DNA from: an uncultured Aquitalea sp.
GTDB taxonomy: Bacteria > Pseudomonadota > Gammaproteobacteria > Burkholderiales > Chromobacteriaceae
Length of the DNA stretch: 64,000 bases
Direction of reading: 5' to 3'
NCBI RefSeq assembly: GCF_945957525.1
Contig: NZ_CAMFLA010000011.1
Coordinates: 62,001 to 126,000 of the forward strand
The notes beneath the pieces were generated by a model, which was not told the DNA's origin, ran no database searches, and was given only the letters and a program-made list of their open reading frames with translations. Within the stretch, counting starts at the first letter, position 1. Every line of letters starts with the position of its first letter. Position numbers and translations under genes: made by a program. Positions 1 through 64,000 of the stretch are shown here, piece after piece.

Positions 1-10
1 TTTGATTATT

Positions 11-56
11 TTCGGATTGCCGAACAGTAATTGTGTATCAAATTCGGATTTCCGAA
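11..56. promoter_or_regulatory. Tandem palindromic operator pair
   Basis: Two near-identical 14-bp palindromes, TTCGGATTGCCGAA (11-24) and TTCGGATTTCCGAA (43-56), lie 32 bp apart, about three helical turns, on the same DNA face. The DNA between and around them is AT-rich, as in a promoter. This arrangement suits a dimeric helix-turn-helix repressor binding cooperatively. No gene starts immediately to the right, so the controlled gene is probably just outside the left edge, read leftward. The regulator is not identifiable from this window. Confidence 0.5.
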
Positions 57-234
57 CCACATTATCAATTTACGTGGCAACACCCAGGAAAATGGCTTTC
101 ATTGAAAGCACTTCAAAAGCAAAAAAAGGCCTGAGGCGGCCTGACGCCGGCTTATTTCATAAAGCCTTGTCGCAATCAGGCAAAACCAGCACCCGTCCGT
201 CATGATCGTAAGCCACATTCCTTGACGCCAAACA

Positions 235-260
235 GAAAGCCCGGCTGTCGCCGGGCTTTC
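235..260. terminator. Strong hairpin, possible terminator
   Basis: A perfect 11-bp stem, GAAAGCCCGGC (235-245) with GCCGGGCTTTC (250-260), encloses a TGTC loop. Neither side has a clean T-tract, so intrinsic termination is uncertain. It lies between the left-edge operator pair and the first Correia-like repeat. The rest of 57-310 shows no gene that can be supported. Confidence 0.45.
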
Positions 261-310
261 CAAAACCGGGGCCGGCCAGTTTGTTGGCCGCCCCGCTGAT
301 GGCAGTACTA

Positions 311-433
311 AAGAGCACAGATAAAACCTCGCGTCACCTCTGAGCCAAGACGCGCCGACGCGGTCAAGTCACCCAATGCGACAGGGCGCGCAACGCAGGA
401 ATTCCGGTGTTGTTTGCGGGTTTTACTTGCTCA
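311..433. repeat. Correia-like palindromic repeat, copy A (degenerate)
   Basis: This ~123-bp element has imperfect terminal inverted arms (GAGC..TAAAACC..CGC at 312-332 against its complement at 416-432) and a core, GCCAAGACGCGCCGACGCGG, shared with the copies at 757-869 and 9203-9301. It contains the stop codon of the small leftward gene at 423-638. Over the 45 bp starting at 323, about 37 positions match the copy at 9210. It could form a hairpin in the 3' end of that gene's mRNA. Confidence 0.55.
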
Positions 434-638
434 GATACAAATCATCAAACACGTCATTGGTGAGGTAGTACACCTCCCCCTCGTGCGAAATGCGGGACAC
501 CTTGCCGTCGCAATAGGAGTTGCCGCGCTCGATGACGTATTCCCCCTCCTCCAGCAACACCTTGGTGTTGTTCTTCTGCAGATAGGCAACCGTGCCGGCC
601 GGCACATGCAGCGTAGTTTTGAGCTCTTGTTCAGCCAT
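423..638 (-). CDS. Small hypothetical protein, 71 aa
   Basis: No family is recognised. The start is set at the ATG ending at 638 because AAGGAG lies at a good distance upstream; an in-frame extension to 677 adds 13 residues but bypasses that site. The product is soluble, acidic and rich in Glu, Tyr and Val, with no signal peptide or membrane segment, and could be a small beta-rich fold. It stands alone. Its stop codon lies inside the Correia-like repeat at 311-433, so its mRNA probably ends in that palindrome. Function unknown. Confidence 0.65.
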   Translation of the reverse strand: MAEQELKTTLHVPAGTVAYLQKNNTKVLLEEGEYVIERGNSYCDGKVSRISHEGEVYYLTNDVFDDLYLSK

Positions 639-756
639 GGTTTGCTCCTTTGTTGTTCGATGGGGTGCCAGCAGCATATCAGGCTTGTCGTTTCAATGCC
701 TTGACGGGCCGCGGCAAATACTGCCCGTCGTAGGGGAAATGCAACGTCAGTCGCTT

Positions 757-869
757 AGAGCGGCCAACAAAATTCCTGATGCTGCGTTGTGCCTCCTGGC
801 CGTACTCAAGTACTGACTGCGTCGGCGCGCCTTGCCTCTGCCGTGATACTGATTTTTGTTAGCCGCTCT
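757..869. repeat. Correia-like palindromic repeat, copy D (best preserved)
   Basis: The terminal arms AGAGCGGCCAACAAAA (757-772) and TTTTGTTAGCCGCTCT (854-869) pair at 15 of 16 positions. Inside are an exact small palindrome GTACTCAAGTAC (802-813) and the GC-rich core TGCGTCGGCGCGCCTTGCC. From memory, the Neisseria Correia element has the same order: an AACAAAA arm, a CGTTG-CC segment, CGTACT..AGTACTG, CTGCG..CG.CGCCTTG, then TGATTTTTGTTA. Size (113 bp) also agrees with the ~105-bp Neisseria short form. The outer arm sequence differs. Confidence 0.7.
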
Positions 870-1060
870 TATTCCGTCTTACTGACAGCTATTTGAAATG
901 AATGATTGTCAATATTTGCACTATTCCAACACTGATAGTTTTTAATCGGCAAAACCCATGTCTTCTTGCAAATTTATGTGAAAGAAACCCTGGTCATAAC
1001 TAAACTTTGTCTGACAAAAGCCAGCCATCAAACAAGGCGGCATTGCGGCAGGGAGGCCAC
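870..1060 (+). other. AT-rich upstream region of the protease gene
   Basis: This stretch is much more AT-rich than its surroundings and presumably holds the promoter for the autotransporter protease at 1061. TTGTCA near 905 could be a -35 element, but no convincing -10 at correct spacing could be fixed. AT-richness in front of a secreted-protein gene is also compatible with silencing by an H-NS/MvaT-type protein; that is inference only. Apart from the Correia-like repeat at 757-869, no gene is seen between 639 and 1060. Confidence 0.35.
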
Positions 1061-3334
1061 ATGAAGCGAAACCAATTCAGCAAGACCATCATCGCAGCCG
1101 CCATGGCGTCGCTGGGAGCGCCGGCCCTGGCGGCCACCTACGCGCCCTGGCTGACGCAAATCGGACTGAACGACAGTATTCTTTCCGCCAGCAACTGGGG
1201 CAAAGGCGTGCTCATCGGTGTGGTGGACACTGGTATTCAGCCCGCCAGCCCGGCTTTCGCCAAAGGCCAGATTTCCACATCGCTCAGCAGCTGCGCCGCC
1301 GTCAGCTTTCCTTGCGGCAACGGCTATATCGACGACAATAGCCACGGCACCGCCGTCGCCTCTATCGCCGCAGCCAACGCCGTCTCTCAGTTCACCACCA
1401 ACACGGGGATGTACGCCGTCAAGGCCGGCAATGTCATCAGCGTGGCCCCCAATGCCAACCTCGTGGCGGAAAAAGTACTGAGCGCCGCCGGCAGCGGCTA
1501 CTCTACCGATGTGGCCAACGGCATCATCAAGGCCGCCAACGCCGGGGCTTCGGTAATCAATCTCTCACTGACTTACGGCAACAGCGGCGACCTGGTCAAC
1601 GCGGTGAACTACGCCGCATCCAAAGGCGTGTTTATTGTCTGGGCCGGCGGCAACAGCTCTCAGGCCTTGCTTGGCAACGCCAACAGCAACGGACTGACCG
1701 CCGCCGCGATCAGCCATCTGATACTGGTGGGTTCGGTCAATGCCGGCAATGGCCTGTCCAGCTTCAGCAATACGCCGGGCGGCGGCAAGCTGATCAGCAC
1801 CACAGGCGCCAGCACCAGCTATGCCAGCCGCTGGGTGATGGCCCCGGGAGAGGGCATCCTCGCTCCCTATGTCAGCTATGGCAGCAACGCCTGGGGTTAC
1901 TGGAGCGGCACCTCCATGTCCGCACCCGTGGTCAGCGGCTCCATTGCCCTGCTGGAGTCCACATGGAAGGTGCTGCAAACACAGGGCACCGCTGGCAATC
2001 TGCTGCTGGCCACGGCCAAGGATCTGGGCGCCGCCGGCGTGGACAGCACCTATGGCAATGGGCTTGTCAATCTTGGCGCAGCCTTTCAGCCGGTGGGCGG
2101 ACTCAACGTGACCGGCAGCAATGGCAAGTCCATCAGCGTTTACAGCCTGACCGGCAGCATGATTACCGGCGGAGCGCTGGGGAGTTTGTCCTCCGTGCAG
2201 AAACTGCTGGCCAACTACACCGCTTTTGACGGCTACCAGCGCAATTTCAGCGTCAACCTGTCGGGGCTCATCCTCAGCAAGAGCAGCCCGGCCACCTTGA
2301 ACCCGCTGCCCTCAAACCCCAACACCGGCCCGACCGTCATCAAGCTGCAAAACGGTGGCGAGCTTGCCTTGCTGCAATTGGATACTGCGGACGACAGCTT
2401 GCCGCCGACGCTGATGCGCGCCGCACCCAGTCGCAGCCCAAAAATCGGCTTCGCCATGATGACGGACCGCCAGGGCAGCAGCCTGGCGCTGGGCTATGGG
2501 GTACCGGTACAGTACGCTTTCGCCAAATCCCTGTACGCCGATGAAAACCTCGCTTTGCAGGCGGAAGAGCTGTCGCGGTTGCGCCTGAGCAGCCTTGCCG
2601 AGGGCGGCGGCCTTGCCAGCTATGGCATGAAACTGGGCGACGATACTCGCGTGGCCATTTCCTGGAGCGGCAGTCAGTCCGTCACCGGCTTGCAAACCGA
2701 TACCACGGGGTACGCCGAGAGCAGCGGCCGCAACATGAGTGTCGGCTTCAGCAGCAAACTCACCCCAGCGCTCAGCGCCGGCATGACGGTTTCCTTGCTC
2801 AACCAGCAACACGGGCTGCTTGGCAGCAGTTACGCATCCGACTCCCCGTTGGCCTTGTCGGACAGCACCCGCACAGTGGGCGTCAATCTCAACGCCAGTT
2901 ATCTGTTGAGCGGACGTGACACCTTGCTGCTGGAGGCAGGCTTTGCACGCAGCGACGCCACCAGCGGCGCGGGCTTGCTGGCGGGCACCAGCGCGCTGGG
3001 CGCGCGCTCCTGGGGCGTGAGCCTGCAACACCGGGAATTGTTCCGCCCGGACGACAGGCTCACGCTTTCCGTCATGCAGCCCTTACGGGTAAGCAGTGGC
3101 CGGATCGGTGTGGTCTCGCCGACAGTGGATGCGGACACCGGCTTGCCGGGCTGGCATACCGAGTGGGTCAGCGCAGCGCCTTCCGGCCAGGAGCGGGATT
3201 ATCAACTGGGCTACGCAGCGCGGCTGCCGCACCAGCAGGCCCTTGGGGTTTCCATGGGATACAACAAGGATGCGGACAATATCAGCGGCAACAATCAGTG
3301 GCATGCCGGCGTTAGCTGGTCGGCGCGTTTCTGA
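1061..3334 (+). CDS. Subtilisin-family (S8) serine protease autotransporter
   Basis: Secreted or surface serine protease of type V secretion (757 aa). The start at 1061 follows GGGAGG and gives a clean signal peptide, residues 1-24, ending APALA. The passenger carries the full catalytic triad: Asp56 in GVVDTG, His95 in NSHGTAVAS, Ser285 in SGTSMSAP, with oxyanion Asn198 in AGGNSS. Residues ~480-757 have the alternating pattern of an autotransporter beta-barrel and end in Phe, as expected for BAM recognition. The barrel should be inserted by the BamA encoded at 52507-54795. The gene is monocistronic, preceded by AT-rich DNA and followed by a strong hairpin. A role in protein degradation or virulence is inferred; the substrate is unknown. 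Confidence 0.93.
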   Translation: MKRNQFSKTIIAAAMASLGAPALAATYAPWLTQIGLNDSILSASNWGKGVLIGVVDTGIQPASPAFAKGQISTSLSSCAAVSFPCGNGYIDDNSHGTAVASIAAANAVSQFTTNTGMYAVKAGNVISVAPNANLVAEKVLSAAGSGYSTDVANGIIKAANAGASVINLSLTYGNSGDLVNAVNYAASKGVFIVWAGGNSSQALLGNANSNGLTAAAISHLILVGSVNAGNGLSSFSNTPGGGKLISTTGASTSYASRWVMAPGEGILAPYVSYGSNAWGYWSGTSMSAPVVSGSIALLESTWKVLQTQGTAGNLLLATAKDLGAAGVDSTYGNGLVNLGAAFQPVGGLNVTGSNGKSISVYSLTGSMITGGALGSLSSVQKLLANYTAFDGYQRNFSVNLSGLILSKSSPATLNPLPSNPNTGPTVIKLQNGGELALLQLDTADDSLPPTLMRAAPSRSPKIGFAMMTDRQGSSLALGYGVPVQYAFAKSLYADENLALQAEELSRLRLSSLAEGGGLASYGMKLGDDTRVAISWSGSQSVTGLQTDTTGYAESSGRNMSVGFSSKLTPALSAGMTVSLLNQQHGLLGSSYASDSPLALSDSTRTVGVNLNASYLLSGRDTLLLEAGFARSDATSGAGLLAGTSALGARSWGVSLQHRELFRPDDRLTLSVMQPLRVSSGRIGVVSPTVDADTGLPGWHTEWVSAAPSGQERDYQLGYAARLPHQQALGVSMGYNKDADNISGNNQWHAGVSWSARF

Positions 3335-3345
3335 GCATTACCCCA

Positions 3346-3377
3346 GTAACAAGGCCGCCCTCCGGCGGCCTTGTTAC
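3346..3377. terminator. Bidirectional terminator hairpin between convergent genes
   Basis: A perfect 14-bp stem, GTAACAAGGCCGCC (3346-3359) with its complement at 3364-3377, has a CTCC loop. It sits between the convergent protease and LysR genes and includes the LysR stop codon at 3374-3376. T-tracts are weak. Confidence 0.7.
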
Positions 3378-4285
3378 ATATCCAACGCATGGGGCCGCAA
3401 ACGCCCCAGTGCCTCTTCAGCCAACCTTTGCATCAACCCGGACTCAGCCTCGGAAGGCGGATGCTGGCGCGCCAGCAAGGCGTACACGGTCACCGGTATC
3501 GCCGGCGTCAGTTCTCGCGCGGCGACACCCTCCCCCTGATCCTGCACGGTAAAAGGATCGGCGATCGCCAAGCCCTCGCCCAGCGCCGTCAGACGGCTGG
3601 CCAACTGATAGGTTTGCACGCGAGTGCGAATCTGCGGCGCCACTCCGGCCTGTTCGCAGGAAAGCGCAAACAATCGTCCCATGCGGTCATCGTCCGGCAA
3701 GCCCAGCATGGCCACGCCATCCAGCTCGGCAATATCCAGCGGCTGGCGCTGTACAGAAGCCTCCCAATAGCCGGCCGGCGCCAACACCTGCAAACAACCT
3801 TCGGCCAAGGGACGCGCCTCGATGCCGGGATGATCTGGCTGACGCATGCCAAAACCCACATCCAGCTCACCCAGCAACAAGCCCTCCACCAGTTCGCGCG
3901 TGTGATGAGTGGAAAGCTCGCAAAAGACGGCTGGAAAATCGCTCCGCCAGGCTTTGAATGCCGCTGGCAGCACGCCCCCGGCCAGCGCCGGCGTGGCGGC
4001 AACGCGCAAGCTCTCCGCCCCTCCGCGCCGCAACATGTCGGCTTTGCGGCGCAACACTTGCAGCCGCTGGTTCAACTCGTCCACATCGGCAAACAGCGCC
4101 AGCGCCTCGTGGGTGGGCGACAGCTTGCCTTTGTGGCGCTCAAACAGGGCGAAGCCCAGTTGCCGCTCCGCCTGCTGCAACGCTTTGCTGGCCGCCGGTT
4201 GCGAGACATGCAGGCTCTGCGCCGCTGCGCTGATGCTGCCGGCCTGCATGATGGCGTTGAAGATTTCGATGTGTCGCAATTTCAT
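3374..4285 (-). CDS. LysR-family transcriptional regulator
   Basis: LysR-type regulator of usual length (303 aa). Residues ~1-60 form the winged helix-turn-helix (AAAQSLHVSQPAASKALQQ), followed by a substrate-binding-like effector domain from ~90. It starts 15 bp after the stop of the peptide-binding protein at 4301-5881 on the same strand, so the two are probably co-transcribed from the divergent promoter region 5882-6159. That region carries two copies of a dyad motif (6019-6090) that this protein may bind. By context the effector could be a D-amino acid or murein peptide; this is inference. The stop codon is embedded in a terminator hairpin. Confidence 0.93.
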   Translation of the reverse strand: MKLRHIEIFNAIMQAGSISAAAQSLHVSQPAASKALQQAERQLGFALFERHKGKLSPTHEALALFADVDELNQRLQVLRRKADMLRRGGAESLRVAATPALAGGVLPAAFKAWRSDFPAVFCELSTHHTRELVEGLLLGELDVGFGMRQPDHPGIEARPLAEGCLQVLAPAGYWEASVQRQPLDIAELDGVAMLGLPDDDRMGRLFALSCEQAGVAPQIRTRVQTYQLASRLTALGEGLAIADPFTVQDQGEGVAARELTPAIPVTVYALLARQHPPSEAESGLMQRLAEEALGRLRPHALDM

Positions 4286-4300
4286 GGCAAGGCCCGCGCG

Positions 4301-5881
4301 CTAGCGCAGATAGACATCCTCAAACTCAAAGGAACCGTTAGGGTTCATGACGAAACCCTCCACTTCCTTACGCATCGGGATGTAGATGCGAGAGTGGGCC
4401 ATGGTGATCCACGGGCGCTCGCGCTTGAAGATGTCCTGGGCCTTCAAATAATAGGTGGCGCGCTGTTTCTTGTCGGTGGTTTGCCGCGCCTTTTGCAGCA
4501 GGTCGTCAAACTCCTTGTTGCAGAAGCGCTGTCCATCCTTGCTGACGCTGCAGGACAAAGTACCCCAGAGAAAATCGTCCGGATCGCCGGAATCGCTGGT
4601 CCAGCCGCTCATGTATACATCATGCTCGCCCTGCCCCGCGCGTTTGAGGTACTCGCCCCATTCATAGCTCTGGATATTGGCTTTCACGCCGATTTTGGCC
4701 CAGTCCTGCTGGATCATCTGCGCCATCAGCTTGCCGTTGGGGTTGGTGGGGCGCTGCACCGGCAGAGCCCACAGATTCAAGACAAAGCCATCCGGATAGC
4801 CGGCTTTGGCCAACAATTGCCGGGCCTTGGCGGGGTTGTATTCGTTGCGGTTCTTGCTGTTCCAGCCCCAGACGCTGGGCGGGAAGGGATTAATGGCCTG
4901 GGTCGCCCCGCCCTTGGGGAACAGCGCCTTGAACAGCGCGTCGCGATCAATGGCGATATCCAGCGCCACGCGCACATCGCGCTTAGCCAGCTGCGGGCGC
5001 TTCAAGTTGTAAGCGAGATAGGAAATATTGGTGGCGCCGGTGCTGGCCACCTTCAGGCTTTTATCAGCCTCAATGCTGTCAAGATCAGACTCGCGCACTG
5101 CCGCCGCCAACTGGCACTCATACCCCTTGAGCTTCTGGATGCGCACTTGCGGATCGGTGACGATGGCAAAAATCAGGTTTTGCGTTTTCTGTTTCTTGCC
5201 CCAGTAAACCGGGTTGGCGCTGTAGCGTACCGCGGAATCCTTCACGTAAGCCTTGAACTGGTACGGACCGGTGCCCACCGGGTACTGATTGATATCCGCA
5301 GCGCGGCCTTCGGCCAACAGTTTGCCGGCGTACTCGGCGGACTGCATGCCGGCAAAACCCATGGCGAGGAATGACAGGAAAGTGGCGTTGCGCTCCTTCA
5401 GGCGTATTTTCACCGTATACGGATCCACCCGGGTCACGGCGCTGACGGATTGCGACAGTCCATAATCATTGGGGCCCAGCAACTGTGTCTTGAAAGCCTT
5501 GTTGAAGGGATGCTCCGGGTTGATCCAGCGGCTGATGGTAAACACCACGTCATCGGCATTGAAATCGCGGCCGGGCTTGAAGTAGTCCGTCGTCTGGAAC
5601 TTCACCCCCTTGCGCAGGTGAAAAACGTATTCGAGGCCATCCGGCGAGATGTCCCAGGACGTAGCCAGCACAGGGATGATTTCCGTGCCGCCGCGCTTGA
5701 ATTTCACCAGCCCCTGAAAAATCTGACGGGTAACATTGTAAGTGGACGCGCTGTCCCACAAAGCAGGATCGAAACCCTCAGGCGCAGTTTCCGCACAAAA
5801 CACCAAAGGACGGCCGGCCTGAACGGCGGTGGAGGCGAAGCCGGCAAGCAGACCGGCCAACAGCAAGCTACAAAAGCGCAT
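4301..5881 (-). CDS. Periplasmic peptide-binding protein of an ABC importer (DppA/DdpA-like)
   Basis: Solute-binding protein of the SBP_bac_5 family (526 aa, normal length), expected to deliver di- or oligopeptides to an inner-membrane ABC importer. It has a signal peptide (residues ~1-22, ending VQA) and family signatures, including the GFDPALWDSASTYN start of the mature protein and the YPVGTGPYQFKAY segment. AGGAGA precedes the ATG. No permease or ATPase gene is nearby, so the partner importer is elsewhere. Divergent neighbours encode a D-amino acid dehydrogenase, an LD-carboxypeptidase and a D-Ala-D-Ala dipeptidase, which makes D-Ala-D-Ala or murein peptide a likely ligand. A uptake-type motif TTCGGCCAAC lies at 5309-5318. 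Confidence 0.93.
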   Translation of the reverse strand: MRFCSLLLAGLLAGFASTAVQAGRPLVFCAETAPEGFDPALWDSASTYNVTRQIFQGLVKFKRGGTEIIPVLATSWDISPDGLEYVFHLRKGVKFQTTDYFKPGRDFNADDVVFTISRWINPEHPFNKAFKTQLLGPNDYGLSQSVSAVTRVDPYTVKIRLKERNATFLSFLAMGFAGMQSAEYAGKLLAEGRAADINQYPVGTGPYQFKAYVKDSAVRYSANPVYWGKKQKTQNLIFAIVTDPQVRIQKLKGYECQLAAAVRESDLDSIEADKSLKVASTGATNISYLAYNLKRPQLAKRDVRVALDIAIDRDALFKALFPKGGATQAINPFPPSVWGWNSKNRNEYNPAKARQLLAKAGYPDGFVLNLWALPVQRPTNPNGKLMAQMIQQDWAKIGVKANIQSYEWGEYLKRAGQGEHDVYMSGWTSDSGDPDDFLWGTLSCSVSKDGQRFCNKEFDDLLQKARQTTDKKQRATYYLKAQDIFKRERPWITMAHSRIYIPMRKEVEGFVMNPNGSFEFEDVYLR

Positions 5882-6018
5882 TATTGTTCTCCTGGCGCAA
5901 GAGGCGGTTCAGGTTTGCCGAACGCGGCTGCCGGCCTCCTCCTGAACAGCATCCAAAATGGGTGGGTTGATTCTAGAGCGACGCCAATGCGCGTCACCAA
6001 TGAAAATGCATGCATCAA

Positions 6019-6090
6019 CCATAACTTCAGGTTATGCATCAAAGCAAGGCAGCACTCACCTGAACACCAAACCATAACTTTCAGCTATGG
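6019..6090. promoter_or_regulatory. Repeated dyad, candidate LysR operator
   Basis: Between the divergent peptide-binding and dehydrogenase genes, the motif CCATAACTT..AG.TAT occurs twice in the same orientation. The first copy contains the perfect dyad ATAACTTCAGGTTAT (6021-6035); the second is CCATAACTTTCAGCTATGG (6072-6090). The copies start 53 bp apart, five helical turns. Two dyads in a divergent promoter beside a lysR gene fit recognition and activation sites. Binding by the regulator at 3374-4285 is inferred. Confidence 0.55.
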
Positions 6091-6159
6091 AGACAGCTCT
6101 TCTTTTCATTGGGCAAGCCGCGGGCCGGCTGACTAAGCTTGCTTCCAGAAAGGACTGTC

Positions 6160-7410
6160 ATGCCCCATATCTGCATCATCGGCGCAGGCGTCATCGGCCT
6201 CACCACTGCGTGGAGACTGGCCGAAGACGGCCATCAGATCACGCTGATAGATGGCGGCGAGCAAGCCGCCAGCGGCGCCAGCCACGCCAATGGCGGGCAA
6301 CTCAGCTACCACTACATTGCCCCCTTGGCCGATGCCGGCATGCCGCTCAAGGCACTGGGCTGGCTGTTGCAGTCTGACGCGCCCATGCGCTGGCAACCCG
6401 CAGCCGACCTGGCGCAATGGCGCTGGCTATGGCGTTTTCTGCTGGCCTGCAACACCGCCACCCACCAGCGCAATCTGCTCAAACTATGGCAGCTGGCCAT
6501 GCACAGCCGCCTGCAAATGCGGGATTTCGCCGCCCTGCCTCATGCCGACTACGCCCGCCAATGCAACGGCAAGCTGGTGGTGTTTCGCAGCGCCGCGGGC
6601 TTTGCCGCGGCCCGGCGCGGCATGACTGCGCTGGCCCGCCTGGGTGCGGAACAACAAGCACTGGACGGGGCTGCCTGCCTGGCGCTGGAACCCGCGCTGG
6701 CAGCGGTGGCCTACCGCCTGGCGGGCGGAATATTCACAGCAGCAGAAGAAGTCGCCGACTGTCTGCAGTTCTGCCAAAAGCTGGAAGCGCGCCTGCTGAC
6801 GCTGCCCAACGTCAGATTGCGGTACCGGACACAAGCTACCGGCTTCGGCCAACATCAGGGCCGCATCGACAGCGTACAACTCGACCACGGCGACGCCATT
6901 GCTTGCAACCATGTGGTGATTGCCGCCGGCTGCCACAGCCCTGCTCTGGCCCGCCTGCTGGGCGACCGGTTAAACCTTTACCCACTCAAAGGCTACAGCC
7001 TCGACATGCCCGCCGGTGCCCAGCCGCCTACCGTCAGCATCACCGACGCCGACCACAAGATTCTCTATGCGCCCATCAACGGACGACTGCGCGTGGCGGC
7101 GCTGGCCGACCTGACGGGCATGGATGACAGCCTGGACCCACAACGCCTGCAAAGCCTGACGCGCCGCATTGCCGCCGACATGCCCATGGCCGGCAAGCTG
7201 CCGCACGCCCGGCCATGGGCAGGACTGCGCCCCGCCACCCCGGACGGTCTGCCGCTGATCGGCAAGGGGCGGTACGACAATGCCTGGTACAACACCGGCC
7301 ACGGCGCGCTTGGCTTCACGCTGGCGGCGGGCAGTGCCGACTTGCTGGCGCGCCGCATTGCAGGCGAACAAGAGCCGGCATCCTTGCGCGGCCTCTTCCA
7401 GCCCGGCTAA
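6160..7410 (+). CDS. FAD-dependent D-amino acid dehydrogenase (DadA family)
   Basis: Flavoenzyme of the DAO/DadA family (416 aa), predicted to oxidise D-amino acids such as D-alanine to 2-oxo acids and ammonia at the inner membrane. The N-terminal GAGVIGLTTAWRLAEDG (residues ~8-24) is the Rossmann FAD-binding motif, and the C-terminal GLRPATPDGLPLIG..NTGHGALGFTLA is diagnostic for DadA. The start at 6160 follows AAGGA; a TTG at 6139 would add seven residues. Genes downstream make D-alanine from D-Ala-D-Ala and LD-peptides, so this is the probable catabolic step. The stop codon abuts a Correia-like repeat. Confidence 0.9.
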   Translation: MPHICIIGAGVIGLTTAWRLAEDGHQITLIDGGEQAASGASHANGGQLSYHYIAPLADAGMPLKALGWLLQSDAPMRWQPAADLAQWRWLWRFLLACNTATHQRNLLKLWQLAMHSRLQMRDFAALPHADYARQCNGKLVVFRSAAGFAAARRGMTALARLGAEQQALDGAACLALEPALAAVAYRLAGGIFTAAEEVADCLQFCQKLEARLLTLPNVRLRYRTQATGFGQHQGRIDSVQLDHGDAIACNHVVIAAGCHSPALARLLGDRLNLYPLKGYSLDMPAGAQPPTVSITDADHKILYAPINGRLRVAALADLTGMDDSLDPQRLQSLTRRIAADMPMAGKLPHARPWAGLRPATPDGLPLIGKGRYDNAWYNTGHGALGFTLAAGSADLLARRIAGEQEPASLRGLFQPG

Positions 7411-7525
7411 GCGCCGCTGACAACACCTCGCAGAGACTCTGTACCAAGCTGCGCCGGCGCATACGGTGCATGAAGTGCAACAAGAAAGATCAACGCAGTA
7501 TCAGGGCTTTTGTTAACCGCGCTAA
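7408..7525. repeat. Correia-like palindromic repeat, copy C
   Basis: This ~118-bp element begins at the stop codon of the dehydrogenase gene. The left arm TAAGCGCCGCTGACAA (from 7408) and the complement of the right arm (TTTTGTTAACCGCGCTAA, near 7508-7525) match at about 13 of 18 positions. The inner AACGCAGTATCAGGGCTTTTGTTA parallels the inverted strand of copy D at 757-869. Lying between co-directional genes, it could fold in the mRNA and affect readthrough into the carboxypeptidase gene. Confidence 0.6.
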
Positions 7526-7630
7526 GTCAGTCTTCTTGACCCGATAATGCACAATGGGAAACACTGAAGCGCCACTTTGCAGCGGCAGCGGCTGGTCCGC
7601 ACATACAGACACAGAAACAATCACACGCAC

Positions 7631-8578
7631 ATGACACCTATCACCCCACTCCCCAATGCCCTTGGGCCTGGCGCGCACATTGCCATCATCGCTCCCGCCG
7701 GCCCCGCCCTGCCCGAACGCCGCGACGCGGTGCTCGCCTGGCTGACTGCCCGCGGCATGGGCGGCGAGTTGCTGCCCGGCGTGTTTCAGCGGCAAGACTA
7801 TCTGTCCGGGCCGGATGAGCAGCGGCTGGCCGACCTGCACATGGCGTTTGCCGAAGCGCGCTTCGACGCCGTGTTCTGCTTGCGCGGCGGCTATGGCACC
7901 CCCCGGCTGCTGCCTAACCTTGACCTGTCGCTGATTGCCCGCCATCCCAAACCCTTTGTCGGTTACAGCGACATCACCGCGCTACACATTGCCTTCAATC
8001 AGGCTGGCCTGCCTACTTTTCATGGCCCGATGCTGGCCTCCGACCTGGCCGTCAATGGCGACCAGCAGCATGAACATGCGCTGTTCAAGCTGCTAGCCGG
8101 CAAGCTGGCCGCCGGCGCGGACGTCCCCACGGCTACAGGCTTCCCCTTGCAAACGCTGCGAGGCGGCAAGGCGCGCGGCCCCCTGCTGGGCGGCAATCTG
8201 GCGCTCGTCGCCGCACTGGCAGGCACGCCCTGGGCCCTGCGCGGCGATGGCGCCGTCCTGTTTCTGGAAGACGTGGGGGAAGAACCATACCGCATCGACC
8301 GCATGCTGAACCAGCTGAAACAGTGCGGTCTGCTTGGGCGCGTCGCCGGTGTCATCTTGGGCGACTTTGCCCTGCCGCAAGGCGTGGATGCGCAAGCGCT
8401 GGCGCCGCTGTGGCAACACTATCTGTTGCCGCTGGGCGTACCGGTGCTGGCCGGCTGGCGCAGCGGACACTGCTTCCCCAACATGCCCTTGCCGCTGGGG
8501 GTTGCCGTGGAACTGGACGCCGACGCCGGCCGTCTCACCTTGCTGCAGGATATTTTTGCTGAAAGAACCCCCGCATGA
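7631..8578 (+). CDS. ldcA: Muramoyltetrapeptide LD-carboxypeptidase (S66 family)
   Basis: Cytoplasmic LD-carboxypeptidase (315 aa) that removes the terminal D-Ala from murein tetrapeptides during peptidoglycan recycling. S66 hallmarks are present: nucleophile Ser in VGYSDITALH, catalytic Glu in LFLEDVGEEPYRIDRML, and His in the C-terminal GHCFPNMPLPLG. The start at 7631 gives the normal N-terminus (GPGAHIAIIAPAGP). No good ribosome site is visible, and an upstream in-frame start at 7577 adds 18 unlikely residues. Its stop overlaps the next start (ATGA), so the two are translationally coupled. The released D-Ala can feed the upstream dehydrogenase. Confidence 0.92.
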   Translation: MTPITPLPNALGPGAHIAIIAPAGPALPERRDAVLAWLTARGMGGELLPGVFQRQDYLSGPDEQRLADLHMAFAEARFDAVFCLRGGYGTPRLLPNLDLSLIARHPKPFVGYSDITALHIAFNQAGLPTFHGPMLASDLAVNGDQQHEHALFKLLAGKLAAGADVPTATGFPLQTLRGGKARGPLLGGNLALVAALAGTPWALRGDGAVLFLEDVGEEPYRIDRMLNQLKQCGLLGRVAGVILGDFALPQGVDAQALAPLWQHYLLPLGVPVLAGWRSGHCFPNMPLPLGVAVELDADAGRLTLLQDIFAERTPA

Positions 8579-9198
8579 CTGCTGCCGTACCCCACATCAT
8601 CGCGCTGGAAGACATGCTGGCGCATCCGGAATACCTGTCGCTGCGCGAAATTCCCGGCCTGCATCTTGATCTGCGCTACGCCAGCGACAACAACTTCATC
8701 GGTCATGATCTTTACGGCCGCTTTGACGGCGCCTATCTGCATCAGCAAGCCGCCGCCCAATTGCAAAAAGCCGTCGCCCTGCTGGCCGCGCGTAAGCCCG
8801 ATTGGCGTTTCCGCGTACTGGACGCCTTGCGACCGGGCCGCGTGCAGCGCGTGCTGTGGGCCAAGGTGGCGGGCACGCCGGAGGAAATCTACGTGGCGGA
8901 CCCGGACAAGGGCTCCATTCACAGTTTCGGCATGGCCATAGACATTACGCTGGATGATGAAGACGGCAATGAAGTGGACATGGGCACCCCCTTCGACGAC
9001 TTCACCTTGCTGGCCCACCCCGCGCACGAGCCCACCATGTTGGCCGAAGGCCGCCTGAGCCAAGCGCAGCTGGCCAACCGCCAGCTGTTGCGCGACTGCC
9101 TGTACGGCGCGGGATTTCACGGCATACCTGCCGAATGGTGGCACTTCGACGCCGCAGACAAACACTGGATCCGCCAGCATCTGGCGCTGGTGGAATAA
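8575..9198 (+). CDS. ddpX: D-alanyl-D-alanine dipeptidase (VanX/DdpX, M15D)
   Basis: Zinc dipeptidase (207 aa) hydrolysing D-Ala-D-Ala. VanX-type motifs are complete: Arg in DALRPGRVQ, zinc ligands in SIHSFGMAIDITL (SxHxxGxAxD), and the catalytic Glu plus third ligand in EWWHF near the C-terminus. There is no signal peptide, so it acts in the cytoplasm like E. coli DdpX rather than in cell-wall assembly. It is coupled to the LD-carboxypeptidase gene by a 4-bp overlap. With the peptide-binding protein and D-amino acid dehydrogenase it suggests use of D-Ala-D-Ala as a nutrient. No vanH or vanA partner is present, so glycopeptide resistance is not indicated. Confidence 0.93.
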   Translation: MTAAVPHIIALEDMLAHPEYLSLREIPGLHLDLRYASDNNFIGHDLYGRFDGAYLHQQAAAQLQKAVALLAARKPDWRFRVLDALRPGRVQRVLWAKVAGTPEEIYVADPDKGSIHSFGMAIDITLDDEDGNEVDMGTPFDDFTLLAHPAHEPTMLAEGRLSQAQLANRQLLRDCLYGAGFHGIPAEWWHFDAADKHWIRQHLALVE

Positions 9199-9202
9199 GC
9201 GC

Positions 9203-9301
9203 GACCGTCAAAACCCCGCATCAACCCCGAGCCAAGGCGCGCCGACCCGGGCAATGCACGCATCAGAACAAGAAGACGCCACGCGGGGTCGGTTTTTTGT
9301 C
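9203..9301. repeat. Correia-like palindromic repeat, copy B
   Basis: This ~99-bp element directly follows the ddpX stop. Outer arms AAAACCCCGC (9210-9219) and GCGGGGTCGGTTTTTT (ending near 9299) can pair, and the core GAGCCAAGGCGCGCCGACCC matches copies A and D. The right arm ends in T6, so in this orientation it could act as a rho-independent terminator for the ldcA-ddpX transcript. Confidence 0.5.
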
Positions 9302-9344
9302 AGCGGCCCAGACAGGATAGCGGAGTCGCGCCGCCGTCAACCCC

Positions 9345-9367
9345 GCCCGGCCAGCCCGGGCTTTTTT
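9345..9367 (+). terminator. Rho-independent terminator
   Basis: GCCCGG (9345-9350) pairs with CCGGGC (9356-9361) across a 5-nt loop and is followed by T6. It ends the ldcA-ddpX transcript. Downstream, 9368-9502 is AT-rich and presumably holds the promoter of the next gene. Confidence 0.7.
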
Positions 9368-9502
9368 GCGTCACCCCATCCCCCATCAATGCCAGCCGGC
9401 TTGACGCGCTTCGGCAAACAGCGTTTCAATGCTGCAAATCTGAAAAACAATTTAAACAAATTCAAAAACCCTGGCGGGGCGTGCGTCAACCCGGACCACT
9501 AG

Positions 9503-10330
9503 ATGAGAGACATCATTACCTATAGCAGCGCGGCATCTTTCGCCCAGCTGCAGGCCAAGATCCACAACATCGTCGGCCAATGCCGCGATGAGCCTTTGCG
9601 CCGTCTCTGCCAGGGAGCGGTGGAGCGCATTTTCTCGGTCAAAGCCATGCTGTGCATGCCTTTCGACATGGTTTACTCCAGCCAGGCCGCGCGCTTGGAC
9701 GCCGAGATGGGCCCTGCGGCTTTCGCCGAATTCGCCCGTTCGGAAGACGGACTCTCCCACATGGAGTACGAGCTGCACCGGGTGTTCGATTTCATCGAAC
9801 GGCAGCACGGTCACGTGGTGTTCGAACGCCTCAACGGCCTTGCGGCGGCACTGGCCTGGGACATCATCGAAGCACTGATGCGCGACTTCATCGAGCAAAG
9901 TTGCAACCGCTACCCCCTCTATCTGCTGGATGCGCTGGACAAGCTCAAACCCATACACCGCAACAAACTGTTCCGCAGCGAAGTGATGCAGCGCCATCAG
10001 TTCTCGGTGCACGAAAAGCTGGGCACCATCCTGCTGGAAGAAAACAATATTCGCGGCATCGACCGCCTGCGACTATGGAGCAAGTTGCTGTTCCCCGAAG
10101 AAGCCTTGCTGCTGGCTTTTCTGGAAGATCCGGTGCTGGACACCCTGCAACGGCGGCGCGATGCGCTGATTCACACGCGCCAGCAACAGGAAGGCGCGCT
10201 GGCAGTGGGACGCGATGAGGTCAATCTGGCGGTGATCCGCGCAGTGAAACTGTGCGTGATGCTGTCGATGGATGTCAGCGTGGGCAAGGCGCCCACATTG
10301 ACGGAAGACAGCGCGGAACTGCTGCTATAA
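9503..10330 (+). CDS. Hypothetical protein, 275 aa
   Basis: No family is recognised. The protein is soluble and almost entirely helical by composition, with many Leu, Arg and Glu, and has no signal peptide, transmembrane segment or obvious catalytic motif. The segment HMEYELHRVFDFIERQHGHVVFERL suggests amphipathic helices. The ATG lacks a clear Shine-Dalgarno sequence and is preceded by AT-rich DNA, so the start is uncertain. It is monocistronic, between two terminators, and convergent with typA. It may be a lineage-specific Neisseriales protein. Confidence 0.7.
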   Translation: MRDIITYSSAASFAQLQAKIHNIVGQCRDEPLRRLCQGAVERIFSVKAMLCMPFDMVYSSQAARLDAEMGPAAFAEFARSEDGLSHMEYELHRVFDFIERQHGHVVFERLNGLAAALAWDIIEALMRDFIEQSCNRYPLYLLDALDKLKPIHRNKLFRSEVMQRHQFSVHEKLGTILLEENNIRGIDRLRLWSKLLFPEEALLLAFLEDPVLDTLQRRRDALIHTRQQQEGALAVGRDEVNLAVIRAVKLCVMLSMDVSVGKAPTLTEDSAELLL

Positions 10331-10338
10331 AAAAATCG

Positions 10339-10359
10339 CCCGGCCAGAAACTGGCCGGG
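10339..10359 (-). terminator. Terminator hairpin, second behind typA
   Basis: CCCGGCCAG (10339-10347) and CTGGCCGGG (10351-10359) form a perfect 9-bp stem with an AAA loop. An A-tract at 10328-10335 provides the U-run for leftward transcripts. Confidence 0.65.
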
Positions 10360-10470
10360 ACGGAACGTATAGCGGGGATAGGTACGAAGCAAGGCTTCGT
10401 TTTCAATTTATAGCTTTCAAATAAAGCCTCGTCATCAGTACAAATACTTACATGTCGCCTTGGTAATAAA

Positions 10471-10497
10471 AAAAGCACCCCGTAGGGTGCTTTTTTT
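10471..10497. terminator. Bidirectional rho-independent terminator
   Basis: AAAAGCACCC (10471-10480) pairs perfectly with GGGTGCTTTT (10485-10494) around a CGTA loop, with an A-tract on the left and T7 on the right. It terminates typA leftward and any rightward readthrough. Confidence 0.88.
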
Positions 10498-10531
10498 GCG
10501 CCGCGAGCGAATCGCCCGCGCCTTGAACCGC

Positions 10532-12346
<1,815 letters not shown>

Positions 12347-12506
12347 ATCTCGGAAATCGGCTTGAGGAGTGAGATGAAGCAGAAAAATCCCACGATTCTA
12401 CCACGTTACACGGGATTCCCCCAAAGCATTATCGCGACAGGGGATGTTGTTTTAGTTACACTGCGCCCGATTCTGGCTAGCGCGCAGCGCGATCAAGGAG
12501 TTCGAC

Positions 12507-13397
12507 ATGTATGACTGGGACGCCCTCTGGCATGAACACGAAGGCTTTCGCACCGGTTTTTGCGTGCAGCACAACGACGCCAACCTGTTGGCCGAAGACC
12601 TGTCCGCCACGCTGATTCACCCCGCGCAGGGCGCGGACGGCGTCGCCGTTTATGAAACAGCGGACAAATACATTCTTGCCGGCCACGACGACGGGCTGCA
12701 GATGGTGGAAGTACTCAAGCACGGCCTGTTCGACATCACCTTGCGACTGGTCACTGAAGATGAAGGCGCGGACGCGGCCCTGCCTTATGTGGAAATCCAC
12801 GTCGACAACCTCGCCACGGAAGAGCAGGCCGTCTGGCGCGGCGAAGTACAACTGGACGATGAAGGCCGCATCTGGGTAGGCAAACGCACACTGAATGAAA
12901 ACGTGTTGCCGGCCATGCCGTTCGACGAGCTGTCCTTCACCGACAACGCCCGCTTCCGCGACGAACTGCATCGGGTGTGGCAGGAAGACCTGCCGCAATT
13001 GCGCCCGCTGATCGAAGCCTGGTTCAAGGGTGAACCACTGGGCGAAGACGACGCGCCGCATCACTACGGCGACGAGGCCCGCGTACAGCAGATTTGCGAC
13101 CGCTACGCGGAGATCGTCCGCCGCGAGCAAGCCGCGCTGTCGCGCCTTTTCTCCGACGCGGAGCTGGGCCTGATCGCTCACGTACTGCGCAGCGTGCGCT
13201 TTGAAGATGCCGCATCCTGCCGCGGCGTGTGGCTGGCGGTAGAAGCCCGCATTCTCGATGAAGAACTGGACCAGCGTTTCAAGCTTGACGGCGAGGCCTT
13301 GCTGAGCAAGATGAAAACGCTTGGCTACGCACAGGAAGTAGCGTTGATTGAAGCGCTGTCGCCGCTGCCGGAAGCCGCTTCGGCCAACCTTGGCTAA
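12507..13397 (+). CDS. Hypothetical protein, 296 aa
   Basis: Not recognised as a characterised family. The product is acidic (many Asp and Glu), soluble and without signal peptide or membrane segment. The first ~120 residues look beta-rich and the C-terminal half (from ~165) helical, suggesting two domains. AAGGAG lies ideally upstream of the ATG, supporting expression. The gene is divergent from typA and convergent with the quinone oxidoreductase. Two copies of the TTCGGCCAAC-type motif occur in it, at 12587-12596 and 13379-13388, the latter nine bases before the stop codon. Confidence 0.8.
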   Translation: MYDWDALWHEHEGFRTGFCVQHNDANLLAEDLSATLIHPAQGADGVAVYETADKYILAGHDDGLQMVEVLKHGLFDITLRLVTEDEGADAALPYVEIHVDNLATEEQAVWRGEVQLDDEGRIWVGKRTLNENVLPAMPFDELSFTDNARFRDELHRVWQEDLPQLRPLIEAWFKGEPLGEDDAPHHYGDEARVQQICDRYAEIVRREQAALSRLFSDAELGLIAHVLRSVRFEDAASCRGVWLAVEARILDEELDQRFKLDGEALLSKMKTLGYAQEVALIEALSPLPEAASANLG

Positions 13398-13418
13398 GCG
13401 CGCAGCCGCCAATAAAAA

Positions 13419-13439
13419 GGGCGGCCATCAAGGCCGCCC
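13419..13439. terminator. Hairpin between convergent genes
   Basis: GGGCGGCC (13419-13426) and GGCCGCCC (13432-13439) form a perfect stem with an ATCAA loop. The A-tract at 13411-13418 makes it a leftward terminator for the quinone oxidoreductase; rightward it lacks a T-run. Confidence 0.65.
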
Positions 13440-13501
13440 GAAATCCCATCCATACCAGTCAGAGGCAGAGTCACCTCTCACCACGCCAATGTAATGGCAG
13501 A

Positions 13502-14494
13502 TTATTGCGCGCTCATGACAGGAAAGAAGGTGAGCACCACTTTGCCCAGGTTGGCATTGGCCTCAATGTGCGCATGCGCGTCAGCCGCCAGCTGCCAAGG
13601 GTAACTGCTGTCCAGCGTCAGCCTTGCCAGCCCCTGCTCCAGCGCCGGCAGGACATACTGTTCCAGCGCCCGCGCCAGCTCGGCCTTCACCTCCAGCGGC
13701 TGAGTGCGCAAAGTGGACCCGCATACCGTCAAGCGCCGCATCAGCATCTGACCCAGATTGATCTCCGCTCGCGTTCCGCCCATCACGCCAATCAGCACCA
13801 GGCGGCCATCTTTGTTGAGCCCCGCGACATTTTCATTGAAGTGCGACGCGCCAACCGGGTCCAGAATCACATCCACGCCGCCCCATTGCTTCAGCAGCGC
13901 GGAAAAAGCCGGCGTCTCACGGTAATTGAAGGCTTCGGCCGCGCCATGCGCGCGACAATAGTCCAGCTTCACCGCCGAACCGGCGCTGGCTATCGCTTTC
14001 GCACCCAACATCCCCGCCAGCTGGATGGCGGTAATGCCTACGCCGCTGGCTCCGGCATGCACCAGCAAGGTCTCCCCTTCGTCCAGGTGCGCCACTCGCA
14101 CCAGATTCAGCCAGGCTGTCATCCAGGCCTCAGGCAGACTGGCAGCCTCGGCCCAGCTGAGCCAATCCGGCTTGGGAATCGCCAATTCTTCTTCCAGTAG
14201 CGCGTATTCGGCATAAGCGCCGCCGCCCACCAAACCAAACACGGCATCGCCCGGACGGAAGCGCGACGGCCCAACCACCTCCTCCACCACGCCTGCGATT
14301 TCCAGCCCCAGCAGCTCGCTGGCGCCGGGCGGCGGCGGGTAATGCCCCTCGCGCTGCACGATGTCGGCCCGATTGACGCCGGCCGCCATCACGCGCACCA
14401 GCAAACTGCCCGCGCGGGCGGCCGGCCTGGCCGCTTCGCCCACATACAAGGTATCCGCCCCGCCGGGCGCGTTTTGCAAGATGGCCTGCATCAT
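13502..14494 (-). CDS. NAD(P)H quinone oxidoreductase, zinc-independent MDR (PIG3-like)
   Basis: Medium-chain dehydrogenase/reductase of the quinone oxidoreductase branch (330 aa), predicted to reduce quinones with NADPH in the cytoplasm. The GroES-like domain carries GVNRADIVQREGHYPPP, typical of the TP53I3/PIG3 subgroup, and the Rossmann domain has GASGVGITAIQLA. No structural or catalytic zinc cysteines are present. The first of two adjacent ATGs (14494) has AGGAG at the better spacing; the frame extends to 14629 but that extension is unlike the family. Likely role: detoxification of quinones or reactive aldehydes. Confidence 0.9.
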   Translation of the reverse strand: MMQAILQNAPGGADTLYVGEAARPAARAGSLLVRVMAAGVNRADIVQREGHYPPPPGASELLGLEIAGVVEEVVGPSRFRPGDAVFGLVGGGAYAEYALLEEELAIPKPDWLSWAEAASLPEAWMTAWLNLVRVAHLDEGETLLVHAGASGVGITAIQLAGMLGAKAIASAGSAVKLDYCRAHGAAEAFNYRETPAFSALLKQWGGVDVILDPVGASHFNENVAGLNKDGRLVLIGVMGGTRAEINLGQMLMRRLTVCGSTLRTQPLEVKAELARALEQYVLPALEQGLARLTLDSSYPWQLAADAHAHIEANANLGKVVLTFFPVMSAQ

Positions 14495-14700
14495 GTCTTG
14501 TCTCCTGAAAACCGGCCATCTCGGGATGCGCCGGACGCAACTGAAGCCTTGATTGTACAGCCACGGCAAAGCGCGCCAAAACGGACTTGCAACATGACTG
14601 CCGGCCAGCCGCGCGTCGTTCTGCGACACATGCCATTACGGCGACATGAAACTGAGCCAGATCAAGCAAAGCGAAGGGGGATTGTTTACAATGGCGCGCC

Positions 14701-17130
14701 ATGAGTGATAACTGCTTCCATTGCGGCCTGCCGGTTCCGGCGTCGGCCGACTTCCCCATTCGTTACCGCGACAAAACCGAACGCACCTGCTGCGCCGGCT
14801 GTCAGGCGGTGGCGCGCACCATCATCGAGTCCGGCCTATCCGATTACTACGCCCACCGCACCCAGGGCGCCAATCAGGCCGAAGCCCTGCCGCAGGAAGT
14901 GCTGCAGCAAATCCGCCTGTACGACTCCGACGAGCTGCAAAAGAGCTTTGTCCGCATGGAGGACGGCGACATCCGCGAAGCGGCCTTGATGCTGGAAGGG
15001 ATTACCTGCGCCGCCTGCGTCTGGCTGAACGAACAGCACATCCGCCAACTGCCGGGCGTAGTGGAAGTGGATATCAACTACACCAGTCACCGCGCCCGAG
15101 TGCGCTGGGACAACAAGCAACTGAAGCTGTCGCAGATATTGCAAGCCATCGGCGATATCGGCTATCGCGCCCATCCCTACGACGCCGAGCGACTGGAGGC
15201 GATGAACCAGAAGGAGCGCAAACAGGCCATCAACCGCCTGTGGGCCGCCGGCCTCTCCATGATGCAGGTAATGATGTACGCGGTGCCCATTTATCTGGCG
15301 CCGGACGGCGATATCGCGCCGGACTTTCTCTGGCTGCTGCACTGGGCCAGCTTCATTCTCACCCTGCCTGTGATGCTGTATTCCGCCGTGCCCTTCTACC
15401 GCGCCACCTGGCGCGACCTCAAGACAGGCCGAGTGGGCATGGACACGCCGGTAACCATCGGCATCCTCACCGCGTTTTTCGCCAGTTTCTGGGCATTGAT
15501 TCACAAAATTCCGCACGGCGTGTTTTTTGACTCGGTATCGATGTTCGTTTTCCTGCTGCTGGGCGGTCGCTATCTGGAAGGCATCGCGCGGCGCAAGGCC
15601 GGCGAAGCCACGGAAAGCCTGGTCAAGCTGATTCCCGCCTTTGCGCACAAGCTTGACGGTTGGCCGGCTGATCGCAGCGCCAGCGAAGCCACGGTCGCGT
15701 CGCTCGCCATCGGCGACGTTATCCTCATCAAGCCGGGCGAGACCGTGCCGGTTGACGGCGAAGTACTGGAAGGCAGCGGCAGCGCCAATGAATCCCTGCT
15801 GACCGGCGAAAGCCGCCCGCTAGAGAAGCAGGCCGGCAGCGAGGTGATTGCCGGCAGCGTGAACGCCAGCAGCCCGCTCATCGTGCGCGTGACGCAAACC
15901 GGGCAGGAAACCCGCCTGGCCGGCATTGTCCGCCTGCTGGACAAGGCGCTGGCGGAAAAGCCCCGCCTCGCTGTCGCGGCCGATCGCTTCGCCAGCTGGT
16001 TTGTCGCGCTGCTGCTGATTGCCGCAGCGGCCAGCTATATCGGCTGGCACTTCATCGACCCGGCGCGCGCGCTGTGGATCATGGTGGCGGTACTGGTGAT
16101 TTCCTGCCCCTGCGCCCTGTCGCTGGCCACCCCCGCCGCACTGACCGCCGCTACAGGCCACTTGGCGGCGCTGGGCATTCTCACCACGCGCGGCCACGCG
16201 CTGGAAACGCTGGCGCGCGTCACCGACGTGGTTTTCGACAAAACCGGCACCCTGACCCATGGCGACATGCGCTTGGTGGCGCAGCAATGCTTCGGCCAAC
16301 ATGAGCCGGAGCCATCGCTGGCCATCGCCGCCGCTCTGGAAACCGGCGCGGAACACCCGGTGGCGCGCGCCCTGCTGACCGCCGCCCAAGACCACCCCCT
16401 GCCGCCAGCCAGCCAGCTGCGCAATGTGCCCGGCAAGGGCATTGAAGGATGGGTCGGCGGCATGGAATGGCGACTGGGATCGCCCGAGTTTGCCGAAGAA
16501 TGGCTTGGTGCCCTGTCGGGCGACGCCAGCCACCCCGAGTGTACACAAGTGGTGTTGGCCAACCGCCAGGGCGTGGCGGCGCGCTTCGCTATCGGCGATG
16601 CCGCGCGCGCGGATGCGGCCGCCATGGTTCGGTCGCTCAAGGCGCGGGGTCTGACCGTGCACCTGCTGAGCGGCGATGGCCCGCAAGCGGTACAGGCGCT
16701 GGCCGATGCGCTTGGCATTGCGCACTTCACCGCGCGCGCCGCGCCGGAAGACAAGCTGGCTCGCGTCAGCGCCCTGCAACAAGAAGGCCGCCGCGTCTTG
16801 ATGGTGGGCGACGGCATCAACGACGCGCCGGTACTGGCCCGCGCCGACGTATCGCTGGCGATGGGCGGCGGCACCGATGTGGCTCGCGCCAGCGGCGACA
16901 TGGTGCTGATGGGCGACCAGCTGTCGCTGATCCCGCAAGCCATCGCGCTGTCGCGCAAAACCCTGACCGTGATCCGGCAAAACCTTTGCTGGGCGGCGGG
17001 ATATAATCTGGTGGCCCTGCCCCTGGCCATCGGCGGCCACGTTACGCCATGGATCGCCAGTCTCGGCATGGCCATGAGTTCGCTGATCGTGGTCGGCAAC
17101 GCCCTGCGTCTAGTCAAACGGAAACGCTGA
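14701..17130 (+). CDS. ccoI: Copper-exporting P1B-type ATPase for cbb3 oxidase assembly (CcoI/FixI)
   Basis: Heavy-metal P-type ATPase (809 aa) of the CcoI/FixI/CtpA type, which moves Cu(I) across the inner membrane for cytochrome cbb3 oxidase maturation. The N-terminus has the CcoI-specific Cys cluster (NCFHCGLPVP, TCCAGCQA) and an HMA domain with GITCAAC near residue 105. Later come the membrane metal motif SCPCALSLATP (~468), the phosphorylation site DKTGTLTHGD (~512) and GDGINDAPVL (~702). ccoS overlaps its stop by one base, confirming the assembly role. The ribosome site (GGGGG) is rather distant from the ATG. The ccoNOQP structural genes are not in this window. Confidence 0.95.
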   Translation: MSDNCFHCGLPVPASADFPIRYRDKTERTCCAGCQAVARTIIESGLSDYYAHRTQGANQAEALPQEVLQQIRLYDSDELQKSFVRMEDGDIREAALMLEGITCAACVWLNEQHIRQLPGVVEVDINYTSHRARVRWDNKQLKLSQILQAIGDIGYRAHPYDAERLEAMNQKERKQAINRLWAAGLSMMQVMMYAVPIYLAPDGDIAPDFLWLLHWASFILTLPVMLYSAVPFYRATWRDLKTGRVGMDTPVTIGILTAFFASFWALIHKIPHGVFFDSVSMFVFLLLGGRYLEGIARRKAGEATESLVKLIPAFAHKLDGWPADRSASEATVASLAIGDVILIKPGETVPVDGEVLEGSGSANESLLTGESRPLEKQAGSEVIAGSVNASSPLIVRVTQTGQETRLAGIVRLLDKALAEKPRLAVAADRFASWFVALLLIAAAASYIGWHFIDPARALWIMVAVLVISCPCALSLATPAALTAATGHLAALGILTTRGHALETLARVTDVVFDKTGTLTHGDMRLVAQQCFGQHEPEPSLAIAAALETGAEHPVARALLTAAQDHPLPPASQLRNVPGKGIEGWVGGMEWRLGSPEFAEEWLGALSGDASHPECTQVVLANRQGVAARFAIGDAARADAAAMVRSLKARGLTVHLLSGDGPQAVQALADALGIAHFTARAAPEDKLARVSALQQEGRRVLMVGDGINDAPVLARADVSLAMGGGTDVARASGDMVLMGDQLSLIPQAIALSRKTLTVIRQNLCWAAGYNLVALPLAIGGHVTPWIASLGMAMSSLIVVGNALRLVKRKR

Positions 17131-17315
17131 TGGAAAGTCTTTACCTGCTCATACCGCTCAGCCTAGTGCTGGCTTTTGTCATCGGCGTCATTTTCTGGTG
17201 GGCGACCCGCAGCGGTCAGTTTGACGACATGGAAGGCCCGGCGCATCGCATCCTGATGGACGACGACAGCACCAGCGCCGCCCCGCGCGGCAAGGACGCC
17301 GACAAGCCGGACTGA
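17130..17315 (+). CDS. ccoS: Cytochrome cbb3 oxidase maturation protein CcoS
   Basis: Small membrane protein (61 aa) needed to load heme b and copper into cytochrome cbb3 oxidase. One membrane segment covers residues ~5-25, followed by the CcoS-type WWATRSGQFDDMEGPAHRIL motif and a short polar tail. The start overlaps the last base of the ccoI stop (TGATG), indicating coupled translation. No transcription terminator was found directly after it. Length and context agree with the family. Confidence 0.93.
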   Translation: MESLYLLIPLSLVLAFVIGVIFWWATRSGQFDDMEGPAHRILMDDDSTSAAPRGKDADKPD

Positions 17316-17428
17316 CCTTCGCCCGGCGAACACCCCTCGCCGGCAATGACAACATCCTGCGCGCTCGTGCTGACAGGGCGGCTCGCTTGCGCTAGCATCG
17401 CTGCACCATTGACTCGTCAGCCGCCGCC

Positions 17429-18742
17429 GTGAAAGCAGACTTCTCCTTCTTCGCCACCCGACGCTTTTTCCCGCTGTTCGGCACCCAGTTTCTAGGCGCC
17501 TTCAACGACAACTTACTGAAAACCGCCGTTGTCGTGCTGGTGAGCTACCACGGCCTGACGCTGGACGGCTTATCGCCCGCACTGGTAGTCAACCTGGCCG
17601 CCGGCGTGTTCATCCTGCCGTTTTTCCTGTTTTCCGCCACTGCCGGCAAGTTGTCCGAGCGCGTGGACAAGGCTGTGATCGCCCGCTGGATCAAGCTGGC
17701 GGAAATCGCCATCATGGCGCTGGCCGGCATCGGCTTTGTCGCCCACTCCGCCGCCATGCTGCTGTTTACCTTGTTTCTCATGGGTTGCCATTCGGCTTTT
17801 TTCGGCCCGCTGAAATACTCGGTGCTGCCGCAATACCTGAAAGAGCATGAACTGGTGGGCGGCAACGGCCTGATCGAAATGGGCACTTTTCTCGCCATTC
17901 TCATCGGCCAGATCATTGGCAGCCTGATGACGCAAGGCGGGCCAGCGCTGATGGCCACGCTGCTGCTGGCTACCGCCGCCTTCGGCTACCTGTCTAGCCG
18001 CTCCATGCCGCCCGCACCGCCGGGCGCGCCGGATTTGCGGCTTTCGGCCAACTTCATCAAGGATTCGGTCGAACTGGTGCGCGACGCCTGGCGCATTCCT
18101 GACGTACGCTGCGCCATTCTGGGCATTTCCTGGTTCTGGCTGATGGGCGCGGTGTACACCACCCAGCTGCCCACCTTCACCAATATGCACCTGGGCGGCA
18201 ACGAGGATGTCTACACCCTGCTGCTGGCGCTGTTTTCCATTGGCATAGGCCTGGGCTCCATCGTCTGCGCCAAGCTCTCGCGCGGTCATTTGCAACTGGG
18301 GTTGGTGCTGCTGGGCAGCGCCGGCATGACGGTTTTCGGTGGCGATCTGGCGCTGTCCGCACTGCCGCACTATCGCGGCCCGTTGATTGGCCTGGCTGAT
18401 TTCCTCGCCGTGCCGGCCAACTGGCGGCATCTGATCGATGTGGGCCTGCTGGGCTTTTTCGGCGGCTTCTTCACCGTGCCGCTGTATACCTGGCTGCAGA
18501 TGTCCAGCCCGGACAGCTTCCGTTCGCAAGCCATCGCCGCCAACAACATTATCAATGGTTTCTACATGGTGGCCGCCGCCGTGGCCAGCGTGCTGGCGCT
18601 CAAGGCCTGGGACAATATCGCCATCCTGCTGCTGGGCACCGCGCTGGCCAACATTCTGGCCACGCTGCATCTGCTGCGCGAAGCGCCGGTGATCTGGCAA
18701 CAGCGCACGCACTGGCTACGAGCCATGCTGGACAAGGCATGA
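17429..18742 (+). CDS. MFS transporter, LplT-like
   Basis: Twelve-segment major facilitator protein (437 aa) of the LplT branch, recognisable by the N-terminal LFGTQFLGAFNDNLLKTA and GPLKYSVLPQYLKEHELVGGNGLIE signatures. E. coli LplT flips lysophospholipids inward for re-acylation by Aas. No acyltransferase gene lies next to it, so the substrate is uncertain. The likely start is GTG at 17429; no strong Shine-Dalgarno is seen. The stop overlaps the next gene by 4 bp. A TTCGGCCAAC motif is at 18043-18052. Confidence 0.87.
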   Translation: MKADFSFFATRRFFPLFGTQFLGAFNDNLLKTAVVVLVSYHGLTLDGLSPALVVNLAAGVFILPFFLFSATAGKLSERVDKAVIARWIKLAEIAIMALAGIGFVAHSAAMLLFTLFLMGCHSAFFGPLKYSVLPQYLKEHELVGGNGLIEMGTFLAILIGQIIGSLMTQGGPALMATLLLATAAFGYLSSRSMPPAPPGAPDLRLSANFIKDSVELVRDAWRIPDVRCAILGISWFWLMGAVYTTQLPTFTNMHLGGNEDVYTLLLALFSIGIGLGSIVCAKLSRGHLQLGLVLLGSAGMTVFGGDLALSALPHYRGPLIGLADFLAVPANWRHLIDVGLLGFFGGFFTVPLYTWLQMSSPDSFRSQAIAANNIINGFYMVAAAVASVLALKAWDNIAILLLGTALANILATLHLLREAPVIWQQRTHWLRAMLDKA

Positions 18743-19194
18743 TCCGAGCCCCCCTGCCCGCCGACCTGCCGGACTTGTGCCGTCTTTTTAGCCAACTGGG
18801 CTACACGCAAAATGAAGACGGGCTGCGCCGGAGGCTGCATCAAACCCTGACCGATCCCGCCTGCATCATGCGCGTGCATCAGGGCCCCAACCGCGTGGTG
18901 GACGGCGTGATCGTCATGCACCTGATGCGCCCGCTGCACGAGCCGCACGACTGGGCGCTGATTTCTTCGCTGGTGGTTGACGAGGCCGTGCGCGGCGGCG
19001 GCGTGGGCGCGCAATTACTGGCGGAGACGGAGTTGCTGGCAAGCCTGGCCGGCTGCGCAAGGGTGATGCTGGCCAGCAATGAAACCCGCGAAGACGCGCA
19101 CCGCTTTTACGAGCGGCACGGCTATCAGGAAAGACGAAAGCGCTTCGTCAAAATGCTGACGCCCACGCCGATGGATAAAAAAAGGCCGGCATGA
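18739..19194 (+). CDS. GNAT-family N-acetyltransferase
   Basis: Acetyl-CoA-dependent acetyltransferase of the Gcn5 superfamily (151 aa). The core fold is visible in SSLVVDEAVRGGGVGAQLLAETE (residues ~75-97; acetyl-CoA pyrophosphate loop in RGGGVG) and in NETREDAHRFYERHGYQ near the C-terminus. The start lies within the stop region of the MFS gene (ATGA overlap), so they form one operon. The acceptor, whether small molecule or protein N-terminus, cannot be told. The stop codon sits in the loop of a GGCCGGC/GCCGGCC hairpin (19184-19203), a possible weak terminator. Confidence 0.88.
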   Translation: MIRAPLPADLPDLCRLFSQLGYTQNEDGLRRRLHQTLTDPACIMRVHQGPNRVVDGVIVMHLMRPLHEPHDWALISSLVVDEAVRGGGVGAQLLAETELLASLAGCARVMLASNETREDAHRFYERHGYQERRKRFVKMLTPTPMDKKRPA

Positions 19195-19371
19195 AAGCCG
19201 GCCGAGCGAGCCGGGTGGCGTCAAGGCCCGAGGCCACCCGTCCCGGAGAGGTGAATTCCGTTCATTGCGCCCGATATCGGGCAAGTCAATGATTCGTCGA
19301 ATTTTGATAGCCTGACGCAAAGCCGTCCAATTGATTGTAATTAGCCCTTTCATTAGCAGGAGCTATCGGCC

Positions 19372-19773
19372 ATGCCACACCCCCTGGGCCTGACCGGCTT
19401 GCATCACGTCGCCTTGATTGCATCGGACTACCCGCGCTCGCGCGATTTTTATCACCGCCTGCTGGCGCTGCCCATCGTCAGCGAAACCTGGCGCGCTGAA
19501 CGCGAATCCTGGAAGTTGAATCTGGCGCTGCCGGACGGCTGCGAGCTGGAGCTGTTCAGCTTCCCTTCCCCGCCGACGCGCCCTACCCGACCCGAAGCCT
19601 GCGGCCTGCGCCACCTGGCCTTGGCCTGTGACGATATCGATGCCGCCCGCAAATGGCTGTTGGCCGAAGGCGTGCCATGCGAAACCATCCGGCTGGATGA
19701 CATCGCCAACCGGCGCTTCTTTTTTTGCCAAGACCCGGACGGGCTGCCCATCGAGTTCTACAGCGCCGTCTGA
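19372..19773 (+). CDS. VOC-family metalloprotein (YaeR/GloA2-like)
   Basis: Single-domain vicinal-oxygen-chelate protein (133 aa) of the glyoxalase/bleomycin resistance superfamily, closest by memory to E. coli YaeR. Motifs are GLHHVALIASDYPRSRDFYHRLL at the start (metal-ligand His), ELELFSFP (Glu), GLRHLALAC (His) and DPDGLPIEFY (Glu) at the end. The four metal ligands are therefore present. CAGGAG precedes the ATG. It is monocistronic and followed by a long terminator. The substrate is unknown. A motif GTTGGCCGAA is at 19659-19668. Confidence 0.88.
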   Translation: MPHPLGLTGLHHVALIASDYPRSRDFYHRLLALPIVSETWRAERESWKLNLALPDGCELELFSFPSPPTRPTRPEACGLRHLALACDDIDAARKWLLAEGVPCETIRLDDIANRRFFFCQDPDGLPIEFYSAV

Positions 19774-19779
19774 ACCGGA

Positions 19780-19817
19780 AAAGCATCAAGGCCGCCTGAT
19801 GGCGGCCTTGATGCTTT
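19780..19817. terminator. Strong bidirectional terminator
   Basis: A perfect 17-bp stem, AAAGCATCAAGGCCGCC (19780-19796) with its complement (19801-19817) and a TGAT loop, separates the convergent VOC and GGDEF-EAL genes. Confidence 0.88.
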
Positions 19818-19829
19818 CATGTTGAGCCC

Positions 19830-21932
19830 TCACTCTTCGTGACTGGGCACCGTCTGCTCAAGACTCAGCCAGTCTACGAAATCGGCGCGAGGCATGGGGC
19901 GGGCAAACAGGTAACCTTGCGCGTAATCACAACCGGCCGCGCGCAACAAATCGCACTGGGCCTGCGTTTCCACGCCCTCGGCCACCACCCGCAAACCCAG
20001 CTTGTGCGCCATGGCGATCACCGCTTCAACGATAGCCTGGTCGCTGCTGTCGGTTTCCAGCATGCTAATGAAGGAGCGATCGATCTTCAGCGCGTCGATG
20101 TCGAATTTTTTCAGATAGGACAAGGCGGAGTAACCAGTGCCGAAGTCATCAATGCTCACCGTCATGCCGGCGCGGCGAAATTCGTGCAAGGTCTCCACCA
20201 CCGCCGGCCGCTCATCCAGCAACAGCGTTTCCGTAATCTCCACGGCGATCAGACTTGGCGGCAGGGCCGCGCGCTTCAGGTACTCCACCCAGGCGCCGCA
20301 GTTGCCGCCGATGAACTGACGTGGCGACACATTGATGCTGATCTTGATGCCATGTTGGCGCGCATGCCACCAGGCGGCCAGATCCAGCGCGTGATGAAAC
20401 ACCTGATTGCCCAATGTGCCGATCAGGCCGATTTCTTCAGCGATGGGAATGAACTCGTCCGGCGGCACCATGCCGCGCGTCGGGTGGCGCCAGCGCAATA
20501 AGGCTTCGGCGCGGGTAGCCTTGCCGCTGGCAAGATCAACGATGGGCTGGTAATGCACATCGAACTGACCTTCCCGCACCGCCAGTCGCAAATCGCTGCC
20601 CAGGCCCAGCCTGCGCTGGGCTTGCACCTGCATGGAGGGCGTGAAGTAACAGAAAGCATTCTTCCCCTGCGCCTTGGCCGCGTACATGGCCTGGTCCGCA
20701 TAACTGAGCAGGCTGCCGCTATCCAGCCCGTCCTGTGGATACACCGCGATGCCGATGCTGGCCGACACATGCACCAGCCTGCCGCCCAGATCAAAAGGGC
20801 GCGACAACAGCGTCAGGATCTTCTGCGCCACCACGCCGGCCGCCGAGGCGTCGGCCACATTGGGCAGGATGATGACAAATTCGTCGCCGCCAATGCGCGA
20901 CACCGTGTCGCTGGCGCGCAGCACGGTGCTGATCAGCCGGGCGGCCTGGATGAGCAACTCATCCCCCACATGATGGCCCAGCGTGTCATTCACCTCCTTG
21001 AAACGATCAAGATCAATGAACAACAGGGCCAGCGAACAGTCCTGCCGCTCTGAACGCAGCAGCTCTTCGGCCAACCTGTCGCGCAGCAGCCTCAGATTGG
21101 GCAGGCCGGTCAGCGCGTCATAATTGGCTTCATGCCAGATCGCCTGCTCCATGCGCTTGCGGTCGCTGATGTCGAGGATCAAACCCACCAGCCCGCCCAA
21201 GGTGCCGTCTGCCTTGTCGAACGTCGCCTTGTAAAACACCACGTCATGACGACTGCCGTCGGCGGCGTAGACCACCGAAGCTTCGTAAGTTTGCGTGCCG
21301 CGGGCGTCAAACAATGCCTGATCGGCAGCGTGATACTTGTCGGCCAAGTCGCACGGCGAGATGTCGTACACCGAGCGGCCCAGCAATTGATCGCGACTGA
21401 GGCCGATAAACTGCTCGAAGGCGCTGTTGCAGCCAATATAGCGCCCGGTTTCATCCTTGTAGAACACCGGGCTGGGGATGGTATCCACAAGACGGGTGAT
21501 GAACTGCAGCTGGTTGGCCACCTCGCGCTCGGCGCGACAGCGCTCCGAGACGTCCTGCAGCAAACCGATGATGGCCGGCGCGCCGTGATATTGCACCGAC
21601 ACCCCGAACACCTCGGCGTCAAACTGCGAACCATCCCGCCGCAAACCGAGAAAATGGTAAAAACTGGCGCGGGCTTCCCCCTTGTCGCGCCGGTCGATCT
21701 CGCGCGACACCAGCGCGTGGTCGCGCGGCGATGTCAGTGAAGCCGGCCCCATGCCGCCGCACAACTCGGACGGCGTATAGCCGAACATCTCCGCCAGCTT
21801 GTCGTTGACGTAGACGAAGCGGTTGTCCTGGATGACGTACACCCCGGTCAGCGCGTTGCTGCACAATCCCTGCAACAGGGCGTCCGCCTCGCTTAGCAGG
21901 CTCTGGAACAATGCCTGTCCCTCCTGGCTCAT
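19830..21932 (-). CDS. PAS-PAS-GGDEF-EAL c-di-GMP signalling protein
   Basis: Cytoplasmic dual-domain protein (700 aa from 21932). Two PAS domains (~20-130 and ~140-262) precede a diguanylate cyclase domain with intact GGDEF (348-352) and its inhibitory RxxD site (RASD, just upstream), then an EAL phosphodiesterase domain with EALLRW (476-478), ISINVSPRQF, ITETLLL and DDFGTGYSAL. Both active sites look functional, so the net activity needs assay. No membrane segment is seen. The start at MSQEGQ is chosen because GGAGAG precedes it; the frame runs to 22019. A similar GGDEF-EAL protein lies upstream on the same strand. Confidence 0.93.
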   Translation of the reverse strand: MSQEGQALFQSLLSEADALLQGLCSNALTGVYVIQDNRFVYVNDKLAEMFGYTPSELCGGMGPASLTSPRDHALVSREIDRRDKGEARASFYHFLGLRRDGSQFDAEVFGVSVQYHGAPAIIGLLQDVSERCRAEREVANQLQFITRLVDTIPSPVFYKDETGRYIGCNSAFEQFIGLSRDQLLGRSVYDISPCDLADKYHAADQALFDARGTQTYEASVVYAADGSRHDVVFYKATFDKADGTLGGLVGLILDISDRKRMEQAIWHEANYDALTGLPNLRLLRDRLAEELLRSERQDCSLALLFIDLDRFKEVNDTLGHHVGDELLIQAARLISTVLRASDTVSRIGGDEFVIILPNVADASAAGVVAQKILTLLSRPFDLGGRLVHVSASIGIAVYPQDGLDSGSLLSYADQAMYAAKAQGKNAFCYFTPSMQVQAQRRLGLGSDLRLAVREGQFDVHYQPIVDLASGKATRAEALLRWRHPTRGMVPPDEFIPIAEEIGLIGTLGNQVFHHALDLAAWWHARQHGIKISINVSPRQFIGGNCGAWVEYLKRAALPPSLIAVEITETLLLDERPAVVETLHEFRRAGMTVSIDDFGTGYSALSYLKKFDIDALKIDRSFISMLETDSSDQAIVEAVIAMAHKLGLRVVAEGVETQAQCDLLRAAGCDYAQGYLFARPMPRADFVDWLSLEQTVPSHEE

Positions 21933-22070
21933 TCTGTTTTGCTCTCCCGGCTTGCCCGCTTTGCGGGTGGCCGTTCTTTCTGTTTTATAGCGGTTTTTGC
22001 GCGCAGGCATCGGCGCCATGCCGGGCTCGATCCGGGGCGGAGCGGACGCGCGGGCGATGGCCGGCTGTGC

Positions 22071-24710
22071 TTAACCCAGCAGATTGTCAAACTCGGCCGC
22101 CGGCACGGGTTTGCCGAAGAGATAGCCCTGATACAAAAAGCAACCGGCCTGCAGCAGAAAATCCTGCTGCGCCCGCGTTTCCACCCCCTCGGCCAGCACC
22201 GTCATGCCCAGCGTCTGCCCCAGCGCGATGATGGTGCGAGCGATGGCGGCGTCGTTGGGGTCGTCCAGAATGTCGCGGACGAAACTGCGGTCTATCTTCA
22301 GCTGACTGATGGGCAAGCGCTTGAGATAGGACAGCGAGGAAAACCCGGTGCCGAAATCATCCATGGCGAAGGACACTCCGCACGCCTTGATGGCATGCAT
22401 GCGGGCGATGATGGTCTCCGTGTCTTCCAGCATCATGGTTTCGGTCAGTTCCAGCTTCAGCCGGTCCGGCCTGGCCCCGCTGGCAGTCAGTATGGCTCGC
22501 AGGCCGGTTTCAAAACCCGGCTGCATGAACTGGCGCGCACTGACATTGACCGCCAGCGTGATATCCGCCCGACGCGGATCATGGGCCCAGGCGGCCAATT
22601 GGCGGCAAGCCTCTTCCAGCACCCACTGCCCAATCGGCAGGATCATGCCAGTATCTTCCGCCACCGGAATGAAGGTCAAAGGCCCGACCACACCCCGCTC
22701 AGGGTGCCGCCAGCGCAGCAGGGCTTCCGCCCCCACCATCACCCCTTCGTTGTTGTACTGTGGCTGATACACTAGGAAAAACTGCCGGTCCGCCAGTGCA
22801 AAGCGCAGCTCGCCCTCCAGCGTCACCCGCGCCTGCACTGCGGCTTGCATCTCGGGATCAAACAGGAACCAGGCATTGCGGCCACTGTGCTTGGCGCGGT
22901 ACATGGCGGTATCGGCCCGCTGCAGCAACTCCTCTTCGCTGCTGTCGCTGGCGTTGAACAAGGCGATGCCCATGCTCGCGGTACAGACGAAAGGCCTGGC
23001 GCCGCCGTCGCGCCCACCCCAATCGCTGGCCAGGGCAAACGGCGTGGACAGCCGTTCGAGAATACGCTCGGCACGCTGCCCGGCCGCTGCCGCGGCATCC
23101 TCCTCCAGACCGGAGAGAATGATGACAAACTCATCGCCGCCCAGCCGCGCCACCACATCGCTGTCGCGCACCGTGGAACGCAAACGGCCCGCCACCGCCA
23201 CCAGCAGCTTGTCGCCCGCGGCATGCCCTTCCGAATCGTTCAACACCTTGAAGTTATCCAGATCGATCAGCAACAGCGCGCCGCAACCGCCCTGCTCCCG
23301 CGTCTGGCGCATGGCCTGCGACAGGCGATCCATCATCAGTTGCCGATTGGGCAAACCAGTCAAGGTGTCGTAAAACGCCAGCTTGCGAATCTCTTGCGCG
23401 GAGCGCTTGCTGTCGGTGATGTCTTCCAGATTGAAATGCAGCATGTGCCGGCCCTGGTGCTCTAACGACATCAGTTGCACCCGGGCCTCCCACTGCGAAC
23501 CATCCGGCCGCTGATGCCGCCACTCAAACACCACATGCCCTTCGCGCAAGGCCTGCTCGACAAATTCCGCCGCGGCTTCGCGCGAGGCGCGGCCGTCCGG
23601 TTGCCGCTCCGGCGACACCGCCAGCGGGGTCAGCCCCAGCATGGCTTCGCAACTTGGCAGCCCGTAAATGCGCCGCGCCGCCTCGTTGCAGTCGATAAAC
23701 ACCATGGAAGGCGTTTCCATCACCACCATCGGGATCTGCGATTTGCTGAACAACGCCTTGTTGTAAGCCTCGCTCTTGCGCAGGGAAGCCAGCGCATGCG
23801 ACAGCTCTGCCGTCCGCAAGCGTACTTTTCGAGTGAGGCTCTTGCTCCAGACGGCCAGCCCTGCCAGCAACAGACCCAGCGCCAGAATGGTGTAGCCCGC
23901 CCAGCGCGCCCAGCTTGGCAGTCGGCCGGTAGGCAGGTTCTCGCCCAGCCAGTGGCGCTCGATGGCAGCGCGCTCGTCCAGACTGATCTTGTCAAAGCCG
24001 CTCAGCACATCGCGGTACAGCGCATCCCGCCCCTTGGCCACCGCCCAGTGAAACTGCCCCGAGTACAAAGGGTCGGTATGCCGGAACTGATCCGCCGCGC
24101 CTTCCTTGTTGAAAAAGTAAAAAGCCGGCGGCGCGTCGATGCACAGCACCCGCACGTTCTGCGCGGCGGCGGCGCGCACCAGCTCTTGGTAACCGGGATA
24201 GCGCTTGAATTCGTGGATGCCGTGCCGGACCAGGTATTCGATGCAGGCATCGCCGTCCTTCACCCCCACGGTAAAGCCCTTGAGGGAGTTGGCGTCGGTG
24301 ATGCCGCTGATGGACTGGTGAAAAAAGATCGGCACATCGATATTGGCGTGCGGCGGGGAGAAAGCGTAAAAGCGCTTGCGCTCTTCTGTTTCAAACAGCG
24401 TGTCGATAACATCCGCCTGGCCGGACTTCATCATGGCTTGCGCCTTGCCCCAGTCGGTGGCGATGAACTCCACCTTGATGCCGGTCTTTTTTTCCCATAG
24501 CGCCCAGACATCGCGCAGGATGCCCTCCGGCTGCCCATCGGCGTCGCGGAATATGTATGGCGGGTAATTGTCGTCCATCACCACCCGGATGGACGCCGGC
24601 GCCGCCAGGGCCGGAAAGGCGCACAGCAAGGCGCAGGCCCAGCCTGCCGCCATTGCGGCGATGCGCCGCCACACTCCCCCGCCATGAGCCGAGCCTTGCT
24701 CATGTTTCAT
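22071..24710 (-). CDS. Periplasmic-sensor PBPb-TM-PAS-GGDEF-EAL protein
   Basis: Membrane c-di-GMP enzyme of 879 aa. A signal peptide (~1-36) is followed by an SBP_bac_3-type periplasmic amino-acid-binding domain (~41-262), one membrane segment (~268-288), a PAS domain (~305-430), GGDEF (524-528) with an RDSD inhibitory site, and EAL (EALLRW, 662-664; DDFGTGFSSL). It probably couples an external small ligand, perhaps an amino acid or amine, to c-di-GMP level. Both catalytic domains retain key residues. A similar sensor module is fused to the kinase at 33887-36295, so the strain uses this input domain for two outputs. Confidence 0.94.
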   Translation of the reverse strand: MKHEQGSAHGGGVWRRIAAMAAGWACALLCAFPALAAPASIRVVMDDNYPPYIFRDADGQPEGILRDVWALWEKKTGIKVEFIATDWGKAQAMMKSGQADVIDTLFETEERKRFYAFSPPHANIDVPIFFHQSISGITDANSLKGFTVGVKDGDACIEYLVRHGIHEFKRYPGYQELVRAAAAQNVRVLCIDAPPAFYFFNKEGAADQFRHTDPLYSGQFHWAVAKGRDALYRDVLSGFDKISLDERAAIERHWLGENLPTGRLPSWARWAGYTILALGLLLAGLAVWSKSLTRKVRLRTAELSHALASLRKSEAYNKALFSKSQIPMVVMETPSMVFIDCNEAARRIYGLPSCEAMLGLTPLAVSPERQPDGRASREAAAEFVEQALREGHVVFEWRHQRPDGSQWEARVQLMSLEHQGRHMLHFNLEDITDSKRSAQEIRKLAFYDTLTGLPNRQLMMDRLSQAMRQTREQGGCGALLLIDLDNFKVLNDSEGHAAGDKLLVAVAGRLRSTVRDSDVVARLGGDEFVIILSGLEEDAAAAAGQRAERILERLSTPFALASDWGGRDGGARPFVCTASMGIALFNASDSSEEELLQRADTAMYRAKHSGRNAWFLFDPEMQAAVQARVTLEGELRFALADRQFFLVYQPQYNNEGVMVGAEALLRWRHPERGVVGPLTFIPVAEDTGMILPIGQWVLEEACRQLAAWAHDPRRADITLAVNVSARQFMQPGFETGLRAILTASGARPDRLKLELTETMMLEDTETIIARMHAIKACGVSFAMDDFGTGFSSLSYLKRLPISQLKIDRSFVRDILDDPNDAAIARTIIALGQTLGMTVLAEGVETRAQQDFLLQAGCFLYQGYLFGKPVPAAEFDNLLG

Positions 24711-25032
24711 TGTTTTTCTCCAACCTTCCCGCTCGTAAAACTACTCCCTCTCTGGCGAAGCAGTATCAACCCGGAAAGCGCTGGAGCGCATCATTTATCT
24801 GGCAAGAAAGCAATGATAGTGCGCCGGTGGTGCTTGCTGGTTTCCAAAATGCGACAGACAGGCCCAGAAGAGCAGGCTGCCGCGAGCCTGAATAATGCAA
24901 GCTTGCTTGACGGTTAGCCCGGTTGGTCTCACATGGCGGATTCACCCAGGCATTGCTTGAAAATCGCTGTATCCCCCGGCGGTTTGATGTTCGGCAAACA
25001 AGACTATCCCCGCACAAGGAAGTACTTGCGCA
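24711..25032. other. Divergent intergenic region, 322 bp
   Basis: This separates the leftward PBPb-GGDEF-EAL gene from the rightward FIST-HD-GYP operon and must contain both promoters. AAGGAAG (about 25017-25023) is the ribosome site for the FIST gene. No clear palindrome, riboswitch or repeat was found, and no sigma-factor motif could be assigned with confidence. Confidence 0.4.
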
Positions 25033-26238
25033 ATGGCCATGAATGCCGGATGGTTAAGCAATAGGCATGAGATTGCCAAGCGGAACCACCTGATGATTTC
25101 TCCTGTTTACACGCAATGCGACGCCGCCTCGCTGGAAGCCGCCGTCGAAGTGCTGCTCAAGCAGGGCGCGCGGGCGCTGCTGGCCCTGCTACCCGAAGCC
25201 GAGCAAGACCAACTGCCCGCCCTGCAAAGTCTCTGCCTGCGACGAGGGCTTGAATTGGCGGGGGGCATCTTCCCCCAGTTGATCCGCGGCGGCCAGTTAT
25301 GCGCGGAAGGCTGTTGGCTATTGCCTCGCAAGCAGACCACCGGCGCAGAACTGCTGGGATTGTCCGCCGACCTCTCCGCTGAAACGGCGGCCTGCATGGT
25401 GGCCACGCGCGTGGAAACCCTGCTGCAGGGCTGGGACCCAGCGCAGGGCCGGCCAACGCTGTTTCTTGCTCTGGATGCCGTGCTGCCCAATATGGCCAGC
25501 ATGGTGGATGAGCTCTATCTACGGCTGGCCGATCAGGTGAGTTACTTCGGCGTCAATGCCGGCAGCGAAACCTTCCAGCCCATCGCCTGCTTGTTCGACC
25601 AGCACCGCACGCTGGGCCATGGCGCGCTGGCGCTGTTGCTGCCGTCCAGCGCGGAGCCCGTCATCCAGCATGGTTATCCGCTGCCGGATCATGTCATGAG
25701 CGCCACCGCCACCGAAGGCAACCGCATTTTCCAGATCGACTGGCGGCCGGCTTTCGAGGTGTATCAGGAGCAAGTTCGGCAGCAGTACGGGCAAAATCTC
25801 AACCGCGACAACTTCTACCAGTACGGTGTTCACTTTCCGCTGGGCATCGCGCTGGCCAACAATGAGTTGCTGGTGCGCATTCCCGTCGCGCTGGAGGACG
25901 ATGGCTCGGTGCTCTGCGTGGGCGAGGTGCCGGAGAATTCGCTACTGTTCATGCTGCAAGCGCCGGCGCTGGACCAGCAAAGCTGCGTCAGTGACATTGC
26001 CGCAAGGTTGCCCGAACCCGGCGGAGACGACGAAACCCTGCTCACGTTCTACTGCGCCGGGCGGCGCATGCACTACGGCGCGGAAGCCGGCACGGAACTG
26101 GCCCGCCTCGGCAGCGCCAGCGGCGGTCGCTCCATGGCTGGCGCGCTGACGCTGGGTGAAATCGGCAGCCTGCGCGCCGGCGGCTATCCGATGTTCCACA
26201 ACGCGGCCATCGCCTGCGCCCTCTGGAAAACCACATGA
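25033..26238 (+). CDS. FIST-domain sensor protein
   Basis: Soluble protein (401 aa) of the FIST N/FIST C family, thought to bind small ligands such as amino acids and often coupled to cyclic-nucleotide or two-component outputs. FIST-N spans roughly residues 40-215 (GGIFPQLIRGG, YFGVNAGSE) and FIST-C ~225-385, ending FHNAAIACALWK. There is no membrane segment. The ATG at 25033 has AAGGAAG upstream; an internal ATG at 25093 (MISPVY) is an alternative start. The 4-bp overlap with the following HD-GYP gene suggests it feeds a signal to those phosphodiesterases. Confidence 0.85.
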   Translation: MAMNAGWLSNRHEIAKRNHLMISPVYTQCDAASLEAAVEVLLKQGARALLALLPEAEQDQLPALQSLCLRRGLELAGGIFPQLIRGGQLCAEGCWLLPRKQTTGAELLGLSADLSAETAACMVATRVETLLQGWDPAQGRPTLFLALDAVLPNMASMVDELYLRLADQVSYFGVNAGSETFQPIACLFDQHRTLGHGALALLLPSSAEPVIQHGYPLPDHVMSATATEGNRIFQIDWRPAFEVYQEQVRQQYGQNLNRDNFYQYGVHFPLGIALANNELLVRIPVALEDDGSVLCVGEVPENSLLFMLQAPALDQQSCVSDIAARLPEPGGDDETLLTFYCAGRRMHYGAEAGTELARLGSASGGRSMAGALTLGEIGSLRAGGYPMFHNAAIACALWKTT

Positions 26239-27740
26239 ACAGAGACCAACTGCTGGCCGTGCTCTACGACCTTGCCCTGACCATTGGCCACGAGGTGAGA
26301 CTGGACGCCTTGCTGACCAAGGTCTTGCAACGGCTGATGTTCCACACCGGCAGTCCTGCCGGGCTGGCCCTTCACCATCCGGAGGGCGCGGCGACGGACT
26401 ACGCCACCCTGCTCAAGGCGATAGGCGACCACGCCCTGCAGCAGCGCGCAGGCGAACGCATCGCCATTCCCGCCGGCCTGCTGGGCAAAAACATTGCCCC
26501 TCTGGACAAGGCGGAGTTGCTCGCAAGCCTGACCGGCCATGATCGCTACCGCTTTTGTTTGCGACTGCCAGTCGAGCAGCGCTACACCATCCTGCTGCTG
26601 GGCCTTGCGCCGCTGAGCGACAATATTCCTTACGATCACGTATTCCCACCGGTGCTCGCCAATCTGTCCCGGGCCATTCAGCTTTGTCAGGACAGCGAAA
26701 GGTTGGCCGAAGCCAAGGAAAAAGAGCACCGCGCCATGCAGGCCCAGTTGACGCGCTCGCAGATTTTCAGCCGCGCCCTGCTCAACGCCATCCCGGTGGC
26801 CGCCTTCTACAAAGACACGCATGGCCGTTACCTGGGCGCCAATCCCAAATTCTGCGAACTGCTGGCGGTTAAAGAAGAGGATATCGTCGGCCATACCGCC
26901 GATGAGCTATGGCCTAAGGATCTCGCCGCTTTTTATCAACACTCGGACCGGCAGATACTGGAAAGCCGCCGACCCTTGAATCTGGAACACGCCTATCGCA
27001 ACCCGGAGGGCGAAGAGCGCCTTGCCCTCTACGCCAAAAATGTCTTCTATGACGAAAAGCACGAGGTCGCCGGATTGATCGGCACCTTCATCGACATTAC
27101 AGAACGCCGGGATGCAGAAGCCCGTCTCAAACAGTCGCTCATCCAGACTATCAACGCCCTCTCCTCAGCCATGGCGCATCGCGACATGAGCACCGCCAGC
27201 CACGAAAAACGCGTCAGCGACCTGGCGGTGGCCATCGGTCGCGAAATGGGACTGGATGATCAGCGACTGGAAGGCCTTGGCCTGGCGGCCATGGTGCACG
27301 ATATCGGCCTGATCCAGATTCCGTCGGAGATTCTCACCCGCCCGCGCCGACTGACCGTGGAAGAGTTCGACCTGCTCAAGCTGCACTCCGAAGCCGGCTA
27401 CGAGATCCTCAAGGACATCGACCTGCCATGGCCGATCGCCCGCATCATCCTGCAGCATCACGAGAACCATGACGGCAGCGGCTACCCCAACGGCGTGCGC
27501 GGCGACGATATCTTGCTGGAAGCGCAGATCATCCATGTGGCGGACAGCATGGAGGCCATGCTGTCGCACCGCCCCTTCCGCCGGCACCTGGAGTTCAACC
27601 AGGCCATCAACGAACTCAAACGTTGCCGCGGCGTGTGGTATGCGCCGGAACCGGTGGATGCCTGCCTGAAACTGTTTCTGGAAAAAGGCTATCAACTGCC
27701 CGATCATGTGAAGAAGTCGCTCCAGGCCGCCACCTTATGA
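26235..27740 (+). CDS. PAS/HD-GYP c-di-GMP phosphodiesterase
   Basis: Response-type phosphodiesterase (501 aa) without receiver domain. An N-terminal GAF-like region (~10-150) and a PAS domain (~180-295) precede an HD-GYP domain with the HD pair in MVHDIG (~354) and HHENHDGSGYP (~414), the residues that bind metal and hydrolyse c-di-GMP. The middle gene of a FIST/HD-GYP/HD-GYP operon, it overlaps both neighbours by 4 bp (ATGA). The HD-GYP half resembles that of the next gene, so the pair likely arose by tandem duplication followed by change of input domain. Confidence 0.92.
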   Translation: MNRDQLLAVLYDLALTIGHEVRLDALLTKVLQRLMFHTGSPAGLALHHPEGAATDYATLLKAIGDHALQQRAGERIAIPAGLLGKNIAPLDKAELLASLTGHDRYRFCLRLPVEQRYTILLLGLAPLSDNIPYDHVFPPVLANLSRAIQLCQDSERLAEAKEKEHRAMQAQLTRSQIFSRALLNAIPVAAFYKDTHGRYLGANPKFCELLAVKEEDIVGHTADELWPKDLAAFYQHSDRQILESRRPLNLEHAYRNPEGEERLALYAKNVFYDEKHEVAGLIGTFIDITERRDAEARLKQSLIQTINALSSAMAHRDMSTASHEKRVSDLAVAIGREMGLDDQRLEGLGLAAMVHDIGLIQIPSEILTRPRRLTVEEFDLLKLHSEAGYEILKDIDLPWPIARIILQHHENHDGSGYPNGVRGDDILLEAQIIHVADSMEAMLSHRPFRRHLEFNQAINELKRCRGVWYAPEPVDACLKLFLEKGYQLPDHVKKSLQAATL

Positions 27741-29323
27741 CGCATCCCGCCAGCCAAGCCGCCGCCCGCCTCCTGTCTCCACAAACAGGGGATGCCCTCT
27801 GCCTGCAAACCGTACTCGACCAGATGCCGCAGAGGGTCATCATCAAAGACGCGCAATCGGTCTTCCTCTACTGCAATGAGCAGGCTGCGCAAGACATCGG
27901 CGCATCCCCCGCCGCCATCGTCGGCAAGACTGACTTTGACTTCTTCCCGCCCGACCTGGCGCGCCGCTACCAGGAGGATGACCGAAGGGTGATGGCCTCG
28001 GGCGAGCGCGCTTCTTTCGAAGAACCCTACCAGCGAGACGGCCAACAGCGCTGGCTGGAAACCACCAAGATCCCGATTCGGGACGAAACCGACCATTGCA
28101 TCGGCATCGCCGTGCTGTTCGACGATATCACCGAGAAAAAAAACAGCGCCGAAGTCACCCTGCGCCGAGCTTGGGCGCTGCGCGCGCTCAGCGCCAGCAA
28201 CAACGCACTGGTGCACGCGCGCGGAGAGGCCGAGCTGCTACAGTCGGTGTGCAACGCCATTACGGAAGATGGACTCTATCGCTTGGCCTATATCGCCTGG
28301 GGCCGCGCCACCACGGACCACCGCGTTGATGTGGTAGCCTGCGCCGGCGAAGCGCGGGACCTGATCGCCGAACTGGAAATCAACTGGGGCGAGCATCACA
28401 GCCACGGCTCCGGCGCCGTAGGACGCTGTCTGCGCAGCGGCAAAACCGTCAACATCCCCGCCATCATGAGCGACCCTGGCCTGACTCCCTGGCTGGATCA
28501 GGCGCGCCGCTTCGGCCTGGTATCGATGATGGCCACGCCGCTAAACATAGAAAACGGCGAATCGGGCGCGCTGGTGGTGTTCGCCTCCGTCGAAAACGCT
28601 TTCGGCGCCGACGAGTTGCACCTGTTTGAAGACCTGAGTCACAACCTGCGCTACGGCATTGAGTCCAGACGCACCACCTCGGCTTACGAGCACAGCCTGC
28701 TTGAGCGCGCGCAGCAGGCCACCGTGCTGGAGCACTCCCTGGAACAAGCCCTTACCGCCATTGCCTCCGTGCTGGAACAGCGCGACCCCTACACCGCAGG
28801 TCATCAGAAACACGTTGCCGACCTTGCCGTAAAAATCGGCAAGGAAATGGGCCTGGACGACAATGACCTGCGCGGCCTTTACCTGAGCGCGGTTGTGCAC
28901 GACCTGGGGAAGATCCAGGTGCCGGCAGAGATTCTCAGCAAACCCACCCGCCTCAACAAGCTGGAATTCGCGCTGGTAAAACGTCACCCCGAGGTGGGCT
29001 ACACCATCCTGAAAAACATCGATTTTCCCTGGCCCATCGCCGACATCATCCGTCAGCATCATGAATACTTGGACGGCTCAGGCTACCCTCGCCGCTTGCA
29101 AGGCAACGATATCCTGCTGCAGGCCCGCATTCTCACCGTGGCCGACATTGTCGAATCCATGTCCTCGGACCGCCCCTACCGTCAGGCGCTGGGTCTGGAT
29201 GTCGCCTTGGGGCAGATACGCAGCATGCGTGGCGCGCAACTGGACCCGGACGTGGTGGATGCCTGCGTGCGAGTGGTTGAAAGAGGCGAGTTCGAGCCTC
29301 ATCTGATGATGCTGGAAGCGTAA
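27737..29323 (+). CDS. PAS-GAF-HD-GYP c-di-GMP phosphodiesterase
   Basis: Cytoplasmic phosphodiesterase (528 aa). PAS domain ~20-130, GAF domain ~155-310, HD-GYP domain from ~340 with VVHDLGKI (HD ~385) and HHEYLDGSGYP (GYP ~446). Motifs for a trinuclear or binuclear metal site look intact. The start is the ATG at 27737 within the previous stop; an upstream in-frame extension to 27623 is in the overlapping gene and rejected. Compared with its upstream paralogue it has gained a GAF between PAS and HD-GYP and therefore probably senses a different cue. Confidence 0.92.
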   Translation: MTHPASQAAARLLSPQTGDALCLQTVLDQMPQRVIIKDAQSVFLYCNEQAAQDIGASPAAIVGKTDFDFFPPDLARRYQEDDRRVMASGERASFEEPYQRDGQQRWLETTKIPIRDETDHCIGIAVLFDDITEKKNSAEVTLRRAWALRALSASNNALVHARGEAELLQSVCNAITEDGLYRLAYIAWGRATTDHRVDVVACAGEARDLIAELEINWGEHHSHGSGAVGRCLRSGKTVNIPAIMSDPGLTPWLDQARRFGLVSMMATPLNIENGESGALVVFASVENAFGADELHLFEDLSHNLRYGIESRRTTSAYEHSLLERAQQATVLEHSLEQALTAIASVLEQRDPYTAGHQKHVADLAVKIGKEMGLDDNDLRGLYLSAVVHDLGKIQVPAEILSKPTRLNKLEFALVKRHPEVGYTILKNIDFPWPIADIIRQHHEYLDGSGYPRRLQGNDILLQARILTVADIVESMSSDRPYRQALGLDVALGQIRSMRGAQLDPDVVDACVRVVERGEFEPHLMMLEA

Positions 29324-29359
29324 GCTCCGCTTGCGCCCTGACTCCTCACAAGGAACGCC

Positions 29360-29932
29360 ATGCCCCGCCTTGCCCCTGTCGAACTTGCCAAATCCTATCG
29401 TCTGCTCAACCACGGCCCTACGGTGCTTGTATCCAGCGCCCATGAAGGCCGCAGCAACGTCATGGCCGCCGCCTGGGCCATGCCGCTGGACTTCGACCCA
29501 CCCAAAGTGCTGGTGGTAGTGGACAAATCCACGCTGACGCGTCAGTTGATGGAGGCGTCCGGCGAATTCGTGCTCAACATCCCCTGCAAGGCACAAGCGG
29601 CACAGGTGCTGGCCGCCGGCAGCCAGTCCGGCAAGGAAGTTGACAAGTTCGCCGCCAGCGAGCTCTCCCCGCTGCCGGCTTGCAAGGTTGGCGCGCCGCT
29701 GGTAGCCGGCTGCATCGCCCACCTCGAATGCAAAATCATCAGCGAACCGCGCAATGAGCAACAGTACGACCTGTTCATCGGCGAAATCATCGCCGCACAG
29801 GCCGACCCCGATGTATTCAGCAATGGCCATTGGCACTTTGACGGTCATGACGACAAACGCAGCCTGCACTATGTGGCCGGCGGGCATTTCATGGTGATTG
29901 GCGAGGAAATCGATGTCTCCCCAAGCCCGTGA
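29360..29932 (+). CDS. Flavin reductase-like FMN-binding protein
   Basis: Split-barrel flavoprotein (190 aa) of the flavin reductase/flavoredoxin family, predicted to bind FMN and reduce it or another acceptor with NAD(P)H. Characteristic segments are GRSNVMAAAWAMPLDFDPPKVLVVV near residues 30-55 and GEFVLNIPC at ~68-76; a conserved Cys follows in the latter. AAGGAA precedes the ATG. It lies 36 bp after the HD-GYP gene but need not share its role. A GTTGGCCGAA motif begins one base after the stop (29934-29943), one of only two intergenic copies. Confidence 0.86.
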   Translation: MPRLAPVELAKSYRLLNHGPTVLVSSAHEGRSNVMAAAWAMPLDFDPPKVLVVVDKSTLTRQLMEASGEFVLNIPCKAQAAQVLAAGSQSGKEVDKFAASELSPLPACKVGAPLVAGCIAHLECKIISEPRNEQQYDLFIGEIIAAQADPDVFSNGHWHFDGHDDKRSLHYVAGGHFMVIGEEIDVSPSP

Positions 29933-29980
29933 CGTTGGCCGAAGGCGGCAAGCTGGCCGCCTGTCGGCTTTCCGCAATGA

Positions 29981-30007
29981 AAAGACCCGGCGTTTGCCGG
30001 GTCTTTT
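29981..30007. terminator. Bidirectional rho-independent terminator
   Basis: AAAGACCCGGC (29981-29991) and GCCGGGTCTTT (29996-30006) pair perfectly around GTTT, followed by further T. It separates the convergent flavin reductase and aminotransferase genes. Confidence 0.9.
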
Positions 30008-30032
30008 TGTTTGCCGGGCAGGCAGCGTCCGC

Positions 30033-31391
30033 TCAGATCACTTCGCGCACAAACTCATCGAACGCAGACACCAGCTGATCCACATCCGCTTGCTTCGTGT
30101 CGGGGCACACTAGAATCATGTTGTGGAACGGTGTGATCAGCAGTCCGCGATTAAGCAGGAACAAGTGAATAATGTGCTCCATATCGCTATCCAGAATCGC
30201 ATCCGCTTCGCTGCCGTTTTTCGGCGGTGCCGGCGTGAACTGGAATTCCGTGCGCGCGCCCACCTGGGTGACGCACCACGGCAGGCCGTGACGGGCGATG
30301 ACGCCGCGCAGCCCTTCGGCCAAGCTCTCCGCCAAACCAAACATGTACTGGTAAGCCTCCTCGGTCATCACCTCGGCCAGATTGGCGCGCATCGCGGCCA
30401 TCGCCAGCATGTTGGCGGTGAGCGTGGTGCCGATGCCGCTATGACCCGGCACCGCTTCGCGCTTGGCCTGCTGCGCCCGCTCAGCCATCTCCGCAGAAAA
30501 ACCATACACCGCGCACGGCACGCCGCCACCCACCGGCTTGCCCACCACCAGCATGTCGGGCTGCAAGCCGTGGGTGCGGGTATAGCCGCCCATGCCGGTG
30601 CTGATGGTGTGGGTTTCATCCATGATCAACAAGGTGCCGTAACGCTTGCACAGGGCCTGCGCCGCCTTCCAGAAGCCTGGTTCGGGCAACACCATGCCGA
30701 TATTGGTCAGCGCCGGCTCGGCCAGCAGGCAGGCTACGTCTTCCGTTTTCAGCGCCGCTTCCAGCGCGGCCAGATCGTTGAACTCCACCACGCGGGTGAA
30801 TTGCTTCAGGTCGTACACCTGGCCCAGCAAACTGGCGCGCTGCACCGGCTGGCCATCCACCAGATCGACAAACACATCGTCTATGGTGCCGTGATAGCAG
30901 CCATTGAACACCAGCAGTACTTTGCGACGAGTGGCGGCACGCGCCCAACGCAAGGCGAAACGGTTGGCGTCGGTGGCGGTCATGGCGAACTGCCAGTAAG
31001 GCAGACCGAAACGACGCGCCAGTTCGCGCGATACCCATACCGCGTCCTCGGACGGCAGCATGGCGGTAATGCCGCGCGCCGCCTGCTCCGCCACCGCGCG
31101 GGCCACCGGTTCGGGCGAGTGGCCGAACATGGCGCCGGTATCCCCAAGACAGAAATCCACGTAGCGATTGCCGTCCACGTCCTCAAAGCGCGCACCGCGT
31201 GCCGACTTCACGTACAGGGTGAAAGGCGTGGACCAGTCGTCCATCCAGTGCAGCGGCACACCAAATAACAGGTGTTCCGACGCCTGGGCCGAATAGTCGC
31301 GCGACAGCGGACGGCAGCCGACAAACAGTTCGCGTTCGCGTTGATGCAGTTGCTGGGCCTTGTCCCAGTTGATGCCATGGCGAGTCGTCAT
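30033..31391 (-). CDS. Class III pyridoxal-phosphate aminotransferase
   Basis: PLP enzyme of aminotransferase class III (452 aa), nearest in style to glutamate-1-semialdehyde aminomutase-like transaminases. PLP contacts are seen in MDETHT (Asp binding the pyridine nitrogen) and VVGKPVGGG (Schiff-base Lys). GCYHGTIDD and GIGTTLTANMLAM are conserved class III elements. The start at 31391 follows AAGGAG; the longer frame to 31562 is rejected. It lies downstream of a PuuA-like synthetase on the same strand, so it likely transaminates a polyamine or its gamma-glutamyl derivative. The exact substrate is inference. Confidence 0.9.
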   Translation of the reverse strand: MTTRHGINWDKAQQLHQRERELFVGCRPLSRDYSAQASEHLLFGVPLHWMDDWSTPFTLYVKSARGARFEDVDGNRYVDFCLGDTGAMFGHSPEPVARAVAEQAARGITAMLPSEDAVWVSRELARRFGLPYWQFAMTATDANRFALRWARAATRRKVLLVFNGCYHGTIDDVFVDLVDGQPVQRASLLGQVYDLKQFTRVVEFNDLAALEAALKTEDVACLLAEPALTNIGMVLPEPGFWKAAQALCKRYGTLLIMDETHTISTGMGGYTRTHGLQPDMLVVGKPVGGGVPCAVYGFSAEMAERAQQAKREAVPGHSGIGTTLTANMLAMAAMRANLAEVMTEEAYQYMFGLAESLAEGLRGVIARHGLPWCVTQVGARTEFQFTPAPPKNGSEADAILDSDMEHIIHLFLLNRGLLITPFHNMILVCPDTKQADVDQLVSAFDEFVREVI

Positions 31392-31500
31392 GGTGTCTCC
31401 TTGATCTTTGCCAAAATGGATTGATTGCTTCGGCCGCTGCCAACAGCATCCCCCCGCAGCATGCGGGCTCGGGAAATCTGCGGGACGCCGGGCGCGACGC

Positions 31501-32838
31501 TCAAACATGCAACTGCAGGTGTTCGCGCTCCCAGGCGGTAATGCCGCGATTGAAGGTTTCAAACTCTTTTTCCTTCACCGCGCAAAACGCCTGGACGAAA
31601 TCGTCGCCCAATATTTCCGCTAGCTCGCGGCATTCCTGCATCAGCGCTACCGCGTCTTCCAGACTGCGGGGCAACTCGTAATCCAGGTTGTAGGCGCTGC
31701 CGGTCATGGCTTCGCTGGCGGACAGCTGTTCTACCATGCCCAGATAGCCGCATGCCAGCGTTGCCGCCATGGCGAGATAGGGGTTCACATCCACGCCGGG
31801 CACGCGGTTTTCCACGCGACGGGCCGAAGGACCGGAAGGCGGCACGCGAATGCCGCAGGTGCGGTTGTCGTAACCCCAGCGCACATTGATGGGCGCCGCT
31901 GTATGCCGGCTCAGCCGGCGATAGGAATTCACATAAGGGGCCAGCATGGGCATCACGCGCGGCAGGTACTTTTGCATGCCGCCGATGTGATGGAAAAAAA
32001 GCGGGCTGGCTTCACCGTCGGCGAGGGAGAAAATATTGTCGCCGGTGCGGGCATCGACAATGCTTTGATGAATGTGCATGGCGCTGCCGGGCTCGTTCTC
32101 CATCGGCTTGGCCATGAAGGTGGCGAATATGCCGTGGCGGTAAGCGGTTTCACGCACAGCGCGCTTGAAAAGAAACACTTGATCAGCCAGCGACAGCGCG
32201 TCGCCATGACTGAAATTTATCTCCATCTGGCAAGCGCCCACTTCGTGGATCAGCGTTTCCACATTGAGTTTGGCTTGCTGGCAAAAGGTGGAGAGTTCCT
32301 GAAAAAAAGGATCGAAATCGTTGACGGCGTCAATGGAGAAAGACTGCCGTCCCACTTCAGAACGACCTGCCCGGCCAGAGGGCGGTCGCAGCGGCTCATG
32401 TGGGTTGTCGTTCTGGCGGATGAGGTAAAACTCCATCTCAGGGGCCACCACCGGGCGCCAGCCGCGCGCTTCGTACAATTTCAATACACGGCGCAGCACC
32501 GCACGGGGGGACAGGCTGACCGGCTCGCCGTCAAAATCTTCGCAATCGTGAATCACCACCGCCACCGGCTCCATTGCCCAGGGCACCATGCGGATGGTGG
32601 ATGGGTCCGGCACACACACCATATCGGGATCGTTGGGGCCGACGAAGCGCTCGAAATCGGCGAATTCGCCATTGACGGTGATGGTCAGCACCGCCTTGGA
32701 CATCTTCATGCTGCTTTCATTGAGGAACAAGTCCTTGGGCACGATCTTGCCGCGCGCCACCCCCGTCATGTCGGGGATGACGCATTCCACTTCATGGATA
32801 CGGTGTTCTCGTATGAAGCTTTCCAGCTGCTCTCGCAT
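31501..32838 (-). CDS. Glutamine synthetase family protein (PuuA-like gamma-glutamylpolyamine synthetase)
   Basis: ATP-dependent ligase of the glutamine synthetase superfamily, type I fold but short (445 aa), as in gamma-glutamylputrescine synthetase PuuA. Catalytic signatures include APEMEFYL, GACQMEINFSHGD, GSAMHIHQSI (ATP/glutamate site) and RVENRVPGVDVNPYLAMAATLACG. No adenylylation-site Tyr loop typical of GlnA was recognised. The ATG at 32838 with GGAG upstream is preferred over the GTG at 32850 inside that ribosome site. A class III transaminase follows, and the divergent GntR regulator, sensor kinase and Pot-type importer favour a polyamine or amine catabolic role. Confidence 0.9.
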   Translation of the reverse strand: MREQLESFIREHRIHEVECVIPDMTGVARGKIVPKDLFLNESSMKMSKAVLTITVNGEFADFERFVGPNDPDMVCVPDPSTIRMVPWAMEPVAVVIHDCEDFDGEPVSLSPRAVLRRVLKLYEARGWRPVVAPEMEFYLIRQNDNPHEPLRPPSGRAGRSEVGRQSFSIDAVNDFDPFFQELSTFCQQAKLNVETLIHEVGACQMEINFSHGDALSLADQVFLFKRAVRETAYRHGIFATFMAKPMENEPGSAMHIHQSIVDARTGDNIFSLADGEASPLFFHHIGGMQKYLPRVMPMLAPYVNSYRRLSRHTAAPINVRWGYDNRTCGIRVPPSGPSARRVENRVPGVDVNPYLAMAATLACGYLGMVEQLSASEAMTGSAYNLDYELPRSLEDAVALMQECRELAEILGDDFVQAFCAVKEKEFETFNRGITAWEREHLQLHV

Positions 32839-32850
32839 TATTTTCTCCAC

Positions 32851-32980
32851 TTATGATCATAAATTTAAACGCCAGCACATAACACTCCTCAGATAAAAAT
32901 GAACAAAGCGTCAAATTCATTGCTTCGGCGTTATGGTTTTGATCATAGATGCGAGATTGATCATAGTCAATATTTGATCA
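32851..32980. promoter_or_regulatory. Four TGATCA boxes, GntR operator region
   Basis: The divergent promoter between the PuuA-like and gntR genes holds the perfect palindrome TTATGATCATAA (32851-32862) just upstream of the puuA-like start, and three more TGATCA cores at 32940-32945, 32958-32963 and 32975-32980 at 17-18 bp spacing. TGATCA-centred palindromes are plausible FadR-subfamily GntR sites. Autoregulation of the gene at 33027 and repression of the leftward operon are inferred. The whole region is AT-rich. Confidence 0.7.
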
Positions 32981-33026
32981 AATACAGCAGTCGCAAAACC
33001 ACATCACAGCAAAGGTGGGCTATGGT

Positions 33027-33713
33027 ATGCTTTCGGCAAACAAAAACCGCCACTGCTCACCACCCATGAAAACACCCGCCTCATCCACGCTTCAGGACGA
33101 AACCTACGAAACCCTGCGCCAATGGCTCTCGCTGGGCCGGTGGCTGCCTGGCGAGCGACTCAAGATCAAACAGCTGGCTCAGGACATGAGCGTGGGCGAA
33201 ATGCCCGTGCGCACCGCACTGCAAAGACTGGTGGCGGAAAAAGCGCTGATCAACATCCCCAACTGCGGCGTCACCGTCCCGCAGCTGTCGCGCGCCCAGT
33301 TTGACGACATCCTGCAAACCCGCATGCTGCTGGAAGGCGAAGCGGCGGAAAAAGGCGCGCGCAACCTCAGCGCCAATGACCGTCAGCTGCTGATCGACCT
33401 CCACACAAAGATGGCGGCCTCCATCGCCACCCACGATGTGAAAGGCTACCTGGACGCCAATGAAGTGTTTCACGTCACGCTGTATCGCGCTTCCGGTTCG
33501 CCGCTGCTGCTGTCGCTGATTGAGAACGTCTGGCTGCACGTCGGCCCCATCTCCAATCAGCTGCATGGCGACCCCTATGTCTGGTCCAGCATGAACGATG
33601 CCCACGACGATTTGATGAAAGCACTGGAGCGCAACGACCCCGTTGCAGTGCGCCGTGCCATCGAGCGCGACCTCTTCGTCGCCGGCCAGTACCTGAAGAC
33701 GCTCTGCAACTGA
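33027..33713 (+). CDS. GntR-family regulator (FadR/FCD subfamily)
   Basis: Transcription factor (228 aa from 33027) with a winged helix-turn-helix (~30-90: LKIKQLAQDMSVGEMPVRTALQRL) and an all-helical FCD effector domain (~100-220) whose metal or ligand residues include the Asp and His of DANEVFHVTLY. The ATG at 33027 has AAAGGTGG eight bases upstream; 33066 is a shorter alternative without a ribosome site. It is divergent from the PuuA-like/aminotransferase operon, and four TGATCA boxes lie in between. Probably a polyamine- or product-responsive repressor. Confidence 0.9.
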   Translation: MLSANKNRHCSPPMKTPASSTLQDETYETLRQWLSLGRWLPGERLKIKQLAQDMSVGEMPVRTALQRLVAEKALINIPNCGVTVPQLSRAQFDDILQTRMLLEGEAAEKGARNLSANDRQLLIDLHTKMAASIATHDVKGYLDANEVFHVTLYRASGSPLLLSLIENVWLHVGPISNQLHGDPYVWSSMNDAHDDLMKALERNDPVAVRRAIERDLFVAGQYLKTLCN

Positions 33714-33852
33714 ATTACCCACTTTTCCCCCTGGCGGCGCCGAAGTTTCCGAAACGCCGCCTGCGAGGTAAAGTCATGACATTCATTTAGACTGCCGGCC
33801 ACGTCGCACTGGAATCCAGCCAGGCCGCGCCGGGCAGCGTTTCAGTCTCGCC

Positions 33853-33869
33853 AGGCCGCGCGGCGGCCT
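33853..33869 (+). terminator. Short hairpin upstream of the sensor kinase
   Basis: AGGCCGC (33853-33859) and GCGGCCT (33863-33869) form a stem with a GCG loop followed by TT, ending 17 bp before the kinase ATG. A second stem, GGCGGCG/CGCCGCC (33733-33739 with 33755-33761), lies just after gntR. Either may end the gntR transcript. Confidence 0.4.
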
Positions 33870-33886
33870 TTGTACAGGTTGTCATC

Positions 33887-36295
33887 ATGCAGCAGCCCTA
33901 CCGGTTTACCTCACTGCTCCGGCTCCTGGCCGGGCTTCTGGCTGCGCTGCTGCTCCTCGCCTCACCCACCCTCGCCGCCAACAACTGGCTGCAAGAACAC
34001 CGAGCTTGGCGTGTCGGGGTGGTGCTTCAAGCCCCCTACGCTCAGTTCAACCCGCGCAGTCGCCTGCTGGAAGGCGCCGACGTGGAAGTCATGAGTCTGC
34101 TGGCCGGCCAAATGGGCCTTACATTGCAATGGCGCGCCTACAACACCCAGACCGAGCTTGACCGCGCCGTGCGCAATGGCGAGGTGGATGTCTCGCCCGG
34201 CATGCTGCAAACGCCCAACACCCTGCGCGACTGGCTGTTCTCCCAACCCTATCTGCGCGTGCCGCACAAAATTGTCGGCTTCCCGGACGGCGGGGGCAAC
34301 GCCGTGGACCTGGATCGCATCTCGCTATCCGAGCGACTGGCCATGGTTGGCAACAGCGACGCGGTGAAGTTTGTGGCGCGCAACTACCCGGAACTGCAGC
34401 GCCTGCCGGTCCCCAGCGAGCGCGATGCCTTGCAGATGGTCAATACCCAATATGCCGAGTACGCCATCATCGACGAAGCGCAACTGGCTACGCTGCTGAA
34501 AGAGCCGGAGTTCTCCCGCCTCGCGGTAGTCGGCGACCTGGGTTACACCCACCTGCTTCGCATCGCCGTGCGCAAGGACTGGCCGGAACTGCCCCCGCTG
34601 CTGGACAGGCAACTGCAATCCATCGCCGGCGACCGGCTGGAGCAGTTGTACGCCCGCTGGATGCTGCCCAGCTATCCCCGCCTGATTGATTCGCTGCTGT
34701 TCTGGCATCGCATCACCCTGCTGCTGACCTTGCTGGCCGCCGGCCTTGCCGTACTCTGGCTGCGCCAGCGACGCCAACGACGCTGGACTGAACGCCGCCT
34801 GCTGAGCACTCGCCAGGAACTGGAAGCGCGCGACCGCGCGGAAGAGTCCCTGCGACTGACCCAGTTCTCCATCGACAACAGCACGGTGGGCATCTTGTGG
34901 GTGAGCTGGGACAGTCGCATCCGCTACGCCAATCAGGCGGCAGAAACCATGCTGGACTACTCGGCGGAGCGTTTGCTGAACCTGCCCATCAACACCCTGG
35001 AACCCAACCTCACCCCGGAACGCTGGCTGGAACTGTGGAACCAGCTGCGCAGTCGTCAGCCGGTCAGTCGCTTCGAAACGCACTGCCTGAAAGCCGACGG
35101 CCAGCTCCTGCCGGTGGAGGCCACGCTCAGCTTTTTGAAGTTCGGCCTGACCGAATACCTGGTGGTCTACCTCAGCGACATCACGGAACGGCAGCAGGCG
35201 CGTGAAAAACTGGAAGAGAGTGAAGCCCGCTTCAAGGGCATGGCTTCCAATGTGCCGGGCGTGGTGTTCCGCATGGAGAAAGCAGGGCCCGGTCATCAGG
35301 CGCGACTCGCCTTTGTCAGCGACGCCAGCCAGAGCATGCTGGGGATGACGCCGCTGGACATGCTGAGCCTGAGCGGTGGCTGGCAAACCATCATCGCGCC
35401 GGAAGACCTCTCTGGTTTCCTGCAAAACTGGCAGTTGGCCGAAGACGAGCAACGCGATTTCCAGTGGCAAGGGCGCATTCGCGACGCCGGCGGCCAACCA
35501 CTGTGGGTGGACGTGAAGGCCACCGTGCGCTGCTTTGACGACGGCCATACCGTCTGGGACGGCATTGTCTGGGACATTACCCGCAACAAGCAGAACGAAA
35601 TCATGCTGGCCGAATCGCGCGCCCTGCTGCGCAGCCTGTCCGCGCACCTGGAATCCGTGCGCGAAGAAGAAAAGGCCCGCATTGCTCGCGAGGTGCATGA
35701 CGAACTGGGACAGGTACTCACCGCGCTGCGACTGGAAACCACCATGTGCGAACTGGGCTACGCCCATCAGGACGCAGGCCTGTCCGAACGCCTGAGCGCC
35801 ATGAAAAAACTGATCGAGCAAACGTTCCAGCTGGTGCGCGACATTGCCACTGCGCTACGCCCGCCCGTGCTGGACGCCGGCATCGGCTCTGCCATCGAGT
35901 GGCAAGCGCGGCGTTTTGAAAAGCGCACCGGCATTCCCTGCCTGATTTCCGTGCCAGACAGCCCGCTCCCGCTTTCCGACGCCCGCGCCATTGGCGTATT
36001 CCGCATCCTGCAAGAAGCCCTGACCAACGTGATGCGACATGCCGAAGCCAGTACGGTCAGCGTGGCGCTGACCCAGCAGAACGGCATCATCACGCTCAGC
36101 ATCGCCGACGACGGCAAGGGCTTCGATCCGGACGCCCACCGCCAGCAGCGCTCTTTCGGCCTGGTGGGCATGCGTGAACGCGTCTTGCTGCTGGGCGGCG
36201 AACTGCTCATCGACAGCCAGCCCGACCAGGGCACCACCGTCACCATCCGCCTGATGGCGGACGAATCCGACGCCACCGCAAAGGAAACCGCGTGA
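33887..36295 (+). CDS. Hybrid periplasmic-sensor histidine kinase (PBPb-TM-PAS-PAS-HisKA_3)
   Basis: Membrane sensor kinase (802 aa) of the NarX/UhpB class. A signal peptide (~1-31) leads into an SBP_bac_3-type periplasmic binding domain (~35-250), one membrane segment (~268-290), two PAS domains (~325-440 and ~445-575), then HisKA_3 with the phospho-His (~604) in AREVHDELGQ, and HATPase_c with NVMRHAEA, DDGKGFD and GLVGMRERV. The 4-bp overlap with the NarL-type regulator makes them a pair. Located between the GntR regulator and the Pot-type importer, it probably senses the imported amine in the periplasm; inference from location. Confidence 0.94.
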   Translation: MQQPYRFTSLLRLLAGLLAALLLLASPTLAANNWLQEHRAWRVGVVLQAPYAQFNPRSRLLEGADVEVMSLLAGQMGLTLQWRAYNTQTELDRAVRNGEVDVSPGMLQTPNTLRDWLFSQPYLRVPHKIVGFPDGGGNAVDLDRISLSERLAMVGNSDAVKFVARNYPELQRLPVPSERDALQMVNTQYAEYAIIDEAQLATLLKEPEFSRLAVVGDLGYTHLLRIAVRKDWPELPPLLDRQLQSIAGDRLEQLYARWMLPSYPRLIDSLLFWHRITLLLTLLAAGLAVLWLRQRRQRRWTERRLLSTRQELEARDRAEESLRLTQFSIDNSTVGILWVSWDSRIRYANQAAETMLDYSAERLLNLPINTLEPNLTPERWLELWNQLRSRQPVSRFETHCLKADGQLLPVEATLSFLKFGLTEYLVVYLSDITERQQAREKLEESEARFKGMASNVPGVVFRMEKAGPGHQARLAFVSDASQSMLGMTPLDMLSLSGGWQTIIAPEDLSGFLQNWQLAEDEQRDFQWQGRIRDAGGQPLWVDVKATVRCFDDGHTVWDGIVWDITRNKQNEIMLAESRALLRSLSAHLESVREEEKARIAREVHDELGQVLTALRLETTMCELGYAHQDAGLSERLSAMKKLIEQTFQLVRDIATALRPPVLDAGIGSAIEWQARRFEKRTGIPCLISVPDSPLPLSDARAIGVFRILQEALTNVMRHAEASTVSVALTQQNGIITLSIADDGKGFDPDAHRQQRSFGLVGMRERVLLLGGELLIDSQPDQGTTVTIRLMADESDATAKETA

Positions 36296-36921
36296 TCCGC
36301 GTAACAATTGCCGAAGACCACAAGATTGTCCGCGAGGGCATCAAGCAACTGCTGAGCATGGCGCCGGACATCTCCGTAAGCGGCGAAGCCACCAATGGCG
36401 CGCAGCTGCTGGACACGCTGCGGCAGTCGCCCTGCGACGTTCTGCTGCTCGACATTTCCATGCCCGGGGTCAACGGGCTGGAAAGTATTCCGCGCATCCG
36501 CGCGCTGGACAATCCACCGGCCATTCTGATGCTGTCCATGCACGATGAAGTGCAGATCGCCGCCCGCGCGCTCAAAGCCGGCGCCGCCGGCTACTCCACC
36601 AAGGACAGCGACCCGGCGCTGCTGCTGACCGCCATCCGCAAAGTGGCTGGCGGCGGCCGCTACATCGACCCCCAACTGGCGGACCGCATGGTGTTTGAAG
36701 TGGGGCTCACCGACTCCCGCCCGCCGCACGACCAGCTCTCCGAGCGCGAATACCAGGTATTCGAGCGGCTGGTGCACGGCGCCAATATCAACGACATTGC
36801 CCAACAGCTCAATATCAGCGCCAAGACCGTCAGCACGCACAAAGTGAGGTTGATGCAGAAGCTGCAGGCACACTCGGTAGCCGACATGGTGCGTTACGCC
36901 ATCGACCATAAGCTGATCTGA
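36292..36921 (+). CDS. NarL/FixJ-type response regulator
   Basis: Two-component regulator (209 aa) starting with GTG inside the kinase stop. The receiver domain has acidic residues Glu8-Asp9, phospho-acceptor Asp54 in LLLDISMPG and Lys in STKDSD; the C-terminal LuxR-type helix-turn-helix (~150-205) contains LSEREYQVFERLVHGANINDIAQQLNIS as two overlapping consensus halves. It should be phosphorylated by the adjacent kinase. A perfect palindrome TGTAGGGATTTCCCTACA downstream, in front of the importer operon, is a candidate binding site. A TTCGGCCAAC motif lies just after the stop (36945-36954). Confidence 0.94.
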   Translation: MIRVTIAEDHKIVREGIKQLLSMAPDISVSGEATNGAQLLDTLRQSPCDVLLLDISMPGVNGLESIPRIRALDNPPAILMLSMHDEVQIAARALKAGAAGYSTKDSDPALLLTAIRKVAGGGRYIDPQLADRMVFEVGLTDSRPPHDQLSEREYQVFERLVHGANINDIAQQLNISAKTVSTHKVRLMQKLQAHSVADMVRYAIDHKLI

Positions 36922-36975
36922 GCCGCCCGGCCGGAGCAGCCCGCTTCGGCCAACCCTTCCGCCATCCCTCATCCC

Positions 36976-36993
36976 TGTAGGGATTTCCCTACA
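36976..36993. promoter_or_regulatory. Perfect 18-bp palindrome before the importer operon
   Basis: TGTAGGG-ATTT-CCCTACA (36976-36993) is an exact inverted repeat, 109 bp upstream of the Pot-type ATPase start and 55 bp after the response regulator gene. Size and symmetry fit a NarL-type dimer. It is likely an operator rather than a terminator, since no T-tract follows. Which protein binds is inference. Confidence 0.55.
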
Positions 36994-37101
36994 CCACACT
37001 ATCGGAATCGCTTAGGCGAAAATCCGTAGCACGCCGATATTCCAATCTGATGACGGTTTCTACAATCACTCCATCAACTTAATCAAGTTACAGGAGTGGT
37101 C

Positions 37102-38208
37102 ATGGCAGGCACGGTCGCAAGCGATATCCTGGTTCGCTTCAAAAATGTACAGAAGAGCTATGACGGCGAATCCCTGATTGTGAAAGATCTCAATCTGGAC
37201 ATCCGCAAAGGCGAATTCCTCACCCTGCTCGGGCCGTCCGGCTCCGGCAAGACCACCAGCCTGATGATGCTGGCCGGCTTTGAAACCCCCACCTCCGGTG
37301 AAATCCTGTTGGGCGAGCGTTCGCTGAATCGCGTGCCGCCGCACAAGCGGGACATCGGCATGGTGTTCCAGAACTACGCACTGTTTCCGCACATGACCGT
37401 GGCGGAAAACCTGGCCTTCCCGCTCAAAGTGCGCGGCATGGACAAAACCGATGTCACCGAGCGCGTGAAGCGCGCGTTGTCCATGGTGCAACTGGACAAG
37501 TTCGCCAACCGCTATCCAGGCCAGATGTCCGGCGGCCAGCAACAGCGCGTGGCGCTGGCTCGCGCACTGGTGTTCGAACCCCAACTGGTGCTGATGGATG
37601 AGCCGCTGGGCGCGCTGGACAAGCAACTGCGCGAACACATGCAGATGGAAATCAAGCACCTGCACGAACGCCTGGGCGTTACCGTGGTGTACGTCACCCA
37701 CGACCAGAGCGAAGCGCTCACCATGTCGGACCGCGTGGCCGTGTTCCACCAGGGCGAAATCCAGCAAATCGACAGCCCGCAAGCACTGTATGAACACCCG
37801 CGCAACACCTTTGTGGCCAACTTCATCGGCGAAAACAACCGCCTGCATGGCCGCATGATCAGCCGCGAAGGCGATCGCTGCTCCGTAGGCCTGGAAAACG
37901 GCGAAGTAGTAGAAGCCGTCGCCATCCACGACGCCGCCCCCGGCCAGCCGGTTTCCCTGTCCATCCGCCCGGAGCGCATCCAGCTGGGCGGCATGCCGGA
38001 GCACAACCGCTTCTCCGGCCGCATCCGCGAATTCATTTATCTGGGCGATCACGTCCGCATTCGCCTCGAGGCTTGCGGCAACCCCGGATTCATCGTGAAA
38101 CAGCCCATCTCCACGCTGGACCCCAAGCTGTCGGTCGGCGACGTGGTGCCCTTGGGCTGGCATGTAGAACACGTAAGAGCACTCGATCCTGTCACCGTGG
38201 CCGAGTAA
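37102..38208 (+). CDS. Spermidine/putrescine-type ABC importer ATPase (PotA-like)
   Basis: ATP-binding subunit (368 aa) of a Pot-family importer. Walker A GPSGSGKT (44-51), Q-loop FQNYALFPHM, signature MSGGQQQR, Walker B LVLMDEP, H-loop YVTHDQSEA and a C-terminal TOBE domain are all in place. The ATG at 37102 follows AGGAG; a GTG at 37096 is within six bases of it. First gene of a four-gene operon with the binding protein and two permeases. It energises uptake of an amine or polyamine; the true ligand is not fixed by sequence. Confidence 0.93.
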   Translation: MAGTVASDILVRFKNVQKSYDGESLIVKDLNLDIRKGEFLTLLGPSGSGKTTSLMMLAGFETPTSGEILLGERSLNRVPPHKRDIGMVFQNYALFPHMTVAENLAFPLKVRGMDKTDVTERVKRALSMVQLDKFANRYPGQMSGGQQQRVALARALVFEPQLVLMDEPLGALDKQLREHMQMEIKHLHERLGVTVVYVTHDQSEALTMSDRVAVFHQGEIQQIDSPQALYEHPRNTFVANFIGENNRLHGRMISREGDRCSVGLENGEVVEAVAIHDAAPGQPVSLSIRPERIQLGGMPEHNRFSGRIREFIYLGDHVRIRLEACGNPGFIVKQPISTLDPKLSVGDVVPLGWHVEHVRALDPVTVAE

Positions 38209-38241
38209 GCGTGTAGCCCCAAAACAATAGGAGAAATATCA

Positions 38242-39279
38242 ATGGAGATCTCTATGAAAGCTCTGTCTCTGGCAGTAGTCGCAGCATGTTGTATACAGGC
38301 CGCGCAAGCAGGCGACCTGACTGTCATTTCCTTTGGCGGGGCCAACAAGGCTGCCCAGGAAAAGGCTTACTATGCCCCGTTCACCAAAGCCACCGGCGTG
38401 AAGGTTGTCGGCGGTGAATACAACGGCGAAATGGCCAAGGTGAAAGCCATGGTCGATACCAAGAGCGTGTCCTGGGACGTGCTGGAAGTGGAATCCCCGG
38501 AACTGGCCCGCGGCTGCGATGAAGGCATGTTCGAGAAGCTGGACTACAGCAAGATCGGCAACAAGGCCGACTTCGTGCCCGGCGCCGCCCAAACCTGCGG
38601 CGTAGGCATCTTCGTCTGGTCCACCGTACTGGCCTACAACGCCGACAAGCTCAAGGTTGGCCCGACCAGCTGGAAAGATTTCTGGGATGTGAAGAAATTC
38701 CCGGGCAAGCGCGGCATGCGCAAGGGCGCCAAGTACACCCTGGAAGTGGCCCTGATGGCCGACGGCGTTGCGCCGAAGGATGTGTACAAGGTGCTGGCCA
38801 CCCCGGCCGGCGTGGACCGTGCCTTCAAGAAACTGGATCAGCTGAAACCGAACATCCAGTGGTGGGAAGCCGGCGCGCAACCGCCGCAGTATCTGGTATC
38901 CGGCGACGTGGTGATGAGCTCGGCCTACAACGGCCGTATCGCCAACACCCAGAAAGAAGGCAAGAACCTGAAGATCGTCTGGAACGGCGGCATGTACGAC
39001 TTCGATTCGTGGGCCATCCCGAAGGGTTCCCCGAACAAGGACGCCGCGCTGAAGTTCATCGCCTTCGCCAGCAAGCCTGAAAACCAGAAGGTGTACTCGC
39101 AGGAAATCGCTTACGGCCCGACCAACAAGAAAGCCGTTGGCATGCTGGACAAGAAGGTAGCCGAAAACCTGCCGACCGCGCCGCAAAACATCAAGAACGG
39201 CGTGGCCGTTGATGTGGCCTTCTGGGCCGACTTCGGCGAAAGCCTGGAACAGCGCTTCAACGCCTGGGCCGCCAAGTAA
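38242..39279 (+). CDS. Pot-type periplasmic polyamine-binding protein
   Basis: Extracytoplasmic solute-binding protein (345 aa) of the PotD/SBP_bac_8 type, normal length. Signal peptide ~1-23 (ending AAQA), mature start GDLTVISFGGANKAAQEKAY. Typical segments: WDVLEVESPELARGCDEGMF, FVWSTVLAYN, YNGRIANTQKEGKNLKIVWNGG and YDFDSWAIPKGSPN. AGGAG precedes the first ATG. A hairpin directly after the gene (39297-39321) may raise its mRNA level above that of the permeases, as is common for binding proteins. Confidence 0.92.
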   Translation: MEISMKALSLAVVAACCIQAAQAGDLTVISFGGANKAAQEKAYYAPFTKATGVKVVGGEYNGEMAKVKAMVDTKSVSWDVLEVESPELARGCDEGMFEKLDYSKIGNKADFVPGAAQTCGVGIFVWSTVLAYNADKLKVGPTSWKDFWDVKKFPGKRGMRKGAKYTLEVALMADGVAPKDVYKVLATPAGVDRAFKKLDQLKPNIQWWEAGAQPPQYLVSGDVVMSSAYNGRIANTQKEGKNLKIVWNGGMYDFDSWAIPKGSPNKDAALKFIAFASKPENQKVYSQEIAYGPTNKKAVGMLDKKVAENLPTAPQNIKNGVAVDVAFWADFGESLEQRFNAWAAK

Positions 39280-39296
39280 GTCCTAAGCGCAGCATT

Positions 39297-39321
39297 GCCC
39301 CGCGCCTGGCGCGGGGCTTTT
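39297..39321 (+). terminator. Intra-operon attenuator/mRNA-stabilising hairpin
   Basis: GCCCCGCG (39297-39304) and CGCGGGGC (39310-39317) pair around CCTGG and are followed by TTTT. It lies between the binding protein and permease genes of one operon, so partial termination or 3' mRNA protection is likely. Confidence 0.7.
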
Positions 39322-39350
39322 CCCACCCCTTCACTACCGGAGCCGGAAGA

Positions 39351-40619
39351 ATGACCGCTTCCTCTGCACCATCCACCGACATGGCAGCCATCCTGCCGGA
39401 GGCCGGCCGTTCCCTGAAACAGAAGCTGGCGCGCGCCGAGCGGATGAACAAATTCAAATCCCAGCTGCTGATCCTGCCGCTGGTGCTGTTTCTGTTGCTG
39501 GTGTTCGTCGCCCCCATCGCCGCGCTGCTGTTCAAGAGCGTCAACAACCCCGAAGTGGTTGAAGCGATGCCGCAAACCATCAAGGCCGTCAGCCAGTGGA
39601 GCGGTCGCGCCCTGCCGCCGGAAACCGCCTACGCCGCCCTTGCCAAGGACATCGAACAAGCCCGGGACAACCAGAAGCTCGGTGATCTTGGCAAGCGCCT
39701 CAACATGGAAGTGGCCGGCTATCGCAGCCTGCTCAACAAAACAGCCCGCGCGCTGCCGATGGACCCTGCGCCCAAATCCTACAAGGACGCGCTGACCCAA
39801 GTGGATGAACGCTGGGGCGACCCGGCATACTGGCAAGCCATCCGCCGCAACACCACCACGCAAACCCCGTTCTACCTGCTAGCCGCCGTGGACCACCGGA
39901 TTGACGACCTGGGCGAAGTCAGCCGCTCCTCGCCGGACCAGGCCATTTATCTCGACATCTTCACCCGCACTTTCTGGATGAGCCTGGTTGTCACCGCCAT
40001 CAGCCTGCTGCTGGCCTACCCGCTGGCCTACCTGCTGGTGAACCTGCCCACTCGCACCAGCAACCTGCTGATGATTCTGGTGCTGCTGCCGTTCTGGACC
40101 TCCGTGCTGGTGCGCGTGGCGGCATGGATCGTGTTGCTGCAGTCCGGCGGCCTGATCAATAGCACCCTGCAAGCACTGGGACTGATCGATCACCCCTTGC
40201 AGCTGGTGTTCAATCGCACCGGGGTTTACATCTCCATGGTGCACATCCTGCTGCCCTTTATGATCCTGCCCATCTACAGCGTGATGAAAGGCATTTCGCC
40301 CACCTACATGAAAGCCGCCATCTCGCTGGGCAGCCACCCCTTCGCCAGCTTCTGGCGAGTGTACTTCCCGCAAACTGTGGCGGGCATCAGCGCCGGCGCC
40401 CTGCTGGTGTTCATCCTGTCGATCGGCTACTACATTACTCCGGCGCTACTGGGCAGCCCCAACGACCAGATGGTCAGCTACTTCGTGGCCTTCTACACCA
40501 ACACCTCCATCAACTGGGGCATGGCCACCGCGCTGGGCGCGCTGCTGCTCACCGCCACCATGGTGCTGTACATCGTTTACAACTGGCTGGTCGGCGCCAA
40601 GAGCCTGCGCCTGGGCTAA
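39351..40619 (+). CDS. ABC importer permease, PotB-like
   Basis: Inner-membrane permease (422 aa), longer than E. coli PotB (~275) because a ~150-residue predicted periplasmic segment is inserted after the first membrane span (~36-58). The membrane core (~205-415) has the BPD_transp_1 EAA-type loop YMKAAISLGSHPFASFWRVYFPQT. Long loops of this kind are known in polyamine-type permeases of Proteobacteria. GGAAG precedes the ATG. It pairs with the PotC-like subunit 21 bp downstream. Confidence 0.9.
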   Translation: MTASSAPSTDMAAILPEAGRSLKQKLARAERMNKFKSQLLILPLVLFLLLVFVAPIAALLFKSVNNPEVVEAMPQTIKAVSQWSGRALPPETAYAALAKDIEQARDNQKLGDLGKRLNMEVAGYRSLLNKTARALPMDPAPKSYKDALTQVDERWGDPAYWQAIRRNTTTQTPFYLLAAVDHRIDDLGEVSRSSPDQAIYLDIFTRTFWMSLVVTAISLLLAYPLAYLLVNLPTRTSNLLMILVLLPFWTSVLVRVAAWIVLLQSGGLINSTLQALGLIDHPLQLVFNRTGVYISMVHILLPFMILPIYSVMKGISPTYMKAAISLGSHPFASFWRVYFPQTVAGISAGALLVFILSIGYYITPALLGSPNDQMVSYFVAFYTNTSINWGMATALGALLLTATMVLYIVYNWLVGAKSLRLG

Positions 40620-40640
40620 GAACGAGAAAGGAACACGATC

Positions 40641-41459
40641 ATGCTGAACCCGACCATGTCGCCCATCGAAAAGGTGTGGTACTTCGCCCTGCGCATCCTG
40701 AGCGGCTTAACCTTGCTGTTCCTGATCCTGCCGGTGCTGGTGATCATTCCGCTGTCTTTCAACGAAGGCTCCTTCCTGGTGTACCCGCTCACCGGCTTCT
40801 CGCTGCGCTGGTACCAGGACTTGTTCACCTCCCCAGAGTGGATGCGCTCCATGCAGAACAGCATGATCGTGGCGCCCGCCGCCACCGTGCTGTCCATGGT
40901 GCTGGGCACGCTGGCCTCCATCGGCCTGACACGCGGCGAATTCCGCGGCAAGTCGCTGGTGATGTTCCTGCTGATCTCGCCCATGGTGGTACCGGTCGTC
41001 ATCGTCGGCGTGGCCAGCTACCTGTTTTTCGCGCCGATGGGCATGGACAACAGTTACAGCACGCTGATTCTGGAGCATGCGGCGCTGGGCGTACCCTTTG
41101 TCATCATCACCGTGACCGCTACGCTGCAAGGCTACAACCACAACCTGACCCGGGCAGCAGCCAATCTGGGCGCGTCCCCGCTGACCACGTTCTTCCGCAT
41201 CACCCTGCCGCTGATCGCCCCCGGCGTCATCTCCGGCGCACTGTTCGCCTTTGCCACCTCCTTCGACGAGGTGGTGGTAACCCTGTTCCTTGCGGGCCCG
41301 GAACAGGCCACCCTGCCGCGCCAGATGTTCAGCGGTATCCGCGAAAACCTGAGCCCTACCATCGCCGCAGCGGCCACCTTGCTGATCGGCTTCTCCATCC
41401 TGCTGCTGTTGACGCTGGAATGGCTGCGTGGCCGCAGCGAGCGCATGCGCACCGCTTGA
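40641..41459 (+). CDS. ABC importer permease, PotC-like
   Basis: Second permease (272 aa, usual PotC length) with six predicted membrane spans and the EAA loop NLTRAAANLGASPLTTFFRITLPL (about residues 168-191) that docks the ATPase. AGGAAC precedes the ATG. It is the last gene of the importer operon, closed by a strong terminator. Confidence 0.92.
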   Translation: MLNPTMSPIEKVWYFALRILSGLTLLFLILPVLVIIPLSFNEGSFLVYPLTGFSLRWYQDLFTSPEWMRSMQNSMIVAPAATVLSMVLGTLASIGLTRGEFRGKSLVMFLLISPMVVPVVIVGVASYLFFAPMGMDNSYSTLILEHAALGVPFVIITVTATLQGYNHNLTRAAANLGASPLTTFFRITLPLIAPGVISGALFAFATSFDEVVVTLFLAGPEQATLPRQMFSGIRENLSPTIAAAATLLIGFSILLLLTLEWLRGRSERMRTA

Positions 41460-41499
41460 TCCATTTTGCTGTAACCACTCTCTGTTTGGACCAGTACTC

Positions 41500-41525
41500 G
41501 GGCCGGTTTTGCCGGCCCTTTTTTT
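41500..41525 (+). terminator. Rho-independent terminator of importer operon
   Basis: GGGCCGG (41500-41506) pairs with CCGGCCC (41512-41518) around TTTTG and is followed by T7. Confidence 0.9.
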
Positions 41526-41628
41526 GCCCGCCGCCTTCCATTAAGAGATTGTCAAATATCAATTCAGCAACCACTTAAGGTTGCAATCCCACGCCAGCCG
41601 TTTACTATTCGTATAACTTGCGTTAGTC

Positions 41629-43206
41629 ATGCCCCTTATCCGCTGCGTACCTATGCGATTCCTACCATTCTGCGCCCTCGCAGCCATCGTCAGCTGCAAT
41701 GCCTCGGCCGCGCCCGCCAACACAGCCACTTGGGAATACCAAGTCAAGAAAGGCGACTCGCTGTGGTCGTTCGCCGACATGCACCTATCATCCGCCGCCT
41801 ACGTGCCGCGCCTGCAAGCGCTGAACCATATTGGAGATCCCTATCGGCTGACGCCCGGCAGCGTGATCAAAGTGCCTTACCCTTGGGTGAAGCAGCAGCC
41901 TTCCGCAGCGCGCATTGAAGAGATGTCCGGCGAGGTCAGCGCCAAGGACGCAGCCGGCAAGCCGCTTCCGGTAGGCAAGGAGCAACGCTACGGCAAGGGA
42001 GTTCAGTTCCAAACCGGCGCCGACTCCATGCTCAAACTGCGCTTTGAAGATGGCTCCACCCTCACACTGAGTGCCAGTTCGTCGGCACAGCTGCAAACCC
42101 AGATTTACTACCCGACCACCGGTTCGGCCAACACCGAAATCCTGCTTGACAAAGGCGGTGCCGGCAGTTCGGTCATCCCGAACATCCTGATGCCCAACCG
42201 CTACCGCATCAAGACGCCCTCCGCCGTCACCACCGTGCGCGGCACCGAGTTTCGCGTTACCGCAGACAACATCGAGTCCAGCGCTACCGAGGTCCTGCGC
42301 GGCAAGGTGAATGTCAGCAATGAAAAGAAGCGCAAACAGTCGGTGGATGTGCCCGCCGGCTTCGGCACCATCGCCGACAAAAACGGTGGCCCAGGCAAGC
42401 CGGAGGCCCTGCCACCGCCACCAGACTTGCAAAGTCTGCCACGCGTCAGCCAGTTCAACCCGCCGCTACTGCAATGGCAAACTTCGGCCAACGCCGCCGC
42501 ATGGCATTTGCGTCTCAACGGCCCAGGCGCCGACGGCAAGCTCATCAGCGACCGCACCGTGCGCCAACCTGCCTTCTTCCCGCGCCTGCCCGGCAATGGC
42601 GAATACACACTACAGGCCCGCGCGCGCAGCCAAAGCGGCCTAGAGGGTGCGGACGCCGAACATCGTTTCGTTCTGCAGGCTTACCCACAACCGCCATTAC
42701 TGCTGGCTGCCGCCGACGCAGAGGTACGCGGACAAACGCTGAAGGTTCGCCTCAGCGGCCCGGAATCGCAAACCGTACTGATCCAAGTATCGCGCAGCGC
42801 GGACTTCTCCAGCATGCTGCCGCCTGTTACTGCCCATGCCGCCGAGTCGGATATCGAATTGCCGGAAAAGGGCAAATGGTTCTGGCGCGTAGCGCGACTG
42901 AATGCGGACGGCAAGCCCGGTCCCTTCTCGGATACGCAGTCCGTCATGACCAAAACGTTATTCAGCAGCATCGCCGACAGTAAGCCCACGCTGCTTGGTC
43001 GGCGCTACCCGTTGCCCGGAGCCCGCTACACCCTGCAACTGGCGAGCGACCCGGCAATGAAGGATGTCCGCTACAGTCAGACGCTGGACCAGCCCAGTTG
43101 GGACCTCTCCACACTGCCGCATGGCCAGCTCTATGCACGCATCCAGGTGGAAAACAGCGACGGTTATCACGCCACGGAGTCGATAGAATCGGTAAACATT
43201 GAGTGA
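41629..43206 (+). CDS. LysM-FecR domain exported protein
   Basis: Secreted or periplasmic protein (525 aa). The signal peptide ends near residue 28 (ending SAA). A LysM module (~35-85: YQVKKGDSLWSFADMHL) should bind peptidoglycan; a FecR domain follows (~105-235, with KTPSAVTTVRGTEFRV). The C-terminal ~280 residues look like two fibronectin-III-like beta domains. ATG 41629 or 41653 could be the start; neither has a good ribosome site. The CHASE2-GGDEF gene begins 21 bp later. This FecR/CHASE2 pairing is common in Proteobacteria and suggests a periplasmic partner of the cyclase. Confidence 0.88.
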   Translation: MPLIRCVPMRFLPFCALAAIVSCNASAAPANTATWEYQVKKGDSLWSFADMHLSSAAYVPRLQALNHIGDPYRLTPGSVIKVPYPWVKQQPSAARIEEMSGEVSAKDAAGKPLPVGKEQRYGKGVQFQTGADSMLKLRFEDGSTLTLSASSSAQLQTQIYYPTTGSANTEILLDKGGAGSSVIPNILMPNRYRIKTPSAVTTVRGTEFRVTADNIESSATEVLRGKVNVSNEKKRKQSVDVPAGFGTIADKNGGPGKPEALPPPPDLQSLPRVSQFNPPLLQWQTSANAAAWHLRLNGPGADGKLISDRTVRQPAFFPRLPGNGEYTLQARARSQSGLEGADAEHRFVLQAYPQPPLLLAAADAEVRGQTLKVRLSGPESQTVLIQVSRSADFSSMLPPVTAHAAESDIELPEKGKWFWRVARLNADGKPGPFSDTQSVMTKTLFSSIADSKPTLLGRRYPLPGARYTLQLASDPAMKDVRYSQTLDQPSWDLSTLPHGQLYARIQVENSDGYHATESIESVNIE

Positions 43207-43227
43207 GCAATGACATAGAATGCACAC

Positions 43228-44847
43228 ATGTCCGCCACTCTGAAACAAAGACTCGCCTTTCTACTGCCGCTTTTGGCCGGCGTCATCGGTGCTCTGCTGT
43301 CGCTGACCGGCGCTTTGCAGCGACCCGACAATTGGTTCTACGACACCATCGTCAGCCACCAGAGCTACAGCCAGAAGGCCGACGATCCCATCATCATCGA
43401 AGTCGACAATCGCAGCCTGGCCGAGCTGGGACGCTGGCCCTGGCCGCGCGAGCTGCACGCCCGCCTGATTGACCAATTGCAGCTGGCGCGCGCGGTTGGC
43501 ATGGACATCGCGCTATCGGAAAGCACCCTCAGCAGTCCGCGTCCGGATGAAGCGCTTGCCGCCGCCATGCGTCGCAACGGCAAGGTAGTGGTGCCGGTCT
43601 TTCCCGAAACCGCCGGCAACGGCCTGGATGAGACGCGGCCCATCCCCATACTGGCCAACGCAGCCAATCGCTTGGGACACACCGATTTTGAGCGCGATAG
43701 CGACGGTGTGATCCGCCGCAGCTATCTGCAAGCCGGCCTGGGCAGCCCGGACTACCCCAGTTTCGCCAAAGCGGTGCTGGACGTTGCCCGACGCCTCCCC
43801 GCCCCGGCGCTGCAATCCGCCCACAGTGGCGGCGACAGTTGGGTGCGCAAGGACGAAGTGCTGGTGCCTTTCCGCAGCGGTGTAGAACCCTTCCAGCGGC
43901 TCTCCTACATCGACGCCCTTACTGTTGCCACACCCGAGACCTTCCGCGATCGCATCGTCTTGATAGGAGCAACCGCCGCCGGCTTGGGCGATCAACACGC
44001 CACGCCCGTTTCGGCCAACGCCAGCGGCATGTCGGGTGTGCTCGTCAATGCTTTCCTGCTGCGCGGCTTGCAAGACGACAATCTGATCAGCCCCAGCAAC
44101 CCTTGGAGCGTAGCCCTTGCGGTATTGCTGCTGATCGCCCTGACAGACTTTGCGCTGTCCCGCTGGGGCAACCGCCGCAGCGTGGTGCTGTACTATCCCG
44201 CAGCCGCGATTGCCATCGGCATCGGCAGCTTTGCGCTGTTGGCCAGCGGCTTGCTGTGGTTTCCACCCACGCCCGCCATGCTGGTGCTGCTTGCCATCGG
44301 CATGCTGCGCTTCATGGCTCGGCAGGCCAGCCTACAAACCCTGGCCACTACCGACGGCCTGACCCAACTGGCCAATCGACGCCATTTTGACGAAGTGTTC
44401 CAACCCGCCATCGAGCGCCACCGACTCAGCGGGCAGCCATTGGCGCTGGTACTGATGGATATCGACCACTTCAAGCTGTACAACGATCAGTACGGACACT
44501 ATGCCGGCGATGCGGTACTCAAGCGGGTGGCCAACGTGATGCGCGACTGTTTCCAGGGCAAAGCCGCCTTGCCGGCCCGCCTGGGCGGCGAAGAATTCGG
44601 CGTACTGCTCACCGGCATGGACATGCCGGGTGCCATGGAGGCTGCCGAGCGCTTCCGGCATCAGCTGGAAGCGCTGGACCTGCCACATGTAGGCAGCCCG
44701 CTTAATCGCGTGACTTGCAGCGTGGGCGTTGCCGCCCGCGTACCCCGCAAGACGGACACGCCGCAATCCATTTACGAAGACGCCGACGGCGCGCTCTACA
44801 TCGCCAAACGCTCCGGCCGCAACGTGGTCAGCCCGGCATCCAGCTGA
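43228..44847 (+). CDS. CHASE2-GGDEF diguanylate cyclase
   Basis: Membrane diguanylate cyclase (539 aa). An N-terminal membrane anchor (~8-28) is followed by a periplasmic CHASE2 domain (~35-285), three membrane spans (~293-375) and a GGDEF domain whose signature is GGEEF, fully active in other enzymes. The RxxD inhibitory site is absent, so product feedback is not expected, unlike the two GGDEF-EAL proteins at 19830-24710. It probably reads a cell-wall or periplasmic cue through the LysM-FecR protein encoded just upstream. Confidence 0.92.
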   Translation: MSATLKQRLAFLLPLLAGVIGALLSLTGALQRPDNWFYDTIVSHQSYSQKADDPIIIEVDNRSLAELGRWPWPRELHARLIDQLQLARAVGMDIALSESTLSSPRPDEALAAAMRRNGKVVVPVFPETAGNGLDETRPIPILANAANRLGHTDFERDSDGVIRRSYLQAGLGSPDYPSFAKAVLDVARRLPAPALQSAHSGGDSWVRKDEVLVPFRSGVEPFQRLSYIDALTVATPETFRDRIVLIGATAAGLGDQHATPVSANASGMSGVLVNAFLLRGLQDDNLISPSNPWSVALAVLLLIALTDFALSRWGNRRSVVLYYPAAAIAIGIGSFALLASGLLWFPPTPAMLVLLAIGMLRFMARQASLQTLATTDGLTQLANRRHFDEVFQPAIERHRLSGQPLALVLMDIDHFKLYNDQYGHYAGDAVLKRVANVMRDCFQGKAALPARLGGEEFGVLLTGMDMPGAMEAAERFRHQLEALDLPHVGSPLNRVTCSVGVAARVPRKTDTPQSIYEDADGALYIAKRSGRNVVSPASS

Positions 44848-44877
44848 GGCCAAACGCACTGGCGCGGCAAACAAAAA

Positions 44878-44896
44878 GGCAGCCATGACGGCTGCC
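44878..44896. terminator. Terminator hairpin between convergent genes
   Basis: GGCAGCC (44878-44884) and GGCTGCC (44890-44896) pair around ATGAC, with A5 on the left and CTTT on the right, between the cyclase and ferredoxin genes. Confidence 0.75.
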
Positions 44897-44920
44897 CTTT
44901 GCATTTTCGCATGCGCAAAT

Positions 44921-45265
44921 TCAGTCTTGCGGACACAATACCTGCCAGTCATCAGCACCCACCGTCAGATGACAAGCCAGACGCCAATGCCCCGCCAACC
45001 CGGACCATACCGCTTGCCGCGCCTGCTCAGCGCTCACCAAACCTGCGCGCAGCATCACATTGCGCTCTTTGCCGCTCAGCATCACCTCGCCATCCTCGCC
45101 CACGGGCGTCACCCTCACCTTGCACGTACCGCAGGTCCCCTGCCCGCAGCGCCAGTGCAGGGGCACATCGCACAATCGCGCCACATCCAGCAGAAGATCG
45201 CCCGGCGCGGCGTCGGCTTCGGCCAACAGCGCGCCCCCCGTGTCGACAAAACGGATCAGCGGCAA
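44921..45265 (-). CDS. Plant-type [2Fe-2S] ferredoxin-like protein
   Basis: Small electron carrier (114 aa) with the CX4CX2C..C pattern of plant-type ferredoxins: Cys40, Cys45, Cys48 and Cys98. The segment CGQGTCGTCKVRV is diagnostic. Soluble, no signal peptide. It starts four bases after the moeA stop on the same strand and is probably translated from the same message, though its partner enzyme is unknown. A TTCGGCCAAC motif covers 45218-45227 in the LLAEA codons. Confidence 0.88.
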   Translation of the reverse strand: MPLIRFVDTGGALLAEADAAPGDLLLDVARLCDVPLHWRCGQGTCGTCKVRVTPVGEDGEVMLSGKERNVMLRAGLVSAEQARQAVWSGLAGHWRLACHLTVGADDWQVLCPQD

Positions 45266-45269
45266 ACTG

Positions 45270-46457
45270 CTACTCCAGCAAAATGAAAGCCAGGCTGTCG
45301 CCTGGGCGCACCACCTGTCCTGGCGCCAACCTTACCAGACCATCCGCCCAAGCGCAGGAAGTCAACACGCCTGAACCTTGATGCGCAAACCGTTCCAAGC
45401 GCCAGGCACCGTCGCGCAGCACACGGCGCACCCGCAAAAATTCTTCCCGCTTGGCATCAGGACGCGACCAATCGAAGTCTGCAACATAGCGCTGCGGGGG
45501 TTGCTCCACGGCCATCAAGCCCTGAGCCCGTTGCAGGGCGGGCTTGACCATTACGTGGAAAGTCACAAAACCAGACACGGGGTTGCCCGGCAAGCCGACA
45601 AACACTGCCTCGCCCACGCTGCCGCTGGCCAGCGGCTTGCCGGGCTTGATGGCAACTTTCCACAAGTCCAGCTCGCCCGCCGCCTCTACCGCGGCCTTGA
45701 CGTGATCCTCTTCGCCGACAGACACTCCGCCGCACGTCATGATCACGTCCGCCAGGCCCGCGGCCTCCTCCAGCGCGTCTCGCGTCGCGCCGAAGCTGTC
45801 GGGGATGATGCCAAAATCCGTCACTTCGCAACCCAGTCGCATCAACTCGGGCACCAGCCAGTACCGGTTGGAGTTGTAGATCTGCCCTGCGGAAAGGACC
45901 GCGCCCGGCTCCACCAACTCATCGCCGGTAAAAAACACCGCCACGCGCAGCGGACGACGCACGACCAGCTCAGCCACGCCAATGGACGCAGCCAGGCCGA
46001 TATCCGCCGAGGTCAATTTTCGCCCCGCCTGCAGCACTACCGCGCCGCGACGGATGTCTTCGCCGGCGCGGCGGATGTTTTGCCCGGCCTGCAACGGCGG
46101 CTTGAACCATACCGAGCCATCGGCAGCCGGCTCGGCCAGCTCTTGCATCACCACCAGATCGGCCCCCGGCGGTATCGGCGCGCCGGTGAAAATACGCGCG
46201 ACGGAGCCCGCCGCCAGAGCTTGCGGCACGCTGCCGGCCGGAATGCGCTGAGATACCGGCAATGCCACGCCTGCGTCGGCAAGCCGCAAGGCATAGCCAT
46301 CCATGGCGCTATTGTCATGCGGCGGTACATCAATGCCGGATACAAGATCTTCGGCCAACACCCGGCCCAGCGTTTCCAACAAAGGCAAGCTTTCCACGCC
46401 GGACACCGGCTTGGCGCGCTGCGACAGCAAGGCTTGCGCCTGATCAACAGTCAACAT
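45270..46457 (-). CDS. moeA: Molybdopterin molybdenumtransferase MoeA
   Basis: Inserts molybdate into adenylylated molybdopterin, the last step of Mo-cofactor synthesis (395 aa). MoeA signatures are complete: PPHDNSAMDGYAL near the N-terminus, GAPIPPGADLVV, TGDELV, GGVSVGEEDH and GLPGNPVSGFVTF. The start at 46457 overlaps the mobB 3' end by 14 bp, so an upstream ribosome site lies inside mobB (GGAAA, weak). Longer frame to 46580 rejected. Order mobB-moeA-ferredoxin suggests one Mo-cofactor operon read leftward. Confidence 0.95.
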   Translation of the reverse strand: MLTVDQAQALLSQRAKPVSGVESLPLLETLGRVLAEDLVSGIDVPPHDNSAMDGYALRLADAGVALPVSQRIPAGSVPQALAAGSVARIFTGAPIPPGADLVVMQELAEPAADGSVWFKPPLQAGQNIRRAGEDIRRGAVVLQAGRKLTSADIGLAASIGVAELVVRRPLRVAVFFTGDELVEPGAVLSAGQIYNSNRYWLVPELMRLGCEVTDFGIIPDSFGATRDALEEAAGLADVIMTCGGVSVGEEDHVKAAVEAAGELDLWKVAIKPGKPLASGSVGEAVFVGLPGNPVSGFVTFHVMVKPALQRAQGLMAVEQPPQRYVADFDWSRPDAKREEFLRVRRVLRDGAWRLERFAHQGSGVLTSCAWADGLVRLAPGQVVRPGDSLAFILLE

Positions 46458-46953
46458 GGGGGAAATTTTCCAGCAAGCTAAGAATGAAAGCGGCGACGCC
46501 ATCGGCATCGTCCCGCAGAAAGACAGGAAGAGAACTTGGCGCGGCCTGATCGCAAACCAGCGCCAGCACATTCGGATCATCCGGGTGCAGACGCGGCTTG
46601 CCTAGCCGACTGTCGTAGACTTCGATCTTGGGCACAGTTGCCTGTTTGAAGCCTTCGGCCAACACTAGGTCACAAGGCCGGAGCATGGCGACATGACTCA
46701 TCAGCGGCAAATCGTTGCCGCCCGGCAGCTCATCGCTCAACAGCCTGCGCCGCGGCGTCACCAGCATCACTTGCGCCGCGCCGGCCTCACGGTGACGCCA
46801 GCTATCCTTGCCGGGAGTATCCCACTGCACATCGTGATGCGTATGCTTGATGACCGCTATGTCGAGGCCGGCTGCACGGAGGCGCGGCAGCAATTTTTCG
46901 ATCAGCGTGGTTTTGCCGCAGCCGGAGTAACCAGCCACTCCCAGAACGTACAT
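46444..46953 (-). CDS. mobB: Molybdopterin-guanine dinucleotide biosynthesis protein MobB
   Basis: GTP-binding accessory protein (169 aa) for conversion of Mo-molybdopterin to the bis-MGD form. P-loop GYSGCGKTTLIEKLL (residues ~8-22), KHTHHDVQWDTPGKDSWRHREAGA and LVLAEGFKQATVPKIEVY are family-typical. The partner mobA is not in this window. It overlaps moeA by 14 bp. Uptake-like motif at 46654-46663. Confidence 0.93.
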   Translation of the reverse strand: MYVLGVAGYSGCGKTTLIEKLLPRLRAAGLDIAVIKHTHHDVQWDTPGKDSWRHREAGAAQVMLVTPRRRLLSDELPGGNDLPLMSHVAMLRPCDLVLAEGFKQATVPKIEVYDSRLGKPRLHPDDPNVLALVCDQAAPSSLPVFLRDDADGVAAFILSLLENFPHVDC

Positions 46954-47078
46954 AGGCTTGAGTCCGCCAAGAATGCCAGCGGCGATTTTACCATGCGCCC
47001 CGTCAACGCACGCTAGACCAGCCGAACTAGACTGATCGCTCCAGGCGGATGGCGGGAATGGCTGTAACGGGGAAATGT

Positions 47079-47294
47079 TCAGGCAGCACGCGGGTAGTGG
47101 CCAGACTGGTCTTCAGGCGCCTCGAAGCGCTTCCAGTCGACAATCATCACCTGGGTCAGGCCGCAGTCTTCGGCCAACTGCGCCTCAATCTCTTCCAGCA
47201 CCTGATGGCTGTGTATCGTGCCGTTGATCGCCACTTCGGCGCGGCGCATCACCGTATCGTCCGGCGTGACAAACCAGATGCAGTAACGACTCAT
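47079..47294 (-). CDS. Small conserved-looking hypothetical protein, 71 aa
   Basis: Not recognised. Start at 47294 (MSRYCIWF) follows AAGGGG; the in-frame extension to 47396 is unlikely. A compact alpha/beta composition with AEVAINGTIHSHQVLEEIEAQL and VMIVDWKRFE suggests a small folded domain. It is isolated between mobB and the DNA glycosylase, same strand as both. A TTCGGCCAAC motif lies in its LAE codons (47169-47178). Confidence 0.65.
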   Translation of the reverse strand: MSRYCIWFVTPDDTVMRRAEVAINGTIHSHQVLEEIEAQLAEDCGLTQVMIVDWKRFEAPEDQSGHYPRAA

Positions 47295-47409
47295 ACGGGG
47301 CCCCTTGGGAAGTTTCCTTTTCACACTATCGGCGCAAGTGCGGGAAAACTTCAAGCCAAAGCGTTTGTCATGGCGCGGAAAACAGCTTTTTGGCAACAGA
47401 CCGGCAGTT

Positions 47410-47907
47410 TCAGGCCAGCCAGTCGGCCAAAACCGACCATTGCCGCCATTTTTCCTCCAGCGGCAAGGTATGAGCCGGACTAGTAGATGGCAACGTGAGC
47501 ACGGTCAGCCGGGCAGCAGCCTCGCCCAGCTGCCGCAGCCCGATGCGCGCAGCGGTCTGCCCATTGAAAGCCACCACCCGCAAACCAGGCAAGCTATCGA
47601 TCAGGCGACTCAAATCATTGCCTGACACCTCCCGCAAGTCGGCATCCAGACTGCCTTTGCGACTGGCCTCCGCCACCACGTCCCACAGACCGACCCCTGC
47701 CGTCTTGAGCACGGACAGCCTCGCCTCGTAACCTAGATCAACCAGAGAGGAATCCAGCAGACGGCCCATGATGGGCCAGAAGTGATTACGTGGATGAGCA
47801 TAATACTGCGCCGCCTTGAGCGAGGCATCGCCTGGCAGCGAACCCAGCACCAGCACCCGCGTAGCCGGACTGACCACCGGCGGAAAGCAGCGTTTGTTCT
47901 GATCCAT
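47410..47907 (-). CDS. Family 6 uracil-DNA glycosylase-like (hypoxanthine-DNA glycosylase)
   Basis: DNA repair glycosylase (165 aa) of the UDG superfamily. The start GSLPGDASLKAAQYYAHPRNHFWPIM matches the hypoxanthine/deoxyinosine-DNA glycosylase branch (family 6), and the C-terminal TLPSTSPAHTL supplies the second active-site loop. It would excise deaminated adenine from DNA. It follows rnhB by five bases on the same strand, so expression is probably linked to that gene. Assignment rests on motif recognition only. Confidence 0.85.
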   Translation of the reverse strand: MDQNKRCFPPVVSPATRVLVLGSLPGDASLKAAQYYAHPRNHFWPIMGRLLDSSLVDLGYEARLSVLKTAGVGLWDVVAEASRKGSLDADLREVSGNDLSRLIDSLPGLRVVAFNGQTAARIGLRQLGEAAARLTVLTLPSTSPAHTLPLEEKWRQWSVLADWLA

Positions 47908-47912
47908 ATGAA

Positions 47913-48503
47913 TCAGAACAGCTGGCCTTGCTGCAATGCCAGTTGCCGCTTGACCGGGCCAAAGCTCTGCCGGTGCACGCCCGGCAGCACGCCGTATCGG
48001 GCTATGGCAGCCTGATGCTCCTGGGTGGGATAGCCCTTGTGGCGGGCGAAACCGTACTGCGGATGCGCGGCATCCAGTCGCACCAATTCCGCATCGCGCG
48101 CGGTCTTGGCCAAGATGGAGGCGGCAGAAATAGCCTGTACCTTGGCATCCCCCTTGACGATGGCCTCCGCCGGCAAACGCAATTGTTTGGGTACGCGATT
48201 ACCGTCGATTTGCACGGCGTCCGGCTGCGTGGCCAAGCCTTCTACCGCGCGGGACATCGCCAGCATGGTGGCATGCAGAATGTTGAGCTTGTCGATCTCT
48301 TCGACACTGGCAACGGCAATGCACCACGCCAGCGCATCCTGCTTGATCCGCTCGGCCAATGCATCGCGGCGGGCCTCGGTCAGCACCTTGGAATCAGCCA
48401 GGCCCATGATGGGCTTGGCCGGGTCGAGAATGACGGCGGCAGCATACACCGCCCCCGCCAGCGGGCCGCGCCCGGCCTCGTCCACGCCGGCAATCAGCGA
48501 CAT
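47913..48503 (-). CDS. rnhB: Ribonuclease HII
   Basis: Endonuclease (196 aa) that removes RNA primers and misincorporated ribonucleotides from [15 protein letters not shown] (catalytic Asp8-Glu9) at the N-terminus, [15 protein letters not shown] and DGNRVP follow the family order, with [25 protein letters not shown] near the C-terminus. The start overlaps the lpxB 3' end by 10 bp, as in many Proteobacteria where rnhB ends the lpx cluster. Confidence 0.97.
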
Positions 48504-49666
48504 TTCGCCTCCAGCAGCACCGCATTGGCCGCCAGCGCGGCGGTATCCTGCTTCAGCTGCAGATGCAAGTCAGTGAAGGCTTGCACCATCTCCGCCCTGG
48601 CGGCCGTATCTTCGTACAGACGCACCATCTCCGCAGCCAGCTTGTCCGGCGTGGCATCATTTTGCAGCAGCTCGGGCACGACGAAGCGCCCGCAGAGGAT
48701 GTTCGGCAAACCCACGTACGGCAAACGGATCTTGCGCTTCACCAGCCAGTAGGTCAGTGTGGACAGCTTGTAGCTGATCACCATCGGCCGCTTGGCCAAG
48801 GCCACTTCCAGCGTGGCGGTGCCGCTGGTTACCAGCACGGCGTCGCTGGCTATCATCGCCATCTGCGCGTGACCAAACAGCTTGCGGATGGGCAGTTCCC
48901 AAGCGCGATGCTTGGTCAGCAGGCGATCAAAAATATCCATGGTGGCGCGCGTCGCCAAAGGCACCAGGAAGGTGACATCCGGATAGCGCGCGAGCAGTCG
49001 CTTCGCCGCCTCGATGAACAGCGGGCCCATGTAATGCAGCTCGCTCTTGCGACTGCCCGGCATCAAGGTAAAGATCGGCCCGATGCGCGGCAGGCCAAGC
49101 TGTTCACGCATGGCGCGCATATCGGGCTCAAGCGGAATCTCGCTGGCCAGCGGATGGCCGACATAACTCACCGGCACGCCAGCCTGCTGATACAGCGGCG
49201 GCTCCATCGGGAACAGGCACAGCACGCGATTCACCAGTTTGCCGATACGCTGTACCCGCTCAGGCCGCCAGGCCCAGACCGACGGGCTGACATAATGGAT
49301 GGCCGGAATGCCAGCGGCCTTCAAAGCGCCTTCCAGCGCCATATTGAAGTCCGGAGCATCGACGCCGATGAACACATCGGGCCGCTCCGCCTTGAGCTGG
49401 TCGCGCAGGCGACGACGGATGCGCAGCAGCTCGGGCAACACCCGCAACACCTCCGCATAGCCGCGCACCGCCAGCTTCTCTTGCGGCACCACGCCGTGAA
49501 AGCCTCGCGCCTCCATGCGCGGACCGCCAATGCCGGCGAACTCGATATTCTCGTGTCGCGCCTTGAGCGCATCCATCAAATGCGCCGCCAAAAGATCGCC
49601 TGAAGCCTCGCCGGCTACCATGGCCACCTTCAGCGCCCCCGTGCGCGTGAATAATGGCTGCGACAT
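48494..49666 (-). CDS. lpxB: Lipid-A-disaccharide synthase LpxB
   Basis: Peripheral membrane glycosyltransferase (390 aa, standard length) joining lipid X and UDP-diacylglucosamine into the lipid A disaccharide. [19 protein letters not shown] at the N-terminus, [14 protein letters not shown] and [10 protein letters not shown] (nucleotide site) are characteristic. It starts two bases after lpxA stops and overlaps rnhB. Part of lpxD-fabZ-lpxA-lpxB. Confidence 0.97.
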
Positions 49667-49668
49667 GA

Positions 49669-50445
49669 TCAGCGAATGATGCCTCGTTCGGATGAGTTGA
49701 AAAAGCGCACGAAAGGTTCAAGCTCAGGCTGCCCCTTTTGCGCCTCGGCGAGAATGCCTTGCTTGGCCTCGTCGTAGCTCAAACCTTGGCGGTACAGCGA
49801 CTTATACACGTTGCGGATATTGCGGATCTGCTCCGGCGTAAAGCCACGGCGCTTCAAGCCTTCGGCATTGATGCCGGACGGCACGGCGCGATTGCCGTGC
49901 GCCATCACGTACGGCGGCACATCCTGCGCCACGGCGCTGGCGAAAGCGGTCATGGCGTGATCGCCGATGATGGTGAATTGGTGCACGCTGGTGAAACCGC
50001 CCAGAATCACCCAGTCGCCAATATGCACGTGGCCGGCCAGCGTGGCGTTGTTGGCGAAAATGGTGTTGCTGCCCACCTGGCAATCATGACCCAGATGCAC
50101 ATAGGCCATGATCCAGTTGTTGTTGCCCAAGCGGGTCACGCCCACATCTTGCGCCGTGCCGATGTTGAAGGTGCAAAACTCGCGGATGGTGTTGTTGTCG
50201 CCGATCTCCAGCCGGGTAGGCTCGCCGGCGTATTTTTTGTCCTGCGGGATCGCGCCCAGCGAGGTGAACTGGAAGATGCGGTTGTTCTTGCCAATGCTGG
50301 TATGGCCTTCAATGACCACGTGCGGCCCTACCCAGGTGCCGCTATCGATGCTGACATCCGGACCGATGATGGAGTACGCGCCGATTTCGACATCAGAGGC
50401 GATGCTGGCCTTGGGATCGACGATCGCGCTGGGATGAATCGCCAT
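49669..50445 (-). CDS. lpxA: UDP-N-acetylglucosamine acyltransferase LpxA
   Basis: First enzyme of lipid A synthesis (258 aa): transfers a hydroxyacyl chain from ACP to O-3 of UDP-GlcNAc. The N-terminal ~190 residues are left-handed beta-helix hexapeptide repeats (for example [20 protein letters not shown]); the catalytic His is in [10 protein letters not shown]-type context, and the C-terminus is helical. The gene starts three bases after fabZ, with GAGGTG as ribosome site within the fabZ end. Confidence 0.97.
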
Positions 50446-50448
50446 GGA

Positions 50449-50901
50449 TTACACCTCGCGTTTGGCACACATGATTTCGGCTTCGCAAGCCACCTGTCCC
50501 TCCACCAGCGCGCGCGCGCGATATTTTCCGATGCCACGCTTGACGGTGATGGTTTCCACTTCAAAAATCAGCTGATCTCCCGGCACCACCTGGCGCTTGA
50601 AACGGGCATTGTCGATGCCGACGAAGAAGTACAGTTCATTCTCGGCACGCTGCCCCTGGCTCTTGATCGCCAGAATGCCGGCAGCCTGCGCCAGCGCTTC
50701 GATGATCAGCACGCCCGGCATCACCGGGTACTGCTCGAAGTGGCCAACGAAGAAAGGCTCGTTGATGGTGACGTTCTTCAGCGCGCGAATGCGGGTTTCC
50801 GGCACGAATTCCGTGACGCGGTCCACCAGCAGGAAGGGGTAACGATGCGGCAGATACTGCATGATTTCGCGTACATCGATATTCACGGCGTGTTCAGTCA
50901 T
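50449..50901 (-). CDS. fabZ: (3R)-hydroxyacyl-ACP dehydratase FabZ
   Basis: Hot-dog-fold dehydratase (150 aa) of fatty-acid elongation, competing with LpxA for hydroxyacyl-ACP. The catalytic His lies in [14 protein letters not shown] and the Glu in [14 protein letters not shown]. The start at 50901 (MTEHAV) has GAGG upstream; a start at 50919 adds six residues. Its first codons overlap the lpxD end by 8 bp. Confidence 0.96.
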
Positions 50902-51946
50902 TGGAGTTGTCCTCTGCATTTTTCATGGCGGCGATCTCGCGTTCGAGTTGTTTTATGCGTTTGGCGAGATCATCCAGGTGTCTTACGTGAACGGCGTTAG
51001 CCAGCCATTCCTTCATCGGCTGCAATGGGTAAGAAGAGGCGTAAGTACCCGCCTCCTTGATGGTTTTGGATACCAGCGTGCCGCCACCGATATGGGTGCG
51101 GTCCGCCACTTCGATATGGCCGACGAACATCGCCGCGCCGCCTACGGTGCAGTTGGCGCCGATGCGGGTGCTGCCGGCGATGCCGACACAACCGGCGATG
51201 GCGGTATGCTGGCCGATTTCCACGTTGTGCGCGATCTGGACCAGATTGTCGATCTTGGCGCCCTTGCGGATGATCGTATCGGACAAAGCGCCGCGATCAA
51301 TCGTGGTATTTGCACCGACCTCCACATCATCTTCAATGATGACGCGTCCCGTCTGTGGAATCTTGAACCAATGATCCTTGGCCCAGGCAAGACCAAAACC
51401 GTCGGCGCCGATGACGGTGCCGGAGTGTATGCCTACTCGGTTGCCGATATGGCAGCCCTGATAAATGGTGACATTGGGGTACAGCACCACATCATCGCCA
51501 ATGACCGTGTCGTCGCCTACCACCACCCCAGGATGCAGGATGCAACGCTCGCCCACCCGCACGCGCTCGCCAAGGGTGACATGAGCGCGAATTTCCGCCG
51601 TTGCGGCAATGCGCGCGCCTTCGCCCACTACGGCGGACGGATGGATGCCGCCTAGCGCGGTGGCCGGAGGATGAAACAAGGTGGCCACCTGAGCAAAGTA
51701 AAGATACGGATCTGCCGCCAGAATCCACGACCGCGCGGACAGATCTAGCTCTTCGGCCAACTTGGGCGACACGATCACCGCGCCGGCAGCGCAACTATCC
51801 AGTTGTTTGCGGAATTTCGGATTGGACAGGAATGTGATGTCGTCGGCGCTCGCCTCGCCCATCGGTGCCAGGCGGCCCACTTCAACATCAGCGCCCTTCA
51901 GCTCGCCGCCCAGACGGGCGACGATGTCGGAAAGTTTGTAAGCCAT
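50894..51946 (-). CDS. lpxD: UDP-3-O-acylglucosamine N-acyltransferase LpxD
   Basis: Third lipid A enzyme (350 aa), adding the N-linked hydroxyacyl chain. N-terminal uridine-binding domain (~1-100), then a beta-helix of hexapeptide repeats (~105-300) with the catalytic His in [16 protein letters not shown], and a C-terminal helix that ends in a short coiled tail. The ATG at 51946 is used; TTG at 51949 is adjacent. Lies between skp and fabZ, the usual order. Motif TTCGGCCAAC at 51752-51761. Confidence 0.96.
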
Positions 51947-51999
51947 CAAAAATGAAAGCCGACCGGGGTCGGCTTCTCCCTAACAATGGTGAGTGCCAG

Positions 52000-52488
52000 T
52001 TACTTTTCCATCGCCTTGAGCACCTTCTCCGTGAGATCGAACTTGGGATTCACGTAGACGGCGTCTTGCAGGATCAGGTCGTATTGCTCTTTTTCAGCCA
52101 GCTGCTTGAGCACACGATTGGCGCGCTCCTGTACGGAAGCGAACTCCTCGTTGCGACGCTGATTGAAGTCCTCCGACAGCTCGCGGGCTTTGGCGCGATA
52201 GTCGCGATCCAGCGCGGCATACTCTCGCTCATAGCGCTTGCGATCATCCAGAGAGATGGAGTTCTTGGCCAGCAAGCCTTCCAGCTCCTTGGCCCGAGTC
52301 TCCATTTTTTTAAGATCGGTACGGCGATCGGCAAACTCTTTGTCCAACTTCTTCTGGATGGCGATGGCCGGCGCCGCTTCGCGATATACCCGCTCGGTAT
52401 TGACAAAACCGAACTTCAAATCGGCTGCTGACGCTTGAAGCGCCACCAGCGCTGCGCCGGCAATCAACCACTTGAATGCTTGCTTCAT
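52000..52488 (-). CDS. skp: Periplasmic chaperone Skp/OmpH
   Basis: Jellyfish-like trimeric chaperone (162 aa) that keeps outer-membrane proteins unfolded in the periplasm. Signal peptide ~1-22 (ending ASA), start of the mature form ADLKFGFVNTERVYREAAPA, then long charged helices forming the tentacles. GAGG lies before the ATG. It sits directly downstream of bamA, its partner, and upstream of lpxD on one leftward operon. Confidence 0.95.
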   Translation of the reverse strand: MKQAFKWLIAGAALVALQASAADLKFGFVNTERVYREAAPAIAIQKKLDKEFADRRTDLKKMETRAKELEGLLAKNSISLDDRKRYEREYAALDRDYRAKARELSEDFNQRRNEEFASVQERANRVLKQLAEKEQYDLILQDAVYVNPKFDLTEKVLKAMEK

Positions 52489-52506
52489 GACTTGGCCTCG
52501 CCCGGT

Positions 52507-54795
52507 TTAGAAAACGGTACCCAGCTGGAATTGGAAGCGCTGTTCTTTATCCCCTTCCTTCTTCTTCAAAGGAGAGGCGTAACTGAACTTCATCGGCCCC
52601 AGCGGAGACAGCCAGGTTACAGCCAAGCCGGCAGAATATCGCATGCCGTCGCTGATCGAGCTGCCCTGCACCTTGTCGTCCCACAGGGAGCCGGCATCAA
52701 AGAACACGCTGGTGCGAATCGACTTGTTGTCCTTCATGCCCGGGAAGGGGAAGAGGATTTCCGCATTGGCTACCACCTTGCGGGTACCGCCCATGTAGTC
52801 GCCGTTGGTGTCTTTCGGCCCAATACTGTTGGTGTCATAGCCGCGAACAGAACCGATACCGCCAATGTAGAAGTTCTGGAAGAACGGCAGTGTAGAAGTT
52901 TTGCCGTAGCCGTTGGCGTAACCCACTTCGCCATTCAGCATCAGGGTGTATGTCTTGGAGAGCGGGAAGAACCACTGCTGCTGATGAGTCAGTCGATAGA
53001 ACTGGATATCGCCGCCCGGCAAGCCAAGATCGACGCCAGCCTTGATCAGGGCGCCGCGCGTCGGCCACAGCGAGCTATCGCGCGTATCCCGGCCCCAGCT
53101 AACCGTACCCAGCAGCGTGGTGTACTTGTTGCCGTGCTCGTTGACGTAGTCAATGTAGCGCTGCGGACTGGTGCTGTAAGTAGTCAGATGCGTCTTTTCA
53201 ACACCAAGACTGAAGTTGACGCGATCATATTCCGTCACCGGCACGCCGAAACGCACAGCAGCGCCATCGGTAGAGGTTTTGTACGCCGAGGTGGACGTGG
53301 CATCCGGATTGTAAACGCGATGATAAAGGTCGTAACCCAGGCTGACGCCGTCGGTCGTGAAGTACGGATCCGTAAACGACAGCGAGATGTTCTTATTCAC
53401 CTTGCCGTTGGACATGCCCAAAGCCATGTATTTGCCGGAACCGAAGATGTTGGACTGAGAAATGCTGGCCGACAGCTGGATGCCTTCGCCCTGCACAAAG
53501 CCCACACCGGCGGAGATGCTGCCTGTCGGGCGCTCTTTCAGGGAGATATTCATGTCCACCTGGTCGGGCGCATCCGGCACTGCCGGCGTCTCTACGTTGA
53601 CGTCTTCAAAGTAGCCCAGCAGTTCGATGCGCTCCTTGCTGCGCTTGACTTTGTCGGCGCCGTACACCGAGCCCTCGAGCTGACGCAGTTCGCGGCGAAT
53701 CACTTCGTCGCGGGTCTTGGTGTTGCCGGCGATGTTGACGCGGCGTACGTAGGTCTTGCGGCCCGGATCGACAAAGAAAGTGAAACCCACTTGCTGCTTG
53801 TCGCGGTTGATTTCCGGCAAGGCGTTGACGTTGGCGAAAGCATACCCCTCATTGCCCAAACGATCGCTCAGGGCTTTGACGGTTTCCGTCACTTTCTCGT
53901 TGTTGAACACCTCGCCTTGCTTGAGGGTGATCAGCTTGCGCAGATCAGCCTCCGGCACTTTCAGGTCGCCGGCCAGCTTGATGTCGGAGACCGTGAATTT
54001 CTTGCCTTCGTTGATATTGATAGTTAGGAACATCTGTTCCTTGTCGGCGCTGATGGACACTTGCGTGGAGTCGATATTGAACTCCAGATAGCCCTGATTC
54101 TGGTAGAAGGCTTTCAGCTTCTCCAGATCGCCGGTCAGTTTCTGCTTGGAGTACTGGTTGTCCTTGGTGAGCCAGGTCAGCCAGCCGCCAGTAGTGAGGG
54201 ACATCTGGTCAAGCAGGTCATCCTGAGTGAAGGCCTTGGCACCGACAATCTGGATGGTCTTGATCTGCGCGGTAACACCTTCGTTGATATCCAGCGTCAC
54301 GGCCACGCGATTGCGTTCCAGCTTGGTAACGTGCGAAGTGATGTCTACCGAGTACTTGCCGCGACTGTAGTACTGACGCTTGAGCTCTTGCAATGCGCCG
54401 TCAAGCAGGGCCTGGTCGAAAATCAGCGACTCGGCGAACCCGTTGTCCTTCAGCGCCTTTTTCAGCTGATCCTTGCTGAATTCCTTGGCGCCGTTGATGG
54501 TGAGCTGGGTTATGACGGGGCGCTCTTCAACAGCCACGATCACCACGCCTTCGCGCGACTCCACGCGCACATCATTGAAGAAGCCAGTGGCGAACAGGCT
54601 CTTGATGGATTCGCGGGCCTTCTCATCGCTGAAGGTATCGCCCACTTTGACTGGCAGGTAGTTGAAGACGGTACCGGGCTCGGTACGCTGCAGGCCTTCA
54701 ACGCGAATATCCTTGATGACAAAAGGTTCAGCAGCCCAAACGACCGACGCCGAGAACATGCCCAGCACGGCGGCTGCAACGAGTTTCAATTTCAT
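52507..54795 (-). CDS. bamA: Outer-membrane protein assembly factor BamA
   Basis: Essential beta-barrel insertase (762 aa). Signal peptide ~1-22 (ending VWA), five POTRA domains (~24-345) and a 16-strand barrel (~345-762) ending in the usual aromatic residue (LGTVF). The conserved barrel-lid motif VRGYDTN is seen in GSVRGYDTNSIG. It lies between rseP and skp. It would also insert the barrel of the autotransporter encoded at 1061-3334. The large frame on the opposite strand is a shadow. Confidence 0.97.
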   Translation of the reverse strand: MKLKLVAAAVLGMFSASVVWAAEPFVIKDIRVEGLQRTEPGTVFNYLPVKVGDTFSDEKARESIKSLFATGFFNDVRVESREGVVIVAVEERPVITQLTINGAKEFSKDQLKKALKDNGFAESLIFDQALLDGALQELKRQYYSRGKYSVDITSHVTKLERNRVAVTLDINEGVTAQIKTIQIVGAKAFTQDDLLDQMSLTTGGWLTWLTKDNQYSKQKLTGDLEKLKAFYQNQGYLEFNIDSTQVSISADKEQMFLTININEGKKFTVSDIKLAGDLKVPEADLRKLITLKQGEVFNNEKVTETVKALSDRLGNEGYAFANVNALPEINRDKQQVGFTFFVDPGRKTYVRRVNIAGNTKTRDEVIRRELRQLEGSVYGADKVKRSKERIELLGYFEDVNVETPAVPDAPDQVDMNISLKERPTGSISAGVGFVQGEGIQLSASISQSNIFGSGKYMALGMSNGKVNKNISLSFTDPYFTTDGVSLGYDLYHRVYNPDATSTSAYKTSTDGAAVRFGVPVTEYDRVNFSLGVEKTHLTTYSTSPQRYIDYVNEHGNKYTTLLGTVSWGRDTRDSSLWPTRGALIKAGVDLGLPGGDIQFYRLTHQQQWFFPLSKTYTLMLNGEVGYANGYGKTSTLPFFQNFYIGGIGSVRGYDTNSIGPKDTNGDYMGGTRKVVANAEILFPFPGMKDNKSIRTSVFFDAGSLWDDKVQGSSISDGMRYSAGLAVTWLSPLGPMKFSYASPLKKKEGDKEQRFQFQLGTVF

Positions 54796-54804
54796 AGGTA
54801 TGGT

Positions 54805-56151
54805 TTAACCCCCAAAAAGGCGACCGAGGTCGTTCAGCAAGGCGAACAACATCAACGACGCCAGCAGGATGAATCCGATCTTTTGTCCAAACAGTTGAGC
54901 CTGCTCGCTCAGCGGGCGGCCTTTAACCAGTTCCGCGACATAATACATTAAGTGCCCGCCATCCAGCACAGGTATTGGCAAGAGATTGAGCACGCCGATG
55001 CTGACACTGATCAGCGCCAGAAATTCCAGGTAAGGCGTCAGTCCCTCGCGCGCAGTCTGTCCCGCAACCGTGGCGATGGTGAGCGGGCCGGACAGATTGT
55101 CCAGCGAAGCTTGCCCAATCAGCATTCGACCCAGGAATTTCAGCGACATCCATGCGGTGTCGAAAGTCTTTTGCGCCGCCTCGAGACCAGCCTGCCCGAA
55201 AGAAGGATGATGAACGAAGGAAATGCTCTTCATCCAGGCTTGATCCACCAGGGGAGCAGCCCCGATACGCCCCACCATCACATCGCCCGCGGGCACCGTG
55301 GCAGGTCGCAGCCGAACATCCAACGCCTTGCCGTCGCGCTCTATGCGCACCAGCAACTCCTTGCCCGGGCTGTCTCGCACCACTTTCACCCAGGCATCCC
55401 AGCTTGCCAACGGCTTGCCATCCACGGCCAGGAGACGATCACCCGCCTTGAGACCGGCCTTGGCGGCCACGCCGCCCTCTTCAAGCCCGCCGATCGCATT
55501 AAGGTAACGCGCCGGAGAGATGCCGGGATCGCCCTTTTCAAATGCCTGCAAGAAAGTATCGTCCATCAGGGTAGGATCAATCACGCGCGTAGCGATGGCG
55601 CCTTGCGCGGTCTGCACCTTCACCTTGACGGGGTCCGGCTGGTGCGAAGCCGCCTCAACCAATGCCAGCCTGGCTTCCTGCCAGTTCTTTACCCCCTGCG
55701 CATCGATGGTTTGCAGCTTGTCGCCTGGCTGGAAACCAGCCACTGCCGCCGGCGTCTGCGGCGCAACGGAACCCACCAGCGGCTGCAACTGCAGCACGCC
55801 CTGAGCAATGACCAGCCAGTAAAACAGCACCGCCAACAACAAATTGGCCACAGGCCCGGCAGCGACAATGGCCATGCGTTTGAATACCGACTGCGTATTG
55901 AAAGCCTGGTGACGCTCTGCCGCGTCGACTTCCATCTCGCGTTCATCCAGCATGCGCACATAGCCTCCCAGCGGAATCGGACAGATCGCCCACTCGGTAT
56001 CGCCGCGTTGCCAACTGATCAACGGCGCGCCAAAACCGATGGAAAAACGCAGCACTTTAACGCCGCAGAGTCTGGCAATCGCGTAATGACCAAATTCGTG
56101 AAACGTCACCAACACGCCGATGGCGACGAGAAATGCGAGGAATGTCAGCAT
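54805..56151 (-). CDS. rseP: Site-2 zinc metalloprotease RseP
   Basis: Intramembrane protease (448 aa) that cleaves anti-sigma factor RseA in the envelope stress response. Zinc site HEFGH at residues 18-22 in the first membrane span, two PDZ domains (~120-300), and [16 protein letters not shown] with the third zinc ligand near the C-terminus. The start at 56151 is set by homology to the family N-terminus ([15 protein letters not shown]); the frame to 56238 is spurious. Overlaps dxr by 7 bp. Confidence 0.96.
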
Positions 56152-57326
56152 GAATGCACCTTGCCCAGAGCGACGCGACGAGCCTCCGCATCCGCGGCGA
56201 GCAAATCGGCAAGCGAAGCGCTGGCCGACAAGTCGCAAACGGACAGCGTAGACTCCACCACCATCGGAATGTCGACAAAACGAATGCGGCGATCCAGAAA
56301 GGCCGCCACAGCGACTTCATTGGCGGCATTAAGCACTGCAGGCGCATCGCCGCCAGCCGCCAAGGCCGAAAAGGCCAGCGCCAGGCACGGGAAGCGAATC
56401 AGATCCGGCTTCTCAAACGTCAGGCCGGACAGGGCCATGAAATCAAGTGATGCCACACCGGATTCGATGCGATCTGGCCAGCCCAGCACATTGGCGATCG
56501 GCGTGCGCATATCCGGAGAGCCAAGCTGGGCCAGTACCGAGCCGTCCTTGTACTGCACCATGGAGTGAATCACGCTCTGCGGATGAACCACTACCTCGAT
56601 GCGGTCTGGCGGCGCATTGAACAACCAATGCGCTTCGATCACCTCCAGCCCCTTGTTCATCAGGCTGGCGGAATCAACGGAAATCTTGCGCCCCATTACC
56701 CAGTTGGGATGCTTGCAAGCATCCTCGGGGGTTACCTGCGCCAACTCTTCGGCCAACCTGCCGCGAAACGGACCGCCCGACGCAGTAAGGATGATCTTGC
56801 GGATTCCCGCCACATCGAGGTCGCCGGCGTAATCATGCGGCAATGACTGGAAAATGGCGTTGTGCTCGCTATCCACCGGCAGCAGGGTAGCGCCGCCTTC
56901 GCGCACGGCTTCCATAAACAGCCGCCCCGCCACCACCAAAGACTCTTTATTGGCCAGCAGCACTTTTTTGCCCGCACGCGCCGCAGCAATGGCGGATGGC
57001 AAACCGGCGGCGCCCACGATGGCGGCCATCACCATATCCACCTCGGGCAGCACCGCCACCTGCTCAAGAGCCGCCGGCCCATGCAGCACCTCTGCGTTCA
57101 GGCCGCTCTCGGCCAAACGCGGACGCAAATCCGCCGCAGCCGCAGCATCGGCCACCACCAGGAAGCGGGGATGGAAACGTTTTGCCTGCTCCAGCAGGCG
57201 GTCAATTTGACGATGACCGGTCAGGACGACAACCTGAAACCGGTCTGGATGACGGGCAACCACGTCCAGCGTATTGACGCCGATGCTGCCGGTTGCCCCA
57301 AGAACGGCAATGCCTTGAGGATTCAT
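56145..57326 (-). CDS. dxr: 1-deoxy-D-xylulose 5-phosphate reductoisomerase
   Basis: Second enzyme of the MEP isoprenoid pathway (393 aa), NADPH-dependent. [14 protein letters not shown] (NADPH site, ~10-23), [33 protein letters not shown] and [18 protein letters not shown] are all present. Its product chain feeds the undecaprenyl synthase two genes upstream (uppS). Nine bases after cdsA. Motif TTCGGCCAAC at 56748-56757. Confidence 0.97.
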
Positions 57327-57335
57327 GTGATTCGC

Positions 57336-58142
57336 TTACAGCCCACCCAGCGCGCGCAGCGCGTTGCTGACCGCCAGGACGGCAATGAGACTATCGATTC
57401 GATCGTACACCCCGCCATGACCCGGCAAGAGCTTGCTGCTGTCTTTCATGCCGGACGACCGCTTGAACCAGGACTCAAGCAAATCGCCGCACACGCTGAC
57501 GGCCGTCAGCGGCAAGGCCAGCAGCACCAGCGCCCACACGGGCAAGCCGACGGAAATCCAGCCCAATTGACTGACAGCCACCACATACACCGCCACGCCG
57601 ATCAGTGCGCCATACACGCCCTCCCAGCTTTTACCAGGGCTGATCGACGGCGCCAGCTTGCGTTTGCCGAAGGCTTTGCCGGAGAAATAGGCGGCAACAT
57701 CCGCCACCCAGACCAGCCCCATCACCGCCAGCAAGGTTTTACCGTGGGTAATGTCAGCCACCGGCCGCCACTCGAGAAAACCAAACCAGGCCGGCACCAT
57801 CAGCAACCAGCCCAGCAGCATGGCTAGGGAAGGATTGCTCACCACCCATCGCCGCGATAACCACAAGGGCACCACCACCAGCCAGAAACCAAGCGCAACG
57901 GCATGAGCCGCGAGGCTCATGCGAAGACCTGATTGCCAGGCCATCCAGGCCAGCGCCGTACTGCCAGCCAGATAGGCCCACTGCAACGGCCCGCGCAAAC
58001 TGGTCATGCGGGAAAATTCCCACAATGCCAGCAGTACGATCAACCAGGAAAACGCCGCCCAGGCATCGGCGGGAAACAAAAACAGGGCCGCCAGCATCAG
58101 CGGCAGCAGTATCAATGCGGTGATGACTCGTGTTATCAGCAT
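57336..58142 (-). CDS. cdsA: Phosphatidate cytidylyltransferase CdsA
   Basis: Multi-span membrane enzyme (268 aa) making CDP-diacylglycerol for phospholipid synthesis. The C-terminal signature SPGKSWEGVYGALIG and SVCGDLLESWFKRSSGMKDSS..LPGHGGVYDRIDSL is typical. About eight membrane segments. It starts six bases after the uppS stop. Confidence 0.96.
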   Translation of the reverse strand: MLITRVITALILLPLMLAALFLFPADAWAAFSWLIVLLALWEFSRMTSLRGPLQWAYLAGSTALAWMAWQSGLRMSLAAHAVALGFWLVVVPLWLSRRWVVSNPSLAMLLGWLLMVPAWFGFLEWRPVADITHGKTLLAVMGLVWVADVAAYFSGKAFGKRKLAPSISPGKSWEGVYGALIGVAVYVVAVSQLGWISVGLPVWALVLLALPLTAVSVCGDLLESWFKRSSGMKDSSKLLPGHGGVYDRIDSLIAVLAVSNALRALGGL

Positions 58143-58148
58143 GTAGGA

Positions 58149-58898
58149 TCAGTTTCGTCGCAGGGCTTCGGGCAACTGCTCGCTGGTGCGACCAAAGCGC
58201 CGTTCCCGCGAACGGTAGGAGTCGATGGCCTGCTCCAGCGCCTGACGATCGAAATCCGGCCAGAGCAGATCGGTAAAATACAACTCGGAGTACGCCAACT
58301 GCCACAACAGGAAGTTGCTGATGCGCTGCTCGCCCCCTGTGCGGATGAACAAATCCGGCTCGGGAGCCCAACTGGTGGACAAGCGTTGCGCCAGCATGTC
58401 TTCCGTAATGGCGCTGGCGCCATCCGCGATCAACTCATTGACTGCATTCAGTACATCCCAACGCCCGCCATAGTCGGCGGCAATGCTCAGCACCAGGCCG
58501 TCGTTGCCGGCGGTTTTGTCTTCCGCAGCCTGAATGCGCTCAGCCAACTCGGCGCTGAAGCGCTCGCGCGAGCCCAGTACTTTCAGGCGGATATTGTTGC
58601 TGTGCAGCTTGTTGACTTCATGCTCCAGCGCGCGGATGAAGAGATCCATGAGGAACGAAACCTCATCTTGCGGCCGGCGCCAGTTTTCAGTGGAAAAGGC
58701 GAACAGGGTGAGATACTCGACCCCGAGCTCCTTGCAGGCGGTCACGGTTTCGCGCACCGCGTCCAGCCCTTTCTTGTGACCGGCCACTCGCGGCAAAAAC
58801 CGCTTTTTGGCCCAACGGCCATTGCCGTCCATGATGACGGCGATGTGCCGGGGCACATTGCGCACCTCCGGCACGTCCCTTGTCGAGCTTCCAAACAA
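58149..58898 (-). CDS. uppS: Undecaprenyl diphosphate synthase
   Basis: cis-Prenyltransferase (249 aa) producing the C55 lipid carrier for murein and O-antigen. [16 protein letters not shown] carries the catalytic Asp; [25 protein letters not shown] is the second signature. The start is TTG at 58898 with AAGGAA seven bases upstream. Follows frr at 15 bp distance. Confidence 0.95.
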
Positions 58899-58913
58899 GG
58901 CTGTTTCCTTCCG

Positions 58914-59471
58914 TCAGACTGCCATCAGATCGGCTTCTTTGGCGGCCAGCGCCTTGTCGACTTCCGCGATGTACTTGTCGGTGAGCTTCTGGATGTCGTC
59001 CTGACCGCGACGCTCCTCGTCTTCGGTGATGGCCTTATCCTTTAGCAGATTTTTGAAGTCATTGTTCGCGTCGCGGCGAATATTGCGAACCGCCACGCGA
59101 GCGCTTTCCGCCTCGCCGCGCACCACTTTGATCAGGTCGCGGCGGCGCTCTTCGGTCAACATCGGCATCGGCACACGAATCAGGTCGCCCATGGCTGCCG
59201 GATTCAGACCCAGGTCAGAATCACGAATGGCCTTTTCAATCTTGCCGGCCATGTTCTTTTCCCACGGCTGCACGCCGATGGTGCGGGCGTCAATCAGGGT
59301 GACGTTGGCCACCTGATTCACCGGCACATCGCTGCCATAGTACTCCACCATCACATGATCAAGAATGCCAGCATGCGCGCGACCGGTGCGCACCTTGGTC
59401 AGGTCGGTCTTGAACGCCTCCAGAGATCTGGACATCTTCTGCTCGGCCGTTTTCTTGACTTCATTAATCAT
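58914..59471 (-). CDS. frr: Ribosome recycling factor
   Basis: Splits post-termination ribosomes together with EF-G (185 aa, exact family length). Contains [23 protein letters not shown] and the C-terminal [15 protein letters not shown] helix. GGAG precedes the ATG. A terminator-like hairpin (59511-59543) lies in the 89-bp gap to pyrH, allowing separate levels. Confidence 0.97.
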
Positions 59472-59510
59472 GTCTGCTCCACATTACAAATCAAAACTGT
59501 AGAAAAACAA

Positions 59511-59543
59511 GGCGGAAAGCGGCCTTGCGCGACCGTTTCCGCC
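59511..59543 (-). terminator. Hairpin between pyrH and frr
   Basis: GGCGGAAA (59511-59518) pairs with TTTCCGCC (59536-59543), extended by GCGG/CCG with one bulge; the leftward transcript continues into a U-run. Probably a partial terminator. Confidence 0.6.
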
Positions 59544-59560
59544 CCTAGTATTCGTCAGGC

Positions 59561-60280
59561 TCAGCAGTGTACCAGCGTGCCTTCGTCTTCGCCAAGCACC
59601 ACACGCTTGAGCGCACCAGTCTTGAAAATGCTGAATACCTTGATATTGAGCTTCTGGTCGCGACACAGTGCAAAAGCCGTGGCATCCATCACCTTGAGGT
59701 TGCGGCCGATGGCTTCGTCGAAGGTCAGGGTCTGGTAACGCACGGCATCCGGATTTTTCTTCGGATCATCCGTATATACGCCATCCACCTTGGTGGCTTT
59801 AAGCATGATGTCCACATTCATCTCCATACCGCGCAGCGCTGCCGCCGTATCAGTGGTGAAGAACGGGTTGCCGGTGCCTGCGGCAAAAATCACCACCTTG
59901 CCTTCCTCGAGATACTGCATCGCCTTGCCGCGCACATAGGGCTCGGCAATTTGCTGCATGGTCAGCGCGGATTGCACGCGCGCAATCAAACCCGCCTTGG
60001 TCATGGCATCCTTCAGCGCCAGCGCGTTCATGACCGTGGCCATCATGCCCATGTAGTCCGCCGTTGCACGATCCATGCCGCTGGCAGCACTGGAAACGCC
60101 GCGAAAGATGTTGCCGCCGCCGATGACGATACCGACCTGCACGCCCAACTCCACCACCCCCTTGATCTGCTCGACGATCTGCTCGATCGTGGTGCGATTG
60201 ATGCCGTAGCTGTCATCGCCCATCAGGGCTTCACCGGAAAGCTTGAGCAGGATGCGTTTGTAGGAAGGAACTTGGCTCAT
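59561..60280 (-). CDS. pyrH: UMP kinase
   Basis: Hexameric bacterial UMP kinase (239 aa). [11 protein letters not shown] near the start, [12 protein letters not shown]-like [10 protein letters not shown], and the C-terminal [20 protein letters not shown] are diagnostic. The start at 60280 follows GAGGT; the frame extends to 60322 without a site. Located between tsf and frr as in most Proteobacteria. Confidence 0.97.
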
Positions 60281-60322
60281 GATTACCTCGAGTTGGGTGT
60301 ATTTTTGGCGTTCAATTTGCAA

Positions 60323-60350
60323 AACGGCACCCTGCGAGCAGGGTGCCGTT
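60323..60350 (-). terminator. Terminator/attenuator between tsf and pyrH
   Basis: AACGGCACCCT (60323-60333) pairs perfectly with AGGGTGCCGTT (60340-60350); leftward transcripts then read UUUUGC. It probably limits readthrough from rpsB-tsf into pyrH. Confidence 0.75.
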
Positions 60351-60372
60351 CCGTCATGCTACTTGTGCGATC

Positions 60373-61239
60373 TTACAGCTTGGCGGCGGCAGCCACTTCA
60401 GCAGCATAGTCCACAACCTTCTTCTCGATGCCTTCACCCACCACAAACATGGTGAATGCCTTCACGGAAGCGGATTTTTCAGCCAGCAGCTTCTCTACGG
60501 TCTGGTCCGGGTTCTTCACGAACGGCTGGCCCAGCAGAGTCACTTCGGCGAGGTACTTGTTCACGCGGCCTTCAACCATCTTGGCGACGATGTCGGCCGG
60601 CTTGCCGGATTCAGCAGCCTGAGCAGTGTAGATCTTGCGCTCTTGCTCCAGGGTTTCGGCCGGAACCTGATCCTTGGATACGCAGATCGGCTTGGAAGCG
60701 GCAACGTGCATGGCAATGTCGCGACCCAGCGCTTCGTCGCCCTTCAGGTCAACGATCACGCCGATCTTGGCGCCGTGCAGATAGGTAGCGATGGTGCCAT
60801 CAGTTTCGAAACGCACGAAACGACGGATGGTCATGTTCTCGCCCAGCTTGGCGATAGCGGCCTTGCGGATTTCTTCCACCGGCAGACCGTCAACCTCCAC
60901 GGCGCCCAGCGCTTCAACGTCAGCCGGGTTGGCGGCAACAACCGCCTTGGCGGCGGCGGTAGCCAGCGCGACGAAAGTCGGATCCTTGGCGACGAAGTCG
61001 GTTTCACAGTTCACTTCTACCAGGGCGCCAACGCCGCCGGCCACGAAGGAGCCGATGATACCTTCAGCGGCCACGCGGCCAGCCATCTTGGAAGCCTTGG
61101 TGCCGGACTTGATGCGCAGGATTTCTTCAGCCTTGGCGAAGTCGCCTTCAGCCTCAACCAGAGCCTTCTTGCATTCCATCATGCCCAGGCCGGTGGCCAC
61201 GCGCAGATCCGAAACCATTTTTGCGGTAATTTCCGCCAT
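60373..61239 (-). CDS. tsf: Elongation factor Ts
   Basis: Nucleotide exchange factor for EF-Tu (288 aa). The N-terminal UBA-like domain contains [25 protein letters not shown], and the core [14 protein letters not shown] motif contacts EF-Tu. AGGAG precedes the ATG. Highly biased codons. Downstream of rpsB across an attenuator hairpin. Confidence 0.98.
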
Positions 61240-61281
61240 GCTTGTACTCCTGTGAATTCTATACGTCGGGTAATCAGGTCT

Positions 61282-61304
61282 AAAAAAAGGGGCTTTCGCC
61301 CCTT
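61282..61304 (-). terminator. Attenuator between rpsB and tsf
   Basis: GGGGC (61289-61293) and GCCCC (61298-61302), extended by AA/TT, form a stem with a TTTC loop; the A7 tract at 61282-61288 gives a U-run leftward. It would partially terminate rpsB transcripts before tsf. Confidence 0.8.
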
Positions 61305-61316
61305 CTTGCAGTCTGC

Positions 61317-62048
61317 TTACTCAGCCTGAGCCGTTTCAGCAGCCGCCACGATTTCCTGCAGCGACTGTGCGCGACCTTCCAGTACAGCGTCGGCGATGCC
61401 GCGAGCGTACAGGCGGATGGCGCGGCTGGAGTCGTCGTTGCCCGGGATTACGTAGTCGATGCCGTCCGGGGAGTTGTTGGTATCAACAACGCCGATAACC
61501 GGGATGCCCAGTTTCTTGGCTTCAACGATGGTGCCCTTCTGGTAGCCGGTGTCGATCACGAAGATCGCGTCCGGCAGACCCTTCATATCCTTGATGCCGC
61601 CCAGCGAACGCTCCAGCTTTTCAACTTCGCGCTGCAGATCCAGCAGTTCCTTCTTGTTGTAACCGGAATCGCCGGCGCCTTCGAGGATGGCGCGCTTCTC
61701 TTCCAGACGCTTGATGGACTGCTTGACGGTCTTGTAGTTGGTCAGCATGCCGCCGAGCCAACGATGATCAACGAAAGGCATGCCAGCACGGGCAGCTTCT
61801 TCACGCACGATCTCACGAGCCTGGCGCTTGGTGCCCACGAACATCACGGTACCCTTGTTGGCAGTCAGACGACGCACATATTCCTGGGCGCCCACGAACA
61901 GCGGCAGGGTCTTTTCCAGGTTGATGATGTGGATCTTGTTGCGGCTGCCAAAGATGTACTGAGCCATCTTCGGGTTCCAGAAGCGGGTTTGGTGGCCGAA
62001 GTGAACGCCGGCCTCAAGCATTTGGCGCATGGTAACGTTGGTGGTCAT
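61317..62048 (-). CDS. rpsB: 30S ribosomal protein S2
   Basis: Small-subunit protein S2 (243 aa). [22 protein letters not shown] at the start and [26 protein letters not shown] near the end identify it. The start at 62048 follows AAGGAG; the frame upstream to 62114 crosses the leader and is not coding. A two-tier hairpin in the leader (62077-62129) may serve feedback control. Confidence 0.98.
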
Positions 62049-62076
62049 GCAAAAACTCCTTAAAGGGTTAAGCCTC

Positions 62077-62129
62077 CATCCGCGCAGACAACCGCCGTTT
62101 TGTCGTGGCGGCACCCTTTGGCGCGGATG
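62077..62129 (-). promoter_or_regulatory. Structured rpsB leader, candidate S2 autoregulatory RNA
   Basis: In the rpsB 5' leader, CATCCGCGC (62077-62085) pairs perfectly with GCGCGGATG (62121-62129), enclosing an inner CCGCC/GGCGG stem with a ~10-nt loop. The structure ends about 20 nt before the AAGGAG ribosome site. In other bacteria S2 represses its own rpsB-tsf mRNA through a leader structure; whether this is homologous is unknown. Confidence 0.5.
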
Positions 62130-62195
62130 TGCGTAATGAAATTTCCCTGCCCAATGCGGGGAACACGAGATTCTAGCACCTCTCCGGCCGCAGCC

Positions 62196-62396
62196 TCAAG
62201 CACCAGAATCGGTTTTTTCTTGTTGCTCCATCGCCCGCTCGCGCCGCCGCCTGAGGCGACTGCGCGTCAAATGCGCAACAAAGAAAGTAGGCAGAAAGCC
62301 GAGGGAAAACAGTATTGCCGCCGTGGCGGCCCAGCTGTTTTGCGCCGCCGCCAGCATAAGCACCACGTACAACCAACCCATCAGTATCAGATACAT
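62196..62396 (-). CDS. Small inner-membrane protein, 66 aa
   Basis: Unrecognised. Two hydrophobic segments (~2-19 and ~24-43) are followed by a strongly basic stretch (RSRLRRRRERAME) and a polar tail, which suits a small membrane protein with a cytoplasmic basic C-terminus. No good ribosome site precedes the ATG. It lies between the rpsB leader and the divergent nitronate monooxygenase gene. The composition is convincing as protein, but expression is unproven. Confidence 0.55.
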   Translation of the reverse strand: MYLILMGWLYVVLMLAAAQNSWAATAAILFSLGFLPTFFVAHLTRSRLRRRRERAMEQQEKTDSGA

Positions 62397-62478
62397 GGAT
62401 CAAACAACCGTTTGAATTTTTCGAAAAATACTGCCAACAATAAGGGCTACAGTGTAAACCACCCACCCGAGCGCCACT

Positions 62479-63507
62479 ATGCAAACCCGCTTTACTCACA
62501 CCTTCGGCATCGAAAAACCGCTTGTCTGCCCCGGCATGAGCTATATCGCCACGCCGGAACTGGTTGCCGCCGTCAGCAACGCCGGCGGTCTGGGCATCCT
62601 GGCCACCGGCCCCCTCTCGGCAGAGGAAACACGAGCAGCCATCCGCCGCATCCGGGAACTGACCGACAAGCCCTTCGGCATCGGCTGCACATTGATGATG
62701 CCCGGCGCACGCGAGAACGCCGAAGCGGGGCTTGATGAGCAAGTGCCGGTCATCAATTTTTCGCTGGGCAAGGGCGACTGGATCGTCAAACGCGCCAAGG
62801 CCTATGGCGGCAAGGTGATTGCCACCGTGGTAACGGAAAAACATGCCAAGTCGGCCGAAGCGGCCGGCGTGGACGCCTTACTGGTCACCGGGCATGAAGC
62901 AGCCGCCCACGGCGGCGCGGTCACCTCGCTGGTGCTGCTGCCCGCCATTCGCAAAGCATGCAGCCTGCCGATCATCGCCGCCGGCGGCTTTGGCAACGGA
63001 CAGGGGCTTATTGCCGCGCTGGCGCTAGGCGCCGACGCCGTGGCCATGGGCAGCCGCCTCGCCATGACGCAGGAAAGCCCGGTGCATCAGCGCACCAAGG
63101 AGATGATCAGGGAGCGCGGCGTAAGCGACACTATTTATTCGGATAATTTCGACGGGTTATGGTGTCGGGTGATGGACACCCCCACCGCGCGCCAGGCCAC
63201 CCGCAAACCCATGAATCTCATCAAAGCCGCACTGCGCTCCATCGGCATCGCCCAACGCATGAAAATGCCGGTGATGAAGGTGGCGCTGGGCGGCATGCTG
63301 AGCCAGCCGCAACAATTGCGGCAACTGGCGCTATTCGGCGCCGCCACCGAATCCATCCGGCTGGCGATTCAGGATGGCGACCATCAACGCGGCGTGCAGC
63401 TGATCGGCCAGGTGCAAGGTCTGCTTGAAGACGTGCCGACCGTCGCGGAACTGTTCACGCGCATCGAACAGGAAGCCGCCAGCGCCCTGGCAAACCTGCC
63501 ACGCTAA
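62479..63507 (+). CDS. Nitronate monooxygenase-like FMN enzyme
   Basis: FMN-dependent TIM-barrel enzyme (342 aa) of the nitronate monooxygenase/2-nitropropane dioxygenase family. Motifs: PLVCPGMSYIATPELVAAVSNAGGLG at the N-terminus, GHEAAAHGG (catalytic His region), PIIAAGGFGNGQGLIAALALGADAVAMGSRL (FMN phosphate site). It would oxidise alkyl nitronates such as propionate-3-nitronate; the related enoyl-ACP reductase FabK is a less likely alternative. No strong ribosome site is seen before the ATG. Confidence 0.88.
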   Translation: MQTRFTHTFGIEKPLVCPGMSYIATPELVAAVSNAGGLGILATGPLSAEETRAAIRRIRELTDKPFGIGCTLMMPGARENAEAGLDEQVPVINFSLGKGDWIVKRAKAYGGKVIATVVTEKHAKSAEAAGVDALLVTGHEAAAHGGAVTSLVLLPAIRKACSLPIIAAGGFGNGQGLIAALALGADAVAMGSRLAMTQESPVHQRTKEMIRERGVSDTIYSDNFDGLWCRVMDTPTARQATRKPMNLIKAALRSIGIAQRMKMPVMKVALGGMLSQPQQLRQLALFGAATESIRLAIQDGDHQRGVQLIGQVQGLLEDVPTVAELFTRIEQEAASALANLPR

Positions 63508-63754
63508 GAAAAATCGATGACAAAAGGCTGGCGGAGACATAATTTCTTCGCCCTTGCCTTTCTGCCGCAGCAAACCGCCCTTCCGTATCGCATTGCAACA
63601 AATTAGTGCCAAAATCAGTTGGCGCACATTTGCCAGCCCGCCCTCCTTTAGTTACTCTGCCCTGTCCGACGCCGCCGCGCCCGCCATTCAGGCAAGCAGA
63701 CGGCCAAGCCCAACCGCCCGACGAGGCGGACAGACAATCACAGAGAGCTCACAC
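63508..63754. other. Intergenic region before MFS gene
   Basis: This carries an AT-rich stretch near 63580-63640 that likely holds the promoter of the MFS gene. A TTGGCGC..TTGCC sequence near 63620 recalls a sigma-54 promoter but the spacing is one base short. Nothing else is recognised. Confidence 0.3.
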
Positions 63755-64000
63755 ATGGCATCAACCCCGGATCAACAGGCCGCCAGGCCGCTCAACCAAC
63801 AAGACGTGCGCACACTGGCGCTGGCCGCACTGGGCGGCGCGCTGGAATTTTACGATTTCATCATTTTCGTCTTTTTCGCCGCCGTCATCGGCCAACTCTT
63901 CTTCCCGCCCGACATGCCGGACTGGCTGCGTCAGTTCCAGACCTTCGGCATTTTTGCCGCCGGCTACCTGGCCCGTCCGCTGGGCGGCATCATCATGGCC
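63755..64000 (+). CDS. MFS transporter, metabolite:H+ symporter family (partial, 3' cut by window)
   Basis: First 82 codons of a major facilitator protein; the rest lies beyond the window. After a polar N-terminus, LAALGGALEFYDFIIFVFFA forms membrane span 1 with the conserved EFYDF motif of the MHS family (ProP, KgtP, ShiA type), and the FGIFAAGYLARPLGG segment is span 2 with its loop. AGAGAG precedes the ATG at 63755. The substrate, probably a carboxylate or compatible solute, cannot be told. Confidence 0.85.
   Translation, partial: MASTPDQQAARPLNQQDVRTLALAALGGALEFYDFIIFVFFAAVIGQLFFPPDMPDWLRQFQTFGIFAAGYLARPLGGIIMA

Follow-up and report, generated by a model that had tools for sequence, protein, structure and literature searches.

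A probable DNA uptake sequence with genus-specific dialects in Aquitalea and related Chromobacteriaceae

Our data suggest that TTCGGCCAAC, a word present in great excess in the genome of an uncultured Aquitalea sp., is probably a DNA uptake sequence that is read by the minor pilin ComP and diverges from the Neisseria DUS, and we put the probability of this reading at roughly 0.83. We infer the uptake function because the data are sequences only. An earlier sequence-only reading of the same DNA had proposed a probable DNA uptake sequence, a proposal now supported by the excess of the word across the genome, three dialects within the family, dialect change at aligned sites between the TT and CT dialects, inverted close pairs, a strand bias that is only weak, and the presence of a ComP candidate together with ComEA and ComEC.

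The window, i.e., the whole 64,000-nucleotide stretch of DNA that was analyzed, contains 22 exact copies of TTCGGCCAAC, the first starting at position 5309 and the last ending at 56757 (Table 1), compared with a mean of 0.26 and a maximum of 2 in 100 dinucleotide shuffles. Nineteen copies extend to CTTCGGCCAAC, and both counts agree with those of the sequence-only reading. The excess holds for the 4.05-Mb genome, where 1,368 copies of TTCGGCCAAC (698 + 670) were found versus 21 (12 + 9) for a reversed-word control, and CTTCGGCCAAC occurred 549 + 520 times versus 4 + 1 for its reversed control; genome-wide counts are thus far from expectation. In addition, a second form, TTCGGCAAAC, has A where TTCGGCCAAC has C at position 7, and it occurs 9 times in the window (0.13 expected). 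A 455.5-kb sample of the same genome holds 157 copies of TTCGGCCAAC and 76 of TTCGGCAAAC. As a positive control, a Neisseria sicca locus yielded 17 copies of AGGTCGTCTGAA in 20.8 kb. The stretch from bamA to rpsB had been described as empty, which is correct for TTCGGCCAAC but not for the second form (Table 1, last row).

Table 1. Copies of the two word forms in the window
Word	Positions	Strand	Context
TTCGGCCAAC	5309..5318	+	LAE frame, antisense
TTCGGCCAAC	6844..6853	+	FGQ frame
TTCGGCCAAC	9039..9048	-	LAE
TTCGGCCAAC	12587..12596	-	LAE
TTCGGCCAAC	13379..13388	+	SAN, close to gene end
TTCGGCCAAC	16291..16300	+	FGQ
TTCGGCCAAC	18043..18052	+	SAN
TTCGGCCAAC	19659..19668	-	LAE
TTCGGCCAAC	21066..21075	+	LAE
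TTCGGCCAAC	26702..26711	-	LAE
TTCGGCCAAC	29934..29943	-	outside called genes
TTCGGCCAAC	35434..35443	-	LAE
TTCGGCCAAC	36945..36954	+	outside called genes
TTCGGCCAAC	42123..42132	+	SAN
TTCGGCCAAC	42483..42492	+	SAN
TTCGGCCAAC	44010..44019	+	SAN
TTCGGCCAAC	45218..45227	+	outside called genes
TTCGGCCAAC	46350..46359	+	LAE
TTCGGCCAAC	46654..46663	+	LAE
TTCGGCCAAC	47169..47178	+	outside called genes
TTCGGCCAAC	51752..51761	+	LAE
TTCGGCCAAC	56748..56757	+	LAE, gene read as dxr
TTCGGCAAAC (second form)	5913..5922	-	outside called genes
TTCGGCAAAC (second form)	7846..7855	-	FAE frame
TTCGGCAAAC (second form)	9410..9419	+	outside called genes
TTCGGCAAAC (second form)	16488..16497	-	FAE
TTCGGCAAAC (second form)	22109..22118	-	FGK
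TTCGGCAAAC (second form)	24990..24999	+	outside called genes
TTCGGCAAAC (second form)	33032..33041	+	outside called genes
TTCGGCAAAC (second form)	48702..48711	+	GLP frame
TTCGGCAAAC (second form)	57662..57671	-	FGK, gene read as cdsA, inside bamA-rpsB stretch

Among 61 genomes of the family, 23 bear a motif, namely TTCGGCCAAC in 8, TGCGGCCAAC in 13, and CTCGGCCAAC in 2, and the remaining 38 have none of them in abundance. These TT, CT, and TG dialects sort by genus. Copy numbers range from 1,245 to 2,895 in 19 of the 23 bearing genomes and from 183 to 1,104 in the other 4; two genomes of genus g5 hold up to 2,168 copies, and the motif is absent from all 19 genomes of g2. With respect to our genus labels, g1 is Aquitalea (G007) and g7 is in part a Pseudogulbenkiania MAG (G040), and we guess that g2 is Chromobacterium, g10 Vogesella, and g3 Laribacter. 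A nine-gene tree placed our genome as sister to the four rows of the Aquitalea crown (100/100), and the earlier description "Chromobacterium-like" was right at the family level.

Alignments of at least 300 bases, in which only fully aligned sites were counted, point to dialect change between TT and CT genomes. More specifically, at 120 sites aligned between TT and CT genomes, the subject carried its own dialect at 18 and the query form at 0 (pairwise counts, which are not independent). Comparison of the TG dialect with the others counts against the uptake reading: the subject carried its own dialect at 8 of 198 sites, with 4.6% of control 10-mers identical. Between genomes sharing both genus and dialect, 26/47 sites were kept versus 46/276 control 10-mers, and between genera sharing a dialect, 21/140 versus 43/830; sites of our genome aligned to G037, which has the same dialect, were kept in 0 of 7 cases, which likewise counts against the uptake reading. 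In three Aquitalea crown genomes, the word was kept at 0 of 199 sites (control 60/1,184), a result that fits erosion and does not by itself separate loss from absence. A search for a hidden dialect revealed nothing DUS-like in 397 kb of the Aquitalea crown (G002, G003, G005, and G006), in 234 kb of g2, or in 98 + 36 kb of g7, and the top raw k-mers in these groups were local repeats, a CRISPR-like array, and an apparent tRNA cluster.

The sequence-only reading had suggested a search for ComP or minor pilin homologues, and one was found outside the window. The top PDB matches of this minor pilin are three Neisseria ComP chains (2m3k, 5hz7, and 2nba; 2.8e-10 to 3.9e-10), with the next pilin at 5.4e-5, and the profile match reached 3.6e-17. 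It has a prepilin-type N-terminus (TIGR02532, 19.8 bits; cut-off 16.3) and matches PF16732 (ComP_DUS) at 41 bits (cut-off 27.3). A g10 orthologue is likewise nearest to ComP, whereas two paralogues in our genome found geopilin/PilE and PilA first, with no ComP among the matches listed. Since PF16732 matches exceed the cut-off in 60 of the 61 genomes and two of those in our own genome prefer other pilins, we rejected such a match alone as evidence of ComP and used the ComP clade instead, in which 47 candidates group together with Neisseria ComP (99/95). Of the 57 genomes that have a match, 47 are covered by the tree and by the loop comparison below; the other 10 belong to g10 (6) and g2 (4). 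The C-terminal domains are 34-52% identical to that of our protein. Our genome also encodes ComEA and ComEC homologues; no ComEC match was detected in the motif-bearing G057 and G058 (98% and 88% complete).

A ComP match occurs in all 23 motif-bearing genomes and in 34 of the 38 motif-less ones, and is therefore not predictive of the motif. In the Aquitalea crown, the protein seems intact (151-164 bits, although two of the nine model rows come from the crown). Such retention would suit an uptake word that arose independently of the Neisseria DUS and is read by some other surface protein, e.g., another minor pilin such as one of FimT type, with the ComP homologue incidental. A GspH-family gene indeed lies in the same cluster as the comP candidate, and two Neisseria hallmarks are missing. 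First, the word on the other strand, GTTGGCCGAA, has CCG where DUS has CTG; the CTG variant (TTCAGCCAAC, sense strand) has 4 copies in 455.5 kb versus 1.5 expected, and each of the eight Neisseriaceae DUS dialects has a CTG core at positions +6 to +8 as presented in the 2013 survey (PMC3630211). Second, of the four cysteines that mark the DD region of Neisseria ComP, the one in beta1 is missing from the candidates, their C-terminal Cys pair being present (absence was flagged in 46 of 47; the 47th, G040, with Cys 18, 19, 119, and 128, is a parsing slip). We nevertheless consider another receptor improbable, given that Neisseria ComP falls inside the candidate clade, that every genome in which no ComP match was found (four of g3) is motif-less, and that in the two g5 genomes the candidate is the sole ComP_DUS-family match at E 0.001. 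In addition, a basic residue follows the aromatic one in the presumed alpha1-beta1 loop of 16 of 17 motif-bearing but 0 of 30 motif-less candidates, a contrast drawn by eye and post hoc, uncorrected for the tree, and with our own protein as the motif-bearing exception. Lastly, the other strand with flanks, AGGTTGGCCGAA, equals AG-mucDUS at 9 of 12 positions (148 of 20,000 shuffles were as good).

A chromosome-maintenance motif (Chi/RecBCD, KOPS/FtsK, or the site of a nucleoid or segregation protein) or a methylation site could also be genome-wide, short, and non-palindromic, and there is a slight excess on one strand (308 versus 251, z -2.4, in sampled stretches after those with GC skew < 0.01 were dropped). 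Strand-polar motifs of the Chi/KOPS type, however, are strongly biased to one replication strand. An essential chromosomal role is also hard to reconcile with a genus in which 9 of 10 genomes lack the word when the sister lineage has 1,368 copies. All 17 close pairs (≤60 bp) in five genomes are in opposite orientation, as is described for close pairs of the Neisseria DUS. Their number compares with random expectation as 6 versus 2.9 in G059, 5 versus 1.2 in G033, and 4 versus 7.0 in our genome. We rejected a Chi or KOPS motif on the grounds of inverted pairs and weak strand bias, and regard this whole class as very unlikely, since inverted pairs and dialect change better suit an uptake sequence.

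Some of the inverted pairs are terminator-like, which would suit a dispersed repeat family or a word-carrying terminator element. That explanation is scarcely credible: flanks hold little information past ~3 bases on each side, which led us to reject a repeat element, 120 of 157 copies are genic and in all frames, and only 4 close pairs occur among the 233 copies sampled from our genome.

Within the window, a simple in-house gene caller, which may miss genes, assigned 11 copies of TTCGGCCAAC to Leu-Ala-Glu, 5 to Ser-Ala-Asn, and 2 to Phe-Gly-Gln, with 4 outside called genes; the latter two frames had been counted identically before, whereas 13 Leu-Ala-Glu and 2 intergenic copies had been reported. 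The preference for TTGGCCGAA over CTGGCCGAA stands: called genes contain 35 in-frame Leu-Ala-Glu strings, of which 13 are TTGGCCGAA and 2 are CTGGCCGAA, compared with the 15 and 2 counted before. Codon-pair or composition bias alone, which the prevalence of the Leu-Ala-Glu frame (74 of 120 coding copies) might evoke, can be dismissed, given 120 coding copies versus 8.5 after synonymous shuffling (maximum 15 in 60 shuffles), a mild intergenic excess (intergenic DNA makes up 15.6% of the sample and holds 35 of the 157 copies), the dinucleotide shuffles of the window (0.26 versus 22), and counts at background level in sister genomes with comparable G+C; dependence on codon context is thus not complete.

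Under the uptake reading, the ComP-type minor pilin of a type IV pilus would bind dsDNA carrying the word (A-[G/T]-GTTGGCCGAA-G on the other strand) and thereby bias uptake, the pilus would retract after binding, and ComEA and ComEC would bring the DNA inside. Homologous recombination would then spread word-bearing alleles, so that copies accumulate where the sequence tolerates them, and drive or selection via transformation would maintain the word. Genera would use their own dialects (TTCGGCCAAC, CTCGGCCAAC, and TGCGGCCAAC), our genome would accept TTCGGCAAAC too, and several lineages would have lost the motif, absence being presumed loss.

According to the 2013 survey, Chromobacterium, Lutiella, Pseudogulbenkiania, and Laribacter have no obvious DUS, C. 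violaceum has no ComP, and DUS arose after the split from Chromobacterium (PMC3630211). These genera may be lineages that lost the word. On balance, we favor a DUS-ComP system that predates the divergence of Neisseriaceae from the Aquitalea-Chromobacterium family. In this scenario, a common ancestral A[GT]G..G.C.GAA drifted toward a CCG branch comprising at least three dialects, old sites had their dialect rewritten in place, and the Aquitalea crown, g2, g7, and perhaps g3 lost the word. Parsimony with four states on a 25-row tree required 6 changes, and we prefer loss over repeated gain because the same 10-mer occurs in five genera.

Few lineages are known to take up DNA in a sequence-specific manner. 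A related second set of dialects in one other family would provide naturally occurring dialect swaps and losses, as well as a genome with two forms. ComP proteins with 34-52% identity to ours would then allow tests of receptor-word co-evolution, dialect change in place, and the effect of word loss. The word may also be of practical use in the transformation of these bacteria.

Our searches of open-access papers in PMC revealed no report of the word as an uptake sequence. The Neisseriaceae DUS with its ComP receptor, as described in Frye 2013 (PMC3630211) and Berry 2016 (PMC4906244), is similarly a 10-12 bp word on both strands and in all frames, with genus-specific dialects, inverted close pairs, conservation of same-dialect sites above control, and a ComP_DUS-family minor pilin; here too, position -2 is most often A and position -1 most often G or T. 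It differs from our word, which has a CCG core, a candidate receptor without the extra DD disulfide, and two forms. Simonsiella muelleri (kingDUS and simDUS) also combines two forms one base apart in one genome, but its word is another one and its forms are described as near equal, whereas here TTCGGCCAAC is twice as common (PMC3630211). The Pasteurellaceae USS functions in a similar way, being a short and frequent uptake word that varies between lineages, but its sequence is unrelated (cores AAGTGCGGT for Hin-USS and ACAAGCGGT for Apl-USS, as given in PMC3630211) and, according to PMC4906244, it is without a ComP homologue.

We consider it likely, judging from sequence data, that the 10-mer TTCGGCCAAC functions as a DNA uptake sequence (DUS). 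The over-representation that the sequence-only reading had described in the window was borne out, with 22 copies against a mean of 0.26 and a maximum of 2 in 100 dinucleotide-preserving shuffles, and the longer CTTCGGCCAAC occurs there 19 times, as had been claimed. The excess extends to the whole Aquitalea sp. genome (GCF_945957525.1; 4,045,770 bases in 35 contigs), which holds 698 + 670 copies versus 12 + 9 for the reversed control; in 455.5 kb of it, we found 157 copies versus 4.1 under a fourth-order Markov model. Among the 30 one-base variants in this sample, only C7-to-A, i.e., TTCGGCAAAC, was strongly enriched (76 versus 4.6; within the window, 9 copies versus 0.13 expected), and weaker enrichment was seen for A8-to-G (16 versus 3.8), C6-to-G (10 versus 1.3), and C10-to-G (10 versus 4.1). 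Since the C-to-T variants (8 copies versus 6.2 expected for all four) and G-to-A variants (6 versus 2.0 for both) are few, TTCGGCAAAC does not fit plain transition decay. It is numerous only in this genome, with 0 to 2 copies in sampled DNA of six other genomes carrying TTCGGCCAAC (the TT dialect). The base preceding TTCGGCCAAC is C in 124 of the 157 copies and the second base past it is T in 90, with little signal farther than 3 bases out.

A simple gene caller placed 120 of the 157 copies within genes, 2 on gene edges, and 35 in intergenic DNA, which makes up 15.6% of the sample. The genic copies use all six frame and strand settings, most of them (74) reading Leu-Ala-Glu on the antisense strand; according to Van Passel (PMC2346458), known uptake sequences likewise show one prevailing orientation in reading frames. 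Codon context does not account for them: synonymous codon shuffling within genes (60 shuffles) left a mean of 8.5 and a maximum of 15 genic copies, in agreement with the earlier claim of selection on DNA rather than protein. Counting both forms, intergenic density is highest where genes converge (10 copies in 5.1 kb, compared with 35 in 43.4 kb for tandem and 7 in 15.9 kb for divergent genes). Neighbors at most 60 bp apart are always inverted (4/4 in this genome, both forms counted; 6/6 in G059, 5/5 in G033, and 1/1 each in the relatives G036 and G037), and such close pairs exceed random expectation in G059 (6 versus 2.9) and G033 (5 versus 1.2), with no excess in our genome (4 versus 7.0). 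The two strands differ little: in those sampled stretches of motif-bearing genomes whose GC skew was 0.01 or more, the C-rich strand carried 308 copies and the G-rich strand 251. In 340 kb of contig 1, the longest gap between motif copies measures 14.5 kb; it starts inside rpoA, extends across ribosomal-protein genes as far as tuf, and is closed by an inverted motif pair between tuf and fusA (gene names assigned by eye).

Across the 61 genomes of the family (genera g1, i.e., Aquitalea, to g10), TTCGGCCAAC is abundant in 8: ours (1,368 copies), two of g5 (579 in G035 and 2,168 in G036), one each of g6 (1,245) and g8 (1,851), and three of g9 (1,104 in G045, 183 in the 84% complete G046, and 893 in G047). 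The roughly four- to sixfold spread within g5 and g9 possibly reflects different stages of gain or loss. Related words were first found by K-mer discovery in fetched stretches. The CT dialect, CTCGGCCAAC, reaches 1,940 and 1,590 copies in both g4 genomes, followed by G035 (165), G039 (92), and G042 (85); the TG dialect, TGCGGCCAAC, has 1,871 to 2,895 copies in all 13 g10 genomes and at most 58 in each other family genome. None of the three words is abundant in the remaining 38 genomes (9 other g1, 19 g2, 4 g3, and 6 g7). Two g7 genomes, G039 and G042, show slight excesses of CTCGGCCAAC (92 and 85; controls, 21 and 17) and TTCGGCCAAC (62 and 45; controls, 13 and 11), which may be remnants of an uptake sequence since lost. 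Among 399 genomes drawn from the order, the 386 of other families each hold at most 47 copies of TTCGGCCAAC. The highest, G364 (family f44/g53), shows a slight genome-wide excess (47 versus 16) and has 27 copies of the classical AG-DUS, AGGCCGTCTGAA, within 20 kb (stretch L319); the order therefore includes a classical DUS genome, which presumably belongs to Neisseriaceae.

The fetched stretches also contain other repeats. The Aquitalea relative G003 (L120-L124) has 27 copies of one repeat of ~28 bases, a length inferred from overlapping 10-mers, in a CRISPR-like array that we take to be type I-F-like. In G038 (g7; L147-L150), CGCGTCGTAG occurs 21 times in 80 kb and looks like a local repeat because it loses its high rank once each 1.5-kb bin contributes a single count.

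In a nine-gene tree (rpsB to bamA), our genome is sister to four genomes of the Aquitalea crown (support 100/100), and the CT genus g4 pairs with the TT genus g5 (98/99). The TT dialect occurs in five genera, which are scattered over the tree, some in weakly supported positions. Core genes of G044 (L220) match only partially (rpsB 175, pyrH 123, and bamA 487 residues), and its assembly therefore probably carries frameshift errors. We compared sites by pairwise alignment of fetched DNA from 13 genomes, in which pairs are not independent: the word was retained at 26/47 sites within a genus (46/276 control 10-mers identical) and at 21/140 between genera of the same dialect (controls, 43/830). The most telling comparison is that of TT with CT genomes, as the same sites hold the local genome's word: the query form was found at 0/120 aligned sites and the subject's own dialect at 18/120 (controls identical, 32/719). 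Such a pattern would be expected if the recognizer changed and the sites then followed. For TG against other dialects, no clear in-place signal emerged at 198 aligned sites (subject's dialect at 8, query's at 4; controls, 54/1,179), and the word was retained at 0/199 sites aligned to three Aquitalea crown genomes (controls, 60/1,184).

With regard to a receptor, the Pfam ComP_DUS family scores above cut-off in 60/61 family genomes, four times in ours, and has no discriminating power. One of our hits is a candidate for ComP, the DUS receptor minor pilin: its best PDB matches are the three solved Neisseria ComP chains (2.8e-10, 3.5e-10, and 3.9e-10; next, 5.4e-5), and a nine-orthologue profile sharpened these values to 3.6e-17, 6.9e-16, and 3.6e-15 (next, 2.3e-6). 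ComP is also the first match of a g10 orthologue, and is absent from the matches listed for two paralogues in our genome. In a pilin tree (n = 78) with few columns and long branches, 47 candidates and a Neisseria ComP fragment form one clade (99/95), in which the fragment adjoins g10 (93/81).

Locations of the window and of comP-related features
Feature	Genome	Location	Remark
Window	GCF_945957525.1	contig 11, 62001-126000	
ComP candidate	GCF_945957525.1	contig 9, 75225-75602 or slightly upstream	preceded by two genes, one of the GspH family and one with a prepilin N_methyl motif
comP match	G038 (g7)	C1:465153-465458	in-frame TGA

The ComP profile matches 57/61 family genomes, including all 23 that bear a motif (weakest in g10, 60-76 bits) and 34 of the 38 that do not; the four misses are the motif-less g3 genomes. 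Matches in g7 are weak (49-87 bits), and the interrupted frame in G038, together with ComEA below cut-off in G038 and G040, is a sign of decayed competence. ComEC was found in 59/61 genomes (762 residues in our genome's open frame) and not found in G057 and G058, both motif-bearing. By eye, Lys or Arg follows the loop aromatic residue before WP in 16/17 motif-bearing candidates versus 0/30 motif-less ones, a pattern noticed post hoc in counts that ignore kinship; our own candidate, with Thr, is the exception, and the Neisseria ComP chain 2m3k has Lys at the corresponding position. This loop is presumably alpha1-beta1, which contacts DNA according to structural and modelling work.

The commonest of seven opposite-strand 12-mers counted in our sample is AGGTTGGCCGAA (49/157), followed by ATGTTGGCCGAA (18). 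The 12-mer shares 8/12 positions with AG-DUS and 9/12 with AG-mucDUS, and 148 of 20,000 shuffled 12-mers reached 9 matches (four dialects, both orientations, and five shifts). Against AG-DUS and AT-DUS (ATGCCGTCTGAA) alone, 495/20,000 shuffles did as well, and 1,039/20,000 for the bare 10-mer, so that the claim of shared descent depends on the flanking bases. At the second position before the word, A is likewise the most frequent base in G036, G037, G044, G045, G047, G059, and G033, though not in the 2 copies of G035. The Neisseriaceae DUS core is CTG, which CCG replaces in our word; when tested, TTCGGCCAAC is not a CTG-core DUS and therefore lies outside the described dialect group. That the word and DUS descend from one ancestor is probable but unproved.

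Our search of the open-access literature found no report of TTCGGCCAAC as an uptake sequence. Frye et al. (2013, PMC3630211) surveyed Laribacter, Lutiella, Pseudogulbenkiania, and two Chromobacterium genomes without finding an obvious DUS, detected no ComP by BLAST in C. violaceum, noted CAG in the 10-mers most frequent in Laribacter and C. violaceum, and dated the origin of DUS to after the split from Chromobacterium. If g2, g3, and g7 are the surveyed genera, our motif data agree with that survey; beyond it, they show the motif in related genera and ComP orthologues in g2. What emerges is a probable new branch of DNA uptake sequences, with dialects and a candidate ComP-type receptor, in a family whose examined members reportedly lacked such sequences.
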